From: Sphingomonas montanisoli
GTDB lineage: Bacteria > Pseudomonadota > Alphaproteobacteria > Sphingomonadales > Sphingomonadaceae
Assembly (NCBI RefSeq): GCF_008274695.1
Contig: NZ_VTOU01000002.1
Location: 558,001 to 622,000 of the forward strand
Direction of reading: 5' to 3'
DNA length: 64,000 nt
Part shown: in pieces, positions 1 through 64,000 of the stretch
How the letters are laid out: the number at the start of each line of letters is the position of its first letter
Position numbering within the stretch: the stretch's first letter is position 1
The notes under the pieces: generated by a model
The model's database searches: none
Told to the model about the DNA's origin: nothing
Seen by the model: the letters and a program-made list of their open reading frames with translations, nothing else
Position numbers and translations under genes: made by a program

Positions 1-134
1 GGCAGGGTCCAGTCGAGCCCGGCCGCCCGGCCGATCACGGCGCCGTGTCGATCGAGCCGGAACGTACGCGGCGTGCCACCCGGCACCGCGCTCGCATCCC
101 GAATCCGCAACAGCAGAGTTCCGCTCTCCGACAT
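1..134 (-). CDS. FHA-domain protein, N-terminus only (TagH/ImpI-like)
   Basis: A frame starts with ATG at 134 and runs off the left edge. The visible 44 residues include RIRDASAVPGGTP and the FHA-type core HGAVIGRAAGLDW, as at the start of type VI secretion FHA proteins (TagH/ImpI). FHA domains bind phosphothreonine, and in T6SS clusters they link kinase signalling to assembly. The rest of the protein and any T6SS neighbours lie outside the window, so the T6SS link rests on the N-terminal sequence only. Confidence 0.65.
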   Translation of the reverse strand, partial: MSESGTLLLRIRDASAVPGGTPRTFRLDRHGAVIGRAAGLDWTL

Positions 135-288
135 TATCGATGCCCCCAAGATCGCCGCGACGTTTCTACCATCGGCCGCAAGAATAATCTCTTACATCGC
201 ACCGTGACACACAGGATCGGGCGATGCCCGTGCATGCAACAGGGCTGCCCGCCATGGCAAGGTCGAAGGCCCGGCCGCGCCCTTTTCG

Positions 289-1164
289 TCAGCTGTTCAG
301 GAAGGCGCGTACCTCGGCGATGAACCGGTCGAACTGGTCGTGGTGCGGCCAGTGTCCCGCACCTTCCAGCACCACCCGCTCCGCGTCCGGCATCAGGCTC
401 GCGATCCGGGCGGGAAGCGAGGAGGGCCAGCTTTCGGCGCCATAGAGAAAGCGTGTGGGGCAGCGGATCGCGCGCCACAGCGCGTCGATGTCGGCCTGCC
501 CGATGTCGGGAAAGGGCGGGCGGACGTGGACGGGGTCATATTTCCAGCGCCAGCCGCCATCGCCCGAGGGCGCGAGCGCGTGGATTGTCAGGTGATGCGC
601 CTGTTCGTCGGTCAGGGCCGGATTGCCGGCCTTCATCCGCGCCAGCGCCTCATCCCGCGTCGCGAAGCGGCGGGCCGGGGCGCTGGCGAGCGCATTGGTT
701 TCGCGCACCCATTCGCGGATTCGTTCGGCGGGCGTCTGGCGGTTCATCGCCGCTTCGATCTCGATCGGCGCGCCGACCGGCTCGACCAGCATCATGCGCG
801 ACACCAGGTCGGGATAGACGGCCGCAAAGCGCAGCCCGAGGTGCGCGCCCATCGAATGGGCGAGGATCGTCACCTTCTCTACGCCCAGATGCGCGATCAG
901 CCCGACGAGGTCGACGATGAACGCCGCAAAGTCATAACGCCGCTCGGGCGACCAGCCGCTGTCGCCATGACCGCGCAGATCGACCGCCACGACATGCCAG
1001 TCGTCGCGCAGCACCCGCGCGGCCCAGTCCCAGCTACGCGCATGATCGCGGTTGCCGTGGAGCAGGATCAGTGGCGGCGCGTGGTGGTTGCCCCAGTCGA
1101 GATAGCTGAGCTCGATACCATTCGAAGCGAACGTGCGGCGGGTGGGCTGAGGCTGTTCGTGCAT
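289..1164 (-). CDS. alpha/beta hydrolase
   Basis: A 291-residue soluble hydrolase of the alpha/beta fold. It has the oxyanion-hole segment ILLHGNRDH near residue 35, DLRGHGDSG near 63-70, the nucleophile elbow AHSMG (Ser about 104), and a C-terminal GAGHWPHHD holding the probable catalytic His. The substrate cannot be read from sequence. The frame is open upstream of 1164, but that part is low-complexity Arg/Ser sequence unlike the family, so the ATG at 1164 was chosen. No partner gene is evident. Confidence 0.85.
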   Translation of the reverse strand: MHEQPQPTRRTFASNGIELSYLDWGNHHAPPLILLHGNRDHARSWDWAARVLRDDWHVVAVDLRGHGDSGWSPERRYDFAAFIVDLVGLIAHLGVEKVTILAHSMGAHLGLRFAAVYPDLVSRMMLVEPVGAPIEIEAAMNRQTPAERIREWVRETNALASAPARRFATRDEALARMKAGNPALTDEQAHHLTIHALAPSGDGGWRWKYDPVHVRPPFPDIGQADIDALWRAIRCPTRFLYGAESWPSSLPARIASLMPDAERVVLEGAGHWPHHDQFDRFIAEVRAFLNS

Positions 1165-1486
1165 CGGGACTGCATAGACATGCGGGCCGGTGAGGAACCA
1201 GAAGTCGCGCCTGATCCGACCTTCTGGAAAATCGCCGGCCCGCGACCGGACCGGCCGGCTCGACGATGGGGATCCGCTCGCTCTGCTCCTCCGATGCGAT
1301 TCGAGGGCAGCCTTCATGGGGGCGGGGCCCCGGCCTGCCGCAATCCCGGCACCGGGTTAGACCGTGATAGTGGGAAAATCGGGCCTGCCCGACGGCCGCC
1401 TTTCATCGACATCGACGGCCTATCGGCGCTACGCGTCCCGATCCCCGTTGACATTCGCGCGGGGTATCGCCATCCCGCGCGCTCTC
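1165..1486. other. intergenic stretch before tRNA-Cys
   Basis: No convincing gene. Open frames exist on both strands but give Arg/Pro-rich translations typical of antisense reading in GC-rich DNA. It should contain the hydrolase promoter (minus strand) and the tRNA-Cys promoter (plus strand); no clear consensus was identified. Confidence 0.5.
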
Positions 1487-1560
1487 GGCCCGATGGCGGA
1501 GTGGTGACGCAGCGGACTGCAAATCCGTGCACGCCGGTTCGATTCCGGCTCGGGCCTCCA
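1487..1560 (+). tRNA. tRNA-Cys(GCA)
   Basis: A 74-nt cloverleaf. The acceptor GGCCCGA pairs with TCGGGCC, followed by discriminator T and an encoded CCA at 1558-1560. The anticodon loop CTGCAAA gives anticodon GCA, which reads Cys codons. The T arm contains GGTTCGATTCC. No variable-arm expansion is seen. Confidence 0.95.
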
Positions 1561-1756
1561 AATCCACTCCCGCCCCCCCAAGCTTCGATCAAGCGACGAC
1601 GGCGTTCTGCCAACTGCATCCGCTTTGCCGCAGCCATCTTGCGGGCCGCTGGCGCTTCGTCCAAGGAAACGCACGCACCGGGGCTTGAACAGGCTCAGGC
1701 TGTATTGTAGTGACAATACACCAGTTTCGGGGATGGCCCCGAGTCAGGGATAGGCA

Positions 1757-2401
1757 GTGACCGAGCAGAATTTCGAACAATTGCGCCGCGCGATGGTGGT
1801 CAGCCAGCTTCGCACCACCGGGGTCAGCGATGCGACCGTTGTCGCCGCAATGGGCCAGGTCGCGCGCGAAGGCTTCGTGCCGGCGGACAAGGCTCCGCTC
1901 GCCTATCTCGACATCGCGGTGCCGCTGGGCGGTGGCCGTGCGCTCAATCCGCCGATGGTGACGGGGCGCTTGCTGACAGCGGCGGAAATTCAGCCGGGCG
2001 ATCGCGTACTGCTGATCGGTGCTGCGAGCGGCTATACCGCCGCGCTGCTGATCGCGCTGGGCGCGACTGTGGTTGCGGTCGAGGAGGATGCGACGCTCGT
2101 CGCGCAGGGGCGTGCGAACGTTCCGGCGGCCGAATGGGTCGAAGGTCCGCTAACGGCGGGCGCACCCACCTCGGCGCCCTATGATCTGATCGTCGTCGAT
2201 GGCGCGATCGAACAGGTGCCGGCCGCGCTGACCGATCAGTTGGCCGATGGCGGCCGCTTTGTCGGCGCGATCGTCGAAAATGGGGTTGTGCGCCTTGTGG
2301 CCGGCGCACGCGGCGGCACGGGCTTCGGCTATCGTGCCTTCGCCGATGCCGATGCGGTGGTGCTGTCTGGTTTCGCCAGGCCGCGCGCCTTCCAATTCTG
2401 A
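1757..2401 (+). CDS. protein-L-isoaspartate O-methyltransferase family protein
   Basis: A 214-residue SAM-dependent methyltransferase of the Pcm family, which repairs isoaspartyl residues. Visible are the N-terminal RRAMVVSQLR and REGFVP segments, the NPPMVTGRLL segment before the fold, and the SAM-binding glycine loop LIGAASGYTAALL followed by acidic VEED. The start is GTG at 1757, preceded by AGGGATAGG. It lies 20 bp before the TolC gene, a neighbourhood common in sphingomonads. The active-site loop differs from canonical Pcm, so it may have a divergent role. Confidence 0.82.
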   Translation: MTEQNFEQLRRAMVVSQLRTTGVSDATVVAAMGQVAREGFVPADKAPLAYLDIAVPLGGGRALNPPMVTGRLLTAAEIQPGDRVLLIGAASGYTAALLIALGATVVAVEEDATLVAQGRANVPAAEWVEGPLTAGAPTSAPYDLIVVDGAIEQVPAALTDQLADGGRFVGAIVENGVVRLVAGARGGTGFGYRAFADADAVVLSGFARPRAFQF

Positions 2402-2421
2402 TCCGGAAAGGTTCAAATCGA

Positions 2422-3900
2422 GTGACTGTCAGGGGGGTGACGAAAGCTGCGGTGGCGCTGACGGCAATGGCCGCGGCGCTGACGGGAAGCGGGGCATGGG
2501 CCGATACGCTGCGCGATGCGCTGACCCGAGCCTATGCGACCAACCCGACGCTGACGGGCGCGCGTGCCAATCTGCAGGCGATCGACGAAAACGTGCCGAT
2601 CGCGCGCGCCGGCGGCCTGCCCAACGTCGGCACGACCGCGAGCTACAGCAGCTTCGTTCAGCGTTCGGTCAACAGCTTCTCCGCGCCGAAGAAGGCGTTC
2701 GTCGCCGGCGCGAACGCGACGATGCCGATCTATCAGGGTGGCGCCGTTCGCAACGCGATCAAGGCGGCCGACGCGCGCGTGCTCGCCGGCCGCGCCGATC
2801 TGCAGACGACTGAACTCAACGTCTTCGCCTCGACCGTCGCGGCCTATATGGACGTGATCCGCGACACCGCGATCGTCGACCTGAACGGCGGCAACGTGAG
2901 GGTACTCGAGACCAACCTGCGGGCCAGCAACGATCGGTTTGAGGTGGGCGATCTCACCCGCACCGACGTCGCCCAGTCGCAGGCGCGGCTCGAACTCGCG
3001 CGCAGCCAGTTGCAGGCCGCGCAGGCGCAGCTCGACGCCAGCCGCCAGAATTATCTCGAGATTGTCGGCAAGTTCCCCGACGCGCTCGAACCGCCGCCGC
3101 CGCTGCCGGCGCTGCCGGCGACGACCGAAGAGGCCGTCGATGTCGCCATCACCGACAATCCGGCGCTGGCATCGGCCAAGGAAGCCGCGCATGCCGCCGA
3201 TTATGATATCGGCCAGGCGCAGGCGCAGCGCCTGCCCAAACTCGAAGGCTTCGCTGAGGGCCAGTATATCGACTATCGCGGCACGCTGGGCGGCGGCATC
3301 GTCGGCGCCAACTTCCGTCAGCATGACAAGACCGCCACGATCGGCGTGCGCGGCAGCCTGCCCATCTACCAGGGCGGTGAGCCCGGCGCGCGCGTGCGCC
3401 AGGCAAAGGCGCGCAAGAGCCAGGCGCTGGAAAACCTCACCGCAACCGAGCGTGGGGTGATCGCCGATACGCGCGTCGCTTATTCGCGCTACGCAGCGGC
3501 GCTGGGTGTGATCAAGTCGTCCGAAGTCGCGGTGTCGGCGAACGAACTCGCGCTTGAAGGATCGAAGGCCGAACAGGGCGTGGGCACGCGCAATCTGCTC
3601 GACGTGCTGAATGCGGAGCAGGAATTGCTCAATTCGCGCTCGACGCTCGTGACCGCGCGCCGCGACGCTTATGTCGCGGGCTTCACCCTGCTCGCGGCGA
3701 TGGGGCATGCCGGGGCGAAGGATCTCGGCCTCGACGGCGGGTCGCTCTACGATCCGACCGTGAACTACAAACATGCCCGCGCCAATTTCTTCGACTGGGA
3801 TAGCCGCGAGCGGCCCAGGCCGATCGCGACGTCGACCCGGGCCGAGCCCAGCGTTTCGGCGGTCGTTCCGGTCGACAAGGTGACAGTGCCGCAGAAATAG
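2422..3900 (+). CDS. tolC: TolC family outer-membrane channel protein
   Basis: A 492-residue TolC-type protein. A signal peptide (residues 1-28, ending GAWA) precedes DTLRDALTRAYATNPTL, the classic first helix of the type I secretion outer-membrane family. Two internally similar halves follow, each with a beta segment (MPIYQGG near 100, LPIYQGGE near 315) and long Gln/Ala-rich coiled-coil helices. It forms the trimeric exit duct for type I secretion or RND efflux. No inner-membrane partner is adjacent. The start is GTG at 2422. Confidence 0.9.
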   Translation: MTVRGVTKAAVALTAMAAALTGSGAWADTLRDALTRAYATNPTLTGARANLQAIDENVPIARAGGLPNVGTTASYSSFVQRSVNSFSAPKKAFVAGANATMPIYQGGAVRNAIKAADARVLAGRADLQTTELNVFASTVAAYMDVIRDTAIVDLNGGNVRVLETNLRASNDRFEVGDLTRTDVAQSQARLELARSQLQAAQAQLDASRQNYLEIVGKFPDALEPPPPLPALPATTEEAVDVAITDNPALASAKEAAHAADYDIGQAQAQRLPKLEGFAEGQYIDYRGTLGGGIVGANFRQHDKTATIGVRGSLPIYQGGEPGARVRQAKARKSQALENLTATERGVIADTRVAYSRYAAALGVIKSSEVAVSANELALEGSKAEQGVGTRNLLDVLNAEQELLNSRSTLVTARRDAYVAGFTLLAAMGHAGAKDLGLDGGSLYDPTVNYKHARANFFDWDSRERPRPIATSTRAEPSVSAVVPVDKVTVPQK

Positions 3901-3906
3901 GGCATC

Positions 3907-4500
3907 GTGCGGGATATGGCCGAAGCCCGTCCCGAACCATCGATGGAAGACATACTCGCGTCGATCAAGCGCATCATCGCCGATGATGCGCCCGGCGCGC
4001 CGCGTCCTTCCCTTTTGCCACCCGCAGGCATCCCGGCGCCTCGTCCGCCGGTGTTCGATGATCCCGCGCCTGACGATTCGGTTCTGGAACTGACCAATCC
4101 GGCGCCTGCGTCGACGGCCCCGCCTGTGCCGACCTTGGTGCCGCAACCAGCGCGTCCGTCACCGCCGACGGGCGAACGCCCCGCCGATCGTTTCCGTCAG
4201 ACTGTGGCCAATGCGCGGGTCGGTGCCGTATCGCCGCGCCCGACACCGGTTGAAACACTATCGGCTGCACCGATCTCCGCGCCCGTGCCGCGTGCGATTC
4301 CATCGGTTGCGGCGCCCACGATCGCGACGGCGCCTGCGCCGGCCGCTCCGGTGGCGCCGATCGCCGGCCATTTTTCGGGTGAGACCGTCGAAGGGCTGGT
4401 GCGCGGCCTCGTGTCCGACTGGCTCGCCGCCCATCTTCCCGCGATCACCGAAAAGCTCGTCCGCGAAGAGATTGCCCGCATCCGCGACGCCGAGGATTGA
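3907..4500 (+). CDS. PopZ-like polar organizing protein (DUF2497)
   Basis: A 197-residue protein with the PopZ arrangement: an N-terminal helix SMEDILASIKRIIADD, a long Pro/Ala-rich disordered middle (about residues 30-150), and a C-terminal helical block EGLVRGLVSDWLAAHLP...KLVREEIARI. In Caulobacter, PopZ assembles at the pole through the C-terminal helices and recruits clients through the N-terminal helix. It begins 6 bp after tolC with GTG; ATG at 3916 is an alternative. Family assignment rests on the two terminal motifs. Confidence 0.78.
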   Translation: MRDMAEARPEPSMEDILASIKRIIADDAPGAPRPSLLPPAGIPAPRPPVFDDPAPDDSVLELTNPAPASTAPPVPTLVPQPARPSPPTGERPADRFRQTVANARVGAVSPRPTPVETLSAAPISAPVPRAIPSVAAPTIATAPAPAAPVAPIAGHFSGETVEGLVRGLVSDWLAAHLPAITEKLVREEIARIRDAED

Positions 4501-4533
4501 CGATCCGGGACGCGCGGTCCTAGCGTTGCGCCC

Positions 4534-6555
4534 ATGAACAAAGCACTGCTCGGGGCCATAAGCCTCCTCGCGGGGCTGTCGGCCGCAGCCGAAGCCCGTC
4601 CGCTCACGATCGAAGACGTCGTCTCGCTCTCCCGCACCGGATCCGCCGCGGTTTCGCCCGATGGGCGCTGGCTGGTGTGGGATCAGCGCGAGACCGACCT
4701 CAAGACCAACAAGGGCACCAGCGACCTCTGGCGGCTCGATTTGTCGAAGTCGGCCGCGGGCCCGACGAAGCTGATCGCCGATCCGGCGGTCAGCGAGAAT
4801 TCGCCCGCTTTCTCGCCCGACGGCAAGTGGGTCTATTATGCCGGCAAGGACGGCGTGTACCGCATCTCCTCCGCCGGTGGCGTCTCCACCCAGGTGCTCA
4901 AGGCCGATATCGGCGGCTTCAAGCTCAGCCCCACCGGCGACAAGCTGCTCGTATGGGCGGATCGTCCGGTCGGCGCCAGGTCGCTGACCGACACCAAGCC
5001 CGGCAACCCCGCCGATGCGGGCAGCGGACGCACCTACGAGCAACTGTTCGTCCGCCACTGGGATGCATGGGCCGACGGGCAGCGTTCGCAGCTGTTCGTG
5101 CTGCCGATCGTCGGCGGAAAGGCACAGGGCGATGGCACCCCGCTGGTCGGTGCGCTCGTCGGCGATACGCCGTCGAAGCCCTTTGGCGGCGGCACCGAAA
5201 TCGCGTGGAGCCCCGACGGCAAGACGATCTACTTCGCGCTGCGCGAGGCGGGCCGGATCGAACCGCTGTCGACCAATCTCGATATCTTCGCCGTGCCGGC
5301 GGACGGATCGACCGCGCCGGTCAACCTGACCTCCGACAACAAGGCGACCGACACCACCCCCGCTGTCTCGCCCGATGGCCGCTGGCTCGCGTGGACCGCG
5401 ATGAAGCGGCCTGGTTATGAAGCCGACAAGCTCACCATCATGTTGCGCGATCTTCAGACCGGGAAGGTCCGTGCGCTGACCGAAGGATGGGACCGATCGG
5501 CCGCCTCGATCGACTGGGCGCCCGACGGCCGATCGCTCTATGTCGCCGCGCAGGATACGGGCGACGAACCGCTGTTTCGCGTCGACATTGCCGATGGCAA
5601 GCCGTGGCGGCTGACCGGCGAAGGCACGGTGGGCACGGTGATCCCGACGGGCAAGGGCGTGATCTACACGCTCAACACGCTGACCGCCCCGAACGATTTC
5701 TGGCGCATCCAGGGCCGGGCGATGCCGATCCAGCTGACCGGCGTGAACGAGACCAAGCTGGCGGGGATCGACTGGCCGAGCGTCGAGCATTTCTCGTTCA
5801 AGGGCGCGAAGGGCGACACCGTCTGGGCCTATGCGCTCAAGCCTGCGGGCACGCCCGAAGGCGCCAAGGTGCCAATGGCCTTCCTGATCCACGGCGGGCC
5901 GCAGGGCAGCTTCGGTAATGGCTGGTCCTATCGCTGGAATCCGGCGCTTTGGACCGGACATGGCTATGGCGCGGTGATGGTCGATTTCCACGGGTCGACC
6001 GGCTACGGCCAGGGCTTCACCGACGCGATCAACCAGGATTGGGGCGGCAAGCCGTTTGAGGATCTCAAGGCCGGCTTCAAGGCCGCGACCGCGAAGTTCG
6101 CCTGGCTCGACGGGACAAGGGCCTGCGCGGCCGGAGGTTCGTACGGCGGCTATATGATCAACTGGATCGCGGGCAACTGGCCCGACGGGTTCAAGTGCCT
6201 GATCAACCATGACGGCGTGTTCGATGCGCGCGCGATGGCTTACGAAACCGAAGAACTATGGTTCGACGAGTGGGAACATGGCGGCCCCTATTTCGAAAAG
6301 GCGGCCGAATATGAGAAGTGGAACCCGGTCAACCATGTCGCCAGCTGGAAGGCGCCGATCCTGATCATCCATGGCGAGAAGGATTTCCGCATCCCCTACA
6401 CCCAGGGGCTCGCCGCCTTCACCGCGGCCCAGCGCCGTGAGATCCCGTCGAAACTGCTGATGTTCCCGGATGAGAACCACTGGGTCTTGAAGCCGAAGAA
6501 CAGCATCCAGTGGTACCATGAGGTGCTCGGCTGGATGGATCGCTGGACCAAGTAA
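4534..6555 (+). CDS. S9 family prolyl oligopeptidase-type peptidase
   Basis: A 673-residue exported serine peptidase. After a signal peptide (cleavage near AEA-R, residue 22) comes a beta-propeller with repeated SPDGRW/SPDGKW blades, then an alpha/beta-hydrolase catalytic domain. The triad is visible: Ser536 in GGSYGGYM, Asp617 in HGEKDFRIP and His649 in DENHWV. It resembles dipeptidyl-peptidase 5-like S9C enzymes that degrade peptides in the periplasm. Length and motifs are intact. A convergent hairpin follows at 6562. Confidence 0.92.
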   Translation: MNKALLGAISLLAGLSAAAEARPLTIEDVVSLSRTGSAAVSPDGRWLVWDQRETDLKTNKGTSDLWRLDLSKSAAGPTKLIADPAVSENSPAFSPDGKWVYYAGKDGVYRISSAGGVSTQVLKADIGGFKLSPTGDKLLVWADRPVGARSLTDTKPGNPADAGSGRTYEQLFVRHWDAWADGQRSQLFVLPIVGGKAQGDGTPLVGALVGDTPSKPFGGGTEIAWSPDGKTIYFALREAGRIEPLSTNLDIFAVPADGSTAPVNLTSDNKATDTTPAVSPDGRWLAWTAMKRPGYEADKLTIMLRDLQTGKVRALTEGWDRSAASIDWAPDGRSLYVAAQDTGDEPLFRVDIADGKPWRLTGEGTVGTVIPTGKGVIYTLNTLTAPNDFWRIQGRAMPIQLTGVNETKLAGIDWPSVEHFSFKGAKGDTVWAYALKPAGTPEGAKVPMAFLIHGGPQGSFGNGWSYRWNPALWTGHGYGAVMVDFHGSTGYGQGFTDAINQDWGGKPFEDLKAGFKAATAKFAWLDGTRACAAGGSYGGYMINWIAGNWPDGFKCLINHDGVFDARAMAYETEELWFDEWEHGGPYFEKAAEYEKWNPVNHVASWKAPILIIHGEKDFRIPYTQGLAAFTAAQRREIPSKLLMFPDENHWVLKPKNSIQWYHEVLGWMDRWTK

Positions 6556-6561
6556 AAGCGT

Positions 6562-6583
6562 CGCCCCGGCGAAAGCCGGGGCG
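6562..6583. terminator. bidirectional hairpin between convergent genes
   Basis: A perfect stem CGCCCCGGC / GCCGGGGCG with a GAAA tetraloop lies between the S9 peptidase stop and the convergent NTF2-fold gene. There is no strong U tract, so termination is inferred from position and stability. Confidence 0.6.
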
Positions 6584-6591
6584 TCCGCCAG

Positions 6592-7092
6592 CTACTTCAT
6601 CACCATATCGATCCGTATCCGCGTCAGCTTGAGCGAGGCGATCTTCCAGCGGCCGTCGACGCGGACGTAGCGTTCGCGATAATGGCCATATCCGTGCATC
6701 TCGCGCATCGGATTGGCGCTGTCGGCGGGCCAGCGCAATTTGTCCTCCATCGCCCACAGGCCGGTCGCCTCGTCATCCGAGACGATCTCGATCTCGGGCA
6801 TATGGCCGTGATGGACCGTCGACACGCCGTCGAGGTGGAAGTGCTGCGCGGCGATGAAGGTATCGATGCCGTGGATGATGAAATCGGGATTGGGCGGCGG
6901 GGCGGGGCGATCGGCCTCGATCGGTCGGCCCGCCGCATCCATCGGCGTAAACGCCTCGCTGGTGTCGATCTCGCAATCCTCGATGAAGACGTCGCGAAAC
7001 CCGTCCCAGTCCTTCATGTCCATCGTGCGGAAATAGGCGGCCTTCAGCCGCTTGATCGCTTCGATCGCCTCGAGCCGCTCGGTCGCGTTCAT
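6592..7092 (-). CDS. NTF2-like (SnoaL-type) protein
   Basis: A 166-residue protein of the NTF2-like fold. It has IEAIKRLKAAYFRTMDMKDW at the N-terminus, the cone-lining segment FIEDCEID, a VHHGHMPEIEI strand, and a C-terminal RYVRVDGRWKIASLKLTRIRID. Such proteins bind or isomerise small hydrophobic molecules; the substrate is unknown. ATG at 7092 is preceded by AAGGAGAGG. The frame is open further upstream but runs into a palindromic repeat (7111-7205), which excludes a longer start. Confidence 0.83.
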   Translation of the reverse strand: MNATERLEAIEAIKRLKAAYFRTMDMKDWDGFRDVFIEDCEIDTSEAFTPMDAAGRPIEADRPAPPPNPDFIIHGIDTFIAAQHFHLDGVSTVHHGHMPEIEIVSDDEATGLWAMEDKLRWPADSANPMREMHGYGHYRERYVRVDGRWKIASLKLTRIRIDMVMK

Positions 7093-7110
7093 GCCGCCTC
7101 TCCTTCTTCT

Positions 7111-7205
7111 CGTCATTGCGAGCGTAGCGAAGCAATCCAGTCCCCCGCTATGTTCAAAAGCGCAGAGCTGGATTGCTTCGTCGCCTGCGGCGTCTCGCAA
7201 TGACG
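7111..7205. repeat. palindromic intergenic repeat (CGTCATTGCGAG type)
   Basis: A left arm (7111-7140) beginning CGTCATTGCGAG and ending GAAGCAATCCAG matches, inverted, a right arm (7168-7205) beginning CTGGATTGCTTCGTC and ending CTCGCAATGACG. The whole could fold into a long imperfect hairpin. This is the hallmark of the dispersed palindromic elements common in sphingomonad and other bacterial genomes. Confidence 0.8.
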
Positions 7206-7215
7206 AGGCGAGGCG

Positions 7216-7695
<480 letters not shown>

Positions 7696-7733
7696 GCGGC
7701 CCCCAAAGATTATCCGTTACATTGCGTAACAGG

Positions 7734-8234
7734 CTAGCGACGAATGTCCATCACGCGCTGGCGCTCGTCGGGCGGGATCAGCCCTTCGAGCACGTTCCAG
7801 AAGCCCGCAACCGCGCCCTGTCCCGCCTGCGCATAGGCGCCCGACAGCCCTTCGCGCAGCGCTTCGTACAGTTCGGACTCCAGCGCGGCACCCGCCGCGG
7901 TTACGCGAAGCAGCCGCTGGCGGCGATCCTCGCGCCCCATCCGCGTCTCGACGAGACCGCGCTGGGTCAGTTCGTTGAGCACGCGGCCCAGCGACTGTTT
8001 GGTGATGCCCAGCACGCGCAGCAATTCGCTGACCGTGATGTCGGGTTGTCGCGCGATGAAATAGAGCGATCGGTGATGCGCACGGCCCAGCCCCTGCTTC
8101 GCCAGCCCCTCGTCGATCCCGCGATACAGATGCGAATAGCCGAAATAGAGCAACTCGATCCCGCGCCGTATCTCGGGCTCACGCAGGAAGAGTGGGGAGG
8201 CACGATAGCCTTCATTGGTATTTTGGACAGCCAT
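7734..8234 (-). CDS. MarR family transcriptional regulator
   Basis: A 166-residue winged-helix regulator with dimerisation helices at both ends. The DNA-binding core is ITVSELLRVLGITKQSLGRVLNELTQRGLVE, followed by the wing RMGREDRRQRLLRVT. The start at 8234 (MAVQNTNEG) is preferred to an upstream in-frame ATG at 8276. It is divergent from ilvE with a 64-bp gap, so it probably controls itself and possibly ilvE. No operator was identified with confidence. Confidence 0.88.
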   Translation of the reverse strand: MAVQNTNEGYRASPLFLREPEIRRGIELLYFGYSHLYRGIDEGLAKQGLGRAHHRSLYFIARQPDITVSELLRVLGITKQSLGRVLNELTQRGLVETRMGREDRRQRLLRVTAAGAALESELYEALREGLSGAYAQAGQGAVAGFWNVLEGLIPPDERQRVMDIRR

Positions 8235-8298
8235 ATTGACGTAATTTGCCAGCAGGCTTAACCGAACGCAACGCAAGATTCGTGCGGGATGAGGGACA

Positions 8299-9180
8299 AT
8301 GGCTGACGAACCGACCTATGACGATCGCGATGGCTGGATCTGGCTTGATGGCAAGCTGGTTCCCTGGCGCGAGGCCAATGTCCATGTCCTGACGCACGCG
8401 ATGCATTATGCCTCTTCGGTGTTCGAAGGGGTGCGCGCCTATGATGGGCACATTTTCGAACTCAGCTGGCATTCGCAGCGTCTGCGCAATTCGGCGGCGA
8501 TGCTGGGCTTCGACCTGCCCTGGTCGGTCGAGGAAATCGACGCCGCCTGCATCGAAACGATGAAGGCGAACAACCTGACCGACGCCTATGTCCGCCCGGT
8601 CGCATGGCGCGGTTCGGAGCAGATGGGCGTTTCGGCGCAGAAGACCAAGCCGCACATGGCGATCGCCTGCTGGTATTGGGGCCAGTATCTCGATCCGGGT
8701 TCGAACGGGCTGAAGCTGGACATCGCGCCGTGGCGCCGCCCCGCGCCCTTCACCGCGCCGGTGCAGGCCAAGGCGGCTGGCCTCTACATGATCGCGACCA
8801 TGTCGAAGCATCATGCCGAGGCGCGCGGCTATCAGGACGCGTTGATGTTCGATTATCGCGGCCAGGTGGCCGAGGCGACCGGCGCGAACGCCTTCTTCGT
8901 GAAGGACGGCGCACTCCACACGCCGACGCCCGAATGCTTCCTCAACGGCATCACGCGCCAGACGGTGATCAAGCTGGCGAAGAAGCGCGGTATCGAGGTG
9001 ATCGAACGCGCGATCTGGCCGGAGGAACTGGAGGGCTTCGAACAGTTCTTCCTGACCGGATCGGCCGCCGAGATCGTCCCCGTCGGCTCCGCCGGCCCCT
9101 GGAACTTCGCAGTCGGCGATCTGACCCGTCAGATGCAGAAGGACTATTCGGATCTGGTCCGCGGCAAGCTGACTTTGTAA
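8299..9180 (+). CDS. ilvE: branched-chain amino acid aminotransferase
   Basis: A 293-residue fold-type IV PLP aminotransferase that catalyses the last step of Ile/Leu/Val synthesis, or the first of their breakdown. HYASSVFEGVRAYDG lies near residues 36-50, the PLP lysine is probably Lys158 in QAKAAGLY, and GQVAEATGANAFFVKDG and FFLTGSAAEIVPV supply PLP phosphate and carboxylate contacts. The length is normal. It is monocistronic, followed by a palindromic repeat. Confidence 0.93.
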   Translation: MADEPTYDDRDGWIWLDGKLVPWREANVHVLTHAMHYASSVFEGVRAYDGHIFELSWHSQRLRNSAAMLGFDLPWSVEEIDAACIETMKANNLTDAYVRPVAWRGSEQMGVSAQKTKPHMAIACWYWGQYLDPGSNGLKLDIAPWRRPAPFTAPVQAKAAGLYMIATMSKHHAEARGYQDALMFDYRGQVAEATGANAFFVKDGALHTPTPECFLNGITRQTVIKLAKKRGIEVIERAIWPEELEGFEQFFLTGSAAEIVPVGSAGPWNFAVGDLTRQMQKDYSDLVRGKLTL

Positions 9181-9181
9181 A

Positions 9182-9307
9182 TCCTCCCCGGAACGGGGAG
9201 GGGGACCGCGCGAAGCGTGGTGGAGGGGGCGCGTCTCGAACGATGCGCCCAGCCTCCTGCCCCCTCCACCATCCTGCGGATGGTCCCCCTCCCCATGCTG
9301 GGGAGGA
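9182..9307. repeat. intergenic inverted repeat of CCTCCCC type
   Basis: Between ilvE and the convergent ATPase gene lies a complex inverted repeat. TCCTCCCCGGAACGGGGAGG at the left is mirrored by CCCCCTCCCC...GGGGAGGA at the right, and GTGGTGGAGGGG by CCCCTCCACCAT in the interior. It resembles the dispersed palindromes of sphingomonad genomes and may also end transcription from both sides. Confidence 0.7.
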
Positions 9308-9313
9308 ATAGGC

Positions 9314-10936
9314 CTACTTGAACAGCCCGCCCAAAATCCCGCGCACGAGTTGCCCGGCGATCCCGCCAGATTTGCTCCGGCTGCTCCCGAACACCGCCTT
9401 GCCCAGCTCGTTCGCAACCTGACGCCCCACCGATGAGGCGGCGGCGCGGGTGGCGGACTGGATCGCGCGGTCCATCGCGCTCGGCTGGGCCGCTTCGCGC
9501 GCGGCGGCGGCCTGCTGCCGCGCCTGCTCCTTGAGTTCGGCCTCGCGCTGCTTGGCCTCGACCTTGGCCTGTTCGGCGGCGGCCTTGTCGGCGGTCGCCT
9601 GCGCCTTGGCAGCATCGGCGGCGGCCGACGCGGCGGTTGCGCGCGCGGCAAGGATTTCTTCGGCGGATTCTCGATCGACCGCGTCGTCATATTTGCCGGT
9701 GACGGGGGAGATCGACACGAGCAACGCGCGCTCCTTCGTATCGACCGGGCCGAGCCGCGAGCGCGGCGGCGCGATCAGGCTGCGCTGGACGACGCCGGGC
9801 GATCCATCCTCCTGCAGCAGCGAGACGAGCGCCTCGCCAACCTTCAGTTCGGTGATCGCGGTGACGACGTTCAGATCGGGGTTGACGCGGAAGGTGTCGG
9901 CGGCGGCCGCGATCGCCTTCTGATCGCGCGGGGTGAAGGCGCGCAGGGCATGCTGGACGCGGTTGCCGAGCTGGGCTGCGACATCCTCGGGAATATCGAT
10001 CGGGTTCTGGGTGACGAAATAGACGCCCACGCCCTTCGATCGGATCAGGCGCACGACCTGTTCGATCTTGTCGGCCAGCGCCTTGGGGGCATCCTCAAAC
10101 AGCAGATGCGCCTCGTCGAAGAAGAAGACGAGCTTGGGCTTGTCGGGATCGCCGACCTCGGGGAGCGTCTGGAACAGCTCGCTCAGCAGCCACAGCAGGA
10201 AGGTCGCGTAGAGCTTGGGGCTCTGCATCAGCTTGTCGGCCGCCAGCACGTTGACGAAGCCGCGACCGTTATCGTCGACGCCCAGCATGTCGTGGATGTC
10301 GAGCGCGGGTTCGCCGAAGAAATGGTCGCCGCCCTGGCTCTCCAGCTGGAGTAACTGGCGCTGGATCGCGCCGACGCTGGGTTTGGTGACGTTGCCATAT
10401 TTGGCCGAAAGATCATCGGCATTCTGCGCGCACCAGGCGAGCATCGCCTGCAGATCGCCCAGGCCGAGCAACAGCAGACCCTGTTCGTCGGCGACGCGGA
10501 AGGCGATCGAGAGGACGCCTTCCTGCACCTCGTTCAGCCCCATCAGCCGCGCGAGGAGGAGCGGGCCCATTTCGCTGATCGTCGTGCGGATCGGGTGGCC
10601 CTGTTCGCCGTAGAGATCCCAGAAGATCGCCGGATTGTCGCCCCAGATGAAGTCCGGCATGCCGATATCGGCGGCGCGGGCGACCAGCTTGTCGGCATTC
10701 TTGGCGGTCGGCGATCCCGCCATGGCGATCCCGGCAAGATCGCCCTTCACGTCGGCCATGAAGACGGGGACGCCCAACTTCGAAAAGCTTTCGGCGATCC
10801 CCTGCAATGTCACCGTCTTGCCGGTCCCCGTCGCGCCCGCGATCAGGCCGTGTCGGTTCGCACGACGCAGGTTGAGATATTGGGGCGCCGCGCCGCCGCT
10901 GCCCGCGCCGATGAAGATGCCGCCTTCGTCCGCCAT
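9314..10936 (-). CDS. HerA-like ATPase (DUF853 family)
   Basis: A 540-residue P-loop ATPase of the HerA/FtsK superfamily. Walker A is GATGTGKT (residues 34-41). Walker B is [15 protein letters not shown], and [15 protein letters not shown] is the sensor region. An Ala/Lys/Glu-rich coiled coil (about 430-500) leads to a C-terminal Gly-rich tail. Homologs are annotated as helicase HerA-like; the cellular role is unsettled. ATG at 10936 has AAGGAGAAG upstream. Confidence 0.88.
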
Positions 10937-11120
10937 GTCCGCTTCTCCTTGGATCGCGAACCTAGCCGATGGCTTATTCGGGCGCCATCGGAGCGATGCG
11001 GCCTTTGCGCCATGTTGCAATTGCGTACACCGCCAACCCCGACCAGATGAACGCGAAGGCCACGAAGCGGACGGGGAGCGGCGGCTCGCCGCTTGCCCGG
11101 CGCCCCGCGTCCTGCGCTGC

Positions 11121-11909
11121 TTAGAGCAGCGCCCGCCACAGGCTGTAGACGCTCGTCGCGATCAGGATGAAGCCGACCAGTGTCAGCAGACGCTTGGCGG
11201 GAATGCGCTTCACCAGCAACGCACCAATCGGCGCGGCGAACAGGCCGCCGATGATCAGGCCGACGGCGGCGATCGTGAACGCTGCCAGGCCAAGGTTCAG
11301 GATGAACGTTGCCGAGATCGCGGTGGTCAGGAAGAATTCGACCGTGTTGACGGTGCCGATCGTCCGCCGCGGTTCGGTGCCCTGCACCAGCAGGTTCGAC
11401 GTCACGACCGGGCCCCAGCCGCCGCCGCCTGCCGCGTCGAGAAACCCGCCGACGAGGCCGAGCGGCGCGATGACACGCGCGGGCTTGTGCGCCGCGCCAT
11501 GATCCAGCTTCCACGCCTTCCACAGCAGATAGATGCCGATGCCGACCAGATAGGCCATGACGAACGGCCGCGTGACCGATCCGTCGATGTTCGACAGCAG
11601 ATAGGCGCCGCCGACCCCGCCCACGATTCCCGGGATGACGAGCCGCGAGAACAGCCGCCAGTCGACGTTGCGCTGATAGATATGGCTTATCGCCGAGGCG
11701 GCGGTGGTGAAGGTTTCCACCACGTGCACGCTCGCCGACGCGCGGGCCGGCGGCAGGCCGAGGACGCTGACCAGCATCGTATTGGTGATGACGCCGAACG
11801 CCATGCCGAGCGCCCCGTCGACGACCTGCGCCGCGAAGCCCACGCCGATGAAGGGGGCGATGGCCTGAAGCTGGGCGAACGTCAGTTCGGGAAGCGATAA
11901 GGAGAACAT
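11121..11909 (-). CDS. sulfite exporter TauE/SafE family permease
   Basis: A 262-residue polytopic membrane protein with about eight hydrophobic segments in two halves. It has the family signatures [16 protein letters not shown] and [17 protein letters not shown]. TauE/SafE proteins export sulfite or organosulfonates or take up sulfur compounds; the substrate here is unknown. The stop at 11121 is followed by an in-frame open stretch to 10974 (see findings). Confidence 0.87.
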
Positions 11910-11934
11910 GTTCGGGCACTTACCTCAAAAGGAA

Positions 11935-11965
11935 GCCCGGCCAAGACAGAAGGGCTTGGCCGGGC
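11935..11965 (-). terminator. rho-independent terminator of the TonB receptor gene
   Basis: A perfect 11-bp stem, GCCCGGCCAAG with CTTGGCCGGGC (arms 11935-11945 and 11955-11965), lies just past the TonB-receptor stop. On the minus strand it is followed by TTCCTTTTG, a short U tract. Confidence 0.8.
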
Positions 11966-11987
11966 GCTAGAGGGACTTTGTCGAGGG

Positions 11988-14462
11988 TTAGAACTTCGCC
12001 TTGATCGTTCCGCCCCAGGTCCGGGGATCGCCGGTCTGGCCGGCGATCAGGCCGACATTGCCGGGGGCAACCTGCAGGTTTTCGATATAGTTCACGTCGA
12101 AGGCGTTGCGGACCCAGGCGAAGACATCGAAGCCCTCACCACGGAAGCCGGCGCGGAAGTTGGTCAGCGCATAGCCCTTCACGTTGGTATAGATCGAGGG
12201 CGAAGCGTTCGAGTTCCAACGGTTACGATAATTGCCGTCGACGCCCAGGTAGATCTGGCCTTCCTTCGCGAGCAGCTCGATCGGCGTGTTGACCTCGGCC
12301 CCGTAGGAGAAAGCCCACTTCGACACGCCCGGCAGCTGCTGGCCGGAGATGTCGCAGGCGCGCGGCGAAAGCGCGCCGGGGACGCCGGGCTGCGAGTAAT
12401 CCGGCGTGGCGTTGGCCGCCTGCGACGTGCCGCCCGACAGTTCGGGCGGGCAGGGGGCGTTGACGAACGTCTTATATTTGGCGTCGGTGTAGGCGCCGTT
12501 GGCGTAAGCGGTGAACCGGTCGCTGGTACGAATCTTGAAGTCCGCCTCGACGCCCTGCGAGCGCACCTTGCCCGCATTGGCCAGATAGCCGCGCACCGTG
12601 CCGAACTGACCACCGTTCACCGTCGCCTGGAAATTCTTGATGTCCGTGCGGAAGGCTGTGAGGTTGAAGGTCGCCAGACGGTTGAAGAACTGGGTCTTCA
12701 GGCCGATTTCGTAGTGGTTGACCGATTCCGGCTTCACCGTGCTGGCCGACAGATCGGGCACGTTCGCGGTCGTCAGCGGCAGGCCGTTCTGGTTGATGCC
12801 GACGGTCTTGAAGCTCTTGGCGTAGGTCGCATAGCCCAGCACGTCGCGCGCAAACTTGTAGTTCACGTTGAGATCGTAGCTGAAGTTCCACTTGCTGACC
12901 GACGGCGACGTGGTCTGCGGCTGATACACGCCGCACTGCGCGGCCAGAACCGTGCCGGCGGCCGGCGCGGGGGAGCAGCTGATCGCCGTGCCTGCGCCAT
13001 TGGTGACGACGCGCTGATAGAAGCCCGACTTCTTGTCGTAATTGATGCGCGCGCCCGGCTGGATCGTCAGCTTGTCGGTCAGCTTGTAGCTCGCCTGGCC
13101 GAACAGCGCGCCGCTCGTGCTCTTGAGATACTGGGTGTTGGTGGCGGTCAGGCCGTTGAGGATGCTCGGATCGTTGGCCTGAGCGCCCGTCAGGCTCCAG
13201 CGGCTGGCGTCCGGCCCCTGCTGTTCGGTGCCCTGCGTGTCGATTCGCTGCTTGAAGCCGAACAGACCGACCACGAAGTCGATCTTCTCGCCTTCCTGAT
13301 TGTAGCGGAATTCCTGGCTATACTGGTCCTGCTGCGACGGGTTCTGCGACCTGGACACGATCGACAGGCCGGTGAAGTCGCGGTCGTTCTCGGGCTTCCA
13401 GTCCCAGAAACGCCATGCGGTGATCGAGTGGAAGGTGCCGGCACCGACATCCCACTTCACCTTCAGCGATGCGCCGCCGATCTTGTTGCCGGCGTTCAGG
13501 TTCGCGTCGAGATCGGTCAGGCGCGCATAAGGATCGCGGCTGGGCACCGAATAGGGGCGGGTGGGGTTTGCGGCGTTATAGGCGGCGACCAGCCCGTCAT
13601 ATTGGCGGTTCAGCGCGCGCTGGGTGCGGCCGACGCGGACGAAGGTGGTACCGAAACCTTCCGGATCCTGCTTGCTGTAATCGCCCGACAGCGTGATGCT
13701 CAGATCTTCGCTGGGCTTGAACAGCAGGGTGCCACGCAGGCCCAGATTGTCTTGTTCGTTGATCCAGCGCTGGGTGCGCACGTTGTAGAGCGTGCCGCGA
13801 CGCGTGGTCGAAGCGACGGCGATACGGGCCGCGACGGTGTCCGAAATCGGGCCCGAGACCGCGCCCTTGGCCTGCTTGTAGTTAAGGTTGCCGACGGTCA
13901 GTTCGGCTGCGCCTTCGAAATCGAAGGTCGGCTGGTTGGTGGTGATGTTGATCGCGCCGGCGGTGGTGTTCTTGCCGTAGAGCGTGCCCTGCGGACCGCG
14001 CAGCACTTCGACCTGCGACACGTCGAGGAAGTCGAAGGTCGCGGCGGCGACGCGCGAATTATAGACGTCGTCGACATAGATGCCGACGCCCTGTTCAAAG
14101 CCGTCGCTGGTCAGGCCGAACGGCACGCCAAGGCCACGGATGTTGACCGAGGTGTTGCGCGGGTTGGTCGTATAGACCTGCAGCGTCGGCGCGAGCTGCT
14201 GCAGCTTGACGACGTTGAAATTGCCGGTGGCTTCGATGCTGTCGCCGCGTATCACCGAGATCGCCAGCGGCACTTCCTGCGCGGCTTCGTTCTTGCGGCG
14301 CGCGGTCACGACGATCACGTCACCGGAAAGCGAGCGGGCTTCGGGGGTGTCGGATTGATCCGCCGCCGGGGCCGTCTGCTGGATCGCTGCCTGTTCGGCA
14401 TGGGCCGATGTCGCAAGCACAAGGGTTGCCACTCCTGCCAGAAGCAAGGCGCGCATATTCAT
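11988..14462 (-). CDS. TonB-dependent receptor
   Basis: An 824-residue outer-membrane receptor. A signal peptide (ends AHA, about residue 22) is followed by a TonB-box-like DVIVVTARRKNEAAQEVP. The plug domain has NIRGLGVP and VEVLRGPQGTLYGKNTTAGAINI, then a 22-strand barrel ends in aromatic KAKF. It imports a large ligand using TonB energy. The ligand is unknown: no siderophore-synthesis, catabolic or FecI-type neighbours are visible. It is of the type expanded in sphingomonads. The 5' region holds an inverted repeat at 14568-14619. Confidence 0.93.
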   Translation of the reverse strand: MNMRALLLAGVATLVLATSAHAEQAAIQQTAPAADQSDTPEARSLSGDVIVVTARRKNEAAQEVPLAISVIRGDSIEATGNFNVVKLQQLAPTLQVYTTNPRNTSVNIRGLGVPFGLTSDGFEQGVGIYVDDVYNSRVAAATFDFLDVSQVEVLRGPQGTLYGKNTTAGAINITTNQPTFDFEGAAELTVGNLNYKQAKGAVSGPISDTVAARIAVASTTRRGTLYNVRTQRWINEQDNLGLRGTLLFKPSEDLSITLSGDYSKQDPEGFGTTFVRVGRTQRALNRQYDGLVAAYNAANPTRPYSVPSRDPYARLTDLDANLNAGNKIGGASLKVKWDVGAGTFHSITAWRFWDWKPENDRDFTGLSIVSRSQNPSQQDQYSQEFRYNQEGEKIDFVVGLFGFKQRIDTQGTEQQGPDASRWSLTGAQANDPSILNGLTATNTQYLKSTSGALFGQASYKLTDKLTIQPGARINYDKKSGFYQRVVTNGAGTAISCSPAPAAGTVLAAQCGVYQPQTTSPSVSKWNFSYDLNVNYKFARDVLGYATYAKSFKTVGINQNGLPLTTANVPDLSASTVKPESVNHYEIGLKTQFFNRLATFNLTAFRTDIKNFQATVNGGQFGTVRGYLANAGKVRSQGVEADFKIRTSDRFTAYANGAYTDAKYKTFVNAPCPPELSGGTSQAANATPDYSQPGVPGALSPRACDISGQQLPGVSKWAFSYGAEVNTPIELLAKEGQIYLGVDGNYRNRWNSNASPSIYTNVKGYALTNFRAGFRGEGFDVFAWVRNAFDVNYIENLQVAPGNVGLIAGQTGDPRTWGGTIKAKF

Positions 14463-14567
14463 TCTCCCCGAAAGAAGTCTCTTTAGACTGTCACTATCCT
14501 CGATGCGCCCGGACGGGCGGCACCAGCAGGGATCCGAACCCCTTCATCTCCCTGTCGACCCCTACTT

Positions 14568-14619
14568 ATCTCTACTGGATCGAGAGAGAAGAAAGAAAAT
14601 CTATCATTTGAGTAGAGAT
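14568..14619. promoter_or_regulatory. inverted repeat upstream of the TonB receptor
   Basis: ATCTCTACT (14568-14576) is mirrored by AGTAGAGAT (14611-14619), with an A/G-rich 34-nt spacer in otherwise GC-rich DNA, about 106-157 bp upstream of the receptor start. It could be an operator or an mRNA hairpin; function is inferred from symmetry and position only. Confidence 0.4.
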
Positions 14620-14703
14620 GGTTTGACGACAGCCTTTTCGCGCCCGGCGCGAACGCGTGGGTGGCCTCGGTCGTTCCTATGAGTTTTGGTGATGAAACGC
14701 CCG

Positions 14704-14871
14704 TCAGGCGGGCTGAACGCCGTCCGCTTCGACATGGCCCGGCGCGGTTTCGACGCCGACGAGGCGCACGCGCTTTTCGACCAGATCGACCGGCGTGCGG
14801 TGCAGTTCCAGGCTGTAGGTGCCGCCCGAATCGCGCTTCAGCACGAAGCCGCCGCCATCACGCAACAGCAT
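14704..14871 (-). CDS. small DUF5818-like protein
   Basis: A 55-residue minimum frame with MLLRDGGGFVLKRDSGGTY, LELHRTPVDLVEKRVRLVG and HVEADGV, matching the compact beta-barrel pattern I recall for DUF5818 proteins of sphingomonads. It lies directly downstream of pyrF on the same strand. Coding continues upstream of the ATG at 14871 (NTPVDETG) into the pyrF stop with no ATG, GTG or TTG, so the true start may be a CTG overlapping pyrF. The family name is from memory of the pattern. Confidence 0.55.
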   Translation of the reverse strand: MLLRDGGGFVLKRDSGGTYSLELHRTPVDLVEKRVRLVGVETAPGHVEADGVQPA

Positions 14872-14894
14872 GCCGGTCTCATCGACAGGCGTAT

Positions 14895-15572
14895 TCAGAG
14901 CGTCGCCTCGATCGCGCGGGCGGCGGCGTCGGGGTCTTCGGCCTGGGTGATCGGGCGGCCGATGACGAGGATCGAGGCACCGGCGTCCATCGCCTGGCGC
15001 GGCGTCATCATCCGCTTCTGATCGCCGACCTGGCTGCCCACGGGGCGAATGCCGGGAATGACGAAATGGCCGTGCGGCCAGATCTTCTTGGCGGCGGCCA
15101 CTTCATTGCCCGAACATACGACGCCGTCGACGCCGGCTTCCTTGGCAAGCCGGGTCAGCCGTTCGACCTGTGCATGCGGATCGCCGTCGATCACGCCGAT
15201 CGCGTTCAGATCGTCGCCGTCGAGGCTGGTCAGGACGGTAACCGCGACCACCTTGGTGCCCACCGGCGCCGCCGCCTTGGCGTCCTCCATCATCGCGCGC
15301 CCGCCCGCGGCGTGGACGGTCAGGATCGCGGGGTTGAGCCCGTTGAGCGCCTGCACCGCTTTCGCGACGGTGTTGGGAATGTCGTGCAGCTTCAGGTCGA
15401 GGAAGATCGGCAGGCCGATCGCGGCGATCTCGCGCACGCCGGCATGACCGTTGGCACAGAAGAATTCGAGGCCCAGCTTCAATCCGCCGACATGGTTCTT
15501 CACCTTGGCCGCGATCGCCTTGGCGCGGGCGAGGTCGGGCGTGTCGATGGCAACGTAGATCGGGCTTCGCAT
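14895..15572 (-). CDS. pyrF: orotidine 5'-phosphate decarboxylase
   Basis: A 225-residue TIM-barrel enzyme that converts OMP to UMP, the last step of de novo pyrimidine synthesis. The catalytic block is intact: FLDLKLHDIPNTV, with Asp/Lys/Asp. The phosphate-binding IPGIRP and the C-terminal LVIGRPITQAEDP are also present. ATG at 15572 lies 2 bp from the lapA-like stop, so the two genes form an operon. Confidence 0.95.
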   Translation of the reverse strand: MRSPIYVAIDTPDLARAKAIAAKVKNHVGGLKLGLEFFCANGHAGVREIAAIGLPIFLDLKLHDIPNTVAKAVQALNGLNPAILTVHAAGGRAMMEDAKAAAPVGTKVVAVTVLTSLDGDDLNAIGVIDGDPHAQVERLTRLAKEAGVDGVVCSGNEVAAAKKIWPHGHFVIPGIRPVGSQVGDQKRMMTPRQAMDAGASILVIGRPITQAEDPDAAARAIEATL

Positions 15573-15574
15573 CG

Positions 15575-15880
15575 TCAATCCAGGATCGGGGTGGCGGGGA
15601 CGGGAACGGGGCTCGTTTCGTCCCCGATGCTCCCCTCCGTCAACCCCGCATTGCGCTCCATCGACGCAATCCGCCGCTTGGCGCGCCAGCGTTCGGTGCG
15701 CAGCATGGCGTAGGTTGGCAGGAAGCCGGCCAGCACAGCCAGCACCAGCAGCACGGGCAGCTTGATGTCGAGGACCAGGTCCGCCCACAGCCGGATCGTC
15801 ACCGGTGCCCAGTTTGCGCGCGCAAAAGCCGCCAGCACCACCGCCAGGATCGCCCAGAACAGGATCTTCAGGAACTGCAT
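15575..15880 (-). CDS. LapA family (DUF1049) membrane protein
   Basis: A 101-residue protein with two hydrophobic helices (about 5-22 and 42-60), separated by WAPVTIRLWADLVLDIKLP and followed by a basic and then acidic cytosolic tail. It matches LapA/DUF1049, a small inner-membrane protein linked to LPS assembly in enterobacteria. Two base pairs separate it from pyrF, the usual alphaproteobacterial pairing. Confidence 0.85.
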   Translation of the reverse strand: MQFLKILFWAILAVVLAAFARANWAPVTIRLWADLVLDIKLPVLLVLAVLAGFLPTYAMLRTERWRAKRRIASMERNAGLTEGSIGDETSPVPVPATPILD

Positions 15881-15933
15881 CCGGCCACCTTATGGCTGTT
15901 GGTTGCAGATTGCCACTGGCTCGTCGCTCTCTG

Positions 15934-15957
15934 ATCCTCCCCCGCCAGGGGGAGGAT
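15934..15957. repeat. 24-bp dispersed palindrome, copy 1
   Basis: ATCCTCCCCC-GCCA-GGGGGAGGAT lies between lapA and the patatin gene. The same sequence occurs at 19686-19709, and its reverse complement at 60523-60546. It may act as a terminator. Confidence 0.75.
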
Positions 15958-15963
15958 AAGGGA

Positions 15964-18243
15964 TTACCCGATCTCCGCCGCCAGGGCGTCGAGCAGCGGA
16001 TCGGCCAGCCGCCCGCGCTCCTCGGTGATGACCGCGTGGAACAGGGCGCGCTTGATGTCGGCGATCTCTTCGGCGGGGATGATCGTCGCGTCGGGCAGGG
16101 TGGAGACGATCAGGTCGATCATCCGCTCCGCTCCGTGAAGACGCCCCCACAAATAATCGTTCTCGCGATAGGCGCGCGAGAAGAAGGCGCCGAAGCAGTT
16201 GAACTCCACCCCGCGCAACGTGGCCGCCGCGCCACCCTTGCGGATCGACCCCGCATCGTCGGGCGAGATGCGATCGACCTTGATCGCGTGAAATTCCTGC
16301 GCGCCCTGCGGCCGGAGCAGTGAGAGGGTCGCCAGATCGTAGAAGGTGAAGCCCAGATAAGCGAGCAGCAGCGTCTTGCGGTCGCCGCGCGAGAGGCGGG
16401 GCAGGGCGGCGGCGATCCGCTGGTCGGTCGCGTCGTCGATCGTCTCGATCGCGCGAAACGATCCGATCGCCGCGATCGCGGTGGCGATATCGCCGATCGC
16501 GCCGCGCGCCGCGCCCGCCACAGGGCTGGGATAATGATCGCGCATCTGCATATCGAGATAGGGCGCGAGCGATTCGTAGATTGCGGTGCGTGCCGCCTCG
16601 ATCGCTTTCGGTTCGCTTTCCCCGCTGGCCTCGATGTCGGTCAGTCGATCGGCCAGGAAGCGCAGCCGGCGGATGCGATAACCCAGGTCGTGGGCCTTGA
16701 GGAAGTCGATCACCGGATCGGCCGTCGTGTCGTCGCCCAGGGCCCGGATCTGCGTGCCCACCGCCGCCCGGATCATGCGCAGCTCGGCCGGCTCGTCGAA
16801 CCCGCCGAGCTGGGCGATCATGTCGGTCAGGTCATCGCCGATCGTGGCGAGTTTCAGGTGAATATAGCCCGCATAAGCGAAGCCCGCCTGCTTCGCCGCC
16901 AGTTCGTGCGAGCGCAGGCGCCAGCTGCGCACGCGATCGGTGCTGGGGCGATAGAGCAGCAGGACGTTGCCCATCGTGCTTTCGACCGCCTCGTTCACCT
17001 CGCCACGGATTGCGGCGATGATATGCTTGGTCTGCTCGATCCGCCGCGACCGCGCCTCGATCGCCTCCAGATTGTCGTGGATCGGCTGTTCGCGCGGGAT
17101 GGTGGAAAGCGCGCCGAAGATGGTGGCTACGAAGCCCGGCTTCTCGCCGCTCAGCTTGCCCGCGATGATCGGATTGCCCAGTGTCGGATCGATATAGACG
17201 AAGCGGCGGTCGACCTCGCGTCGCGCGGGTCGGTTGCGCAGCGCGTCGATCGCGGGGCGGAAGGGGGCGTTGGCCAGCACCGATCCGTCGATCAGCACCA
17301 CATCCTCGGCCCTTCGCGTCTCCCCGACCTGCAGCAGATTGGCAAGGAACGCGGCGCGATCGGGCCATTTGCGCTTCCGCTCGGCCAGCACATCGTCGAT
17401 CTCGGTCACGGTGAAGGGCGGGAAGGCGCCGGGGAAGCTCGCGGTCGCGCGGCCGGCGAAGGTCAGCGCGGCGATATCGCCCAGCACGCGATCGGTGCGG
17501 CCATGATCCGAAAAGCCGATCGTCAGCCGGTGCTCGCGCTCTTCGGCGATGGCGGGGCTGTGGAGCGCCAGGTGCTGGCGGTGCCCGTGGAAGTCGGTGG
17601 CGGTGACGCTCAGGTCGATCGGCTGGCGTCGCGGCAGCAGCGGTGAGCCCGCGGGTTGCGCGCTCATCGCTTCGAACGCGTCGAGGATCAGGCGGGTGAA
17701 GGTCTTGCCCCCGAAGGGCGGGTGGAACCAGCGCGCGCGTACGAACAGCGATAGCTTGCGCCGCACCTCGGCGCGCGTCTCCGGCGCGACGGTGCGCTCG
17801 ACCGTGCTGCCCCGCCGCCGCGTCAGCATCCACGCGATCGGCAACGCCCACAGGCGGGTGAGGCGGGTCAGCGGGCGCGCATCGGGATCGATCAGCTGCT
17901 CGACATCGGCATTTTCGAGCCACAGCTTCGTCAGCGGCTCGAGCGACTGGCCGGTCGCGATCGCCTGACCCAGGAACAGGCCGTTTAGCCCACCCGCGCT
18001 CGCGCCCGCGATCACGTCTATCAGCACCATCAGCTTCAGGTCGCCTTCGGCGGCGATCCGCTGGAGCAGGCCGTGATAGACCGCCTCGCTGCCGTCGATC
18101 ACGGTCGGCGCCGGCTCGCCGGCATGGAACGCCCGGCTCGCGCGCGCCAGCCGCCACAGCTCCTTGGTGATCCCGTGCATGTAAACGGCCAGGCTGATCC
18201 CGCCATAGCAGACCAGCGCGAGCCGCAGCTCCTTCTCCCTCAT
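15964..18243 (-). CDS. patatin-like phospholipase (TIGR03607-type)
   Basis: A 759-residue protein with an N-terminal patatin domain: oxyanion segment YGGISLAVYMHG (about 13-24), nucleophile GASAGG (Ser82) and the catalytic-Asp block IDGSVLANAPF. A long C-terminal DUF3376-like region follows. Patatins hydrolyse acyl chains from lipids. The large bacterial form has no firmly known role. ATG at 18243 (MREKELRLAL) is the family start. It is divergent from radA, sharing a 78-bp promoter region. Confidence 0.88.
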   Translation of the reverse strand: MREKELRLALVCYGGISLAVYMHGITKELWRLARASRAFHAGEPAPTVIDGSEAVYHGLLQRIAAEGDLKLMVLIDVIAGASAGGLNGLFLGQAIATGQSLEPLTKLWLENADVEQLIDPDARPLTRLTRLWALPIAWMLTRRRGSTVERTVAPETRAEVRRKLSLFVRARWFHPPFGGKTFTRLILDAFEAMSAQPAGSPLLPRRQPIDLSVTATDFHGHRQHLALHSPAIAEEREHRLTIGFSDHGRTDRVLGDIAALTFAGRATASFPGAFPPFTVTEIDDVLAERKRKWPDRAAFLANLLQVGETRRAEDVVLIDGSVLANAPFRPAIDALRNRPARREVDRRFVYIDPTLGNPIIAGKLSGEKPGFVATIFGALSTIPREQPIHDNLEAIEARSRRIEQTKHIIAAIRGEVNEAVESTMGNVLLLYRPSTDRVRSWRLRSHELAAKQAGFAYAGYIHLKLATIGDDLTDMIAQLGGFDEPAELRMIRAAVGTQIRALGDDTTADPVIDFLKAHDLGYRIRRLRFLADRLTDIEASGESEPKAIEAARTAIYESLAPYLDMQMRDHYPSPVAGAARGAIGDIATAIAAIGSFRAIETIDDATDQRIAAALPRLSRGDRKTLLLAYLGFTFYDLATLSLLRPQGAQEFHAIKVDRISPDDAGSIRKGGAAATLRGVEFNCFGAFFSRAYRENDYLWGRLHGAERMIDLIVSTLPDATIIPAEEIADIKRALFHAVITEERGRLADPLLDALAAEIG

Positions 18244-18321
18244 GCGTGCGATGTCACATCTGCGGTTGCGCTTTTCAAGCTGCGAGCTATGTTCCCCATA
18301 CGTTCGCAAACGGGGTTCGCG

Positions 18322-19686
18322 ATGGCAAAGCCGCACAAACGCTACACATGTCAGGCCTGCGGCAGCGTCGCGACCCGCTGGCAGGGCCAGTGCACCGATT
18401 GCGGCGAATGGAATTCGCTGGTGGAGGAGACCACCAACGTCACCGTTTTCGCCGCCAAGCATCACCTGCGCGGCGGCGGACAGCGCATCGATCTGGTCGG
18501 GCTCGACGCCGAGATTCCGCTGCCCAAGCGGTCGTCGACCGGCATTGCCGAGTTCGATCGCGCGCTGGGTGGCGGGCTCGTCCCCGGCTCGGCGACGTTG
18601 ATCGGCGGCGATCCCGGCATCGGAAAGTCGACGCTTCTTTTGCAGGCGGCGGCGAAGATCGCGCTCTCAGGGAAAACGGTCGCCTATATTTCCGGTGAGG
18701 AAGCCGCCGATCAGGTGCGCCTGCGCGCGCAGCGGCTCGGGCTGGGGCATGCGCCGGTGCGGCTCGCCTCGGCGACGTCGGTGCGCGACATCCTGACGAC
18801 GCTCGAAAGCGCGCCGCCCGCCCTGCTCGTGATCGATTCGATCCAGACGATGCACAGCGACCAGATCGAAGGCGCACCGGGCACTGTCAGCCAGGTGCGC
18901 GCCTCCGCGCAGGAACTGATCCGCTTTGCCAAGGAGCGCAGCACCGCGGTCGTGCTCGTCGGTCACGTCACGAAGGACGGTTCGATCGCTGGGCCGCGCG
19001 TGCTCGAACATATGGTCGATACGGTGCTGAGCTTCGAAGGCGAGCGCAGCCATCAATATCGCATCCTGCGCGCGGTGAAGAACCGCTTCGGCGGCACCGA
19101 CGAGATTGGCGTGTTCGCGATGGCGGAGGGCGGGCTGGACGAGGTCGGCAATCCCTCGGCGCTGTTCCTCACCAATCGGGGCGATGCGATGGCGGGCGCC
19201 ACCGTCTTTCCCGCGATGGAGGGGACGCGGCCGCTGCTGGTGGAAATCCAGGCGCTCGTCGTCCGCCTCGCCAGCGGGGCGACGCCAAGGCGGGCGGTGG
19301 TCGGCTGGGATTCGGGGCGGCTCGCGATGATCCTCGCGGTGCTGGAGGCGCGGTGCGGGCTGAGCTTCTCGACCTGCGAAGTCTATCTGAACATCGCCGG
19401 CGGCTATCGCGTGTCCGATCCCGCTGCCGATCTCGCGGTCGCCGCCGCTTTGGTCTCCGCGCTTGCCGAACGCCCCGTCCCCACCGACTGCGTCGCCTTC
19501 GGCGAAGTCGCGTTGTCGGGTGAGATCCGTCCCGTCGCCCATGCGCCGTTGCGTCTGAAGGAAGCGGCCAAGCTCGGCTTCGCCCGCGCGTGGCAGCCGG
19601 CCTCTGCCGAGGCACAGCCGCTCATCACGGCGAGCCGCTTCGCGACACTGGCGGCGCTGGTCGACCACATTCTCGGCCGCAATTAA
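18322..19686 (+). CDS. radA: DNA repair protein RadA
   Basis: A 454-residue RecA-like ATPase that promotes branch migration in recombinational repair. A C4 zinc finger (Cys10, 13, 24, 27) is followed by Walker A GGDPGIGKS (95-103), Walker B LLVIDSIQTM, the RadA motif KNRFG (253-257), and a C-terminal Lon-like domain with ALSGEIRPVAHA. The start at 18322 (MAKPHKRYTC) fits the family. A 24-bp palindrome begins at its stop. Confidence 0.96.
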   Translation: MAKPHKRYTCQACGSVATRWQGQCTDCGEWNSLVEETTNVTVFAAKHHLRGGGQRIDLVGLDAEIPLPKRSSTGIAEFDRALGGGLVPGSATLIGGDPGIGKSTLLLQAAAKIALSGKTVAYISGEEAADQVRLRAQRLGLGHAPVRLASATSVRDILTTLESAPPALLVIDSIQTMHSDQIEGAPGTVSQVRASAQELIRFAKERSTAVVLVGHVTKDGSIAGPRVLEHMVDTVLSFEGERSHQYRILRAVKNRFGGTDEIGVFAMAEGGLDEVGNPSALFLTNRGDAMAGATVFPAMEGTRPLLVEIQALVVRLASGATPRRAVVGWDSGRLAMILAVLEARCGLSFSTCEVYLNIAGGYRVSDPAADLAVAAALVSALAERPVPTDCVAFGEVALSGEIRPVAHAPLRLKEAAKLGFARAWQPASAEAQPLITASRFATLAALVDHILGRN

Positions 19687-19709
19687 TCCTCCCCCGCCAG
19701 GGGGAGGAT
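19686..19709. repeat. 24-bp dispersed palindrome, copy 2 (probable radA terminator)
   Basis: The sequence is identical to 15934-15957 and overlaps the last base of the radA stop codon. Its position suggests it doubles as a terminator, though no U tract follows. Confidence 0.7.
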
Positions 19710-19789
19710 CACTAGAGCGCCACTTCACTCCCCATTCATCCGCACCCCCGCATCTTCCCCTGCCGCGCCATCCCGAGTAGCTGCCACGC

Positions 19790-20338
19790 ATGCACAGTCT
19801 GACCGCCCTCGACATCGTCGTCCTGATCGCGATCTTCGGTGGTGCGGCGATGGGGTTGCTGCGCGGGTTCGTGACCGAATTGCTGTCGCTGTTCGCCTGG
19901 GTCGCGGGCATCTTCGCGTTGAAGCTGCTGCATGGTCCGGCGACGGCCATGCTGACCGGCGTCGTCGGCACGCGCAGCGGCGCGAGCGTGCTCGCCTTCG
20001 CATTGATCTTCATCGTCGTGTTCGCAGGCGGCAAGATGATCGCGGGCGCGCTAGGCAGCCGCACGCGATCGTCGGTCCTGGGGCCACTCGATCGCGCGCT
20101 CGGCTTCGGCTTCGGCGCAATCAAGGGGCTGATCGTGGTGACGCTCGTCTATCTGCTGTTCAATCTCGGCTATGACACGATCTACGGCGCGACGTCCGAA
20201 CGGCCGCAATGGATGCGTGAAAGCCGCACCCACCCGCTCCTCAACGCCACCGGCCGTGCGATCGTCGATTGGGTGGGCAAGCGCCGCGCGGCGGGCGGGC
20301 TGATCGGCGACGGTAACACCGCAGCGTCGGCCAGCTGA
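19790..20338 (+). CDS. CvpA family membrane protein
   Basis: A 182-residue inner-membrane protein with four hydrophobic segments. It has the family-typical start TALDIVVLIAIFGGAAMGLLRG, then FVTELLSLFAWVAG, and LDRALGFGFGAIKGLIVV. CvpA is tied to colicin V production and envelope homeostasis. purF, its frequent neighbour, is absent here. It is convergent with the DUF481 gene 6 bp away. Confidence 0.87.
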   Translation: MHSLTALDIVVLIAIFGGAAMGLLRGFVTELLSLFAWVAGIFALKLLHGPATAMLTGVVGTRSGASVLAFALIFIVVFAGGKMIAGALGSRTRSSVLGPLDRALGFGFGAIKGLIVVTLVYLLFNLGYDTIYGATSERPQWMRESRTHPLLNATGRAIVDWVGKRRAAGGLIGDGNTAASAS

Positions 20339-20344
20339 AGCCGC

Positions 20345-21265
20345 TCAGAAATTATAGACGAGCGATGCGCGCGAAACCGTGTCGGTGCTCTTCTGATCGA
20401 TCGGCGCGTCGCGCTCATATTGGATATTGTAGGACAGGCGGCCCTTCACCGGCCCGAACAGGATTGTTTCGAGCGACGATGTCGACGTGACCGTGGTGTT
20501 CTCGCCCGGGCCATAGACTGCTAGCTGCTGCGCCAGCGTGACTTCGGGCCAGGGCGTCCACTTCGCATCGATGCTCCCGCGCCCCGCCACGCGGGTTTCG
20601 TCCGGCTCCAACGGATCGCGAAACCGCGTGTATCGAACCACCGGGCCCAGATCGACTTCGATGCGCAGCTTCGGTGAGTTGACCGCGACGACACCCAGAC
20701 CCGCGCCCCCGGTGAAGCGGTGATCGTAACCCAGAAAGCGGTCATGCTCATATTGGGTGAAGCCGAACGCGTAGTAATTCTCGTTGATCTTGTAACGCGG
20801 CTGCCATGCCGCGACGGCGCGTTGGGTGGTCGGCTCTCTGTCGGTTTCCTGATAGTCGATCCGCGCCGATAATTGATGCTCCCATTTGAGCCCGCTGCGC
20901 TTCAGCTTGGTCGCGCCGTACAGGCCCAGCGTGCTTGTGTTGCCGGTCGACCAGCTTCCGCCCAGTTCGACCTGACCCTTCCACAGCGAAAGGATGCCCG
21001 CCGACGCCAGCCGCTCGCGTTCGGCATCGGCCTTCTCCTTGGCCTGCGCGGCGACCTCGCGATTATAGCTGTTCGTCATCGCCTCGATCTCGGCGATGCT
21101 GTCGGGATTGGTCCGCTTGGCAACGCCGATCACGGCCGATGTCGTCTGCGGATCGCCCGACTGGATCGCATCCTCGATCATAGCGCGCACCGCATCGGGC
21201 AGGGGGGCGGCGGCAACGGGGCTGGCGGATCCGGCAAGCACGAATAGGCCGATCGTTCGTTTCAC
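20345..21265 (-). CDS. DUF481 family outer-membrane protein
   Basis: A 306-residue secreted protein with a signal peptide ending about residue 20 (PVAAA). A helical segment rich in Lys/Glu/Ala (about 60-90) leads into a beta-barrel domain starting KGQVELGGSWSTGNT, the YdiY/DUF481 signature, and ending in SLVYNF with the C-terminal Phe expected of barrels. Function is unknown. No operon partner is evident. Confidence 0.85.
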   Translation of the reverse strand: MKRTIGLFVLAGSASPVAAAPLPDAVRAMIEDAIQSGDPQTTSAVIGVAKRTNPDSIAEIEAMTNSYNREVAAQAKEKADAERERLASAGILSLWKGQVELGGSWSTGNTSTLGLYGATKLKRSGLKWEHQLSARIDYQETDREPTTQRAVAAWQPRYKINENYYAFGFTQYEHDRFLGYDHRFTGGAGLGVVAVNSPKLRIEVDLGPVVRYTRFRDPLEPDETRVAGRGSIDAKWTPWPEVTLAQQLAVYGPGENTTVTSTSSLETILFGPVKGRLSYNIQYERDAPIDQKSTDTVSRASLVYNF

Positions 21266-21602
21266 GCATCACTCCAGAGGTGGGGAAGGCATGGGCCATC
21301 CCAGCATCCGCCTGAATGTGCGATGGACGGCACCGCGAGAACCCGCCGTGCAGCAACTCGCCCCGCCACCGCCCCGGACCGCCGCCTTGCACGCGATCCG
21401 CACCCGTCAAAGCGGAGAGGGCTTGGCGCTGTCCTACACGGCGGCGCCACCTTACTTTGCCCGTATGCCAATTCTCTCGCCTCGCCGTTCGCTGTGCTCG
21501 CAAAAGCATTCGGGGAAGCGATTCCGACGCGGACGTAGCGGCAACTTTCATAAGTTCCGCATTTCGAATTCGGCCCACGAGCCGAATCGGCAGCGCGATC
21601 CG
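21266..21602. other. 337-bp intergenic stretch, nothing recognised
   Basis: The region lies between the DUF481 start and the end of the spermidine-synthase-like gene. I see no RNA, repeat or supported small gene. It must hold the DUF481 promoter (minus strand). Local composition becomes less GC-rich near 21540-21600. Confidence 0.5.
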
Positions 21603-22277
21603 TCAGAGCCTTGTCGTCACCCAGATGACGTGGCGTGCGCCCTTGGCGCCGTTGGCGCGGCTGACGATTTCGTCGGTGTGCCAGCCCTTGTTGCTCGACA
21701 AGCGCCGGGCGAACGCCTGGTCCGACGCGGCCGACCAGTAAGCGAGCACGCCGCCCGGTGCCAATGCGCGGCGCGCCATGTCGAGGCCCGATCGCCCGTA
21801 GAGCCGGTTGTTGGCCTCGCGGACGACGCCGTCGGGGCCGTTGTCGACGTCCATCAGGATTGCGTCCCACTGGCCGCGCGTCTCTTCGATCACTTCGCCG
21901 ACATCGCGCTCGAGAATCGTCACGCGCGGATCGTCGAGGCAGTCGCCGAACAGTTCGGCCATCGGCCCGCGCGCCCAATCGATCACCTTGGGCACCAGTT
22001 CGACCACCGTGATCTCCGCGTCCTTCGGCAGCTCGGCCAGCGCCGCGCGCAGGGTGAAGCCCATGCCGAGGCCGCCGATCAGCATGCGGATCTTCGGCCG
22101 CCCGCGCAGGCGATCACAAGCGATCGTCGCCAGCGCCTTTTCCGACCCGCTGAGCCGGCTGTTCATCAGCTCGTTGCCCCACAGCGAGATCAGGAAGTCT
22201 GCGCCGCGCTTCATCAGCCGCAGTTCGCCCTCGCCGCCAGGCACCTTCGCGGTGTCGATCAGGATACGGGGGACCAT
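21603..22277 (-). CDS. spermidine synthase-like methyltransferase-fold protein
   Basis: A 224-residue Rossmann-fold protein. The cofactor loop is MLIGGLGMGFTLRA, followed by VVELVPKVIDWA and AILMDVDNGPDGVV, as in spermine/spermidine synthase homologs. The N-terminal domain of true SpeE is missing, so polyamine synthesis is unproven. Its ATG overlaps the upstream stop (TGATG), indicating translational coupling in the ppx-rlmE-phnA-like operon. Confidence 0.75.
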   Translation of the reverse strand: MVPRILIDTAKVPGGEGELRLMKRGADFLISLWGNELMNSRLSGSEKALATIACDRLRGRPKIRMLIGGLGMGFTLRAALAELPKDAEITVVELVPKVIDWARGPMAELFGDCLDDPRVTILERDVGEVIEETRGQWDAILMDVDNGPDGVVREANNRLYGRSGLDMARRALAPGGVLAYWSAASDQAFARRLSSNKGWHTDEIVSRANGAKGARHVIWVTTRL

Positions 22278-22573
22278 CAGCGCTTCCGTACGAATTCGGC
22301 GCGCAGCACCAGGCCCTTGATGCCTTCGTATCGGCAGTCGATCTCCTGCTCGTCGCCGGTCAGCCGGATCGACTTGATCAGGGTGCCGCGCTTGAGCGTC
22401 TGCCCCGCGCCCTTGACCTTGAGATCCTTGATCAATGTCACCTGATCGCCATCGGCCAGCAGATTGCCGACCGCGTCGCGCACTTCGACGCCGCCCGACG
22501 GAGCGGGGCTGGCCGAGCCGCCCGGTACCCATTCGCCGGTCGTCTCGTCATAGACGAAATCCTCGTCACTCAT
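22277..22573 (-). CDS. PhnA/YjdM domain protein
   Basis: A 98-residue protein whose C-terminal two thirds (VRDAVGNLLADGDQVTLIKDLKVKG to LRAEFVRKR) match the PhnA/YjdM domain. The N-terminal zinc ribbon of full-length YjdM is replaced by a short acidic lead with no Cys pairs. Despite the old phosphonate name the role is unclear. It overlaps rlmE by 8 bp upstream and touches the next gene as TGATG. Confidence 0.82.
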   Translation of the reverse strand: MSDEDFVYDETTGEWVPGGSASPAPSGGVEVRDAVGNLLADGDQVTLIKDLKVKGAGQTLKRGTLIKSIRLTGDEQEIDCRYEGIKGLVLRAEFVRKR

Positions 22574-23252
22574 CGCCGTCCTCCTTCGCGGGTTCGGGCC
22601 GGCCCTTAAAGCCTTGGGCGATCACATACCATTCGGACGAATCCTTGCGGCTCGCGGGGGGCTTGGCATGCTTGACGGTGGTGAACTGGCGCTTGAGTTC
22701 GGCGACCAGATCATGGTCTGCGCCGCCCGCCAGAACCTTGGCGACATAGGTGCCGCCCGGGCGCAGGATTTCGCTGGCGAACAGCCCGCCCGCCTCGACC
22801 AGCGCCATCGTGCGCAGGTGATCGGTCTGGGGATGGCCCACGGTATTGGCGGCCATGTCGCTCAGCACGATGTCGGCCGGCCCGCCCAAAGCCTCGGTCA
22901 GCAGAGCAGGCGCTTCGTCGGACATGAAGTCCATCTCGAGGATGATTGCGCCGTCGATCGGGTCGGTCGGCAGCAGATCGATCCCCACCACCTGTGCGTG
23001 CGGGCAGACGCGGCGAACCACCTGGGTCCAGCCCCCCGGCGCGATGCCCAGATCGATGACGCGCTTGGCGCCCCGCAGGAACTTGAAGCGCTCGTCGAGC
23101 TCGATCAGCTTATAGGCCGCGCGCGACCGGTATCCTTCGGCCTTGGCCTTGCGGACATAGGGATCGTTCAACTGGCGCTGGATCCACTTGATCGAGCTGC
23201 TGCTGCGGCCTTTCGCGGTCTTGATCCGCTGGCGGGTGCCTTCGCCCCTCAT
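22566..23252 (-). CDS. rlmE: 23S rRNA (uridine-2'-O-)-methyltransferase RlmE
   Basis: A 228-residue FtsJ-type methyltransferase that methylates U2552 in the ribosomal A-loop. It has SRAAYKLIELD (catalytic Lys), the SAM loop DLGIAPGGW, VLSDMAAN (catalytic Asp), GGTYVAKVL (Lys) and SSEWYVIA (Glu), completing the K-D-K-E tetrad. ATG at 23252 overlaps the ppx stop as ATGA. Confidence 0.95.
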   Translation of the reverse strand: MRGEGTRQRIKTAKGRSSSSIKWIQRQLNDPYVRKAKAEGYRSRAAYKLIELDERFKFLRGAKRVIDLGIAPGGWTQVVRRVCPHAQVVGIDLLPTDPIDGAIILEMDFMSDEAPALLTEALGGPADIVLSDMAANTVGHPQTDHLRTMALVEAGGLFASEILRPGGTYVAKVLAGGADHDLVAELKRQFTTVKHAKPPASRKDSSEWYVIAQGFKGRPEPAKEDGDE

Positions 23253-24298
23253 TTCGTGTGCTCCCGCGCCATCAGAGAGCGCAATATGCCTTCGCGGATG
23301 CCGCGATCGGCGATGCCGAGCCGTTCGGCCGGCCAGATATCGAGAATGGCGTCAAGGATCGCGCAGCCCGCCACGACCAGGTCGGCGCGCTCGGGCCCGA
23401 TGCAGGGCAGCTTGGCGCGTTCGGGCACGCTCATCGCCGAAAGGTCGGCGCTGATCTTGCGCATCGCTTCGGCCGGGACGATCAACCCGTCGATCGCGCG
23501 GCGATCATAGCTTGGCAGGTCCAGGTGGACGCTGGCCAGCGTCGTCACCGTACCACTGGTGCCCAGCAGCCGTCCACCCGGCACGCCATTGGCGTTCAGC
23601 CGTGTGGCGAAACCCGAAAAGCTGTCCGCCACGCGCGCGCGCATACGGGCATAGCTGGTCATCAGCTCCCCGGCGGTGTCGCCGACATGCGGCTCACTCT
23701 CGGTCAGCGACACGACGCCCCACGGGGCCGAATACCAGTCGAGAATATGCGGCTGCGGGGTCGCGGTGTCGACCAGCACCAGCTCGGTCGATCCGCCGCC
23801 GATGTCGAAGATCAGCGCCTTGCCCTCACCGGGCTCAAGCAAGGTATGACACCCCAGCACGGCCAGCCGCGCTTCGGTCTCGGCGCTGATGATCTCGAGC
23901 ATGATGCCCGTCTCGCGATACACGCGCTGGATGAACTCGCGGCCGTTGGTGGCGCGGCGGCACGCTTCGGTCGCGACCGATCGGACCAGCGCGACATGGC
24001 GGCGGCGCAGCTTGTCGGCGCACACCGAAAGCGCGGAGACCGCGCGATCCATCGCGGCCTCAGACAATTTGCCCGTCGCCGCCAGCCCTTCGCCCAGCCG
24101 CACGATGCGCGAGAAGGCGTCGACAACAACGAAGCCGTCCTCGTTCGGCCGAGCGATCAGCAGGCGGCAATTGTTGGTGCCGAGGTCCAGCGCGGCGTAG
24201 CTGTGTCTGGGCCCGCCGCGGGGATGCGGCGCGGATTGCGCTCTGCCCCTCCTGACACCGTCGGGGCGCGGCGCGGCCGATCGGGGACCGTGCGCCAT
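23249..24298 (-). CDS. Ppx/GppA family phosphatase
   Basis: A 349-residue ASKHA-fold phosphatase acting on polyphosphate and/or pppGpp. It has YAALDLGTNNCRLLIA (phosphate loop 1), ATEACRRATNG, IFDIGGGSTELVL (phosphate loop 2) and LLGTSGTVTTLA. GppA and Ppx activities cannot be separated by sequence alone. ATG at 24298 is preferred; ATG at 24328 is possible. It heads an overlapping four-gene operon and is divergent from tRNA-Gln. Confidence 0.9.
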   Translation of the reverse strand: MAHGPRSAAPRPDGVRRGRAQSAPHPRGGPRHSYAALDLGTNNCRLLIARPNEDGFVVVDAFSRIVRLGEGLAATGKLSEAAMDRAVSALSVCADKLRRRHVALVRSVATEACRRATNGREFIQRVYRETGIMLEIISAETEARLAVLGCHTLLEPGEGKALIFDIGGGSTELVLVDTATPQPHILDWYSAPWGVVSLTESEPHVGDTAGELMTSYARMRARVADSFSGFATRLNANGVPGGRLLGTSGTVTTLASVHLDLPSYDRRAIDGLIVPAEAMRKISADLSAMSVPERAKLPCIGPERADLVVAGCAILDAILDIWPAERLGIADRGIREGILRSLMAREHTK

Positions 24299-24445
24299 AT
24301 ATGTCTCTGCTCTATCTCCGCGGGACATTTCCCGGCGGAACTTGTCGGCAAGCCTAGTCGTGAAAGCGCTATCCGGCAAGGGCAGGGGAGCCAAAGCCTC
24401 TTGACCTCGCCAGCCTCCCCGCTTAGTGCGCGCGCTCCGGCGTGA

Positions 24446-24519
24446 TGCCCCGTCGTCTAAAGGTAAGACTACGGACTCTGACTCCGTCAATTGAGGTTCG
24501 AATCCTCACGGGGCATCCA
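24446..24519 (+). tRNA. tRNA-Gln(CTG)
   Basis: A 74-nt cloverleaf. The acceptor TGCCCCG pairs with CGGGGCA, followed by discriminator T and encoded CCA (24517-24519). Anticodon loop CTCTGAC gives anticodon CTG, which reads CAG. T arm GAGGTTCGAATCCTC is intact. Its 3' end is the left attachment site of the island, since its last 12 bases plus one recur at 46722-46734. Confidence 0.94.
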
Positions 24520-24520
24520 G
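24508..24520 (+). repeat. island attachment repeat, left (attL core)
   Basis: ACGGGGCATCCAG spans the 3' acceptor end of tRNA-Gln and the next base. An exact copy lies at 46722-46734. Such direct repeats at a tRNA 3' end are the footprint of tyrosine-integrase insertion. Confidence 0.8.
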
Positions 24521-24684
24521 GCGGTTCCAGAAAATATGGCTCAATTCGCTTTTGGCGATTTCATGCCCACTTTTATGCCCATTTTGGGATTGGATAGCGG
24601 CAGCCTGTTACGGACGGCGCGCTTAGGCCCGGTGGTACCCATCGCGCATGTCAGGGTACCTGAAGTAACTCGATACCGGCCTCC

Positions 24685-25008
24685 ATGCCCCGATCGTCAG
24701 TCAGGGCACGACCGGCACGTTTCCGCGCGGCTTATCGCCGGCTGCTCGCGCAGGGCTGGACCGACAGCTTGCGCGCGCTCCATCCCGACGAGACGATCTA
24801 TACCTTCTGGGACTATTTCCGGAACGCCTATGGCCGCAATGCGGGGCTCAGGATTGACCATCTCCTGCTGAGCCCGCCGCTCAAGAAGCGGCTCAAGGCG
24901 GCGGAGGTCGATGCGCATGTCCGGGGCTGGGAGAAGACCAGCGACCATGTGCCGGTCTGGATCGAACTCGCCGATGCGCCGGCGCGGCGGCGAAAATCGG
25001 TCGGCTGA
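24685..25008 (+). pseudogene. C-terminal fragment of exonuclease III
   Basis: About 95 residues (FRAAYRRLLAQGW to SDHVPVWIEL) match the C-terminal third of exonuclease III-type AP endonucleases. They include RIDHLLLSP and the catalytic His of TSDHVPVW. The N-terminal 150 or so residues with the metal-binding Asn/Glu are missing, and the segment in front is unrelated. It is a truncated relic near the left island edge; an intact copy presumably exists elsewhere in the genome. Confidence 0.8.
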
Positions 25009-25022
25009 GGCGCACATGAAAA

Positions 25023-25042
25023 CGCCGCCCCAAAGGGCGGCG
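25023..25042 (-). terminator. terminator of the 58-residue stress protein gene
   Basis: The stem CGCCGCCC / GGGCGGCG with loop CAAA lies 30 bp past the stop at 25073. On the minus strand it is followed by TTTTC. Confidence 0.75.
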
Positions 25043-25072
25043 CTCATGGACCTCAGCTGCGGACGCCTGTTA

Positions 25073-25249
25073 TCAGGCGTCGGTGCCGGGGGTCGTCGTC
25101 TTGGGGGCCTTGCCATCCTCGGCGCGGCCCTCGTTGCGGAGGTCACGGCCTTCCTGGGCCTTCTGCTGGCTTTCGGGCGACTTGCCGTGCTCATAAGCCT
25201 CTTCCTTCACGAAACCGGCGGCTTCCTTGATCTTGCCTTCGACGCTCAT
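25073..25249 (-). CDS. small hydrophilic stress-type protein
   Basis: A 58-residue charged protein (MSVEGKIKEAAGFVKEE, then HGKSPESQQKAQEGRDLRNEG) without hydrophobic core or membrane segment. Its first part recalls CsbD-like stress proteins, and short homologs of this kind occur beside EcfG-controlled genes in sphingomonads (from memory). A strong GAGGAGAG Shine-Dalgarno precedes ATG 25249, and a terminator follows. A near-consensus EcfG promoter lies at 25297-25322. Confidence 0.75.
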   Translation of the reverse strand: MSVEGKIKEAAGFVKEEAYEHGKSPESQQKAQEGRDLRNEGRAEDGKAPKTTTPGTDA

Positions 25250-25296
25250 GATACTCTCCTCATAAGGTGGTGTGGGGCTGTCCCATCAGGCTAATC

Positions 25297-25322
25297 AACC
25301 AACGAGATCGACCGCCCGTTCC
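25297..25322 (-). promoter_or_regulatory. possible EcfG-type promoter (GGAAC-N17-GGTT)
   Basis: Read on the minus strand, GGAAC (25322-25318) is followed by 17 nt and GGTT (25300-25297), 47 bp upstream of the 58-residue stress protein start. It matches the EcfG core with one -10 deviation (GGTT for CGTT). A chance match is possible. Confidence 0.4.
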
Positions 25323-25458
25323 TGTCGTTCCGCCTGCGGTGCTGATCTCGATCAGCACGAAAACATGGATGTCAGCCGTCCCGATGCTCGGCTTTGCGGC
25401 GCTTCTCGATGTCCTCGGGTTCTTCCTTGTCAATCGGGCCTAGACCGGTGCGCGCGCC

Positions 25459-25698
25459 CTAGTCGGCCTTCAGCAGTTCGTCGAGCTTGGCGTGGATCGC
25501 CTGGGTGTCGCGATGCTCGGCGCGCACGATCAGCAGGGTCATGAACCAGGTCGCGATCGTCGCGGCGCCATGCCAGTCGAACGTCTCGGGCTCGAGGATC
25601 AGCCAGGCGATCGTGAAGCTGATCAGGACCAGATAGGCGGCCGGGTGCGCGGTCCAGACGCCGAGCTTGGTCAGGAAGGAACGCGCGATGTTGGGCAT
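25459..25698 (-). CDS. low-affinity iron permease family protein, interrupted by an amber codon
   Basis: A 79-residue protein with two hydrophobic helices (about 22-36, 44-58) and the family segment IVRAEHRDTQAIHAKLDELL. The TAG at 25461-25459 is followed in the same frame by 28 more codons, to TGA at 25374-25372 (GARTGLGPIDKEEPEDIEKRR...). That is the expected C-terminal tail of the family. So the gene is amber-truncated or read through. A perfect EcfG promoter ends 8 nt before the ATG, implying a nearly leaderless mRNA. Confidence 0.72.
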   Translation of the reverse strand: MPNIARSFLTKLGVWTAHPAAYLVLISFTIAWLILEPETFDWHGAATIATWFMTLLIVRAEHRDTQAIHAKLDELLKAD

Positions 25699-25706
25699 GG
25701 CGGTTC

Positions 25707-25731
25707 AACGTCACGCCATCGCCGCCGTTCC
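25707..25731 (-). promoter_or_regulatory. EcfG-type promoter, perfect consensus
   Basis: The minus strand reads GGAAC (25731-25727), 16 nt, CGTT (25710-25707). This is exactly the GGAAC-N16-17-CGTT consensus of the alphaproteobacterial general stress sigma factor EcfG. The iron-permease ATG (25698) starts 8 nt beyond the -10 element, so transcription should start at or beside the start codon. Confidence 0.75.
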
Positions 25732-25837
25732 CGGCGGTGCAACCGGGGCGCCTTCGGCAATCGTCCTAACCTCCATCAGCCGTTCGGACATTCGCCGCAT
25801 TTCCAATGCCTTCGGGCGCGACGGCGCCGAAGGGAAA

Positions 25838-25862
25838 GGAACGACCCCGCAGCTCACACGCT
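25838..25862 (+). promoter_or_regulatory. possible EcfG-type promoter (GGAAC-N16-CGCT)
   Basis: GGAAC at 25838-25842, 16 nt, CGCT at 25859-25862, 44 bp before the Gln-rich small protein at 25907. One mismatch from the -10 consensus. Divergent to the perfect EcfG site at 25707-25731. Confidence 0.4.
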
Positions 25863-25906
25863 CTTCCCGCACGGCCCCGACAGCGGGCCGGTCTAGGAGA
25901 ATGACG

Positions 25907-26146
25907 ATGACCCAGAACAATCAGCAGGACGGCAATCGGACCAACATCGGCGGCGCGGGCCAGGGCAGTTCGGGCGGCCAGGATATGGATCGCGGCCAGC
26001 AGGACCAGCAGCGCCAGGGCCAGGTCGACCGCCAGCAGAACCAGCAACGCGGCACCCAGGACGACCGCGACCAGCAGGAGCGTGACCGCAAGGATCGCCT
26101 CGACCGCGACACCAGTGTCCAGGGCGACGATAGCGGACAGCGCTGA
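25907..26146 (+). CDS. Gln/Arg/Asp-rich disordered small protein
   Basis: A 79-residue, very hydrophilic protein (QQDQQRQGQVDRQQNQQRG, then repeated DR/DRDQQERDRK) with no hydrophobic segment, predicted disordered. TAGGAGA sits 7 nt before the ATG at 25907, so this start is preferred to ATG 25901. A strong terminator follows at 26166. Function is unknown; context and the upstream GGAAC element suggest a stress-induced protein. Confidence 0.7.
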   Translation: MTQNNQQDGNRTNIGGAGQGSSGGQDMDRGQQDQQRQGQVDRQQNQQRGTQDDRDQQERDRKDRLDRDTSVQGDDSGQR

Positions 26147-26165
26147 GCGATCGGCACCGCGTGAG

Positions 26166-26193
26166 GAAAGGGGCTTTCGGGCCCCTTTCTTTT
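26166..26193 (+). terminator. rho-independent terminator
   Basis: The stem GAAAGGGG / CCCCTTTC (arms 26166-26173 and 26182-26189) is followed by TTTT, 20 bp after the stop of the Gln-rich protein gene. Confidence 0.88.
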
Positions 26194-26198
26194 GCAAC

Positions 26199-26223
26199 GG
26201 AACGGCGACCTGCGCGCGTCGTT
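26199..26223 (+). promoter_or_regulatory. EcfG-type promoter, perfect consensus
   Basis: GGAAC at 26199-26203, 16 nt, CGTT at 26220-26223: an exact GGAAC-N16-CGTT match. It sits between the previous gene's terminator and the Shine-Dalgarno of the gene starting at 26247, 23 bp from the ATG. This is the expected placement for a real promoter. Confidence 0.82.
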
Positions 26224-26246
26224 TGCTGTTCCTAGAGGAGAGAGAC

Positions 26247-26483
26247 ATGACCGATGATGCTTTTGCGAACCGTCCGTCCGAGGCCGGTGCCGCGGCCGGT
26301 GGCCCCGCCGAGGATGGGATCGACGACGCCACGCTGACCGAGGCCCAGCGCAACGAGATCCGTCGCCGCCGCGCGATGGCGAGCGCGGTCGACGATGCCG
26401 ATGCCAGCCATGAAGGCGGCATGGGCGCGCAGGGCGGCGCGGTCGATTTCGGCAAACCGAAGAATTTCGGCCTGCCCGAGTGA
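26247..26483 (+). CDS. small acidic hypothetical protein under an EcfG promoter
   Basis: A 78-residue protein with an acidic N-terminus (EDGIDDATLTEAQRNEIRRR), one charged helix, and a Gly-rich tail ending GKPKNFGLPE. No known domain. GAGGAGAG precedes the ATG at 26247. The promoter at 26199-26223 is a perfect EcfG consensus and a hairpin follows, so this is a clean single-gene stress transcription unit. Confidence 0.78.
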   Translation: MTDDAFANRPSEAGAAAGGPAEDGIDDATLTEAQRNEIRRRRAMASAVDDADASHEGGMGAQGGAVDFGKPKNFGLPE

Positions 26484-26489
26484 GGACCG

Positions 26490-26514
26490 GGGGCGCCGGC
26501 CGCGCCGGCGCCCC
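26490..26514 (+). terminator. GC-rich terminator hairpin
   Basis: GGGGCGCCGGC (26490-26500), loop CGC, GCCGGCGCCCC (26504-26514): a perfect 11-bp stem just after the stop at 26483. Only a weak T run (GTTC) follows. Confidence 0.65.
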
Positions 26515-26535
26515 GTTCAAGCGTTGAGACGATCG

Positions 26536-26859
26536 ATGGCGACGAAGCATTTCACCCCCACCCTGCGCATGGCGTCGGCGGCCCGCCGGGGCCTGCGCCT
26601 GCGCGAAAAATTCAATCGCGGCGGCGCCCAGGTCGGCGTCGATCGCGCGCACCAGCTCGCCGAGCGGCGCGATGTCAGCGAAGCCGACGTCAAGGCGATG
26701 CACAGCTTTTTCGCCCGCCACGCGGTCGACAAGGACACCGCGACCCACAAGTGGGATTCGGACAGCGACCCGTCGGCCGGCTTCATCGCCTGGCTGCTGT
26801 GGGGCGGCGACGCCGGCAAGGCCTGGGCGGACGCCAAGGCCAAGGCGCTCGACGCCTGA
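26536..26859 (+). CDS. phage-type conserved protein (RGLRLR...WLLWGGDAG)
   Basis: A 107-residue basic protein with RGLRLREKFNRGGAQVGV, then MHSFFARHAVDK and PSAGFIAWLLWGGDAGKAWA. This pattern recurs in prophage-encoded proteins, where it is often a module of larger phage proteins; the function is not known to me. It is the first gene of a run that continues with a lipoprotein and a cation exporter. No Shine-Dalgarno is obvious before ATG 26536. Confidence 0.65.
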   Translation: MATKHFTPTLRMASAARRGLRLREKFNRGGAQVGVDRAHQLAERRDVSEADVKAMHSFFARHAVDKDTATHKWDSDSDPSAGFIAWLLWGGDAGKAWADAKAKALDA

Positions 26860-27329
26860 CCGGTCCGACCACTCCTCGCCGGGCCGCGCTGCTGTCGCTG
26901 GCGCTCCTCACCAGCCTTTCGGCGTGCGACGCGCTGCCGCGCGATCCCGAGGGCACGCTTGAACATGTGCGCGCGTCGAAGACGATCCGGGTCGGTCTCA
27001 CGCAGATGTCGCGAGCCGATCGCGCGATCGCCGACAAACTAATTTCTGTAGTCGCGCAGCGGACGGGCGCGCGTCCGACGCTGACGCCGGTGACCACCGA
27101 ACCGGCCTTCGCCGCGCTTGACGAGGGACGGCTCGATCTGGTGGTCGGCCCGTTCAGCGAGGACAGCCCCTGGGCGACCGACGTCGCCTTCGGCCCGCCG
27201 CTCAAGAAGGCGGGGAGCGAGGATCATCCGATTGAGGTGAAGGCGGCGATGCGAAATGGCGAGAATCGCTGGATCATGCTGGTCGAGGCGGCAAGCCGTC
27301 AGGTCTCGCCCGCGGTCGCGACCCAATGA
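26856..27329 (+). CDS. putative lipoprotein with solute-binding-like domain
   Basis: The signal sequence TPRRAALLSLALLTSLSAC ends in a good lipobox. It is followed by VRASKTIRVGLTQ and LDEGRLDLVVGPF, as in family-3 solute-binding proteins, but the protein (157 residues) is shorter than most. In this frame there is no ATG or TTG near the signal sequence. CTG at 26856, overlapping the previous stop (CTGA), gives a normal lipoprotein start. GTG 26799 or ATG 26751 would add an odd Arg-rich lead. Its stop overlaps the exporter ATG (ATGA). Confidence 0.6.
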   Translation: MTGPTTPRRAALLSLALLTSLSACDALPRDPEGTLEHVRASKTIRVGLTQMSRADRAIADKLISVVAQRTGARPTLTPVTTEPAFAALDEGRLDLVVGPFSEDSPWATDVAFGPPLKKAGSEDHPIEVKAAMRNGENRWIMLVEAASRQVSPAVATQ

Positions 27330-28264
27330 GCGACAACAGCCTGCCCTACGAACTGCGCGACACGATGCGCAAGGCGATCCGCCTCGAATATTGGAACATC
27401 TTCTGGACCGTGACGGTGATCGTCGCGATGGGCCTCGTCCTTGGCCAGTCGGAGACGATGAAGACCGCTTGGGTCGAGGATACGCTGGGGCTCGTCCCCC
27501 CAATCATGTTCCTAGTTGCCGCCCACATGGAGATGAAGGGAGAGCGATCCGAGCGCTTCCCCTTCGGCTTCGAGCGGGTCAACGGCCTCGGCTTCTTCCT
27601 CGCCGCGGTCGCGCTCGCCGCGGTCGGCGTGCTCCTGCTCTACAACGCCGTGATGGCGCTGGCGGCGCAGGAGCATGCGACCGTCGGTTCGGTCATGCTC
27701 TTCGGCCACGCGATCTGGCTGGGCTGGCTGATGATTGCAGCGCAACTCTATTCGCTCGTCCCGCCGATGATCATCGGTCGCAAGGAGCTGCCGCTCGCCG
27801 AAAAGCTCAACGACAAGCTGCTCCACACCGATGCGCTGATGAACAAGGCCAACTGGCTGACCGGCGCGGCCGGTCTGTTCGGCGTGATCGGTCTTGGTCT
27901 TGGCTGGTGGTGGGCGGACTCGGTCGCCGCCGCCCTGATCTCGGTCGACGTCATCAATGACGGGGTGAAGGCGCTGCGCTCGGCGACCGCCGAACTGGTC
28001 GACGGCCATCCGCGCGACCTGTCGAGCGTCGACCTCTCGCCCGAAGCGCGCGCGGTCGCCGAACGGCTCCAGGGCGAGTTTCCCGGGGCGACGATCCGGC
28101 TGCGCGAGACCGGCCGTCTGATCCGCGCCGAGGTCCATGACACCCACCCGCCGGAGGGCTGGCGCCATCCCCGCCATTATTGGCCGAAGGACGAGGACCG
28201 CGCCTGGCGCCTCGCGCAGGTGAGCTTCATCCCCCCGACCGAGGATGAGAGCGACCGGGGCTGA
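27326..28264 (+). CDS. cation diffusion facilitator-type transporter
   Basis: A 312-residue inner-membrane protein. Hydrophobic helices include WNIFWTVTVIVAMGLVLG, the VEDTLGLVPPIMFLVAA segment, GFFLAAVALAAVGVLLLY and the HTDALMNKANWLTGAAG metal-site helix. A soluble C-terminal domain follows (EVHDTHPPEGWRHPRHYW). It matches the divergent CDF branch with KTAW(V/I)EDTL. The substrate is probably a divalent metal. Its ATG overlaps the lipoprotein stop, so the two are translationally coupled. Confidence 0.8.
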   Translation: MSDNSLPYELRDTMRKAIRLEYWNIFWTVTVIVAMGLVLGQSETMKTAWVEDTLGLVPPIMFLVAAHMEMKGERSERFPFGFERVNGLGFFLAAVALAAVGVLLLYNAVMALAAQEHATVGSVMLFGHAIWLGWLMIAAQLYSLVPPMIIGRKELPLAEKLNDKLLHTDALMNKANWLTGAAGLFGVIGLGLGWWWADSVAAALISVDVINDGVKALRSATAELVDGHPRDLSSVDLSPEARAVAERLQGEFPGATIRLRETGRLIRAEVHDTHPPEGWRHPRHYWPKDEDRAWRLAQVSFIPPTEDESDRG

Positions 28265-28267
28265 GCG

Positions 28268-28834
28268 TCAGGCGGCCTGCGCGGGGGCGGCCGCGAGCGC
28301 GGCTTCGACCGCCGGCAGGAAGCCCTTGGCGATCAGCGTCGTGCCGGCGGCGTTGGGGTGAACCCGGTCGCGCAGGGTGAGCGCGGGATTGCCGAGCAGG
28401 CCCGGCGGCAGGAACGGCGCCAGCCCGGTGCCGTGGCGTTTGGCAAGTTCGGCATAGATCGCGGTGCAATTCTGGCCGAAGGCGCCGAGGAAGCGCGGCG
28501 CGTCCATCTGCGCGAGCAGCACCGGAAGCCCACAGCGCTTGAGCTCGGTCAGGATCGTATCGAGATTGGCCCGGGTCGTCTCAAGCGCGATCCCGCGCAG
28601 CAGATCATTGGCGCCGAGCTCGACGATCACGAGGTCGGGTCGGGCGGTCAGCTGGCTGAGGACGCGCGGCAGCCGCGCGACCGCGCTCGACGTCGTGTCG
28701 CCGGACAGGCCGGCGTTGATCACCGAGGCGTGCGGGTGGCGCGCCTGCAGGAGGGTCTCGAGTTGGCCGGCAAAACTCTGGGAGCGGGCAAGACCGTAGC
28801 CTTCGGTGAGGCTGTCGCCGAAGGCGAGGATCAG
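28268..28834 (-). CDS. SGNH/GDSL hydrolase (arylesterase type) with non-standard start
   Basis: A 188-residue esterase or thioesterase. All four SGNH blocks are present: AFGDSLTEGYGL (Ser), NAGLSGDT, ELGANDLLRG and DRVHPNAAG (Asp/His). Block I lies upstream of the GTG at 28723, so that GTG cannot be the true start. No ATG, GTG or TTG lies between the upstream flavodoxin stop (28901) and block I; CTG at 28834 (giving xILAFGDS) fits family N-termini. Start or pseudogene status is uncertain. It is the last gene of the long minus-strand run. Confidence 0.7.
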   Translation of the reverse strand: MILAFGDSLTEGYGLARSQSFAGQLETLLQARHPHASVINAGLSGDTTSSAVARLPRVLSQLTARPDLVIVELGANDLLRGIALETTRANLDTILTELKRCGLPVLLAQMDAPRFLGAFGQNCTAIYAELAKRHGTGLAPFLPPGLLGNPALTLRDRVHPNAAGTTLIAKGFLPAVEAALAAAPAQAA

Positions 28835-28900
28835 GGTGTCATAGGTTACGGATATGGGATCGGCTGCTCCGGTCCGCCAGTGGCCGCCGTGGAAGTCGCC

Positions 28901-29512
28901 CTAACCCGGATAAGGTTTGTCCTTGAGCAGCCGGGCGAGATGGCTGGCGTTCGACGCCACCATCTTCGCGGTTTTGGCGACCATTTCGGGAGTCTTCTTG
29001 AGGTCCTGAAAGTCGACCGACCCCATCGCCTCGCCGACCCAGTAGCAGGCGGCGACCGACGGGATCGTCCAGCCCGTGTCGTTCAACGACTGGAAGATCT
29101 GCGCTGACGAGAAATGAGCGCCGTCCTCATTGCCGACGATCGCGGCCACCGCGACCTTGGAGTAGCTCGGCATGCGCCCGGCCTCGTCGGTCTCGTCGAG
29201 GAAGGCGTCCATCCGCTCGAGCACGCGCTTGCCGACGCTCGAAACCTGCCCCATCCAGATCGGGGTGCCGAAGATGAGGATATCGGCGGTGAGGATCTTC
29301 TCGCGGATCTTGGGCCAGGCATCGCCCTCGCCCTCGTCGGACAAGACCCCGGGGAAGACGTCATGATCGGCGATCCGGATCGTCTCGGCGACGGTGACGC
29401 CCTTGGCTTTGAATTCCTTGGCGAGCAGCGCGATCATCGCGTCGGTCGAGCTGCTCTCGCCCGCCTTCGAGCGCTTGAGTGTGCAATTGATCGGTTGGGC
29501 CTTGAGCGCCAT
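28901..29512 (-). CDS. flavodoxin/NADPH-dependent FMN reductase family protein
   Basis: A 203-residue flavodoxin-fold protein. The N-terminal KRSKAGESSSTD is the FMN phosphate loop, ADILIFGTPIWMGQVSS binds the isoalloxazine, and AIVGNEDGAHF is the third loop. It probably reduces quinones or serves as a redox partner. AGAGGATT precedes ATG 29512. It lies 29 bp after the sorbosone dehydrogenase gene in the same direction. Confidence 0.85.
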   Translation of the reverse strand: MALKAQPINCTLKRSKAGESSSTDAMIALLAKEFKAKGVTVAETIRIADHDVFPGVLSDEGEGDAWPKIREKILTADILIFGTPIWMGQVSSVGKRVLERMDAFLDETDEAGRMPSYSKVAVAAIVGNEDGAHFSSAQIFQSLNDTGWTIPSVAACYWVGEAMGSVDFQDLKKTPEMVAKTAKMVASNASHLARLLKDKPYPG

Positions 29513-29541
29513 GGCGGGAATCCTCTCTAGGGTGAGACGCG

Positions 29542-30834
29542 TCAGCGCCGCGGCGCGACCCGCCAGACGGTGTTCGACAGGTCGTCAGCGACAAGCAGGC
29601 GCCGGCCGACCGGGTCATAGGCGACCCCCACCGGGCGGCCGCGGGCATGGCCGTCCTTGAGGAAGCCGGTCAGCACATCCTGCGGCTTGCCTGCCGGGCG
29701 GCCGTTCGCGAACGGCACCCAGACGACCTTGTAGCCCGACAGGTCCTGGCGGTTCCAGCTGCCGTGCTGGCCGACGAACGCCCCGTGTTTCCAAGGGCCG
29801 AGCCCCTCGCCGGAGACGAAGCTCAGGCCGAGTGCTGCGACATGCGAGCCGAGCGCGTAATCGGGGCGGATCGCCTTTTTCACCATCTCGGGCTTCTGTG
29901 GATGGACGCGCGGATCGGCGTTCGGGCCCCAATAGCTGTACGGCCAGCCATAGAAGCCGCCATCGCGGATCGAGGTCAGATAGTCGGGGACGAGTTGGGG
30001 TCCGAGTTCGTCGCGCTCGTTGGCGACCGTCCAGAGTTGCTTCGTCTCGGGCTGAATCGCCATCGCGGTCGGGTTGCGGGTGCCGGTCGCATAGGGCCGG
30101 TGCGCGCCGGTCACGCGATCGATCTCCCAGATCTGCGCCCGGTCCCCCTCGACGGCGAGGCCGCGCTCGCCGATATTGCTGTTCGAGCCGATGCCGACAT
30201 AGAGTTTGGTGCCGTCGGCGCTTGCGGCCAGCGACTTGGTCCAGTGATGGTTGATCCTGGAGGGCAGCTTGGTGACCTCGACGCCGGGGCCCGTGGCCTT
30301 GGTGTCGCCGTCGCGATAAGCGAAGCGCAGCAGCGCGTCCTGATCGGCGACGTAGATCTGGCCGTCGACAAAGGCGAGGCCATAAGGCGAGTTCAGCCCG
30401 TCGGCGAAGACCGTCCGGACCTCCGCCTTGCCGTCGCCGTCGCGATCGCGAAGCAGCGTGAGGCGGTTGCCGCCTTTGACATCGGTCTTGCCGCGCGCCT
30501 TGATCAGCCCGGCGATCACATCCTTCGGCCTGAGCGCCGGCGCCGACTGGCCCGAGCCCTCGGCGACGAGGATGTCGCCATTGGGCAGCACCAGCATCTG
30601 GCGCGGGACCTTGAGGCCGGTCGCGAGCGCGGTGACGGTGAAGCCGTCGGGCGCCTTCGGTGTCTCGCCCTCCCAGCCCACCGGGGTCGCGATCTTCATC
30701 GGCGGCAGCAAGGTCTCGCGCTGCGCGGGGAGATTGGGGTCGGCGCCCTCCTGGTCGATGCCCGGGCGGCTCTGACCGCAGCTGGCAAGAGCCAGCGCGA
30801 GCGCGCTGACGGCGATGAGATTGCGCGCGACCAT
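29542..30834 (-). CDS. sorbosone dehydrogenase-like PQQ beta-propeller lipoprotein
   Basis: A 430-residue lipoprotein (lipobox LALASC, Cys19). The propeller has LPNGDILVAEG, NSPYGLAFVDG, GTRNPTAMAIQP, GGFYGWPYSYWG and VGQHGSWNRQDLSG, the pattern of PQQ-dependent L-sorbosone/soluble glucose dehydrogenases. It likely oxidises an aldose or aldehyde in the periplasm. Two adjacent ATGs (30837, 30834) follow GGAGGAG; 30834 has the better spacing and overlaps the DUF2231 stop. Confidence 0.88.
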   Translation of the reverse strand: MVARNLIAVSALALALASCGQSRPGIDQEGADPNLPAQRETLLPPMKIATPVGWEGETPKAPDGFTVTALATGLKVPRQMLVLPNGDILVAEGSGQSAPALRPKDVIAGLIKARGKTDVKGGNRLTLLRDRDGDGKAEVRTVFADGLNSPYGLAFVDGQIYVADQDALLRFAYRDGDTKATGPGVEVTKLPSRINHHWTKSLAASADGTKLYVGIGSNSNIGERGLAVEGDRAQIWEIDRVTGAHRPYATGTRNPTAMAIQPETKQLWTVANERDELGPQLVPDYLTSIRDGGFYGWPYSYWGPNADPRVHPQKPEMVKKAIRPDYALGSHVAALGLSFVSGEGLGPWKHGAFVGQHGSWNRQDLSGYKVVWVPFANGRPAGKPQDVLTGFLKDGHARGRPVGVAYDPVGRRLLVADDLSNTVWRVAPRR

Positions 30835-31259
30835 CATGCGCTCCTCCGGCGGCTGAAGGCGATCCAGCCCGCGCCAAGCGCAAGGACCGCGCTCACGATC
30901 GATAGGATCAGCCCGGTCGTCTCGACCGAACTCCATCCGTCGCGGCTGTGCTGGAAGGCGTTGATGAGGCCGACGATCCACATCACCGCGAGCAGGACGA
31001 ACAGGAGCAAGCCGCGCTTGGCGACAGCCGTGCGGCTCAGCCGGATCGCGTCGACCACCGACCAGAGCACGGCGAAGCCGCCGACTAACAAGGCGCCGGC
31101 GTTGAGCCAGGCCGCGAAGTTGGTCCACTGGACCTCGGCCGTGTTGAGATAGGTGATGTCGGCAAAGAGCGCGCTCGGGAAGAGCGCGATCGGGAAGGCG
31201 AGCAACAGCCCGTGGAGCGGGTGCAGCAGCGGCTGGGTGCCGGGTGGGGTGGCGGTCAC
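30834..31259 (-). CDS. DUF2231 membrane protein
   Basis: A 141-residue protein with four hydrophobic helices. The starting block LLHPLHGLLLAFPIALFPSA is the His-containing DUF2231 signature, and NAFQHSRDGW lies between helices 3 and 4. DUF2231 proteins often pair with redox or heme proteins; the role is unknown. It is translationally coupled (TGATG) to the sorbosone dehydrogenase-like gene, so the two may form a membrane dehydrogenase unit. Confidence 0.82.
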   Translation of the reverse strand: MTATPPGTQPLLHPLHGLLLAFPIALFPSALFADITYLNTAEVQWTNFAAWLNAGALLVGGFAVLWSVVDAIRLSRTAVAKRGLLLFVLLAVMWIVGLINAFQHSRDGWSSVETTGLILSIVSAVLALGAGWIAFSRRRSA

Positions 31260-31342
31260 GCGAAGAGTCTCCGGAACGGCAGGACGGGCGGCAATCGAAT
31301 GCGTCGGGCCCGCAGACGTTCCGCGCGCCCTCGCTTGGCGGA

Positions 31343-32428
31343 TCAGGCGGGCAGGTCGGCGTGGCGTGGTTCGTGAATCGGGCAGCCGTTGAAGCGGCTG
31401 CGTGTCTCGACCGATGCCGCATAGACCGGCTTGCGCGCGCGCATCACCGCCCCGAGCGGGCGGTGCGCCTGGATCCCGTGCCAGGGGTTGAACGAGGTCT
31501 GATCGTCGAGGATGCGGGCCCGCGCGTCATTCCACGCCGCCTGTGCGGGCACCTCGATCCGCGCGACCGCGATATAGGGGTTGTCCTCTTCGGGCCAGGC
31601 GACCGAGGCGTCCTCGATCGGATTGGCCTCGAGATCGCGGCAGAGCTGGACCCGCAATTCCCAGGCGCCGCCGTCGCGCGCCAGGGTCGACCCGATCTCC
31701 TCGCGCAGCGCATTGTCGCGCCCGTCGATGTCGATCTCTTCGTCGGCGAGTGCCGTGAAATTGGGCGAGAGCGGGAACAGCCCGAGCTTGGCGATATAGT
31801 CGCCATAGCGGATTGGCGCCTGGCTGAAGAAGGTCTCGCCGAGCGGATGGGTGTGGCGGTGACCGCCGAGCTGTTCGAGAAAGCCGCTTTCGCCGCCGAC
31901 GGCCTCGACGCCCTTCTCGAGCGTGCGGAACACCGCGGAGACGGCCTTCTTCAGCCCCTCGACCTTGTCGGTCGTCTTGGCGAGAAGCTTCAGATTGCCG
32001 AGGAATTTCTTCGGGCCCGGTGCCGGGAAGGCGATGCCGTTGGCGAGGAGGAAATCCTGGGTGCTGTCGCCTTCACTGCCCTCGAGCCGGTCGCCGCCCA
32101 CATCGAGCACCTTGATGCCGATCCCGCGCAGCAGCGAGATGCTGTCGGGTAGGACGTCACCCGCGCCGGTCGAGATGCGGATCAGGGCGTCATGCCGGCC
32201 GGGGGTCGCGAACAGGCCTTGGGCAAGTTCGGCGGGGAGATCGTCGAGGACGGTGAAGCTTCCTTGGAGGAGCGCATGGCTCTTGGCGTGGACGCCGCGA
32301 AAGCCATGGCCGCTGTCGGCGTGGGTCGTCTCCTGGATCGATCGGAAGGTCTCGATCAGTTCGGCTTGGACCTCGGCTTCGTCAGGTTCGATCGTCTCGA
32401 CATCGGGGGTGTAGCGGACGGGGGTCAT
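31343..32428 (-). CDS. catalase-family heme protein (SrpA-like, small)
   Basis: A 361-residue member of the catalase fold family that lacks the full length of classical catalases. It has HGFRGVHAKSHALLQGSFTV (distal His region), HDALIRISTGAGDVLPDS, QDFLLANGIAFPAPG and a C-terminal SFNPWHGIQAHRPLGAVMRAR holding the proximal region. It is probably a peroxidase or catalase-related protein. AAGGATT precedes ATG 32428. It follows the DUF4267-like gene by 64 bp in the stress operon. Confidence 0.85.
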   Translation of the reverse strand: MTPVRYTPDVETIEPDEAEVQAELIETFRSIQETTHADSGHGFRGVHAKSHALLQGSFTVLDDLPAELAQGLFATPGRHDALIRISTGAGDVLPDSISLLRGIGIKVLDVGGDRLEGSEGDSTQDFLLANGIAFPAPGPKKFLGNLKLLAKTTDKVEGLKKAVSAVFRTLEKGVEAVGGESGFLEQLGGHRHTHPLGETFFSQAPIRYGDYIAKLGLFPLSPNFTALADEEIDIDGRDNALREEIGSTLARDGGAWELRVQLCRDLEANPIEDASVAWPEEDNPYIAVARIEVPAQAAWNDARARILDDQTSFNPWHGIQAHRPLGAVMRARKPVYAASVETRSRFNGCPIHEPRHADLPA

Positions 32429-32492
32429 GGGCAATCCTTTTGGTTGTCGAGATCGAGGAGAAGGCGGGAGGTACGGCTGTCGTCGTGAAAGA

Positions 32493-32867
32493 TCAGGCGG
32501 CCGCGCGTGTGCGACGGTCGATCGCGCGGGCGGCGAGGAAATCCATGAGCGCGACCCCGGCAACGATGGCGAGCGCCGTCACTGCCATGGCCCGCTTCGG
32601 GTTCGGTCTGGCAATGACGGAGCCAAGCGCCGCCATATCGGCGATATCGGCGGCGAAGCGCGTCCACACCGGGATTGAACTCGACGGGAAGGCCAGACCG
32701 ATCGCGCCCGTCACCACCTCGCGAGTACCGACCGTGCGGAACAGCGTGCCGCCCTCGACCGCGCCCGCGCCGATGCCGCGACCGAAGCGCTTGCCCGCGA
32801 GGATATCGGTGATCCCGAAGGCGAGGCTGGTCGCGCCGATCGCGCTACCGATGGTCTTCGCCTCCAT
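32493..32867 (-). CDS. small membrane protein (DUF4267-like)
   Basis: A 124-residue protein with three or four hydrophobic stretches: SAIGATSLAFGITDILAG, REVVTGAIGLAF and AMAVTALAIVAGVALMDFL. FRTVGTREVVTG is a pattern seen in small membrane proteins often annotated DUF4267 or cyclase/dehydrase-associated. Its ATG overlaps the SDR stop as TGATG. Function is unknown; linkage to an SRPBCC protein and oxidoreductases recurs in sphingomonads (from memory). Confidence 0.65.
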   Translation of the reverse strand: MEAKTIGSAIGATSLAFGITDILAGKRFGRGIGAGAVEGGTLFRTVGTREVVTGAIGLAFPSSSIPVWTRFAADIADMAALGSVIARPNPKRAMAVTALAIVAGVALMDFLAARAIDRRTRAAA

Positions 32868-33685
32868 CAGTGGTCGGCTCGCTCGGCCTTGGCGAGCGCC
32901 TCGGGGGTCGCGCTGCCGGGCTCGGCCATCTTTCTGTGCTGTTCGGCGAGGATCGCGGCCGGAGTGACATTCGCCATCGCCTGCTGGATCTTGTTCTTCC
33001 AGCCCGAGACCACGCTCGCTTTGCCGTCCATCAGCGCGTCCCAGCCATCCTGCGCCACGTCGACCGGGTTGCTCTTCTTCGGATCGGCGCCGACCGAGGT
33101 GTCGTTCATGTCGGCGCGGTCGAAGAATTCGGTCTCGACCGGACCCGGCATAAGGGTGGTGAGGGTCACGCCCTTGGCGTCCTTGATCTCGTTCCTGAGC
33201 GCGTCGGTGAAATTGTCGACAAAGGCCTTGGTGCCATTATAGACCGCCTGGAAGCTGCCCGGGATGAAGCCCGCGATCGATCCGGTGACAAGGATCTTGC
33301 CGCTGTCGCGCGCGACCATGTCCTTCAACACCTTCTGTAGCAGATAGAGCGTGCCGGTGATGTTGGTGTCGATCACATGGCGCCAATCGGCGACCGACTG
33401 GTCGAGGAAGCCGTGGCCGAGCCCCTTGCCAGCATTGGCGCAGAGCAGGTCGATCCGGCGACCCTTGGCGGCGGCGAGCAGACGGTCGACACCTGCGGTG
33501 GTCGAGAGGTCGGCCTCGACCGCGTCGACCTGGGCGCCGTGCGCGCGCAGGTCGTCCGCGGCGGCGACGATCAGCATCTCGTCGGCGACGATGAGCAGGT
33601 CATAGCCGTCCTTCGCGGCGAGGGTGGCGAGTTCGAAGCCGATGCCGGTCGAAGCGCCGGTGATGATCGCGAATTTGTCAGCCAT
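32867..33685 (-). CDS. short-chain dehydrogenase/reductase
   Basis: A 272-residue classical SDR. The NAD(P) loop is TGASTGIG, followed by CANAGKG, the catalytic Ser in VTGSIAGFIPGS and YNGTK (Tyr/Lys). A C-terminal helical extension ends EALAKAERADH. The substrate is unknown. It sits between the alcohol dehydrogenase (12 bp upstream) and a coupled membrane protein, suggesting a shared aldehyde/alcohol detoxification unit. Confidence 0.9.
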   Translation of the reverse strand: MADKFAIITGASTGIGFELATLAAKDGYDLLIVADEMLIVAAADDLRAHGAQVDAVEADLSTTAGVDRLLAAAKGRRIDLLCANAGKGLGHGFLDQSVADWRHVIDTNITGTLYLLQKVLKDMVARDSGKILVTGSIAGFIPGSFQAVYNGTKAFVDNFTDALRNEIKDAKGVTLTTLMPGPVETEFFDRADMNDTSVGADPKKSNPVDVAQDGWDALMDGKASVVSGWKNKIQQAMANVTPAAILAEQHRKMAEPGSATPEALAKAERADH

Positions 33686-33697
33686 GTGCGTCTCTCC

Positions 33698-34891
33698 TCA
33701 GGCGACCGTGCCAGCGGCGAAGTCGGGCTTGAGCACGACCTTGGTCACTTCATTCTGGTTGTCGTGGAACATCTGGTAGCCCTTGGGGGCATCCTCGAGC
33801 GCCATGCGGTGCGAAATCAGGAAGGTCGTATCGATCTTGTCCTCGATGATGGCGTTCAGGAGCGCGGGCATATAATGCTGGACGCTGGTCTGGCCGGTCT
33901 TGAGCGTCAGCCCTTTCTCCATGAAGGCGCCCAACGGAAACTTGTCGACGATGCCGCCATAGACGGCCGGCATCGAGACGCGGCCGCCCTTGCGGCAGGC
34001 GACGATCGCCTGGCGGATCGAATGAATGCGATCGGTACCGAGGAAGGTCGATTTCTTGATCTGGTCGATGACATTATCGACGAAGAAGCCATGGGCTTCC
34101 AGGCCCACCGCGTCGATCACCGCATCGGGACCGATCCCGCCGGTCATCTCCATCAGCGCCTCATAGGTGGCGCTCTCCTCGAAGTTGATCGTCTCCGCGC
34201 CGAACCTCTTGGCCAGATCGAGCCGGTGCGGGAAATGATCGATCGCGATGACCCTTTCGGCGCCCATGAGAAACGCCGATTGCACCGCGAACAGCCCGAC
34301 CGGGCCGCAGCCCCAGACCGCGACGGTATCGCCGGGCTCGATCCCGGCATTCTCGGCCGCCTGCCATCCGGTCGGCAGGATGTCCGAGAGGAAGAGGACC
34401 TTTTCGTCCTCTATCCCGTCAGGGATCACGATCGGGCCGACATCGGAGAAGGGGACGCGGACATATTCGGCCTGACCGCCGGCATAGCCGCCGGTGAGAT
34501 GGCTGTAGCCGAACAGGCCGGACATGGGCTGACCGTAAAGCTCCTGGCCGATGTCCTGCTTGTCGGCGGGGTTGCCGTTGTCGCACGCGGAATATTGGTG
34601 CTTGCCGCAGTGGTAGCAGCTGCCGCACGCGATGGTGAACGGCACCACGACACGCTGGCCCTTCTTCAGGGTCGACTTGGGACCGGTCTCGACGACCTCA
34701 CCCATGAATTCATGGCCGAGGATGTCGCCCGCCTGCATGGTCGGGATATAGCCGTCGTAGAGATGGAGGTCGGAGCCGCAGATCGCGGTCGAGGTGATCT
34801 TGATGATCGCGTCGCGCGGGTTGAGGATCTCGGGATCGTCGACGGTGTCGACGCGGACGTCATGCTTGCCGTGCCAGGTGAGAGCGCGCAT
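33698..34891 (-). CDS. zinc-dependent alcohol dehydrogenase (glutathione-independent formaldehyde dehydrogenase-like)
   Basis: A 397-residue medium-chain dehydrogenase. The catalytic zinc ligands are in [11 protein letters not shown] and GHEFMGEV, the structural zinc Cys cluster is [15 protein letters not shown], and the NAD loop is [11 protein letters not shown]. Length and the inserted [20 protein letters not shown] match the formaldehyde-dismutase/dehydrogenase branch. It lies 6 bp after the SRPBCC gene. Likely role: aldehyde detoxification under stress. Confidence 0.9.
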
Positions 34892-34897
34892 CGCGGG

Positions 34898-35488
34898 TTA
34901 GTCCTTCTCTTCTTCGAGCTGCGCGCGCGTCCGCGATGCGGTCGCGATCTCGCCGGTCTCCATCAGTTGCTTGAAGCGCCTGAGATCGCGGCGCGCCTGG
35001 ATCGCGGGCTCGCGCTGGAACATCTTGGCGATGAGCTTGCCGACGAGGCCGGCGGGCGGGTCATAGACGATCGTGGCGGTGACGATCGTGCCGCGCGCGC
35101 CAGCGTCGCGGAAGTCGATGCGGCCGCTGTTGGGAACGTCGGCGCCCTCGGTCGAGGCCCAGGCGATCGTCTCGCCGTCTTTCTCCTCTGTGATGACCGC
35201 ATCCCATTCGACGGTCTTGCCGCCGGGCGCCTTCACCACCCAGTGCGACGTGGCGGCGTCCTTCACTATGACCGAGACGATATTGTCCATGAAGGTCGGC
35301 AGGTTGGTGAAGTCGCGCCAATAGGCGAACAGCTCGGCGCGCGGCCGGTTGATCGTGACTGTTCGTCCGACCAGGCTGTCGCCTTTTGCCTCGACCAGCT
35401 CGGCGGTGGCCCGATCGATCGCGGCGCCCGCATGTTTGGACGTCGAGAGCGGCGCGTCGTCGGCTCTCATGTCGGCTGTGTCGCTCAT
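34898..35488 (-). CDS. SRPBCC (polyketide cyclase/dehydrase-fold) protein
   Basis: A 196-residue protein with an SRPBCC domain from about residue 40: TVTINRPRAELFAYWRDF, then NLPTFMDNIVSVIV, WVVKAPGGKTVEWDAVITEE and IVTATIVYDPPAG. These helix-grip proteins bind hydrophobic ligands. The N-terminal 35 residues are disordered. It is the first gene of a run of up to nine co-directional genes ending at 28268. A near-perfect EcfG promoter lies 39-63 bp upstream. Confidence 0.85.
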   Translation of the reverse strand: MSDTADMRADDAPLSTSKHAGAAIDRATAELVEAKGDSLVGRTVTINRPRAELFAYWRDFTNLPTFMDNIVSVIVKDAATSHWVVKAPGGKTVEWDAVITEEKDGETIAWASTEGADVPNSGRIDFRDAGARGTIVTATIVYDPPAGLVGKLIAKMFQREPAIQARRDLRRFKQLMETGEIATASRTRAQLEEEKD

Positions 35489-35526
35489 GATCGGCTTGTC
35501 TTTCGGGAAGGCGGATGAGCCCGTTC

Positions 35527-35551
35527 AACAGTTCGGGCTCCTCGCCGTTCC
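35527..35551 (-). promoter_or_regulatory. EcfG-type promoter of the SRPBCC-led operon
   Basis: The minus strand reads GGAAC (35551-35547), 16 nt, TGTT (35530-35527). The conserved GTT core and spacing fit EcfG; only the first -10 base differs. It leaves a leader of about 30 nt before ATG 35488. Confidence 0.65.
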
Positions 35552-35649
35552 GGTCGTTTCGTCGGCTCAAGGACTGCAACCAATCGGCGGTTCGGGGGTT
35601 CGCGGAGCCGTGGGTCCGCGCGTGGGGCCGCATCGGCGTCCGCAGGGCG

Positions 35650-35667
35650 AACCGGACCGGTCCGGTT
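35650..35667. promoter_or_regulatory. 18-bp perfect palindrome AACCGGACCGGTCCGGTT
   Basis: A perfect palindrome in the 308-bp divergent region between the SRPBCC operon and the hemerythrin gene. Its core CGGACCGGTCCG recurs at 35729-35740. It may be an operator for a dimeric regulator. The rest of the region (35489-35796) contains no gene. Confidence 0.5.
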
Positions 35668-35728
35668 GATCTGAATCATGTCGATTTGTCGCCCAGCACC
35701 GTTCAGATCTGGCGGTGGGGCGGAACAG

Positions 35729-35740
35729 CGGACCGGTCCG
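35729..35740. promoter_or_regulatory. second CGGACCGGTCCG palindrome
   Basis: A 12-bp perfect palindrome identical to the core of 35650-35667, with centres 76 bp apart (about seven helical turns), 57 bp before the hemerythrin ATG. Two sites in phase suggest cooperative binding; this is inference. Confidence 0.45.
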
Positions 35741-35796
35741 AGGAGTCTTGAGCGGACGGGCGCGCCGCGCGCCTCCCTACAGAACGGAGACGCCAC

Positions 35797-36306
35797 ATGA
35801 CCGAAACTTACACCGATGCCATTGCGCTGTTGAAGGCCGACCACCGCAAGGTCGAGGGCCTGTTCGAGCAATATGAGAAGGCGACCGCCGACACCAAGAA
35901 GAAGGCGCTCGCGCATCAGATCTGCACCGAGCTCAAGATCCACACGATGCTCGAGGAGGAGATCTTCTATCCGGCGTTCCGCGGCAAGATCGAGGACGAC
36001 ACGCTCGACGAGGCTTATGTCGAGCATGACGGCGCCAAGGTGCTGATTAACGACATCGAGGCGAACGAGCCCGGCGCGCCGTTCTTCGACGCCAAGGTGA
36101 AGGTGCTCTCCGAAGAGATCTCCCACCATGTGAAGGAAGAGGAGATGCCCTCCGAGGGCATGTTCGCCCAGTGCCGCAAGACCGATGTCGATCTCGTCGC
36201 GCTGCGCGACGCGATGCTGGAACTCAAGGCCGAGCTGATGGAGCAGGCCGAAGGCGCGGGCCTCGCTCCCGCCAAGACCACCGCGGTCAACCCGGTCGCC
36301 GCCTGA
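35797..36306 (+). CDS. hemerythrin domain-containing protein
   Basis: A 169-residue four-helix protein. Di-iron ligand positions are visible: LLKADHRKVEGLFEQY, TELKIHTMLEEEIFYPAF, EHDGAKVLI and ISHHVKEEEMPSEGMF, i.e. the His/Glu set of HHE domains. It may bind oxygen, nitric oxide or sense redox. The C-terminal tail is Ala-rich. CGGAGACGCCAC precedes ATG 35797. It is followed by its own terminator. Confidence 0.92.
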   Translation: MTETYTDAIALLKADHRKVEGLFEQYEKATADTKKKALAHQICTELKIHTMLEEEIFYPAFRGKIEDDTLDEAYVEHDGAKVLINDIEANEPGAPFFDAKVKVLSEEISHHVKEEEMPSEGMFAQCRKTDVDLVALRDAMLELKAELMEQAEGAGLAPAKTTAVNPVAA

Positions 36307-36317
36307 CCGACCCTATC

Positions 36318-36350
36318 CCGGGCGGCCGCGCGCCGCCCGGTTCCTTTCTG
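36318..36350 (+). terminator. terminator after the hemerythrin gene
   Basis: The stem CCGGGCGGC / GCCGCCCGG (36318-36326 and 36332-36340) is followed by TTCCTTTCTG. Confidence 0.78.
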
Positions 36351-36368
36351 CTAGTGTGAGACCCGCTC

Positions 36369-36953
36369 ATGGCCTCTGCGCCGCCCCTGACCGCGCCCGA
36401 CTTCCAGACCCCCGCAATCCTGCTGTCGGGTCCGGTTGATTATGACATGTATCGCGACTTCCGCGCGAAGCTTGAGCCTGCGCTTGGCCAGACCGGCGAT
36501 GGCGACCGCATTCATGTCGAGCTGTCGACCCTCGGCGGCGACCCCGAAGTCGCGCGGATGATGGGCGAGGACATCCGTTTCCACTCCGACCTCCATCCAA
36601 GCCGCCGCTTCGTCTTCCTGGGCAAGGCCGCGATCTATTCGGCGGGGACGACCTTCATGTCGTTCTTTGCGATCGAGAACCGCTATCTGACCCGCGGCAC
36701 CCGGCTAATGATCCATGAGCGCAAGATGTCGAAGACGCTCCAGATCGAAGGCCCGCTCACCACCTGTATCGCCAGCGTCACGGCGACCCTGCACGAAATC
36801 GAAAGTTCGATCGCGATCCAGAATGAGGGCTTCGAGAATCTGATTCGCGGCAGCCAGGTGACGATGGCGACCGTCCTCGAGAAGGCGCCGTCCAACTGGT
36901 ATATCGAAGCCAATGAGGCGGTCGACCTCGGCCTCGTCACAGCGGTCATCTGA
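36369..36953 (+). CDS. ClpP-like serine protease (family S14), stand-alone
   Basis: A 194-residue ClpP/crotonase-fold protein. VELSTLGGDPEVARMMG corresponds to the ClpP N...SPGG loop region, GKAAIYSAGTTFMSFF carries the candidate catalytic Ser, and RLMIHERKM the catalytic His. The canonical SPGG is altered to TLGGD, and no Clp ATPase gene is nearby. It may be a ClpP paralog with restricted substrates or a pseudoenzyme. It is probably in one unit with the following 111-residue gene. Confidence 0.75.
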   Translation: MASAPPLTAPDFQTPAILLSGPVDYDMYRDFRAKLEPALGQTGDGDRIHVELSTLGGDPEVARMMGEDIRFHSDLHPSRRFVFLGKAAIYSAGTTFMSFFAIENRYLTRGTRLMIHERKMSKTLQIEGPLTTCIASVTATLHEIESSIAIQNEGFENLIRGSQVTMATVLEKAPSNWYIEANEAVDLGLVTAVI

Positions 36954-36970
36954 AAGACCAAGCGCTAACC

Positions 36971-37306
36971 ATGCGCGCCCGTCTCGTCCCGCCGGTGACG
37001 CCCGACGGCCGCTATATCGTCGTGCGCGGGCGGCTCTGGCGGTGGGCCAATCCGCATCTTTCCGAGGCCGAGCGCACGCGTATGGTCGGCGAACTGATGA
37101 CCGCGCGGCGGGCGGTCGGGGTTGCGCGACGGGCGGGGGACGGCGATGCCGAGAGCGCCGCGCATGTCGCGGTCGACGCCGCGAAGCGCGCTTTAGGGGA
37201 ACGCGGGCCGGTCTGGTGGGACGATGGCGCGCCCGACCTCAACCGCCACATGGCGCGAACAACGAACTACGCCCACTGGTATGTCGGTCTCGAGGGCGCG
37301 CCCTAG
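36971..37306 (+). CDS. conserved hypothetical protein (TPDGRYIVVRGRLWR type)
   Basis: A 111-residue basic protein beginning VTPDGRYIVVRGRLWRWANP. A helix-rich middle (SEAERTRMVGELMTARRAV) follows, then VDAAKRALGERGPVWWDDGAPDLNRHMA. I recall the pattern from small proteins near stress genes in sphingomonads, but no function is known. It lies 17 bp after the ClpP-like gene and is followed by a strong terminator. Confidence 0.72.
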   Translation: MRARLVPPVTPDGRYIVVRGRLWRWANPHLSEAERTRMVGELMTARRAVGVARRAGDGDAESAAHVAVDAAKRALGERGPVWWDDGAPDLNRHMARTTNYAHWYVGLEGAP

Positions 37307-37313
37307 ACATGCG

Positions 37314-37346
37314 AAGGGCCGCGCCTCCTGGGAGTGCGCGGCCCTT
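37314..37346. terminator. strong bidirectional terminator
   Basis: AAGGGCCGCGC (37314-37324) pairs perfectly with GCGCGGCCCTT (37336-37346). A/T-containing flanks on both sides let it serve the 111-residue gene on the plus strand and any transcript arriving on the minus strand. Confidence 0.85.
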
Positions 37347-37385
37347 CCATTGTTCAGTCCTCCGCCAGCGTGGCGACTGCGGTCC

Positions 37386-37457
37386 TCAGACCGATGCTCC
37401 ATGGGAGCCGATCGAACCTTCAGTGCGTGCCGCTTCGGACATGAGACAATGAGACAT
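37386..37457 (-). CDS. tiny ORF (23 codons) with an ideal Shine-Dalgarno
   Basis: ATG at 37457 is preceded by AAAGGAGGTGAT, a complete anti-SD complement at good spacing. The frame encodes MSHCLMSEAARTEGSIGSHG and ends at TGA 37388-37386, shortly before the bidirectional terminator at 37314-37346. No homolog is known to me. The unusually strong ribosome site is the main support. Confidence 0.4.
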   Translation of the reverse strand: MSHCLMSEAARTEGSIGSHGASV

Positions 37458-37525
37458 CCGATCACCTCCTTTCAATTGTTGACGATGATCGGGAGATGGG
37501 AACGAAGTCCCCCGTTGTGAAGGGA

Positions 37526-37774
37526 TTAGACCCCGTCGGGGCGGCTGTCGGCGCGATCCTCTTCGGGATAGTCCTCGGGCTCGACCGTCCCGACCGACGG
37601 CCGATCTTCGACGCCTTCCTGGGGCTGGCCGCCGCGCGTGCGCGGGTCAGGGTCCTGCGCGTTCGGCCGGGCGTCGCCGGCAGGGCCCCGGCGGGGCATG
37701 TCGTCGGCCTGCTTGGCGTCGGGGGCGAGCGCGCTGTCGGGGCTCGGGTCGAGGCTGTCGGGGGTATCGGACAT
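37526..37774 (-). CDS. acidic, disordered hypothetical protein
   Basis: An 82-residue protein rich in Asp, Pro, Glu and Gly (MSDTPDSLDPSPDSALAPD; later VEPEDYPEEDRADSRPDG). It has no hydrophobic segment and is likely disordered. CCAGGAGAC precedes ATG 37774, supporting this start. It is one of several small hydrophilic proteins in the island; function is unknown. Confidence 0.68.
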   Translation of the reverse strand: MSDTPDSLDPSPDSALAPDAKQADDMPRRGPAGDARPNAQDPDPRTRGGQPQEGVEDRPSVGTVEPEDYPEEDRADSRPDGV

Positions 37775-37833
37775 CGTTTGTCTCCTGGCTAAGTTGGGGC
37801 GGGCAGTGCGATTGTGTCGCCGCAGTGGTGCAA

Positions 37834-38016
37834 TCACCCCTTCTTGTTGGGGAGGCCCTTACGCTTGGTGTGGGCGAACTCCTCAAGCTGTTTCTCTGTC
37901 ATCGACTCCTCCATCTGCTTGGAGGCACCTTTGAGCTTCGATTTCGGTTCATCGCCGCGCTTGGCGGCCAGTGCTGCGCCGGCGGCTTTCTGCTGGGCTT
38001 TGGATGTGGCGGGCAT
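37834..38016 (-). CDS. DUF3008 family protein
   Basis: A 60-residue basic protein (MPATSKAQQKAAGAALAAKR, then SKLKGASKQMEESM and LEEFAHTKRKGLP), matching the compact DUF3008 pattern over its full length. Members are short, charged and of unknown role, often beside stress genes. ACAGGAGATTGCC precedes the ATG. Confidence 0.85.
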   Translation of the reverse strand: MPATSKAQQKAAGAALAAKRGDEPKSKLKGASKQMEESMTEKQLEEFAHTKRKGLPNKKG

Positions 38017-38124
38017 GGCAATCTCCTGTCGCGGTCAAACGCTTTTGAACGGCTCCCGATCCCGCTGCCGGACATCGGACCGGCTTCGCGCGTTGGGTGC
38101 GCGACGAAGGAAGAGGAGAATGTC

Positions 38125-38322
38125 ATGGACCGAGCCAACATCTCGACTGCGCACCAGCCCAAAGGCAGTGACCGCAACCCGAGCGACACTCTCGACAAGT
38201 CCGAGGCGGCAGACGCGCATGTCGGCGAACCCACCGACAAGAGCCCCCGAAAGCGCGGAGCCCCCGATGTGGTCGACGAGAAAGGACGGCCGATCAATGG
38301 CGACGGTACGCTGAAGGATTAA
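38125..38322 (+). CDS. small hydrophilic hypothetical protein
   Basis: A 65-residue protein with no hydrophobic core (SDRNPSDTLDKSEAADAHVG, then KSPRKRGAPDVVDEKGRPI). AGAGGAGAATGTC gives a clear ribosome site before ATG 38125. It is divergent from the DUF3008 gene. Likely disordered; function is unknown. Confidence 0.65.
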   Translation: MDRANISTAHQPKGSDRNPSDTLDKSEAADAHVGEPTDKSPRKRGAPDVVDEKGRPINGDGTLKD

Positions 38323-38391
38323 GGTGGAGGCAGGGTCGAGGGCCCTGACTATGATCGCGGACAGCGCGAGGGACTGCGCCTTCCCCTAGCC

Positions 38392-38595
38392 GTGCTCACC
38401 GCCGAGGAAGCGAAGTGGGCGGCGTTACTCGGCGAGAGCAGGTCTTGGCGGACCAACCAGACGCGTGAAATTCGCCATAAGACCCTTCAGGTTGCGCAGA
38501 GCAGGATCCAGACCGTCCTCAAGCGATTGTCTTCGAAGGACGATGCCGCTTCGCGCGGTGAGTTGGCGGCGACGCTCGATAAACTTGGCCTCTGA
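38392..38595 (+). CDS. possible small helical protein
   Basis: A 67-codon frame from GTG 38392 (LTAEEAKWAALLGES, then HKTLQVAQSRIQTVLKRLS and ASRGELAATLDKLGL) predicts an amphipathic helical protein. There is no good Shine-Dalgarno and no family match known to me. Codon use is less GC-biased than in its neighbours. It may be a short real gene or a remnant. Confidence 0.38.
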   Translation: MLTAEEAKWAALLGESRSWRTNQTREIRHKTLQVAQSRIQTVLKRLSSKDDAASRGELAATLDKLGL

Positions 38596-38695
38596 GCGAT
38601 CTGGGCTGGCTATTCCTGCTCTTCCCGAATCGCGCTGAGTCGGACTAGATCGGGCGCAGCTTGCCGCTACGGCGGCTGCGAGCGATGAGGAGCCC

Positions 38696-38986
38696 ATGCC
38701 ATACCGCGCCGCCGTCATCGGCGATCTTGAGCTTGTCGACATCGATCGTGAAGGTCCCACTCCGGCTTTCCTCGGAAAGATCGATGAGCATCCTTTGATC
38801 GTCCGCTTCGACGTCGCGGCGCTCGCGGCGTTGGCGGGTAGGGTAGGGCCTGGTGACGCGGTGACCGAAGCGTTGCGTGCCCGGGCGCCAGCGATAAAGG
38901 CTGCAGCGCAGGACTTGCTCGCGGGCGGCTATTGGACCGAAACCGACGACGGGATCGAAATCCTGATCACGGCGCTGGACCTCTAA
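38696..38986 (+). CDS. small hypothetical protein (DUF1488-like)
   Basis: A 96-residue protein. LIVRFDVAALAALAG, then EALRARAPAIKAAAQDLLAGG and ETDDGIEILITALDL, resemble the short DUF1488 fold. The last 20 bp overlap the convergent monooxygenase remnant, and the monooxygenase homology stops at this point, suggesting a rearrangement junction near 38990. Function is unknown. Confidence 0.55.
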   Translation: MPYRAAVIGDLELVDIDREGPTPAFLGKIDEHPLIVRFDVAALAALAGRVGPGDAVTEALRARAPAIKAAAQDLLAGGYWTETDDGIEILITALDL

Positions 38987-39971
38987 ACTCCAGGGCGCTG
39001 CCGATATCGCCGTGCCGGGCAAGTTCTCCGGCGAGGACGTAGGCGCCAGTTAGCGCGAGCGTTGCGCCGATCCCGCCGAGCGGGGTTACTGCCCAGGCGG
39101 CATCACCTGTCAGCACGACGCAACCGTTCGACCAACGCGGCATGCGGACCTGGCGCAGCGCATCGAAGTAGAAGTCGTCGGTCGATTCCATGCCTGCAAG
39201 CACGCGCGTCGCCTGCCATCCTGCGTCGGCGAAGGTCTCGCGCAGCCATGCCTTCTGCCGTTCGACCGGCCAGTCTTCTTCGCCATGCGCCTTCATCTGA
39301 ACGGACAGGGTCGCGCGCGCGGTACCGTGGCGATCGGGTCGCAGTGAGATGCTGCGGCCACCGATCGTATGATACCAGCGCCACATTCGGTCATCGTCGG
39401 CTGCGCGCGGAATGGTGAAATAGGCGGTCGTCAGGTCCATCCAGCGAGGATCATTTTCTTCCCGAAAGACCAGCTCGCGCGTCGCCGAGCCGACGCCCTC
39501 GGCGACGATGACAAGGTCATAGCGTTCGCGCGCACCGCTCTCGAAGTGGACGGTGGCACCGTCGGAGTCCTCATCGACCGCGCAAACATGATCCCCGAAG
39601 CGGAAGGTCGCGTAGTCCTGCGCAGGTTCGTAGATCAACCGGGCGAGATCGCCGCGCAATATCTCCATCTCGGCGGTCGGGCCGTCGCCATCGAGCTGCG
39701 ACGCGAGGAAGCAGGCGGCCGGCGTGCCGTCAGCCTTTATCCAGACAGTGCCCTCTTCGCCGGTGCCCTGGCGTAGCGCCTGATCCTCGAGCCCCATGCG
39801 GCGGATGACCTCGCGGCCGACGCCGCGCACATCGATATTCTGGCCGCCGTCGCGGAAAGCGGGCGCGCGTTCGACGACCGTCACGTCATGACCCTGGCGG
39901 CCGAGCCAGTAGGCAGCGGCGTTGCCGGCGATGCTGGCGCCCGTGACGAGGATCTTGTGGGAAATGGCGAT
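38967..39971 (-). pseudogene. FAD-dependent monooxygenase, damaged at both ends
   Basis: A PHBH-type flavoprotein. The Rossmann loop KILVTGASIAGNAAAYWLG, then VIVAEGVGSATRELVF and the second FAD motif VVLTGDAAWAVTPLGGIGA, are intact. No ATG, GTG or TTG precedes the Rossmann loop. AAGGAG at 39978-39973 is followed by ATC (39971) and a well-spaced ATT (39965) where an ATG is expected. The C-terminus stops at SALEFRGPAP, before the usual last 60-90 residues. An EcfG-like element lies just upstream. Confidence 0.7.
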
Positions 39972-39988
39972 GCTCCTTGTCGCGGGAG

Positions 39989-40013
39989 AACCGCGTGGGT
40001 GCCGTCCTGTTCC
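39989..40013 (-). promoter_or_regulatory. possible EcfG-type promoter (GGAAC-N16-GGTT)
   Basis: The minus strand reads GGAAC (40013-40009), 16 nt, GGTT (39992-39989). It lies right before the AAGGAG of the damaged monooxygenase, in the katE-divergent region. One base off the -10 consensus. Confidence 0.5.
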
Positions 40014-40188
40014 GCCAGACGCGCAGGATCGGTCGTCGCTTAAACGAGATTAAGCCGAATTGGCGGGCGGGCGTGCGGCCAAAGCGACCTTGGCGCGTTG
40101 GAGGGCAAAAGGGCGGGGATTCCTGACCTTGTCTCCACGCGCGTTCGCCGTCCGGCCTACGCGACATTATCCGAAGAAGGGGAGCCGC

Positions 40189-42273
40189 ATGGCCAAGACA
40201 CCGACCCGCACCGCCCGTCCGACCGGCGGCGAAACCCACCAGACCGTCGACGCTGGCGATGCGACCGCGATCCTGACGACCAATCATGGCGTCCCCGTCA
40301 GCGACAATCAGAATAGCCTCAAATCGGGCGCGCGGGGGCCGACCCTGCTCGAGGACTTCGTCCTGCGCGAGAAGATCTTCCACTTCGATCATGAGCGGAT
40401 CCCCGAGCGGATCGTCCACGCGCGCGGTTCGGGCGCGCATGGCGTGTTCGAGGCGACCGCAGACATCTCCGACCTGTCGAAGGCCGCAGTCTTCATCAAA
40501 GGCGAGAAGACCGAGGTGTTCGTGCGCTTCTCGACAGTTGCCGGCGGCGCCGGTTCGGTCGATACCCCGCGCGACGTGCGCGGCTTCGCGGTCAAACTCT
40601 ACACACGAGAAGGCAATTGGGACCTCGTCGGCAATAACATCCCCGTGTTCTTCATCCAGGACGCGATGAAGTTCCCCGACCTTGTCCATGCCGTGAAGAT
40701 GGAGGCCGATCGCGGATACCCTCAAGCTGGCAGCGCGCACGACACCTTCTGGGACTGGGCATCGCTGATGCCCGAAACCACCCATATGCTGATGTGGGCA
40801 ATGTCCGATCGCACCTTGCCGCGCTCGCTACGGACTATGGAAGGCTTCGGTGTCCACACCTTCAAACTGGTCAACGCCGCCGGCAAGGCGAGCTTCGTCA
40901 AATTTCACTGGAAGCCGCGCCTGGGCCTCCAATCGACGATATGGGACGAGGCGCTCAAGCTCCAGGCCGCAGACAATGATTATCACCGCCGCGACTTGTT
41001 CGAGGCCATCGACACAGGCGCCTTCCCGCAATGGGATCTCGGCATCCAGGTCTTCGATCAGGCCTTCGCCGATGCGCAGCTCTATGATGTGCTCGACGCG
41101 ACCAAGCTGATCCCCGAGGAGGATGTGCCGGTCCGCCTGATAGGCACGCTGACCTTGAACCGTAACGTCGACAATTTCTTCGCCGAGACCGAGCAGGTCG
41201 CCTTCCTGCCTAGCAATGTCCCGCCGGGCATCGACTTCTCGAATGACCCGCTGCTGCAGGGCCGGCTCTTCTCCTATCTCGACACACAGAACTCGCGGTT
41301 GGGCACGACCAATTTCCACCAGATCCCGGTCAACGCGCCGCGCTGCCCGTTCGGCAATTTTCAGCGCGACGGGAAGATGCAGACAATGGTGCCCAAGGGT
41401 CGGGCGAATTACGAGCCGAACAGCCTCGCTGCGCATGGCGAGGAGGGTGGCCCCCGTGAAAGCCCTGCGCAGGGCTTCGTCACCGCCAACGCCGCGACCG
41501 GCCCCGACGAGAGCGGCGACAAGCTGCGCGTGCGCGCCGCGACCTTCGCCGACCATTATAGCCAGGCGCGGCTCTTCTACCGCTCGCAGACCGAGGCCGA
41601 GCAGGCGCATATCGCCTCGTCCTTCGTGTTCGAGCTGTCCAAGGTCGGGCTGCTCGATCAGGTCCCCGGCCGGATGGTCGCAAACCTGCGCAACGTCGAT
41701 GAGGACCTCGCCAAGCGGGTCGCCGACGGGCTCGGCATCGCGCTGCCGAAGAAAGCGCCTGCCGCCAAGGAGCCCGTCGACATGGAGCCGTCCGACGCGC
41801 TGTCTATCCACAAGAATATGAAGGACACACTCGAAGGCCGCTCGGTCGGGATCCTGATCGCCGATGGCAGCGACGCGGTCGCGCTGAAGAAACTTGTTGC
41901 CGATATCACCAAGGCCAAGGGCAAGGCTGTGATCGTCGCGCCCAAGGTCGGCGGGGCCAAGCTTTCGGACGGTTCGCAGCAGAAGGCGGACGGACAACTC
42001 GCCGGCTCGCCGAGCCAGGTCTTCGACGCGATCGCAGTCCTGCTGTCGGAGGATGGGACCAAGGCGCTCTTGAGGGAGGGCGCGGCGGTCGAATTCGTGA
42101 TGAACGCCTTCGGTCATCTGAAGGCGATCGGTGCGAGCGAAGCGGCCAAGCCGCTGCTCGACAAGGCTGGGGTGGTGCTCGATGACGGCGTCACCGGCCT
42201 CGATGGCGCCTTCGTGAAAGCGGCGAGTCAGCGCTTCTACGATCGCGAGCCGTCGCTGCGGACACTCGCATGA
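40189..42273 (+). CDS. katE: large-subunit catalase HPII type
   Basis: A 694-residue clade-2 catalase. Distal His77 is in [11 protein letters not shown] and Asn149/150 in [12 protein letters not shown]. The proximal heme-Tyr helix is [14 protein letters not shown]. The extra C-terminal flavodoxin-like domain (from about residue 545, [20 protein letters not shown]) marks the large HPII form. It removes H2O2. AAGGGGAGCCGC precedes ATG 40189. Its stop overlaps the next start (ATGA), opening a four-gene coupled operon. No EcfG site was found directly upstream. Confidence 0.95.
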
Positions 42274-42737
42274 TCGATCCGTTCAGTGTCTGGAGCCGGA
42301 TGTTCGCCGCCGGGGTCGAGATGCAATCGACCTGGCTGCGTGGGCTCGAGACCGTGCAGGCATCGGGCGCCGTGATCGGTGCCCGGACCGATAAGATGCG
42401 CGACGCGGCGACGTCGCCCTTGACCACCGATGTCGCCGAGTTTGCGAGGATAGTCCCGGAGAAGGTCGAGGCGTTCAGCCGCAGTGCTGCTGCGATCGCG
42501 CGCGACGGCATGGCGATGCAGGCCGCCTGGGCGACGCAGATGCAGCGGGTCGGCGAAATGATGCTGCTGGGGCGGATGCCGACGATCGGTGAAGCGAGCC
42601 GACTGATGACCCAGAGCGCCGACTATGCGGTCGGCGCGATGACCGCCGGGGCGAAGCTCGGGCGCGGCGCGCTCGCGCCGGTCCATCGTACCGCCACCGG
42701 CAATGCGCGGCGGCTTAAGCGGGCGAAGGCCAAATGA
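42270..42737 (+). CDS. phasin-like helical protein
   Basis: A 155-residue, mostly helical protein ([19 protein letters not shown]; then VEAFSRSAAAIARDGMAMQAAW; Met/Ala-rich amphipathic helices; basic tail RRLKRAKAK). The pattern is like small phasin-type granule-binding proteins, but identity is weak. It overlaps katE upstream and the flavoprotein gene downstream by 4 nt each, so all are translated together. Confidence 0.55.
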   Translation: MIDPFSVWSRMFAAGVEMQSTWLRGLETVQASGAVIGARTDKMRDAATSPLTTDVAEFARIVPEKVEAFSRSAAAIARDGMAMQAAWATQMQRVGEMMLLGRMPTIGEASRLMTQSADYAVGAMTAGAKLGRGALAPVHRTATGNARRLKRAKAK

Positions 42738-44398
42738 CAGCTGGTTTGCCGTCGATCGCCTTCGTCGGTGCCGGGCCGACGACGATCTATACCTTCTGCG
42801 CCTTCCTTAACGAGGTCGCCGGACCGGCCGAGGTCGTGATCTACGAGGATCAGCCCCGTGCCGGGCTCGGCACGCCCTATCGGCCAGGCTGGAACGACCC
42901 GGCGATGCTGTCGAACATCGCGAGCATCGAGATTCCGCCGATCGAGGAGACGCTGATCGCCTGGCTTGAGCGGCAGCCCCGCGCCCGGCTGGTGCGGCTC
43001 GGGATCGACCCCGACGAGATTGACGATCATGCCTTCTATCCGCGGCTCGCGCTCGGCGAATATTTCCTCGACCAATTCAACGCGCTGATCGACCGCGCCC
43101 GCGAGCAGGGTGTCAGGGTCGAGATCGCGACCTATACCCGGGTTACCGACATCAGCGCTGAGCCGGATGGCCTGCGTCTGAGCGTGACGCCGAAATATGG
43201 CGAATCCGCCGAGCTGTCGTTCGACCAGGTCGTGATCGCGACCGGTCATCAATGGCCCGAGGAGCCCGAGGTGCGGCCGGGCTATTTCCTCAGCCCCTGG
43301 CCCGCGACGGCGCTCCAGCGCGTCCCCGCGACGACGATCGGCATCCGCGGCAGTTCGCTGACTGCGATCGATGCCGCCGTTGCACTGGCGGTGGCGCATG
43401 GCACCTTCCTCGAAACCGAAGGCGATCCGATCGACTATCGGATTCATCCGGGGGCCGAGGCGTTCCGCGTGACGATGATGTCGCGCAAGGGGCTGCTGCC
43501 CGAGGCCGACTTCTATCACCCGGTCCCCTATGAGCCGCTCGCGATCTGCACCCCCGAGGCGATCGCGCGGCTGATCGCGGAAGATTGTCCGCAGCTGCTC
43601 GACCGGTCCTATGATCTGTTCAAGCGCGAGCTGGCGCAGGCCGACCCGGACTATTCAACGCATGTCGGCCTTGAGGCGCTGGCGCTCGAGGACTTCGCCG
43701 AGCGCTATTTCGCCGATCGCGCCGCCGTCGACCCGTTCGACTGGGCGGTCGACAATCTCGCCGAGGCCAAGGCCAACTACGAGAGCGAGACCACGGTGCC
43801 GTGGCGCTATGCGATCCTGCGCATGCACGAGGTGATCGCCGAGATCGTCCCTCACCTCGACGTCGACGCGCTCGAGCGGTTCAACCGCTATTTCAAACCG
43901 ATCTTCGTCGACGAATATGCCACCGTCCCGCATCTCTCGATCGAACGCCTGCTGGCGCTCCACCGCGCCGGCTGTCTCGATGTTGTTGCGCTCGGATCGA
44001 ACCACAAGGTGAACACCCATGGCGAGGAGCCCGGCGCGATCGTAACGATCGATGGCGAGAAGACACATTATCCCGTCTTCATCGACGCGATGGGCCAGCG
44101 CCCGCTCGGGCTCGAGAAATTCCCATTCCCTACCCTGCTTGAGCAGGGGATCGTCAACGATGCCGGCGATGGCGAAGACAATGCGCCGAAGGGCATCGCG
44201 GTCGACGAGCATTTCCATCCGGTGTCGGAGGATCCGGCGGCGGAGCGACTGTTCTGCCTCAGCATCCCTTTCATCCTCAGCCGCCACCCGTTCATCCAGG
44301 GCATCACCAGCTCGCACGAGATCGGCGCCATCGTCGGCGCCGATCTGGCGCGGTCGATCGCGGCGCCGGTCCCTGCCGTGGAGGGAGAGGCGGCATGA
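42734..44398 (+). CDS. FAD/NAD(P)-binding protein (HpyO-like family)
   Basis: A 554-residue flavoprotein. The first dinucleotide loop is IAFVGAGPTTIYTF, followed by EDQPRAGLGTPYRPG and MLSNIASIEIPP, then DQVVIATGHQWP. A large C-terminal part contains VDEYATVPHLSIERLLALH and FILSRHPFIQGITSSHEIG. It matches the PF13454-type FAD/NAD(P)-binding proteins; the substrate is unknown. It is coupled by 4-nt overlaps to the phasin-like and DUF1543 genes. Confidence 0.8.
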   Translation: MTAGLPSIAFVGAGPTTIYTFCAFLNEVAGPAEVVIYEDQPRAGLGTPYRPGWNDPAMLSNIASIEIPPIEETLIAWLERQPRARLVRLGIDPDEIDDHAFYPRLALGEYFLDQFNALIDRAREQGVRVEIATYTRVTDISAEPDGLRLSVTPKYGESAELSFDQVVIATGHQWPEEPEVRPGYFLSPWPATALQRVPATTIGIRGSSLTAIDAAVALAVAHGTFLETEGDPIDYRIHPGAEAFRVTMMSRKGLLPEADFYHPVPYEPLAICTPEAIARLIAEDCPQLLDRSYDLFKRELAQADPDYSTHVGLEALALEDFAERYFADRAAVDPFDWAVDNLAEAKANYESETTVPWRYAILRMHEVIAEIVPHLDVDALERFNRYFKPIFVDEYATVPHLSIERLLALHRAGCLDVVALGSNHKVNTHGEEPGAIVTIDGEKTHYPVFIDAMGQRPLGLEKFPFPTLLEQGIVNDAGDGEDNAPKGIAVDEHFHPVSEDPAAERLFCLSIPFILSRHPFIQGITSSHEIGAIVGADLARSIAAPVPAVEGEAA

Positions 44399-44895
44399 AG
44401 CTCTTCGCGATCTATATCGGCGGCGAGCATCCGGGTGCCAATATCGAGGTGCATGACGTCCGCTTCGTCGTCGCGTCCTCGATCCGCGACACCTATGATC
44501 GCCTGCGCGCCGACTGGTGGGGAACGCCCGGCACGCTCCATGTCGATTGCTGGGCCGAGATCGATCATGTCGACGGCTTCGATATCGCACTAAGACCCGA
44601 GCCCGCGACCGCGAAGGAGAAACTCTTCTTCGTCAATTTGGGCGGCTATGACGGCCAAGGCTTCGCCGAGCAGCACAAGAATATGTTCGTCGTCGCGACC
44701 TCGCCGACCGCCGCCAAGGCGCAGGCGCTCAGCGCCATCGAAGGCTGGACGGATGCGCATCGCGACGAACTCTATGAGGCCGATGGCATTTTCGCGCTCG
44801 ACCAAATGATCGGCGACCGCCTCCATATCCATCTGGTCCCGGGCGCGGACCGGCGTCCGCCCAAGTTCACCTGCGCCTATAAGCCGCTCAAATAG
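44395..44895 (+). CDS. DUF1543 domain protein
   Basis: A 166-residue protein in which the DUF1543 pattern appears twice: LFAIYIGGEHPGANIEVHDV and LFFVNLGGYDGQGFAEQHKN, each followed by a strand-helix segment. It looks like a tandem repeat. Function is unknown. It is the last gene of the katE-led coupled operon and is convergent with the transglutaminase gene 9 bp away. Confidence 0.83.
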   Translation: MKLFAIYIGGEHPGANIEVHDVRFVVASSIRDTYDRLRADWWGTPGTLHVDCWAEIDHVDGFDIALRPEPATAKEKLFFVNLGGYDGQGFAEQHKNMFVVATSPTAAKAQALSAIEGWTDAHRDELYEADGIFALDQMIGDRLHIHLVPGADRRPPKFTCAYKPLK

Positions 44896-44904
44896 GGCTT
44901 CGAT

Positions 44905-45744
44905 TCAGGCCGCGCTGACCCGGACTGAGACCTCCATGCCGGCGGCGTCCTCTGGTGCGCCGAGATAGCCGCCGGTGACCGGCATGATCTGACCATTGTG
45001 ACGGGCGACCGCGACCGGGATGAGATGGGCGTCGCCGACCCGCTGGTGGGTCGGGTCGAAAGTGATCCAGCCCGCGCCGGGCAGATAGACCTCCGCCCAG
45101 GCATGGGTCGAGCCGGGATCATCGGGCCGCTGCTCGGGATCGTGGAGATAGCCCGAGACGGCGCGCGCGCCGAAGCCGAGATGGCGCGCGGCCTCGATGA
45201 AGAGCGCGGCGATGTCGCGGCACGAACCGCTGCCGATCGCGAGCGTCTCGGCCGGGCTTTGCGTGCCTTCTTCATCCCTCACCCGGTAGGCGACGACCGG
45301 CGTGATGCCGGCATTGAGATCCTTGAGCAGCGCGAGCGGGTCGGACGCGACGAAGCCGCGCGCCCAGGTCGCGACGGCGTCGGCGTCCGCGCTCGCCACC
45401 GCAAGCGCGCCGAGGTCGATGCGGTCATCCTCCGAGTAGGCGAAGGGGTAGCTGTGCGCGTCGACCGCGATCGTGAAGATCGGGAAGGCCGGCGCGTCCT
45501 GCTCGACCGTCATGGTGATCGCGAGCGCGAGGTCGGCGCGCGGATCGCCGAAGCTGATCGTGGCGACGCGGTTGGCGAAGACGTCATCAGTCCAGTCGAT
45601 CGTCACGCCCGGGCCTGCATCGATGGTTAGTTCGATCAGCCGCAATTCGTTGCCGCCCCGCGGAGTGACGAGGAGACGGTGCGGCAGCAGCAAGACAGGG
45701 CGGTTGAATCGATAGTGAGTGGTGTGCTGGATGGAGAGGTGCAT
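44905..45744 (-). CDS. transglutaminase-like family protein
   Basis: A 279-residue cytosolic protein. An N-terminal beta domain (HTTHYRFNRPVLLLPHRLLV) precedes the papain-like core with Cys in GSGSCRDIAAL, His in STHAWAEVYLP and Asp in TFDPTHQRVG. Such proteins act as cysteine proteases or amidases. ATG 45744 has GAGAGG upstream. It is the last intact cargo gene before the island's AT-rich right end. Confidence 0.88.
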   Translation of the reverse strand: MHLSIQHTTHYRFNRPVLLLPHRLLVTPRGGNELRLIELTIDAGPGVTIDWTDDVFANRVATISFGDPRADLALAITMTVEQDAPAFPIFTIAVDAHSYPFAYSEDDRIDLGALAVASADADAVATWARGFVASDPLALLKDLNAGITPVVAYRVRDEEGTQSPAETLAIGSGSCRDIAALFIEAARHLGFGARAVSGYLHDPEQRPDDPGSTHAWAEVYLPGAGWITFDPTHQRVGDAHLIPVAVARHNGQIMPVTGGYLGAPEDAAGMEVSVRVSAA

Positions 45745-45995
45745 TACCGATCAACGCTCAGCCGCGAACGATAGCCCCTAAATATTGCGAAGCCCCGGCG
45801 CGGACGGCTCGCGAAGGCATATTTTCATTCAGCTACGGCGAAAACCGGAGGCGATTTTGCCTGAGAACGCGAGAAACTCCCGGGTTTCCGGGGTTCTCAT
45901 AGCCTTTCTAGATACTGGGAGTGGGCTACGTTCCAAAAACTGGATACGTATTCTGTACCGAATGAGCGTCGTTCGCTCAAAAAGCCCGGAAACGC
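45745..45995. other. AT-richer non-coding stretch in the island
   Basis: Clearly less GC-rich than the genes around it. It includes a small GAGCG-TCGTT-CGCTC hairpin near 45964-45978 and the transglutaminase promoter region. No gene or known element is supported. Confidence 0.5.
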
Positions 45996-46042
45996 TGGTG
46001 ACCCCTACGGGACTCGAACCCGTGTTTTCGCCGTGAGAGGGC
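45996..46042 (-). pseudogene. 3' half of tRNA-Glu (anticodon loop to CCA)
   Basis: On the minus strand the sequence runs GCCCTCTCACGGC (anticodon loop with CTC), then a perfect T arm ACGGGTTCGAGTCCCGT and AGGGGTCACCA. This is the 3' half of a bacterial tRNA-Glu. The 5' half, including D arm and 5' acceptor strand, is absent. Fragments reaching from the anticodon loop to CCA are typical attachment-site remnants of tRNA-targeting integrases. Confidence 0.82.
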
Positions 46043-46307
46043 TGCGAAATTCCAATTTTAGCGTATGTCCCTGTGCGTCATCGTTCGTCCATGATCTTGA
46101 AAAAAACTGAATTTTCCTGGTAGTTGATCGTCTTCGTCCATGGTCCTCCGACAACGGCTTTTTACACGGTTATTTTCGTGTTTTGGCCAAGCCACACGAC
46201 CTTGGACAGGCAGGATCAGATTACTCGTCGGTTGATAGAAAGCCCTATCACGACACGCTCGGCAAGAGGCGCACTTCCAATGGGCCTTCATTGGCGGGGT
46301 ATCGATC
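46043..46307. other. AT-rich island DNA without recognised gene
   Basis: Between the tRNA-Glu fragment and the integrase remnant. It contains A/T runs (GAAAAAAACTGAATTTTCC) and ATCATGATATCATC near 46305. No intact frame or RNA is recognised; it is probably degraded mobile-element sequence. Confidence 0.5.
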
Positions 46308-46708
46308 ATGATATCATCTTGGATATCGGAAGACGCGCGCGGGTGGGCGCTGGCTCGCCGCGCCGATGAGCCTTTGCTCGAATGCTGGCGGCACAAGCAG
46401 GTCGGCCCGGCCGAATGGGTTGGAGATCGCCGAGGAGAATGGACGTCGGCAGCAGAATTGACGCGACCATGGGCCGCGCTTTGCGAAAAGCTTGGGCTGG
46501 GCGGTGTCGTGCCTTACGCAATGCGGCATTCGTCGATTGTTCGAGGCATAGCGGCCGGATTGCCGATCAGATTGGTTGCCGCGAGCATGACACGATTGTG
46601 GCGATGATCGAGAAACATTATTCGCGTTGGATTGTCGAGGGACTCGAGGATCTGACAGCGAGGGCAATTATTCCTTCGAGCAGTGCGCCGGTTTCCCAGG
46701 CGGCGTAA
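46308..46708 (+). pseudogene. tyrosine integrase, C-terminal remnant with frameshift
   Basis: The first part reads TRPWAALCEKLGLGG and PYAMRHSSIVRGIAAGLPIR, the Arg-containing box of tyrosine recombinases. It then shifts frame near 46578-46590, and the second frame reads EHDTIVAMIEKHYSRWIVEG with the nucleophile Tyr (codon 46619-46621). The N-terminal and core-binding domains are missing. It lies 13 bp from the right attachment repeat, as expected for the island integrase. Confidence 0.8.
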
Positions 46709-46721
46709 CGGCGAGATGATA

Positions 46722-46734
46722 ACGGGGCATCCAG
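46722..46734 (+). repeat. island attachment repeat, right (attR core)
   Basis: ACGGGGCATCCAG, an exact copy of the tRNA-Gln 3' end at 24508-24520. It is not part of a tRNA here. It marks the right island boundary. Confidence 0.8.
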
Positions 46735-46931
46735 CCGTTTCCCGATATCGCGATTTCCGACGCTCCGTATTGGCCTTCCTGGTCCATGCGCGGCTTTCGC
46801 GCGTCTGGTGCCTAGGATTTCGCTATTGCAATATTGATTTTGCGATAACTTGACTGGCGCCGTTGGCTGACTTAGCCATGTGATCGTGGAGTCGGGCCCG
46901 TCAGAGGGCCGATGGGAGCGGGAGAGCGAGA

Positions 46932-48845
46932 GTGAGCGAAGCGAAGAAGGATGCCGCCTATATTCGGCGCGCGGTGGAGCTGGCGGATCCGAATGCGGTC
47001 AAGCTGGCGATGTTCCACATCACGCGTGACGAGGCGATCGCGGCGCTCCCCGTCGGGCCGAAGATGGACGCCGAACAGAAGGCATGGCTGACCGACAAGA
47101 CGGTCGCCTGGCTCGAGGCCAATGCCGGCCCCGCCGACTTGACCGAGCCGGAAGAGGCCGACCTGCGGCGCATGATGGACATGGTCACCGGCATTCCCAA
47201 CGGCGAAATGGAGTTCAACCTCCGCCGTGACCTGACCGGCTTCAAGGAATTCCCGTATATGGTCGATTGGACCAACGGGAAGCCCGAGATTCCCGAGGGG
47301 TTCAAGGTCGCGGTAATCGGCAGCGGCTTCGCGGGCATCGGCACCGGGGTTCAGCTCGACAATCTCGGCATTCCCTACACCGTCTATGAGCGTCGCGCCG
47401 ATCCGGGCGGCGTGTGGAACATCAATCGTTATCCCGACGTCCGCGTCGACACGATCTCGATCACCTACGAATTCCTGTTCGAGCGCGGCCATGAATGGTC
47501 CGAATATTTCGGCCGCGGCGCGGAGGTTCGTGAATATCTGCGCAAGGTTTCGAAGAAGCGTGGCGTCTTCGACAAGACACGCTTCGAGCATGACCTGAAG
47601 AAGGCGACATGGGACGAGGCGCGCAACGTCTGGAAGCTCGAGTTCGAGACGCCCGACGGGATCCTGAAGGAAGAGGCCAACGCGATCATCTCATGCGCGG
47701 GCCTGTTCGCGACTCCCAAGGTCGTCGAGTGGGAAGGGCAGGAGAACTTCAAGGGCGAGATCGTCCACACCGCCTTGTGGAACGATGACATCGATCTGAA
47801 GGGCAAGAAGATCGCGACGATCGGCCAGGGGTCGACCGGCATCCAGATGCTCGGCGCGCTTTCGCGCGAAGGCAGCGAGGTCACGGTGTTCCAGCGCACC
47901 GCGCAGTGGATGATGCCGCGCGAGAAATATGGCGAGGCGATGGAGCCCGAAGTGCAGTGGCTCGTCCACAATCTGCCGGGCTATTGGAACTGGTGGCGCT
48001 ACAGCGCGACCTCGGGCCTGTTCGAGACGCATGGCCTGATGCAGGTCGATCCCGAATGGCAGGCCAAGGGCGGCATCGTCAGCGAGGCGAACGACCAGAT
48101 CCGCAAGGATCTGACCGCCTATATGACCTACCAGCTCGGCGGGCGGCAGGACCTGATCGACAAGGTGATGCCCGATTACGCACCCTTCTCGCGTCGCCCG
48201 ATCGTCGACAATGGATGGTATAAGGCGCTGACCAACGACAATGTCGAGCTGGTCACCACCCAGATCAAACGGCTGGTCCCCGAGGGCGTCGAGACCGTCG
48301 ACGGCAAGGTTTATGAGGCCGACGTGTTCGTCACGGCCACCGGTTTCGACGTGGTGAAGTATCTCTGGCCGGCGGAATATACCGGCAAGGACGGTGTCGA
48401 CCTTCATCAGAAGTGGGACGAGGGCGATGGGCCGCGCGCTTATGTCGGCATGATGCACCCGGGCTTTCCAAATCTGTGGACGCTTTACGGCCCGAACTCG
48501 CAGCCCGTTTCGGGCGGCCCCGCCCAGCCGGTGTGGTTCGCGATCTGGTGCGGCTATGCGACCCAGTGCATCATCAAGATGCTTGAGACCGGCCATGCGC
48601 AGGTCGACGTCAAGCAGGACGCCTATGATCGCTACAATGCGGAGCTGGACGCCGAAGCGCACAAGCTGATTTCGATGAATGAGGTCGGCGGCGTCGGCAA
48701 GAACTACTACGTCAATACCGAGCACATGCGCCTGCAGGTCAACTCGCCGTTCTACAGCCCCTATTATCACAAGCTGTGCAGCACGCCTGTGTGGGACGAA
48801 CTGGAGATCACCGGCGCGCTGAAGGTGCCCGAAGCGGCTGAATAA
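46932..48845 (+). CDS. Baeyer-Villiger/flavin-containing monooxygenase
   Basis: A 637-residue class B flavoprotein. The FAD loop is VIGSGFAGIGTG (about 130-141), followed by RRADPGGVWNINRYPDVRVD. The BVMO fingerprint FKGEIVHTALW (273-283) fits FxGxxxHxxxW, and the NADPH loop is TIGQGSTGIQ. It inserts oxygen into ketones, steroids or similar compounds using NADPH and O2. A 110-residue N-terminal extension occurs in part of the family. The start is GTG 46932 after GGGAGCGGGAGAGCGAGA. It is the first gene right of the island. Confidence 0.92.
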   Translation: MSEAKKDAAYIRRAVELADPNAVKLAMFHITRDEAIAALPVGPKMDAEQKAWLTDKTVAWLEANAGPADLTEPEEADLRRMMDMVTGIPNGEMEFNLRRDLTGFKEFPYMVDWTNGKPEIPEGFKVAVIGSGFAGIGTGVQLDNLGIPYTVYERRADPGGVWNINRYPDVRVDTISITYEFLFERGHEWSEYFGRGAEVREYLRKVSKKRGVFDKTRFEHDLKKATWDEARNVWKLEFETPDGILKEEANAIISCAGLFATPKVVEWEGQENFKGEIVHTALWNDDIDLKGKKIATIGQGSTGIQMLGALSREGSEVTVFQRTAQWMMPREKYGEAMEPEVQWLVHNLPGYWNWWRYSATSGLFETHGLMQVDPEWQAKGGIVSEANDQIRKDLTAYMTYQLGGRQDLIDKVMPDYAPFSRRPIVDNGWYKALTNDNVELVTTQIKRLVPEGVETVDGKVYEADVFVTATGFDVVKYLWPAEYTGKDGVDLHQKWDEGDGPRAYVGMMHPGFPNLWTLYGPNSQPVSGGPAQPVWFAIWCGYATQCIIKMLETGHAQVDVKQDAYDRYNAELDAEAHKLISMNEVGGVGKNYYVNTEHMRLQVNSPFYSPYYHKLCSTPVWDELEITGALKVPEAAE

Positions 48846-48867
48846 GCGGCGGCCGGTCGAGACGGTG

Positions 48868-48906
48868 AAGGGCTCCCGCGATCATGTCGCGGGGGCCCTT
48901 TTTATT
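48868..48906 (+). terminator. rho-independent terminator of the BVMO gene
   Basis: AAGGGCTCCCGCGA pairs with TCGCGGGGGCCCTT (one central mismatch), followed by TTTTTATT. Confidence 0.88.
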
Positions 48907-48908
48907 TG

Positions 48909-50501
48909 TCAGCGTTCCGGGCAGATCGCGCGCAGGATGAAGACCTCCTTCGCCTTCAACTCCAGCAGATACCGACATTTCTGGGCTTCCAGTGCATCCA
49001 GCAACGCCGAGCGTGGTTCGGCGGAGAGCGGCACTGGCGCGTCCCAATCAACGTGGCTTGCAACGATATAGAAAGGTAATCCGCGTGGGGCTTCGGCGAG
49101 CAGCGCTTCCGCCGCCCCGTGATAGTCGTGGCGCAGCTGATAGAGGATACGCAGATCAAAGCCGCCGGGAAGCATTCGGCCTGCTTCTACTGCCGCCGCG
49201 ATACGATCATATGGTTGCTGCAAAAACGTCGGCGAGAACAGGCGCGGCGGGACCGGTGCTGATCGGGGATCCGCGAGACCAAAGATACGATGCCGGCCGA
49301 CCGCTGGGTCCTGGGTGCGATAATATTGGATCAAAGGTTGTGTGCCGCCCCACAGACCGATCGGCACGTCGCGCGGTTGCGCCAGCCAAGCGACGATCGG
49401 ATCATTCTCCTCGTGCGCGAAATGGGTGGTGAATGCCTTGGCGATCGTCATACCCGTCGCAGCGGCGGCAATCGCGCCCAGGAACAGGACAAGCGCAGTC
49501 CGTGCTGTGTGGGTGCGCCGTTGCTGGCCAGCGATCAGGATCTGCAGGGCATTGGCGAGTAGCAGCAGCGCAAAGCCGTGGAACCACGCGACGTGGCGTG
49601 GCGCAGTCGCGGGATATACGCCGAAGGCGGCGAGTGCGGTGCAGCTCAGCACAATGACGGCAAGGATCAGCAACAGCCGCTGCGTCGCCGCAGCGCGCCA
49701 TCCGGTCAGATTGATCAGAACGATCAAAGCAAGGACTGGCGCACGATTACCGAACAGACCCAAGATGGCGCTTGGTACCGCCAAGGCTGCGTGCTGGCCG
49801 CTTTGCCCATAAGCATTAGGGAAATTGTGTATCTGGACCGCGGAGCCATGTCGGATCAGCGCATAATACCCGACCGCGATGACCGCGAGTATCGCGGCGA
49901 AGCCCAGTTCCGATGCGGAGAAACGCCGGCGCCTGATAAAGGCTAAGACGGCCCAGCATCCAGTTGCGATGCCCGCGCTCAGGATGGTGGATATACCGCA
50001 GGCAATTCCCGCGACGAGGATCGCGAGGTCGGGCAAGGCGAATGGCGCGCGCCGCGACTTCGAGACGAACCAGGCTACGATAGTCGCAGTTCCGGCGATT
50101 TCGACCCCATAATATTTGAGCTCGGTGGCATAAATGGCGAGCGAGGGAACGAGCGCCGCGTAGAGCGCGACAACCGCCAATGCGATCCGAAATCCCACAA
50201 TCCGTGCGACGGCGATCGTCAACCCGGCGATTACGATCAGTGCCAAGGTAAGCCGCGCTGCAATTGGGTGGAGGCGCGCCACGCCCGAACAGATCAGATT
50301 GAACAGTGGCGGCGACGCCTGTGAATAATAAGGCAAGGGATCGATCAGTCCGGCGAGATCGCGAACCGGATAGTTCGCCATCGCCATCAGTTCGTCGAAC
50401 CAAAGCGACCGCTGAGCCGTACCAACGATGATAATGGCGAAGGCCAGCACAATCGCCACGCGCAAAATCGGCGCAAGCCGTATGGTCGTGATGCTGATCA
50501 T
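48909..50501 (-). CDS. polytopic glycosyltransferase-like (GT-C/GT39-type) membrane protein
   Basis: A 530-residue protein with about ten to twelve hydrophobic helices. The first loop carries SLWFDELMAMANYPVRDL, matching the acidic motif of GT-C lipid-linked sugar transferases. A C-terminal soluble domain follows from about residue 370. It may transfer a sugar from a polyprenyl donor in the periplasm. No sugar-biosynthesis neighbours are present, so the role is inferred from fold. Its codon use appears slightly less GC-rich than that of its neighbours. Confidence 0.68.
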   Translation of the reverse strand: MISITTIRLAPILRVAIVLAFAIIIVGTAQRSLWFDELMAMANYPVRDLAGLIDPLPYYSQASPPLFNLICSGVARLHPIAARLTLALIVIAGLTIAVARIVGFRIALAVVALYAALVPSLAIYATELKYYGVEIAGTATIVAWFVSKSRRAPFALPDLAILVAGIACGISTILSAGIATGCWAVLAFIRRRRFSASELGFAAILAVIAVGYYALIRHGSAVQIHNFPNAYGQSGQHAALAVPSAILGLFGNRAPVLALIVLINLTGWRAAATQRLLLILAVIVLSCTALAAFGVYPATAPRHVAWFHGFALLLLANALQILIAGQQRRTHTARTALVLFLGAIAAAATGMTIAKAFTTHFAHEENDPIVAWLAQPRDVPIGLWGGTQPLIQYYRTQDPAVGRHRIFGLADPRSAPVPPRLFSPTFLQQPYDRIAAAVEAGRMLPGGFDLRILYQLRHDYHGAAEALLAEAPRGLPFYIVASHVDWDAPVPLSAEPRSALLDALEAQKCRYLLELKAKEVFILRAICPER

Positions 50502-50550
50502 GACATGGCCCCTCCAGCTTACTTGCTAGGCGGTGCCGGCGGACAGCAAA

Positions 50551-50580
50551 AGCCCCCGGAAAGCAAGCTCGCCGGGGGCT
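50551..50580. terminator. terminator after typA
   Basis: AGCCCCCGG pairs with CCGGGGGCT (arms 50551-50559 and 50572-50580), with TTTTGC beyond it on the minus strand. It closes the typA transcript and lies 50 bp upstream of the next minus-strand gene. Confidence 0.8.
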
Positions 50581-50589
50581 GTTTGATTT

Positions 50590-52410
<1,821 letters not shown>

Positions 52411-52522
52411 GGTCTCGAATTCCTGAAGTATGGAGAAGTTGGCGGGCCCATATCGGATTTGGCGCGGCGCAACAAGGGCGGGCGCCGTCACGATCATCCT
52501 GACGGCCGCTGGGCGAAAAAAT

Positions 52523-52548
52523 GGGCCGGCTCCTTGGGGAACCGGCCC
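52523..52548. terminator. strong bidirectional terminator hairpin upstream of typA
   Basis: GGGCCGG-C-TCC, loop TTGG, GGA-A-CCGGCCC. On the minus strand it is followed by ATTTTTTC, on the plus strand by GAAAGTTTTT. No coding gene ends here, since typA and telA diverge. It may attenuate typA or end a short RNA. The rest of 52411-52768 has no gene except the tiny frame below. Confidence 0.75.
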
Positions 52549-52556
52549 GAAAGTTT

Positions 52557-52646
52557 TTAGGAGAGGATGCCTGAAAGGCCCGTCCCTTTTGTGGTGCAGT
52601 GGATGATTCGACAAATGTTGATGCAGCAAGCACGATTGCGTTTCAT
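52557..52646 (-). CDS. possible Cys-rich leader ORF upstream of typA
   Basis: A 29-codon frame from ATG 52646 to TAA 52559-52557 encodes MKRNRACCINICRIIHCTTK and then GTGLSGILS, with four Cys among its first 17 residues. It ends 9 bp before the terminator hairpin at 52523-52548, a classic leader-peptide/attenuator arrangement. No good Shine-Dalgarno precedes it. Existence as a gene is uncertain. Confidence 0.35.
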   Translation of the reverse strand: MKRNRACCINICRIIHCTTKGTGLSGILS

Positions 52647-52768
52647 GCAATTTGCGACGATTTCACTTTCTGCAACTCGCGCCGGGCCGAAACGATCCCG
52701 AGACCGTATCGCTTGAATAATGCACCTGAGGCGGCCATCTTGGCTGCCGGAATAGGGAGACCCAGCGA

Positions 52769-53977
52769 ATGGCCACGACCAGCACCGCCACCGAGGAAGC
52801 CGATCTGGTCCTCCAGGCGCCCGCGCCGGTCAAGGTTCTCGCCCCCGAAAAGGCGGCGGGACTGGTGCCGTTGAAGGACGAACAGCGATCGAAGCTCGAC
52901 GAGAAAGTCGACGGCTTCATCGAGGCGCTGGTCTCGCACGACGTCAACAGCCCCGAATTCGGCAAGCAGGTCGATTCGATCAGCAATATGGGCCGTAAGG
53001 AAATCGCCGAGGCCGCGGGCCAGTCGAACCGTTTCCTCGACCGCCCCGTGCGCGCGATCGACGCCGATACCGGGGTCGGCGCGGACCTTGCCCAGCTGCG
53101 TCGCACGATCGAGGATCTCGATCCCGGCGCGCGTGGCGACCTGTTTCAGCGCAAGAAGCTGTTCGGTATCATCCCGTTCGGCAACAAGATGCGCGACTAT
53201 TTCGACAGCTATAAGAGCGCGCAGAGCCACATCGCCTCGATCCTGCGCAGCCTGGCTTCGGGCAAGGACGAACTGATCAAGGATAATGCCGCGATCGATG
53301 TCGAACGGCAGAATCTGTGGGCGGCGATGGGCCGGCTCGAACAGATGATCCACCTTTCGAAGACGCTCGACGAGCGGCTTGAGACCAAGGCGCTCGAACT
53401 CGACAGCAGCGATCCGGAAAAGGCCAAGGCGATTCGTGAGACGGCCTTGTTCTACGTCCGCCAGCGCAGCCAGGATCTGCTCACCCAGATGGCGGTGACG
53501 GTGCAGGGCTATCTGGCGCTCGATCTGGTCAAGAAGAACAATGTCGAGCTGGTGAAGGGCGTCGATCGCGCATCGACCACCACGGTTGCGGCGCTCCGCA
53601 CTGCCGTCACGGTCGCACAGGCGCTGGGCAACCAGAAGCTCGTGCTCGAACAGATCACCGCGCTCAACACGACCACCGCCAACATGATCGAGAGCACCGG
53701 CACGATGCTCAAGAACCAGACGGGCGAGATCCACAAGCAGGCGGCGTCGTCGACCATACCGGTCGAAACGCTGCAGCGCGCATTTCAGAACATCTACGAC
53801 ACGATGGACGCGATCGATCGCTTCAAGGTCGAGGCCCTGTCGTCGATGAAGCAGACCGTCGGCACGCTCACCACCGAGGTCGAAAAGTCGAAGGGCTATA
53901 TCGCCCGCGCCGAGGGCGCCGCCCAGGCCCAATCGCAAGGCCGCGGCGCCGACCCGCTCGCCGCACTTGAAGGCTGA
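52769..53977 (+). CDS. TelA-like toxic anion resistance protein
   Basis: A 402-residue cytosolic, helix-rich protein of the TelA/KlaA family. It has IEALVSHDVNSPEFGKQV, KLFGIIPFGNKMRDYFD, FYVRQRSQDLLTQMAVTVQGYLALDLVKKNN, and a long coiled-coil C-terminus. The family is linked to tellurite and cell-envelope stress resistance, mechanism unclear. Start ATG 52769 follows AGGGAGACCCAGCGA. It pairs with the membrane protein gene 12 bp downstream. Confidence 0.88.
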   Translation: MATTSTATEEADLVLQAPAPVKVLAPEKAAGLVPLKDEQRSKLDEKVDGFIEALVSHDVNSPEFGKQVDSISNMGRKEIAEAAGQSNRFLDRPVRAIDADTGVGADLAQLRRTIEDLDPGARGDLFQRKKLFGIIPFGNKMRDYFDSYKSAQSHIASILRSLASGKDELIKDNAAIDVERQNLWAAMGRLEQMIHLSKTLDERLETKALELDSSDPEKAKAIRETALFYVRQRSQDLLTQMAVTVQGYLALDLVKKNNVELVKGVDRASTTTVAALRTAVTVAQALGNQKLVLEQITALNTTTANMIESTGTMLKNQTGEIHKQAASSTIPVETLQRAFQNIYDTMDAIDRFKVEALSSMKQTVGTLTTEVEKSKGYIARAEGAAQAQSQGRGADPLAALEG

Positions 53978-53989
53978 CAGGGCTAGCTG

Positions 53990-54700
53990 ATGGTCGACCC
54001 CCGCGGCACCTATGACCGCGCCGAAGAGGTGCTGAACCGCGTGCGCGCGCAGACCTCGCCGCGCGCGATCAAGGCGCACCGCCGCCGCGTGATCGGCTTC
54101 TTCCGCCGGCTCAAGATCGCGATCATGGGCGTGTTGGCGGTCATGCTCGCGACCGGCGTGATCGGCAGCATGATGCCGATCGGCGTATGGGGTTTCCTCG
54201 CGATGCTGGTCGGCATGGCGCTTGTCTTCTTCACCGTCATGGGCTGGCCGACCGCTGCCGAGCCGACGCCCGAGCAGATCGCTAAGAGCGACCTTCCCGC
54301 ACTCCCCGCCAAGACCGAACGCTGGCTCGAGGCGCAGCGCCCCGCGCTGCCGGCTCCGGCGCAGCGGCTCGCCGACGAGATCGGCATCAAGCTCGAAGCG
54401 ATCGGGCCCCAACTCGCGACGCTCGACCCGCGCGAACCCGCCGCCTTCGAATTCCGCAAGCTGATCGCCGAGGAACTGCCCGAACTCGTCGACGGCTATC
54501 GCAAGCTGCCCGAGGGACTGCGCCGCGATGCGCGCAATGGCGGACTTTCGCCCGACAGGCAGCTGGTCGAAGGGCTCAAGGTCGTCGACGAAGAATTGTC
54601 GCGAATGAGCCAGCAGATTGCGAGCGGCGATCTCAACAAGCTCGCGACCCAGGGCCGCTATCTCGAACTCAAATATCGCGGCGACGCCAGCGAGGCTTAA
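53990..54700 (+). CDS. membrane protein paired with TelA (XpaC-like)
   Basis: A 236-residue protein. A basic N-terminus is followed by two adjacent transmembrane helices (about 43-62 and 67-85: GVLAVMLATGVIGSMMPIG, WGFLAMLVGMALVFFTVMG), then a soluble helical domain ending LATQGRYLELKY. The XpaC/TelA pairing is common, and this protein occupies the XpaC position. Its end overlaps the convergent GST gene by 4 bp. Confidence 0.72.
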   Translation: MVDPRGTYDRAEEVLNRVRAQTSPRAIKAHRRRVIGFFRRLKIAIMGVLAVMLATGVIGSMMPIGVWGFLAMLVGMALVFFTVMGWPTAAEPTPEQIAKSDLPALPAKTERWLEAQRPALPAPAQRLADEIGIKLEAIGPQLATLDPREPAAFEFRKLIAEELPELVDGYRKLPEGLRRDARNGGLSPDRQLVEGLKVVDEELSRMSQQIASGDLNKLATQGRYLELKYRGDASEA

Positions 54701-55392
54701 TCGGCGTCCAGCTCCGGATAATAACGGAAAATCCCTTTGCCGAAGGGCAGGCGGCGGTCGCTGACCAGATAGTCGGAAAATTCGGGCAGCGCCGCGACCC
54801 GCTTGAGATGATCGTGGAGCGCGGGCAGATCCGCTTCGACGGCCTTCATCCGTTTTGGAAAAGCGAAGCGCAGCCCGTCGACCAGCACGAACAGCGACGT
54901 ATCGGCATAGGTCCAGCGGTCCCCGACCAGCCAGTCATTCTTGCCCAGCGCACGGGCGAAATAGCTCAGGAACTTGGGCATGCGGTTCGTCCGGAAATCC
55001 TCCGCGCGCCGCGTCGCCTCCTTCTTCTGATCCTGATAATAGAGGCCCGATGCGACCGGATGGTGCGTGTCGTGCGTCTCCGCCACCATGTCCGCGATCG
55101 TGAGCTGATATTGCGCGCAGGCTCGCCGTCCCGCCTCGTTCTTCGGGGCCAGGCCATGCTTGCGGCCCAGCCAATCGAGGATGTTCGCCGTCTGTGCGAT
55201 CACCAGATCGCCGGTCACCAGATACGGCGGCGCAAATGGCTCGGGCCGGCGCTTCGCCATATCCTTCACCAGCGCCTCGTCGCCCTTTTCGCGCGCGCAA
55301 TCGACATAAGCGACCCCACCCGCCTCCAGCACCACCCGCACGAACTCGCCGCGCCCGGGAATCCCGGTCCAATACCAGAGCTGATAGGCCAT
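54697..55392 (-). CDS. glutathione S-transferase
   Basis: A 231-residue GST. The N-terminal thioredoxin fold has YWTGIPGRGEFVRVVLEAGG and, later, ANILDWLGRKHGL at the glutathione gamma-Glu site. The helical C-terminal domain has WLVGDRWTYADTSLFVLVDGL. Tyr7 or Ser/Thr10 would be the catalytic candidate. It conjugates or isomerises electrophiles. Confidence 0.88.
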   Translation of the reverse strand: MAYQLWYWTGIPGRGEFVRVVLEAGGVAYVDCAREKGDEALVKDMAKRRPEPFAPPYLVTGDLVIAQTANILDWLGRKHGLAPKNEAGRRACAQYQLTIADMVAETHDTHHPVASGLYYQDQKKEATRRAEDFRTNRMPKFLSYFARALGKNDWLVGDRWTYADTSLFVLVDGLRFAFPKRMKAVEADLPALHDHLKRVAALPEFSDYLVSDRRLPFGKGIFRYYPELDAD

Positions 55393-55425
55393 CGCGCGGC
55401 TCCTCTCGGAGCAGACAACGCGGTT

Positions 55426-56139
55426 TCAGCGGCAATAGGTCCAACCGCCGCGCCGGCCGCGGTCGAGGTGGAGGTGGTCGCGGTGGAGGGCGTTATAGTC
55501 GGGGGAGAGGGTGGTCGAGAAGATCTCGCATGCGCCGTCGCGCACCGCCTTCAGGAAGCGGCCGCGATCGTCGTCGCGGTTCCAGTCGCCCGCGATCGTG
55601 ATGCGGCGGCCGTCGGACAGGCGGAAGCCGGCGATGTCGATCGCGTTGGCGGTGGCATGTTCGCTCCAGCGCCCTTCGCGCCCGCCGCGTATGCCACGGC
55701 AATTATAGCTGCCGAACGTGTCGATCCGGGTCACGCGCGCGCCCAGATATTGTTCGGCGGCGGGATCGATGATCTGCTTCTGCCAGAGGAACAGGGCGGC
55801 GGCGACCGTGCACGATGTCGTGGCGGCGGGCGAGAACGGCGCGCCGCCACCCGGCCCCAGCCGCACACCGTCGCGATAGCCACAGTAGAAGCCGCCATCG
55901 ATCGGCGGAAGCAATTGGTAACGTTGCCCCGCACCGTCGAGCAGCGCGCGGCATCCCGGAAAATCCTCGCGCAGCTTGTCGAGCTTGAAGCTGGTGAACG
56001 GACCGACCTGGTCGGCGAGGGTCAGCGGCCCCCACGGCACCGTCGCCGGATTGCGCGTGCCATATTCCCAAATCCCCAGCGCCAGCGCGACGCCGAGGAC
56101 CGCGACAGCCAAGCGAGGACCGAGCTTACGCAAACTCAT
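55426..56139 (-). CDS. extensin-family (DUF2126-type D-Ala-D-Ala carboxypeptidase-like) protein
   Basis: A 237-residue exported protein with an N-terminal membrane anchor (about 9-26) and an extensin-like C-terminal domain. TSCTVAAALFLWQ, then SEHATANAIDIAGFRLSDG and the C-terminal HRDHLHLDRG carry the paired His/Asp zinc-site pattern of LAS-type peptidases. It may act on peptidoglycan in the periplasm. Its ATG overlaps the TlpA-like stop (ATGA). The family name is certain at the extensin-like level only. Confidence 0.78.
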   Translation of the reverse strand: MSLRKLGPRLAVAVLGVALALGIWEYGTRNPATVPWGPLTLADQVGPFTSFKLDKLREDFPGCRALLDGAGQRYQLLPPIDGGFYCGYRDGVRLGPGGGAPFSPAATTSCTVAAALFLWQKQIIDPAAEQYLGARVTRIDTFGSYNCRGIRGGREGRWSEHATANAIDIAGFRLSDGRRITIAGDWNRDDDRGRFLKAVRDGACEIFSTTLSPDYNALHRDHLHLDRGRRGGWTYCR

Positions 56140-56585
56140 CGGCCGCAGCGCTCGCGCCACGCTGCGATGGTCGCGGCGTCGACCGCGCCGGCATGGGTGA
56201 CGCAGAGCCGCCCCTCACGATCGAGCGCCATGGCGAAGGGCAACGCTCCGCGCGTCTCGGGATAAGCGGCAAGGATGTTGGTGGCGCTGTCGACGGGGAA
56301 GCGGCGCCGCGCCGGCGGCACGTTGGTAAGCAAGCTCTGCGCGCGCGGATCGCCCTCGGTCGAAAGCACGATCAGTGGTACATCGCCCGCCGCCTTGTCG
56401 AGCGCGGCATAGTCGCGGACCTCCGCCCGGCACGGCGCGCACCATGCCGCCCAGAACAGGACGATCGCAGGTTTGGGGAGGGATGCGGCGGCGCCGGCGC
56501 CGTCGATCAGGCGCGGCGTTGGCGGGGCGGCGGCACCCAGCATCAGGCACGCCATCAGGAGACGGAGCGGTTTGCGGATCGCCAT
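56136..56585 (-). CDS. TlpA-type periplasmic thioredoxin-fold protein
   Basis: A 149-residue protein with a signal peptide (about 1-20) and the redox motif WCAPC in ALVLF-type context (AIVLFWAAWCAPCRAE). LIVLSTEGDPRA and LPFAMALDREGRLC complete the fold. It probably reduces or oxidises exported thiols. It is translationally coupled to the downstream extensin-family gene, hinting at a cell-envelope role. Confidence 0.85.
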   Translation of the reverse strand: MAIRKPLRLLMACLMLGAAAPPTPRLIDGAGAAASLPKPAIVLFWAAWCAPCRAEVRDYAALDKAAGDVPLIVLSTEGDPRAQSLLTNVPPARRRFPVDSATNILAAYPETRGALPFAMALDREGRLCVTHAGAVDAATIAAWRERCGR

Positions 56586-56628
56586 CGCACCGCTCTACCA
56601 AATCAGAGCGGTGCGAACAGGGGGGAGT

Positions 56629-56928
56629 TCAGCGCGTCTTGCCGCCCGCCACCGCCGACCAGCCGGCGGCGACGAGGAGGAAGGCGATGTCGGCAGCGAG
56701 GATGCCGATCGCGAGCGATTCGGTCGCGTGGCCGGCGCGGATGCCGATCGCGGCGATCACGAGGCCCACGAACAAGGCGGCCATCAACCGGCTGGTGTCG
56801 ATGCGGCGCTTGGGCGCTGCGATCCGGCGGCGAGCCGGGGTTGCGGTCACGGCCGTCGTGCCGGACGGGCGGGCGGTGCTGGCGGGGGCGTCGGAGGGCG
56901 GCGCGATCCCGAAATCCTGAAAGGCCAT
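56629..56928 (-). CDS. small hypothetical membrane protein
   Basis: A 99-residue protein. A Pro/Ser/Ala-rich, basic N-terminal half (APASTARPSGTTAVTATPARRR) is followed by two hydrophobic helices (about 48-66 and 70-90: LMAALFVGLVIAAIGI, LAIGILAADIAFLLVAAGW). No known domain. It lies 43 bp upstream of the TlpA-like gene in the same direction. Confidence 0.6.
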   Translation of the reverse strand: MAFQDFGIAPPSDAPASTARPSGTTAVTATPARRRIAAPKRRIDTSRLMAALFVGLVIAAIGIRAGHATESLAIGILAADIAFLLVAAGWSAVAGGKTR

Positions 56929-57071
56929 CGTCTTACTCCCCTGTCGTCAGCCTGGATTAAGACCAGGCGGCGGGTCGCGATGTGATATGGGTCATGTGCT
57001 TGGTCGAAACGATCCCGATAATCCCGATCATACTTTTCGGGAATCTTGAATAACTGTAACTTTAAGCATTC

Positions 57072-57085
57072 CGCAAAGCTTTGCG
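57072..57085. promoter_or_regulatory. 14-bp palindrome CGCAAAGCTTTGCG
   Basis: A perfect palindrome 30 bp before the start at 57116, in an AT-richer promoter stretch. A direct repeat TCCCGAT-AA-TCCCGAT lies near 57011. It may be an operator for the exported protein/chemoreceptor pair; function is inferred from symmetry and position. Confidence 0.4.
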
Positions 57086-57115
57086 ATTATGCCTTCACGT
57101 CTGTGTGAGGTGTCG

Positions 57116-57439
57116 ATGCGTGGCGTTGTGGGGAAAAAGGCTGGTGGGGCGGCGGCGGTTGTGGCGCAATGCGCGCTCACGTTCGTCGGGCTGGGCCTCG
57201 TCGCGGCCATGCCCGCCCGCAGTGGGCCGATGCTGGTCGTGCCGGTGACCGGCGGCCCCGTGAAGCCCTGGCTCGATCGACGCAGCGACATCCGTTATTC
57301 CGGGCTCGGCCGTCTGCCGGGTTCGATCATCGTCATCGCCGATCGCGACGCCCTGTTCGGCGATGCGATCGCGCATGGCGCCTTTCTGCTGCCGGCGTCT
57401 CCCGCGCTGTGCACGACGCGACTAGCCGAAGCGAGCTGA
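57116..57439 (+). CDS. exported hypothetical protein upstream of the chemoreceptor
   Basis: A 107-residue protein with an N-terminal hydrophobic segment (about 9-31: [21 protein letters not shown]). The mature part has [16 protein letters not shown] and [20 protein letters not shown]. No family is known to me. GTGAGGTGTCG precedes ATG 57116; an in-frame ATG at 57089 lacks a ribosome site. It ends 4 bp before the MCP gene, so they are almost surely co-transcribed. Confidence 0.6.
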
Positions 57440-57443
57440 AACC

Positions 57444-59006
57444 ATGCCCATTTTGTCACTCGATCAACTTCGTCGCATTGGCGTCCGCGTGCTGGGCGCG
57501 GGGCTCGTACTGGCGGGCATCGTTGCCGTGTCGACGGCATGGCTGATGCATCGGGGTGATATGCCGCTGGTGTCGGCTATGGTGATCGGCGTGTTCGCGC
57601 TGCCGGTCGTGATGGCGCTATGTGGTCGGCACGACATGGTTGCGCGCGCCACCTTCGGTTTTGCGGTTCCGGCCTTTCCGGCGATCATGCTGTTCGCCCT
57701 GCGCGGCCATCTGTGGCAGATGGACATGCACATGATCTTCTTTGCGGGCGTCGCCGCGCTGATGCTGCTGTGCGACTGGCGCCCGATCCTGATCGCGACG
57801 CTGGCCACTGCGCTCCACCATCTCGTGCTCAGCTTCGTGATGCCGCGTTTCGTGTTCGACAGCGAAGGCGACATCTGGCGCGTGATGCTCCACGCCGTGA
57901 TCCTGCTGGTGGAATCGGGCGCGCTGATGGTGCTGGCGGTGCGACTGGCGCGTCTTATCAACACGATCGCCGCGCAGCGCGAAAGGCTGATCGTCGCCGA
58001 AGCCGCCCGTGCCGAGGCGGAAGCCGAGCGTGCCGCTGAACACGCGGCCGTCGCGCAGGCGCAGGCCACGATGACGCGGGAACTTCAGGGTGCTCTCGGC
58101 GCGATCGCGCAGGGCGATCTCGGCCGCCGGATCGGGACGTTGCCGGCCGAATATCGCCAGATAGAGCAGGACTTCAACGCCAGCATCGCCAGCCTTGCCG
58201 AGATGATCGGCCTGATCGTCTCGGCCTCGCATGAGGTGGAGAGCGAAAGCGGGTTGATCGCCGAGGCATCGACCGAACTCACCGATCATAGCGGCCACCA
58301 GGCCGAGACGATCGGCCAGGCCACCGTCACGCTGGGTCGCTTGTCCGACGAAGTGTCGACGATCGCGTCGCGCGCCCGCGACACGGCCGGCCGGATGGGC
58401 GCGATGGAGCGCGAGGCGGCCCGCGGCGGCGAACTCGCGACGGCGATGCGCAGCGCGATGGACGAAGTGGTGGCGTCGACCTCACGGATCGTCGCGATGG
58501 TCGACCTGATCGATCAGGTCGCGTTCCAGACAAACCTTCTCGCGCTCAACGCGGGCGTCGAAGCGGCGCGTGCGGGCGAGGCGGGGCATGGCTTCGCGGT
58601 GGTCGCACATGAAGTGCGCGCGCTGTCCGAACGCACAGCCGGCGCGGCGCGTGAGGTGCGTCAGTCGATCGGCAACGCCAAGGACCGTCTCGACATCGGC
58701 ATGCAACATGTCTCGGGCTCGGCTGGCGTGCTCGACGAACTGGCCGCATCGATCGGCGGGGTCACGTCGCTGATGCAGCAGATCGTCGCGGCGACCGATA
58801 ATCAGTCGGACAGCCTCAGCGAAATGGCGCGCTCGGTCGAGGCGCTGTCGCGCGGGACGCATGTCTCGGCCAGCATGGCCCACGAATGCGATTCATCGGT
58901 GCGGCGCCTGCGCGCGCTCACCGCGCGGCTCGGGCAGAATGTGCGCCATTACCGGCTGGGCCAGACGGCGGCCGAGGCACCGGCACGGCGTCGTCGCGCG
59001 GCCTGA
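57444..59006 (+). CDS. methyl-accepting chemotaxis protein
   Basis: A 520-residue receptor. Five or six hydrophobic helices in the first 180 residues form a membrane-embedded sensor without a large periplasmic domain. A coiled coil ([20 protein letters not shown]) and a HAMP-like/signalling region follow. The signalling hairpin tip is [20 protein letters not shown] and [17 protein letters not shown] (about 355-395). It would couple to CheW/CheA. The sensed signal may be in the membrane; the coupled exported protein could be an accessory. Confidence 0.92.
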
Positions 59007-59012
59007 GGCCGA

Positions 59013-59393
59013 TTATCGATCGAGCAGGAAGTGCATCCGGGCGGTTGCGATCGGGCGGTTGCGATCGTCCTGCCACGCTATTGCCTGCGCGTTGGCGATG
59101 CGCTTGCCGATCCGCTGGATCGTCGCCACGGCGAACGTATCCTGCATCACGCCCCCGCGCAGGAAATCGATCGCGACGTTGATCGGCTTGATTTTGGGGC
59201 GATCGTCGCCAAGCTGAGCGATCAGCGCCTCGTAGCAGGCCATTTCCAACAGCCCCCCGATCACGCCGCCGTGGACGAAGCCGACGCGGCCCTGAACATT
59301 GTCGGCATAGGGCATCATGATGCGCGGTTCACCGGCATCCGGCACACGCTGTACGCCCAGGAAATCGGCATAAGGGGGCTGGCGTTCGCTCAT
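59013..59393 (-). CDS. PaaI-family hotdog thioesterase (a)
   Basis: A 126-residue hotdog-fold protein with GFVHGGVIGGLLEMACYEAL (the HGG catalytic segment) and INVAIDFLRGG. It hydrolyses acyl- or aryl-CoA esters. Its start overlaps the stop of a second thioesterase (ATGA), so the two form a coupled pair, perhaps a heteromer. Confidence 0.85.
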   Translation of the reverse strand: MSERQPPYADFLGVQRVPDAGEPRIMMPYADNVQGRVGFVHGGVIGGLLEMACYEALIAQLGDDRPKIKPINVAIDFLRGGVMQDTFAVATIQRIGKRIANAQAIAWQDDRNRPIATARMHFLLDR

Positions 59394-59821
59394 TCGTCGC
59401 TCATGTAGAAGCTGCAGATCGCATGGGCGACCAGATCGTCCGGATCGCCATCATGCGCATCGCAGCGCACGAAGGCGACGTTGCGCGCGACGCGGTAGCA
59501 TTCGCCGCGCGCGATGATCGGCCGGCCGGGCTTGGCCGCGCGGACATAATCGATCCGCATGTCCAGCGTCGCCATCGGGCGGCCGCGCCCCGTCTTCGCC
59601 AGGATCGCGACGGCGCTCGCCGAATCGATCAGCGAGATGAGCGGGCCGGATGCCAGCACGCCGGTCTCGGCGCTCATCGCCAGCTTGGGATCGTAATCGA
59701 ACGCCATTTCGGCCCAGTCGTCGCCGCTGGCCACGAAACGCAGGCCGATCGCCTGCGAATGGCCGTGCGAGGCGACAAGCTTGGTATCGATTTCGAGCGG
59801 GGGTGCGTCGTTCGGCTCCAT
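59390..59821 (-). CDS. PaaI-family hotdog thioesterase (b)
   Basis: A 143-residue hotdog-fold protein. GVLASGPLISLIDSASAVAIL replaces the usual HGG segment with ASGP, a variant seen in paired members, and ATLDMRIDYVRAAKPG follows. ATG 59821 has AGGATCGC in front and is preferred to ATG 59833. The substrate is unknown. It is upstream of and coupled to the other thioesterase. Confidence 0.82.
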   Translation of the reverse strand: MEPNDAPPLEIDTKLVASHGHSQAIGLRFVASGDDWAEMAFDYDPKLAMSAETGVLASGPLISLIDSASAVAILAKTGRGRPMATLDMRIDYVRAAKPGRPIIARGECYRVARNVAFVRCDAHDGDPDDLVAHAICSFYMSDE

Positions 59822-59868
59822 GCGATCCTGCATAGGCGGTTGGGCGATCGGCGCAAATACGTTGTCAC

Positions 59869-59890
59869 GGCCCCTCCCGCGGGAGGGGCC
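59869..59890. terminator. 22-bp perfect palindrome, probable terminator
   Basis: GGCCCCTCCCG-CGGGAGGGGCC lies between the glutathione peroxidase stop (59902) and the thioesterase start. No clear U tract, so termination is inferred. Confidence 0.55.
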
Positions 59891-59901
59891 GATCGGCAGG
59901 C

Positions 59902-60450
59902 TTACTTGGCGAGTTCTTTTTCGATCGCGTCGGTGATGATCGGATCGGTCGGTGCGATATCCGGCGCGAAGCGGCCCGCGACGGTGCCATCCTTGGCGAT
60001 CAGGAACTTCTCGAAATTCCAGAACACGTCCGACGGATTGTCCTGCTTCATGCCGAAGCCTTCCAGGCGATCCTTGAACACGTTGTCCTTGAAGAAGGCC
60101 GACGGATATTCGCTGGTCAGCTTCTGGTACAGCGGGTGCTGATCGTCGCCCTTGACCGAAATCTTGGCGAACATCGGGAAATCGACGCCGTAATTGGTGG
60201 TGCAGAAGCTCGCGATTTCCTCGTCGCTGCCCGGCTCCTGCTCGCGGAAATTGTTCGCCGGGAAGCCGAGAACCTCGACGCCCTTCGCCTTGTAATCGGT
60301 GTAGAGCTTCTCCAGCCCTTCATATTGCGGGGTCAGGCCGCACTTGGATGCGACGTTGACCAGCAACAGCACCTTGCCGGCATAGTCTCCGAGCGTCGTA
60401 TCCTTGCCGTCGATCGTCTTGAGCGGGACTTCCTGAATCGCCGTCGCCAT
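59902..60450 (-). CDS. glutathione peroxidase family protein (paralog 2)
   Basis: A 182-residue Cys peroxidase. Cys37 is in VNVASKCGLTPQ, followed by LGFPANNFREQEPG and DVFWNFEKFLI. In LGFPANNF the resolving Cys found in paralog 1 (FPCNQF) is replaced by Ala. The isoform may therefore use a different resolving mechanism. GGAAAGGATGATTCG precedes ATG 60450. Confidence 0.92.
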   Translation of the reverse strand: MATAIQEVPLKTIDGKDTTLGDYAGKVLLLVNVASKCGLTPQYEGLEKLYTDYKAKGVEVLGFPANNFREQEPGSDEEIASFCTTNYGVDFPMFAKISVKGDDQHPLYQKLTSEYPSAFFKDNVFKDRLEGFGMKQDNPSDVFWNFEKFLIAKDGTVAGRFAPDIAPTDPIITDAIEKELAK

Positions 60451-60522
60451 CGAATCATCCTTTCCTGTGAACCGCATCGGCATATCGGGCGGATCGTGAC
60501 GGGGACAAGACCCCCACCCCAA

Positions 60523-60546
60523 ATCCTCCCCCTGGCGGGGGAGGAT
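60523..60546. repeat. 24-bp dispersed palindrome, copy 3 (inverted)
   Basis: ATCCTCCCCC-TGGC-GGGGGAGGAT is the reverse complement of the copies at 15934-15957 and 19686-19709. It lies upstream of metZ, downstream of no gene on either strand, so a terminator role is unlikely for this copy. Confidence 0.75.
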
Positions 60547-60606
60547 TAAGGTGCGCGACGCCCTCCGCCATTGCCATCGCGCCCTATCGGCGGCAAAGCG
60601 GCGCGC

Positions 60607-61812
60607 ATGAAGAAGCTGACCGGTCAGGACCGTTCGATCACCCGCCACTGGCGCCCCGCGACGCAGGCGATCCGGGGTGGCACCGCGCGCTCGCATTTCG
60701 GCGAGACGAGCGAGGCGCTCTTCCTCACCTCGGGCTACGCCTATGACTGCGCGGGCGATGCCGCCGCGCGCTTCGCGGGCGAGCAGAAGGGGATGACCTA
60801 TTCGCGCCTCCAGAATCCCACCGTGGAGATGCTGGAGGAGCGGATCGCGCTGATGGAAGGCGCCGAAGCGTGCCGCGCGATGGCGACCGGCATGGCCGCG
60901 ATGACCGCGGCCCTGCTGTGCCAGCTCCAGATGGGCGACCATATTGTCGCGGGCCGCGCCGCCTTCGGATCGTGCCGCTGGTTGACCGACACGCTGCTGC
61001 CGCGCTTCGGCATCAGCGCGACGATCGTCGACGGCACCGACACCGATGCGTGGCAGGCCGCGATCAAGCCCGAAACCAAGTTGTTCTTCTTCGAAACGCC
61101 GGCCAACCCGACCTTGGAGATCGTCGATCTCGAGGCGGTGTGCCGGATCGCGCAGGATGCGGGCGTGCTGACGGTGGTCGACAATGCGTTCGCCACCCCG
61201 ATGCTCCAGCGGCCAATGGATTATGGCGCGGACATTGTCGCCTATTCGGCCACCAAGATGATGGACGGGCAGGGGCGCGTGCTTGCGGGCGCGGTCTGCG
61301 GCACCGACAAGTTCATTAACGAGACTTTGCTCAGCTTTACCCGCAACACCGGGCCGACGCTCAGCGCGTTCAACGCCTGGGTGGTGCTCAAGGGTTTGGA
61401 GACGCTCGATCTGCGCATCCGTCGGCAGAGCGAGAATGCGCTGCAGGTCGCCCAGTTTTTGAAGTCGCGCGTCGATCGCACGCTCTACCCGTTCCTGCCC
61501 AGCCACCCGCAATATGATCTTGCGGTGAAGCAGATGACGGCGGGCGGCACGATCCTGTCGATCTTCGTCAAGGATCGGGCGCAGGCGCACGGCCTGCTCG
61601 ATGCGCTGCAGCTCATCGACATCTCGAACAATATCGGCGACTCGCGCTCGCTGATGACGCATCCCTGTTCGACCACCCATGCGGGCCTCAGCGCCGAGGT
61701 GCGCGCCGAAATGGGCGTCGAGGAAGGGATGCTGCGCCTGAATGTCGGCCTCGAAGATCCGCTCGACCTGATCGACGATCTCGATCGTGCGCTCAAGGCG
61801 GTCGGGCTGTAA
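60607..61812 (+). CDS. metZ: O-succinylhomoserine sulfhydrylase
   Basis: A 401-residue Cys/Met-metabolism PLP enzyme that makes homocysteine from O-succinylhomoserine and sulfide. YAYDCAGDAAARFAGEQKG, YSRLQNPTVEMLEERIALMEGAEAC, VDNAFATPMLQRP and the PLP-lysine motif YSATKMMDGQGR (Lys217) are present. It is followed 12 bp later by apaG. No SAM-II riboswitch was recognised upstream. Confidence 0.93.
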   Translation: MKKLTGQDRSITRHWRPATQAIRGGTARSHFGETSEALFLTSGYAYDCAGDAAARFAGEQKGMTYSRLQNPTVEMLEERIALMEGAEACRAMATGMAAMTAALLCQLQMGDHIVAGRAAFGSCRWLTDTLLPRFGISATIVDGTDTDAWQAAIKPETKLFFFETPANPTLEIVDLEAVCRIAQDAGVLTVVDNAFATPMLQRPMDYGADIVAYSATKMMDGQGRVLAGAVCGTDKFINETLLSFTRNTGPTLSAFNAWVVLKGLETLDLRIRRQSENALQVAQFLKSRVDRTLYPFLPSHPQYDLAVKQMTAGGTILSIFVKDRAQAHGLLDALQLIDISNNIGDSRSLMTHPCSTTHAGLSAEVRAEMGVEEGMLRLNVGLEDPLDLIDDLDRALKAVGL

Positions 61813-61824
61813 GGATATGGCGGG

Positions 61825-62223
61825 ATGAAGAGCCTCTTCTCCTATGCCACCGAGACGCGGGGCGTCACGGTGCGGGTGTCGGTGTCCTTCATGCCCGAAC
61901 AGTCCGAACCCGGCCGTGGCCGCTGGTTCTGGGCCTATCATATCCGGATCGAGAATGGCGCGCGCCATGCGGTGCAACTCCTCACCCGCCACTGGATCAT
62001 CACCGACGGACGCGGCGTGAAGCAGGAAGTGCGCGGCGAAGGCGTGGTCGGCGAACAGCCGGTGATCGAACCCGGTGAGAATTATGATTATGTCTCGGGC
62101 TGCCCACTCGGCACGCCGACGGGGGCAATGGAGGGCAGCTATCATATGGTCGCCGAGGACGGTTCCACTTTCGAAGCGGCGATCCCGCGTTTCACGCTGA
62201 TCGGCCCGGCGGTGATCCAGTGA
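61825..62223 (+). CDS. apaG: ApaG domain protein
   Basis: A 132-residue beta-sandwich protein with WAYHIRIENGARHAVQLLTRHWIITDG, GEQPVIEPGENYDYVSGC and TPTGAMEGSYHMV, full-length ApaG features. It is linked to Co2+/Mg2+ tolerance and Ap4A metabolism in enterobacteria, though its direct role is unsettled. It overlaps the LysR start by GTGA and so is co-translated with it. Confidence 0.94.
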   Translation: MKSLFSYATETRGVTVRVSVSFMPEQSEPGRGRWFWAYHIRIENGARHAVQLLTRHWIITDGRGVKQEVRGEGVVGEQPVIEPGENYDYVSGCPLGTPTGAMEGSYHMVAEDGSTFEAAIPRFTLIGPAVIQ

Positions 62224-63005
62224 AGCGCACCCACCTTCCGCTGAACGGCCTGCGCGTGCTCGACGCGGCCGCGCGCCACTTGTCCTTCACCCGTGCGGCG
62301 GACGAGCTGGCGGTGACGCCGGCGGCCGTCGGGCAGCAGATCCGCGCGCTTGAGGACACGCTCGGCGTCGTCCTGTTTCGCCGCACCGCCAAGGGGCTGG
62401 AACTTACGCCCGAGGGCGAAGCGGGGCTCGAGGCGCTGCGCGCGGGATTCCTCCAGTTCGAGGAGGCCGTACGCGCGATGCAGGCGGGGCAGTCGTCGAA
62501 GACGCTGACGATCGCTGCGCCGCGCGACTTCACCGCCAAATGGCTCGCGCCGCGCCTTGCCGATTTCGGCCGCACCGATCCGGAGACGCGCTTCGTGCTG
62601 CTCTCGTCGGATGAGGGACTCGATTTCACCCAGGCCAATCTCGATCTCGCGATCTGCTACGCCGATGGCCCGGGGGAGAATGAGGGCGTGCAACTGGCCG
62701 AGGGCGCGATCGTGACGATCGGGCTGGCCGATGGCGCGCCGATCGGCTGGCCGGGTTGCCCGGCGGCCGACAAGGAGGGCGCGCTCACGGTGGCCGATGC
62801 GGGCCTTGCGATCGATGCGGCGGCGGCCGGCTTCGGCACCGCGCATGTCCCAGCCTTGCTGGTCGAGCGTGACGTGGCCGAGGGCCGCGTGCGCGTGCAC
62901 GGCGATGCCAAGCCAGTGCCGAAAAGCTATTGGCTGGTCGCACCGACGCCACAATGGCGTCAGAAGAAGGTGAAGGCGCTCGTCGCCATGCTCACCGCTT
63001 CGTAA
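62220..63005 (+). CDS. LysR family transcriptional regulator (GcvA type)
   Basis: A 261-residue regulator. The helix-turn-helix is GLRVLDAAARHLSFTRAADELAVTPAAVGQQIRALE, with GVVLFRRTAKGLELTPEG as wing. A periplasmic-binding-like effector domain begins near residue 92 (KTLTIAAPRDFTAKWLAPRL). It is shorter than most LysR proteins. GTG start at 62220 overlaps the apaG stop, unusual for a LysR gene, so it may sense Met-pathway metabolites. Confidence 0.9.
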   Translation: MKRTHLPLNGLRVLDAAARHLSFTRAADELAVTPAAVGQQIRALEDTLGVVLFRRTAKGLELTPEGEAGLEALRAGFLQFEEAVRAMQAGQSSKTLTIAAPRDFTAKWLAPRLADFGRTDPETRFVLLSSDEGLDFTQANLDLAICYADGPGENEGVQLAEGAIVTIGLADGAPIGWPGCPAADKEGALTVADAGLAIDAAAAGFGTAHVPALLVERDVAEGRVRVHGDAKPVPKSYWLVAPTPQWRQKKVKALVAMLTAS

Positions 63006-63016
63006 AGGCTCTCCCC

Positions 63017-63256
63017 GTGCGTCAGATTTTGATCCTGTGCAGCTTCGCGATGCTCGCTGGCTGCATTTCGACCGCCAAGACCGTCGTCACCGCGCCCTTC
63101 AAGGTCGCGGGCAAAGCCGTTGACTGGACCACCACCAGCCAGGACGAGGCCGATCGCAATCGCGGCCGCGAGATGCGCAAGCAGGAAGAGCGCGACCGCA
63201 AGGCCGCGAAGAAGGCCGAGAAGGAACGCCGCCGCCAGGCTGAGCGCGGCTATTGA
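63017..63256 (+). CDS. small lipoprotein with a charged C-terminus
   Basis: A 79-residue protein. A signal sequence with lipobox FAMLAGC (Cys16) is followed by TVVTAPFKVAGKAVDWTTTS and a highly charged tail (EADRNRGREMRKQEERDRKA...). The tail is a likely helix or coiled coil. The start is GTG 63017. It lies 7 bp before the AEC transporter gene. Function is unknown. Confidence 0.72.
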   Translation: MRQILILCSFAMLAGCISTAKTVVTAPFKVAGKAVDWTTTSQDEADRNRGREMRKQEERDRKAAKKAEKERRRQAERGY

Positions 63257-63263
63257 TCGGGCG

Positions 63264-64000
63264 ATGCTGACCGTCCTCTCGGCAATCGCGCCGATCTTCG
63301 CCGCGATCGGGTTCGGTTATGCCGGCCGGCGCTGGGGGCCGTTCGGGCCGGCATCGCATGCCGAACTCACCCGGTTCGTGACGAAGCTGGCGCTGCCGGT
63401 GCTGCTGTTCCGTATCATGGCGGAGGCGCGACCCGCCGAAATCTGGCAGCCGGGTTTCATCGTCGCTTCGGGCGCCGGATCGCTCACGATCTTCGTGGCC
63501 GCGATCCTGATCCGTCGGCGGCGGGTGCCTACCGCCGACGCGATCGTCGATGGGCTTGCGGCGGGATATTCGAACACCGCTTTCATCGGCATACCGCTCT
63601 GCCTCAGCCTGCTCGGGGCGACGGGTATGATGGCCGCGTCGATCGCGTCGATTCTGACGGTATGCCTGCTGTTCGCGCTTTCGATCCTGCTGATCGAGGC
63701 GGCCTTGCAGCCCGAGGCGAGCTTGCCCGTCCTGATCGGTCGGGCGCTGATCACGGCGGCGCGCAATCCTCTGGTCTATGCCCCGGCGGCAGGTGCCCTG
63801 TTCTCGGTCGGCGGCGTCGAGTTGCCCGTTCCGGTCGCGCGTTTCGCCGAACTGCTCGGCGCGGCGGCCAGCCCCTGCGCTTTGGTCGCGCTGGGCCTGT
63901 TCGTCGGCGAACCGCGCGGGCGCGTGCCCGGCCAGGACGTTGGCCTGCTGACCGGCCTCAAGCTGTTTGCGCAGCCGGCCGTCACCTGGCTGGTCGCCTA
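63264..64000 (+). CDS. AEC family (auxin efflux carrier-like) transporter, 5' part
   Basis: The first 245 residues of a polytopic transporter cut by the window end. APIFAAIGFGYAGRRWG, FVTKLALPVLLFRIMAEA, then GYSNTAFIGIPLCLSLLG match the AEC/malonate-auxin carrier family. It likely exports or takes up organic acids. ATG 63264 follows GATCGGGCG. The C-terminal helices are outside the window. Confidence 0.85.
   Translation, partial: MLTVLSAIAPIFAAIGFGYAGRRWGPFGPASHAELTRFVTKLALPVLLFRIMAEARPAEIWQPGFIVASGAGSLTIFVAAILIRRRRVPTADAIVDGLAAGYSNTAFIGIPLCLSLLGATGMMAASIASILTVCLLFALSILLIEAALQPEASLPVLIGRALITAARNPLVYAPAAGALFSVGGVELPVPVARFAELLGAAASPCALVALGLFVGEPRGRVPGQDVGLLTGLKLFAQPAVTWLVA

Follow-up and report, generated by a model that had tools for sequence, protein, structure and literature searches.

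A tRNA-Gln island of Sphingomonas montanisoli with likely stress operons behind EcfG-type promoters

The closest described counterparts of this locus are the EcfG regulons of Sphingomonas melonis Fr1 (PMC6599016) and Sphingopyxis granuli TFA (PMC7083833), which, in the parts of both papers available to us, resemble it in promoter form, spacing, distance to the start codon and regulators, and share with it the cargo types catalases, csbD, Zn-dependent alcohol dehydrogenase and many hypothetical proteins. In Sphingopyxis the -10 box of EcfG promoters can also read CATT or TGTT, and a change of these to CGTT increased transcription in vitro (PMC7083833). In Fr1 the stress kinase PakD is plasmid-encoded, and the term 'genomic island' is absent from the main text of PMC6599016. 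Unlike in these regulons, further such operons sit here in a site-specifically inserted island. In this respect the locus is similar to the tLST, a laterally transmitted genomic island with stress-protection cargo (ClpK, heat-shock proteins, FtsH and DegP), whose control is attributed to multiple, partly unknown factors and of which partial forms are named in some alphaproteobacteria, as stated in the available portion of PMC8290217. The present island differs from the tLST in bearing EcfG-type promoters, and no ClpK/FtsH/Hsp20-type module was detected, the Pfam matches of its 30 genes giving a ClpP-like protein only. No EcfG-wired genomic island was the subject of any title or abstract opening listed in searches of the open literature, which mostly leaves out subscription papers; both terms occur together in PMC7231039, PMC11218460 and PMC7713065.

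The window, that is the whole 64-kb stretch of DNA analysed, contains an inserted block of 22.2 kb next to a tRNA-Gln gene, the sole Rfam match (Table 1). Past integration is evident from the tRNA target, the flanking 13-bp direct repeats and the empty site in a relative (G006). As in other tRNA-associated tyrosine-integrase elements, a tRNA serves as target, a short repeat marks both ends and an integrase is recognisable. Unlike in such elements, the integrase is broken: it is a remnant in three frames with about 250 residues missing, and its two pieces gave no Pfam match, the identification being due to an intact relative belonging to Phage_integrase. In addition, no transfer or replication gene was recognised among the Pfam matches of the 30 island genes. 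The island had been taken as apparently mobile from a first look at the sequence; integration in the past is evident, and mobility today is not supported, given the integrase remnant and the lack of a recognised transfer gene. The same island was not detected elsewhere when the best one or two candidates per genome were scored in 396 other genomes of the family, and the longest match outside the island itself was about 4.1 kb among the matches listed for 397 family genomes (its own included). As the GC content of the island (65.5%) is close to that of the host sample (64.9%), composition gives no sign of a foreign origin. A 3' part of a tRNA-Glu gene inside the island may possibly represent an older att site.

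Table 1. Features of the island and its borders (window coordinates).
Feature	Position	Strand	Remarks
tRNA-Gln (CTG), integration target	24446..24519	+	ARAGORN, Rfam
att repeat, left copy	24508..24520	+	ACGGGGCATCCAG
Inserted island, 22.2 kb	24521..46734		empty site in G006
Exonuclease III gene, 3' fragment	24685..25008	+	Pfam; 84% identical to xth of plasmid pSH1
58-aa hydrophilic protein	25073..25249	-	CsbD-like by eye only; no Pfam/NCBIfam match
EcfG-type site GGAAC-N17-GGTT	25297..25322	-	score 13.8; 47 bp before 58-aa gene
79-aa protein, Iron_permease family	25459..25698	-	Pfam
Perfect EcfG-type site GGAAC-N16-CGTT	25707..25731	-	score 16.5; 8 bp before 79-aa gene; nearly leaderless
Weak EcfG-type site GGAAC-N16-CGCT	25838..25862	+	score 10.4; 44 bp before Gln-rich protein gene
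Gln-rich hydrophilic protein	25907..26146	+	no Pfam/NCBIfam match
Perfect EcfG-type site GGAAC-N16-CGTT	26199..26223	+	score 16.5; 23 bp before 78-aa gene
78-aa hydrophilic protein	26247..26483	+	no Pfam/NCBIfam match
107-aa protein without family, weak solute-binding-like protein, cation efflux family protein	26536..28264	+	solute-binding-like match below Pfam cut-off; possibly co-transcribed with 78-aa gene
DUF2231, glucose/sorbosone-dehydrogenase-like, FMN reductase, GDSL hydrolase	28268..31259	-	Pfam; possibly one operon
EcfG-type site GGAAC-N16-CATT	31298..31322	-	score 15.0; 38 bp before DUF2231
SRPBCC, zinc alcohol dehydrogenase (ADH), SDR, 124-aa protein, catalase-like protein	31343..35488	-	catalase-like protein named by eye; no Pfam/NCBIfam match for it
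EcfG-type site GGAAC-N16-TGTT	35527..35551	-	score 14.0; 38 bp before SRPBCC
Hemerythrin-domain protein, ClpP-like protein, 111-aa protein	35797..37306	+	Pfam
DUF3008, acidic 82-aa protein	37526..38016	-	Pfam
EcfG-type site GGATC-N16-CGTT	38038..38062	-	score 12.4; 21 bp before DUF3008
FAD-binding monooxygenase-like protein	38988..39968	-	Pfam
EcfG-type site GGAAC-N16-GGTT	39989..40013	-	score 14.4; 20 bp before monooxygenase-like gene
Long catalase (katE type), phasin-like, FAD/NAD-binding protein, DUF1543	40189..44895	+	no strong EcfG-type site
Transglutaminase-like protein	44905..45744	-	Pfam
tRNA-Glu, 3' part	45990..46042	-	98% identity over 53 nt to locus with intact tRNA-Glu(CTC)
Tyrosine-integrase remnant, three frames	46220..46687	+	pieces match residues 1-47 and 297-424 of 426-aa relative
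att repeat, right copy	46722..46734	+	direct match to G006 resumes from here

The cargo is likely made up of stress-protection genes. Its SRPBCC-ADH-SDR set is widespread in the family, and the 78-aa protein gave nine named matches, eight of them Sphingomonas records and one a weak 29-residue match labelled Psychrobacter, with no match on plasmids. A second, resident copy of the core block is present in the same genome (C9 stress cluster) with 90.4% nucleotide identity. Among the 33 copies compared, in which at least one genome (G206) occurs twice, the two are mutual nearest neighbours, the next reaching 84%; together with the host-like GC content this would be expected if the block were a within-genome duplicate of C9 captured by the tRNA element, its wiring copied from the host and nothing gained by transfer. 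We regard such an origin as rather unlikely, since identity to C9 attains 88% or more along just two parts of the island, the katE protein is 58% identical to the C9 copy vs 88% to that of plasmid pSH1, and identity to pSH1 is 83-84% for the 58-aa protein and the piece of xth. Furthermore, the divergence of the two blocks resembles that of two species at the island flanks (G000 vs G006, 90-92% identity), so the core block looks like a counterpart from a related species.

For the search of promoters a scoring matrix was built from 23 EcfG-dependent S. melonis promoters, the motif-selected promoters of the Fr1 table, and a score of at least 12 was taken as strong. Strong sites were found 8-47 bp before seven of the 30 island genes and a weak one before one further gene. 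The six sites of the preliminary description were all recovered, each facing an island start codon within this distance; both perfect ones were verified, and among the four with one mismatch that before the Gln-rich protein gene turned out to be weak, while the strong sites before DUF2231 and DUF3008 had been overlooked. All seven strong -10 boxes occur among the 23 training promoters, as does the GGATC -35 box of the DUF3008 site. Several island genes, among them those for ClpP and transglutaminase, and likewise the katE operon, showed no strong site in the matrix scan of island starts, and the hemerythrin gene has a non-canonical site only, in which the conserved GGAAC is followed by an atypical -10 box. 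If co-directional runs are operons, the seven promoters head at most 18 of the 30 genes.

For two of the seven strong sites, counterparts recur before orthologues. Relatives of the 78-aa gene at other loci carry a strong site in 7/7 scored cases, perfect in each, and SRPBCC in 19/29, whereas the operon-internal controls ADH (0/31) and SDR (0/27) have none. From this comparison were left out the SRPBCC genes of L076 and L082 (start or upstream rules) and the 78-aa genes of L107 and L110 (repeating G010 and G024) and of L109, L111 and L112 (beginning too far inside the protein). On plasmids, where 21 of the 88 records matching SRPBCC were examined, this gene has a strong site at 11/16 alphaproteobacterial loci vs 0/5 others; near-identical records (pBAR3/pSES220 and V4/pMSHV) are not independent. 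Antisense controls gave 2/7 (78-aa gene), 7/29 (SRPBCC) and 7/14 (SRPBCC at alphaproteobacterial plasmid loci), which may reflect overlapping divergent promoters. For the other five sites orthologues came from pSH1 alone, where DUF2231 has a site scoring 13.1 at 3 bp from the start, and no site scoring 10 or more precedes the counterpart of the 58-aa gene. From the resident core-block copy and the plasmid SRPBCC sites, the wiring seems to be a property of the gene families.

The host encodes NepR, PhyR and an adjoining ECF sigma factor, which we take to be EcfG from its location next to phyR and nepR, and whose gene is preceded by a perfect site of its own. GGAAC-type -35 boxes are common to several ECF groups, and another sigma factor of this kind might read the island sites, as the unusual -10 box of the hemerythrin gene could suggest. 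This is improbable, since the seven strong sites combine -10 forms of EcfG-dependent training promoters with a spacing of N16-17 and the ecfG candidate itself has the perfect site. At sequence level, the proposed wiring of the island into the host PhyR-NepR-EcfG system is well supported by the foreign-species matrix, site position, conservation before orthologues and the host regulators.

The signal is strong in position, and plain motif counting shows no enrichment. The one-mismatch motif gave 15 matches in the window vs 13.5 expected; genome-wide the exact N16 motif is not commoner than its reversed control (27 vs 37) and GGAAC-N16/17-NGTT is not raised (133, as 72+61, vs 148, as 108+40), N17 being commoner (28 vs 14). 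Five of the 133 GGAAC-N16/17-NGTT sites lie in the island, with 0.72 expected (P ~0.0009), but resident 22-kb windows reach 7, 6 and 5, some of these sites lying inside coding sequence, and resident regions are equally or more site-rich. Motif enrichment, named earlier as a check, was absent from plain counts of window and genome and present in the position before island starts. Calling the whole island an EcfG regulon is an overstatement in view of the genes that the seven strong promoters leave uncovered, the site-rich resident regions and the resident core-block copy. Among 600 column-shuffled matrices the best found four island starts with a score of at least 12 and 534 found none; the best of 300 shuffles of the island upstream sequences gave three. 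A rough gene caller found 282 background genes in 441.5 kb and 18 of the 30 island genes, overlooking 12, of which two carry strong sites, and the P values obtained with it serve as a guide only: 5/18 island vs 17/282 background genes score at least 12 (P 0.006), and the difference is not significant at 14 or more (2/18 vs 10/282, P 0.16). Under a strict start-codon rule a start followed the site in 5/8 island vs 22/64 background cases, and the reversed motif in 1/2 and 8/54, respectively. Chance matches in a GC-rich genome, to which the near-control counts of the loose motif in window and genome would point, are very improbable in view of position, orientation, shuffle tests and conservation.

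From the insertion site, the integrase remnant, the promoters and their conservation, the locus is quite likely an integrated tRNA-Gln element with EcfG-promoted stress operons, its integrase since mostly lost. A 22.2-kb integrative element entered this sphingomonad where the tRNA-Gln gene ends on its 3' side, with time and source inferred, and presumably lost most of its integrase afterwards. The cargo is a set of likely stress operons whose core is frequent in the family, and at least seven of its promoters have the -35/-10 form of EcfG at proper distance from start codons. A stressor would act via PhyR, whereupon NepR would release EcfG, and EcfG-RNA polymerase would read the island promoters, giving hydrophilic proteins, oxidoreductases and the alcohol/aldehyde-type dehydrogenase operon. 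Since each promoter moves together with its genes, host stress control would take hold of the cargo on arrival, and the island was probably plugged straight into the host alarm system. More tentatively, and with slightly less than even confidence, EcfG-driven stress operons may circulate with their own promoters through sphingomonad chromosomes, tRNA islands and conjugative plasmids as a shared, ready-wired pool usable at once by EcfG-bearing alphaproteobacteria, operon relatives on plasmids of EcfG-free bacteria having no site. The island offers a concrete case of gained stress genes that bring along promoters suited to a conserved alarm system of the host, by which newly arrived DNA could come under regulation from day one, and it makes testable whether such cargo raises survival only in hosts with PhyR-NepR-EcfG.

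Contig 8 of the 4.1-Mb S. montanisoli genome (15 contigs) contains the window. The 3' end of the window's tRNA-Gln gene, together with the next G, forms a 13-base repeat that recurs at the island's right end. In the related genome G006, ppx, this tRNA gene and a monooxygenase gene are neighbours, and both window flanks align to a single G006 site, joining at the repeat; the 22.2 kb between them are therefore an insertion. Pieces of a tyrosine integrase at the right end, scattered across three frames, correspond to residues 1-47 and 297-424 in the 426-aa Phage_integrase protein that a second relative (G002) encodes, and a tRNA-Glu piece may have been left behind by an earlier element.

Features of the island and its borders (window positions)
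Feature	Position	Remarks
tRNA-Gln	24446-24519	3' end ACGGGGCATCCA
Exonuclease III gene	24685-25008	without 5' part; near the island's left border
Second 'catalase'	31343-32428	
Extra promoter-like site	35576(+)	score 13.1; no near start belongs to it
Hemerythrin upstream region	35700-35797	
tRNA-Glu piece	45990-46042	53 nt; just before the integrase pieces; 98% identity to a site where tRNA-Glu(CTC) is intact
Repeat, second copy	46722-46734	ACGGGGCATCCA and next G
Monooxygenase gene	46932	counterpart of the G006 neighbour

The 30 island genes were assigned by eye and with Pfam, and 11 of them had no Pfam match at 0.01. The cargo comprises small hydrophilic proteins, DUF3008, a 79-aa Iron_permease-type protein, DUF2231 and a glucose/sorbosone-dehydrogenase-like protein; SRPBCC, zinc alcohol dehydrogenase (ADH), SDR, hemerythrin and a ClpP-like protein; and a long catalase, a phasin-like protein (NCBIfam match under the family cut-off), DUF1543, transglutaminase, an exonuclease III 3' fragment and others. 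The second 'catalase', so named by eye, gave no match in Pfam or NCBIfam; plasmid pSH1 of Sphingobium xenophagum has counterparts to two of its parts. From these protein families we infer a role of the cargo in stress protection.

EcfG-type sites, as noted upstream of island genes in the preliminary description, are real. A -35/-10 matrix with a spacer of 16 or 17 was derived from 23 promoters of EcfG-dependent S. melonis Fr1 genes (table score 10 or more, not starred, at most 154 bp from the start; Table 1 of PMC6599016), which score 10.9-16.9 themselves and are motif-selected because that study chose them by motif search. Scanning the 30 genes led to sites of 12 or more, 8-47 bp upstream of the start, in seven (58-aa, 79-aa, 78-aa, DUF2231, SRPBCC, DUF3008 and FAD monooxygenase-like). 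The best site was 10.4 for the Gln-rich gene and 7.9 for hemerythrin, with GGAAC conserved and an unusual -10. When the matrix columns were shuffled in 600 rounds, 534 rounds yielded no gene and none yielded more than 4; in 300 rounds with shuffled upstream sequences the maximum was 3. Seven island sites reached 13 or more, the extra site counted, vs an expectation of 1.46 based on 441.5 kb elsewhere in this genome (P 0.0008; 0.001 to 0.03 at other thresholds), a background that itself holds likely real EcfG targets, e.g. a second PhyR-like gene assigned by eye. This gene (C1:250307, L053) has GCAAC-N16-CGTT 30 bp upstream; the next gene, CsbD-like as judged by eye, has a site that resembles it.

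To assess conservation, relatives were compared. Two of the 13 other genomes of the genus have the 78-aa gene (5 of 60 genomes overall, the own one included), where it is located away from tRNA-Gln (G006: contig 3 vs tRNA contig 5; G010: ~540 kb apart). All seven scored relatives carry a perfect GGAAC-N16/17-CGTT 22-37 bp upstream of it, with differing spacer letters. For SRPBCC, a site of 11.5 or more was found in 19/29 relatives, and the best site starts with GGAAC in 24/29; ADH and SDR, next in the operon, had no such site (0/31 and 0/27). Antisense controls gave 2/7 (78-aa gene) and 7/29 (SRPBCC), reversed controls 0/7 and 3/29. Among the few relatives scored, strong sites precede katE in 1/3 and hemerythrin in 1/4. 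Upstream of hemerythrin (island, C9 and G006), GGAAC is kept, with the site end 49-52 bp from the start, and is followed by AGTC or CGTC where NGTT would stand, possibly a variant -10.

On plasmids, 21 loci were scored out of 88 records with an SRPBCC match. Close to the SRPBCC start, 11/16 alphaproteobacterial loci have a site scoring at least 11.5, vs 0/5 from Deinococcus and cyanobacteria; so do 5/6 conjugative plasmids (PLSDB typing). EcfG is restricted to alphaproteobacteria according to PMC3892343. On pSWIT01, a conjugative plasmid of Rhizorhabdus wittichii RW1, SRPBCC-ADH is accompanied by a perfect site. Among those scored, both Novosphingobium plasmids and one Paracoccus plasmid had no SRPBCC site of 11.5 or more, and S. 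parapaucimobilis (10.0) and Croceicoccus (10.2) had weak ones only. Antisense sites of 11.5 or more were found at 7/14 alphaproteobacterial plasmid loci and 0/5 others; at some plasmid loci with a high antisense score a hemerythrin or PRC-barrel gene points the other way, an arrangement that suggests divergent promoters which overlap. Plasmid pSH1 also bears xth, SRPBCC-ADH-SDR, ligD and Ku, with sites of 12-13 before SRPBCC, DUF2231, ligD and Ku, and no site of 10 or more at its catalase and 58-aa orthologue. Its 70-118 kb (L124) form a plasmid-borne stress region, with monovalent cation/H+ antiporter genes and CsbD too, and EcfG-type sites lie upstream of several annotated genes.

A second copy of the ClpP-hemerythrin / SRPBCC-ADH-SDR block resides at C9 236-242 kb (89-90% nucleotide, 88-98% protein identity). 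Both copies are mutual nearest among 33 SRPBCC-ADH pairs (90.4%; next 84%), near the level of the flanks shared with G006 (90-92%), whose own block copy is 81.5% identical to the island's. The island katE protein is 58% identical to its C9 copy vs 88% to that of pSH1. The C9 203-242 kb region (L021, L102, L103) is a resident stress region, with a katE homologue and the close block copy beyond a seven-site window.

Motif enrichment, as raised in the preliminary description, held for site density in the island and not for the whole genome, where GGAAC-N16/17-NGTT occurs at 133 sites vs 148 for reversed control patterns. Five of the 133 fall in the island; resident windows hold 7 (C9 203-209 kb), 6 (C8 685-707 kb, home of the regulators) and 5 (C8 201 kb) per 22 kb, some within coding sequence, e.g. 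at C8 685 kb. EcfG-type sites also overlap on opposite strands (L128, L129, L132, L133, L134; C10:34447, C10:180259 and C8:201478), the shared bases belonging to one -35 (GGAAC) and the other's -10 (GTTCC); such pairs are possible two-way stress promoters.

Of the proposed 'mobile regulon', the wiring is well supported by the promoter form, and the past insertion is shown by the G006 site and the repeat; present mobility is too strong a claim in view of the integrase in pieces, and uniqueness in view of the site-rich resident regions. General-stress control of EcfG is exerted by the PhyR-NepR-EcfG switch. Together with this switch, the published Fr1 and Sphingopyxis work (PMC6599016, PMC7083833) suggests from the promoter form that the island genes would be under EcfG control. 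The best description of the island is an integrated, now stranded block whose stress operons come with EcfG-type promoters of their own.
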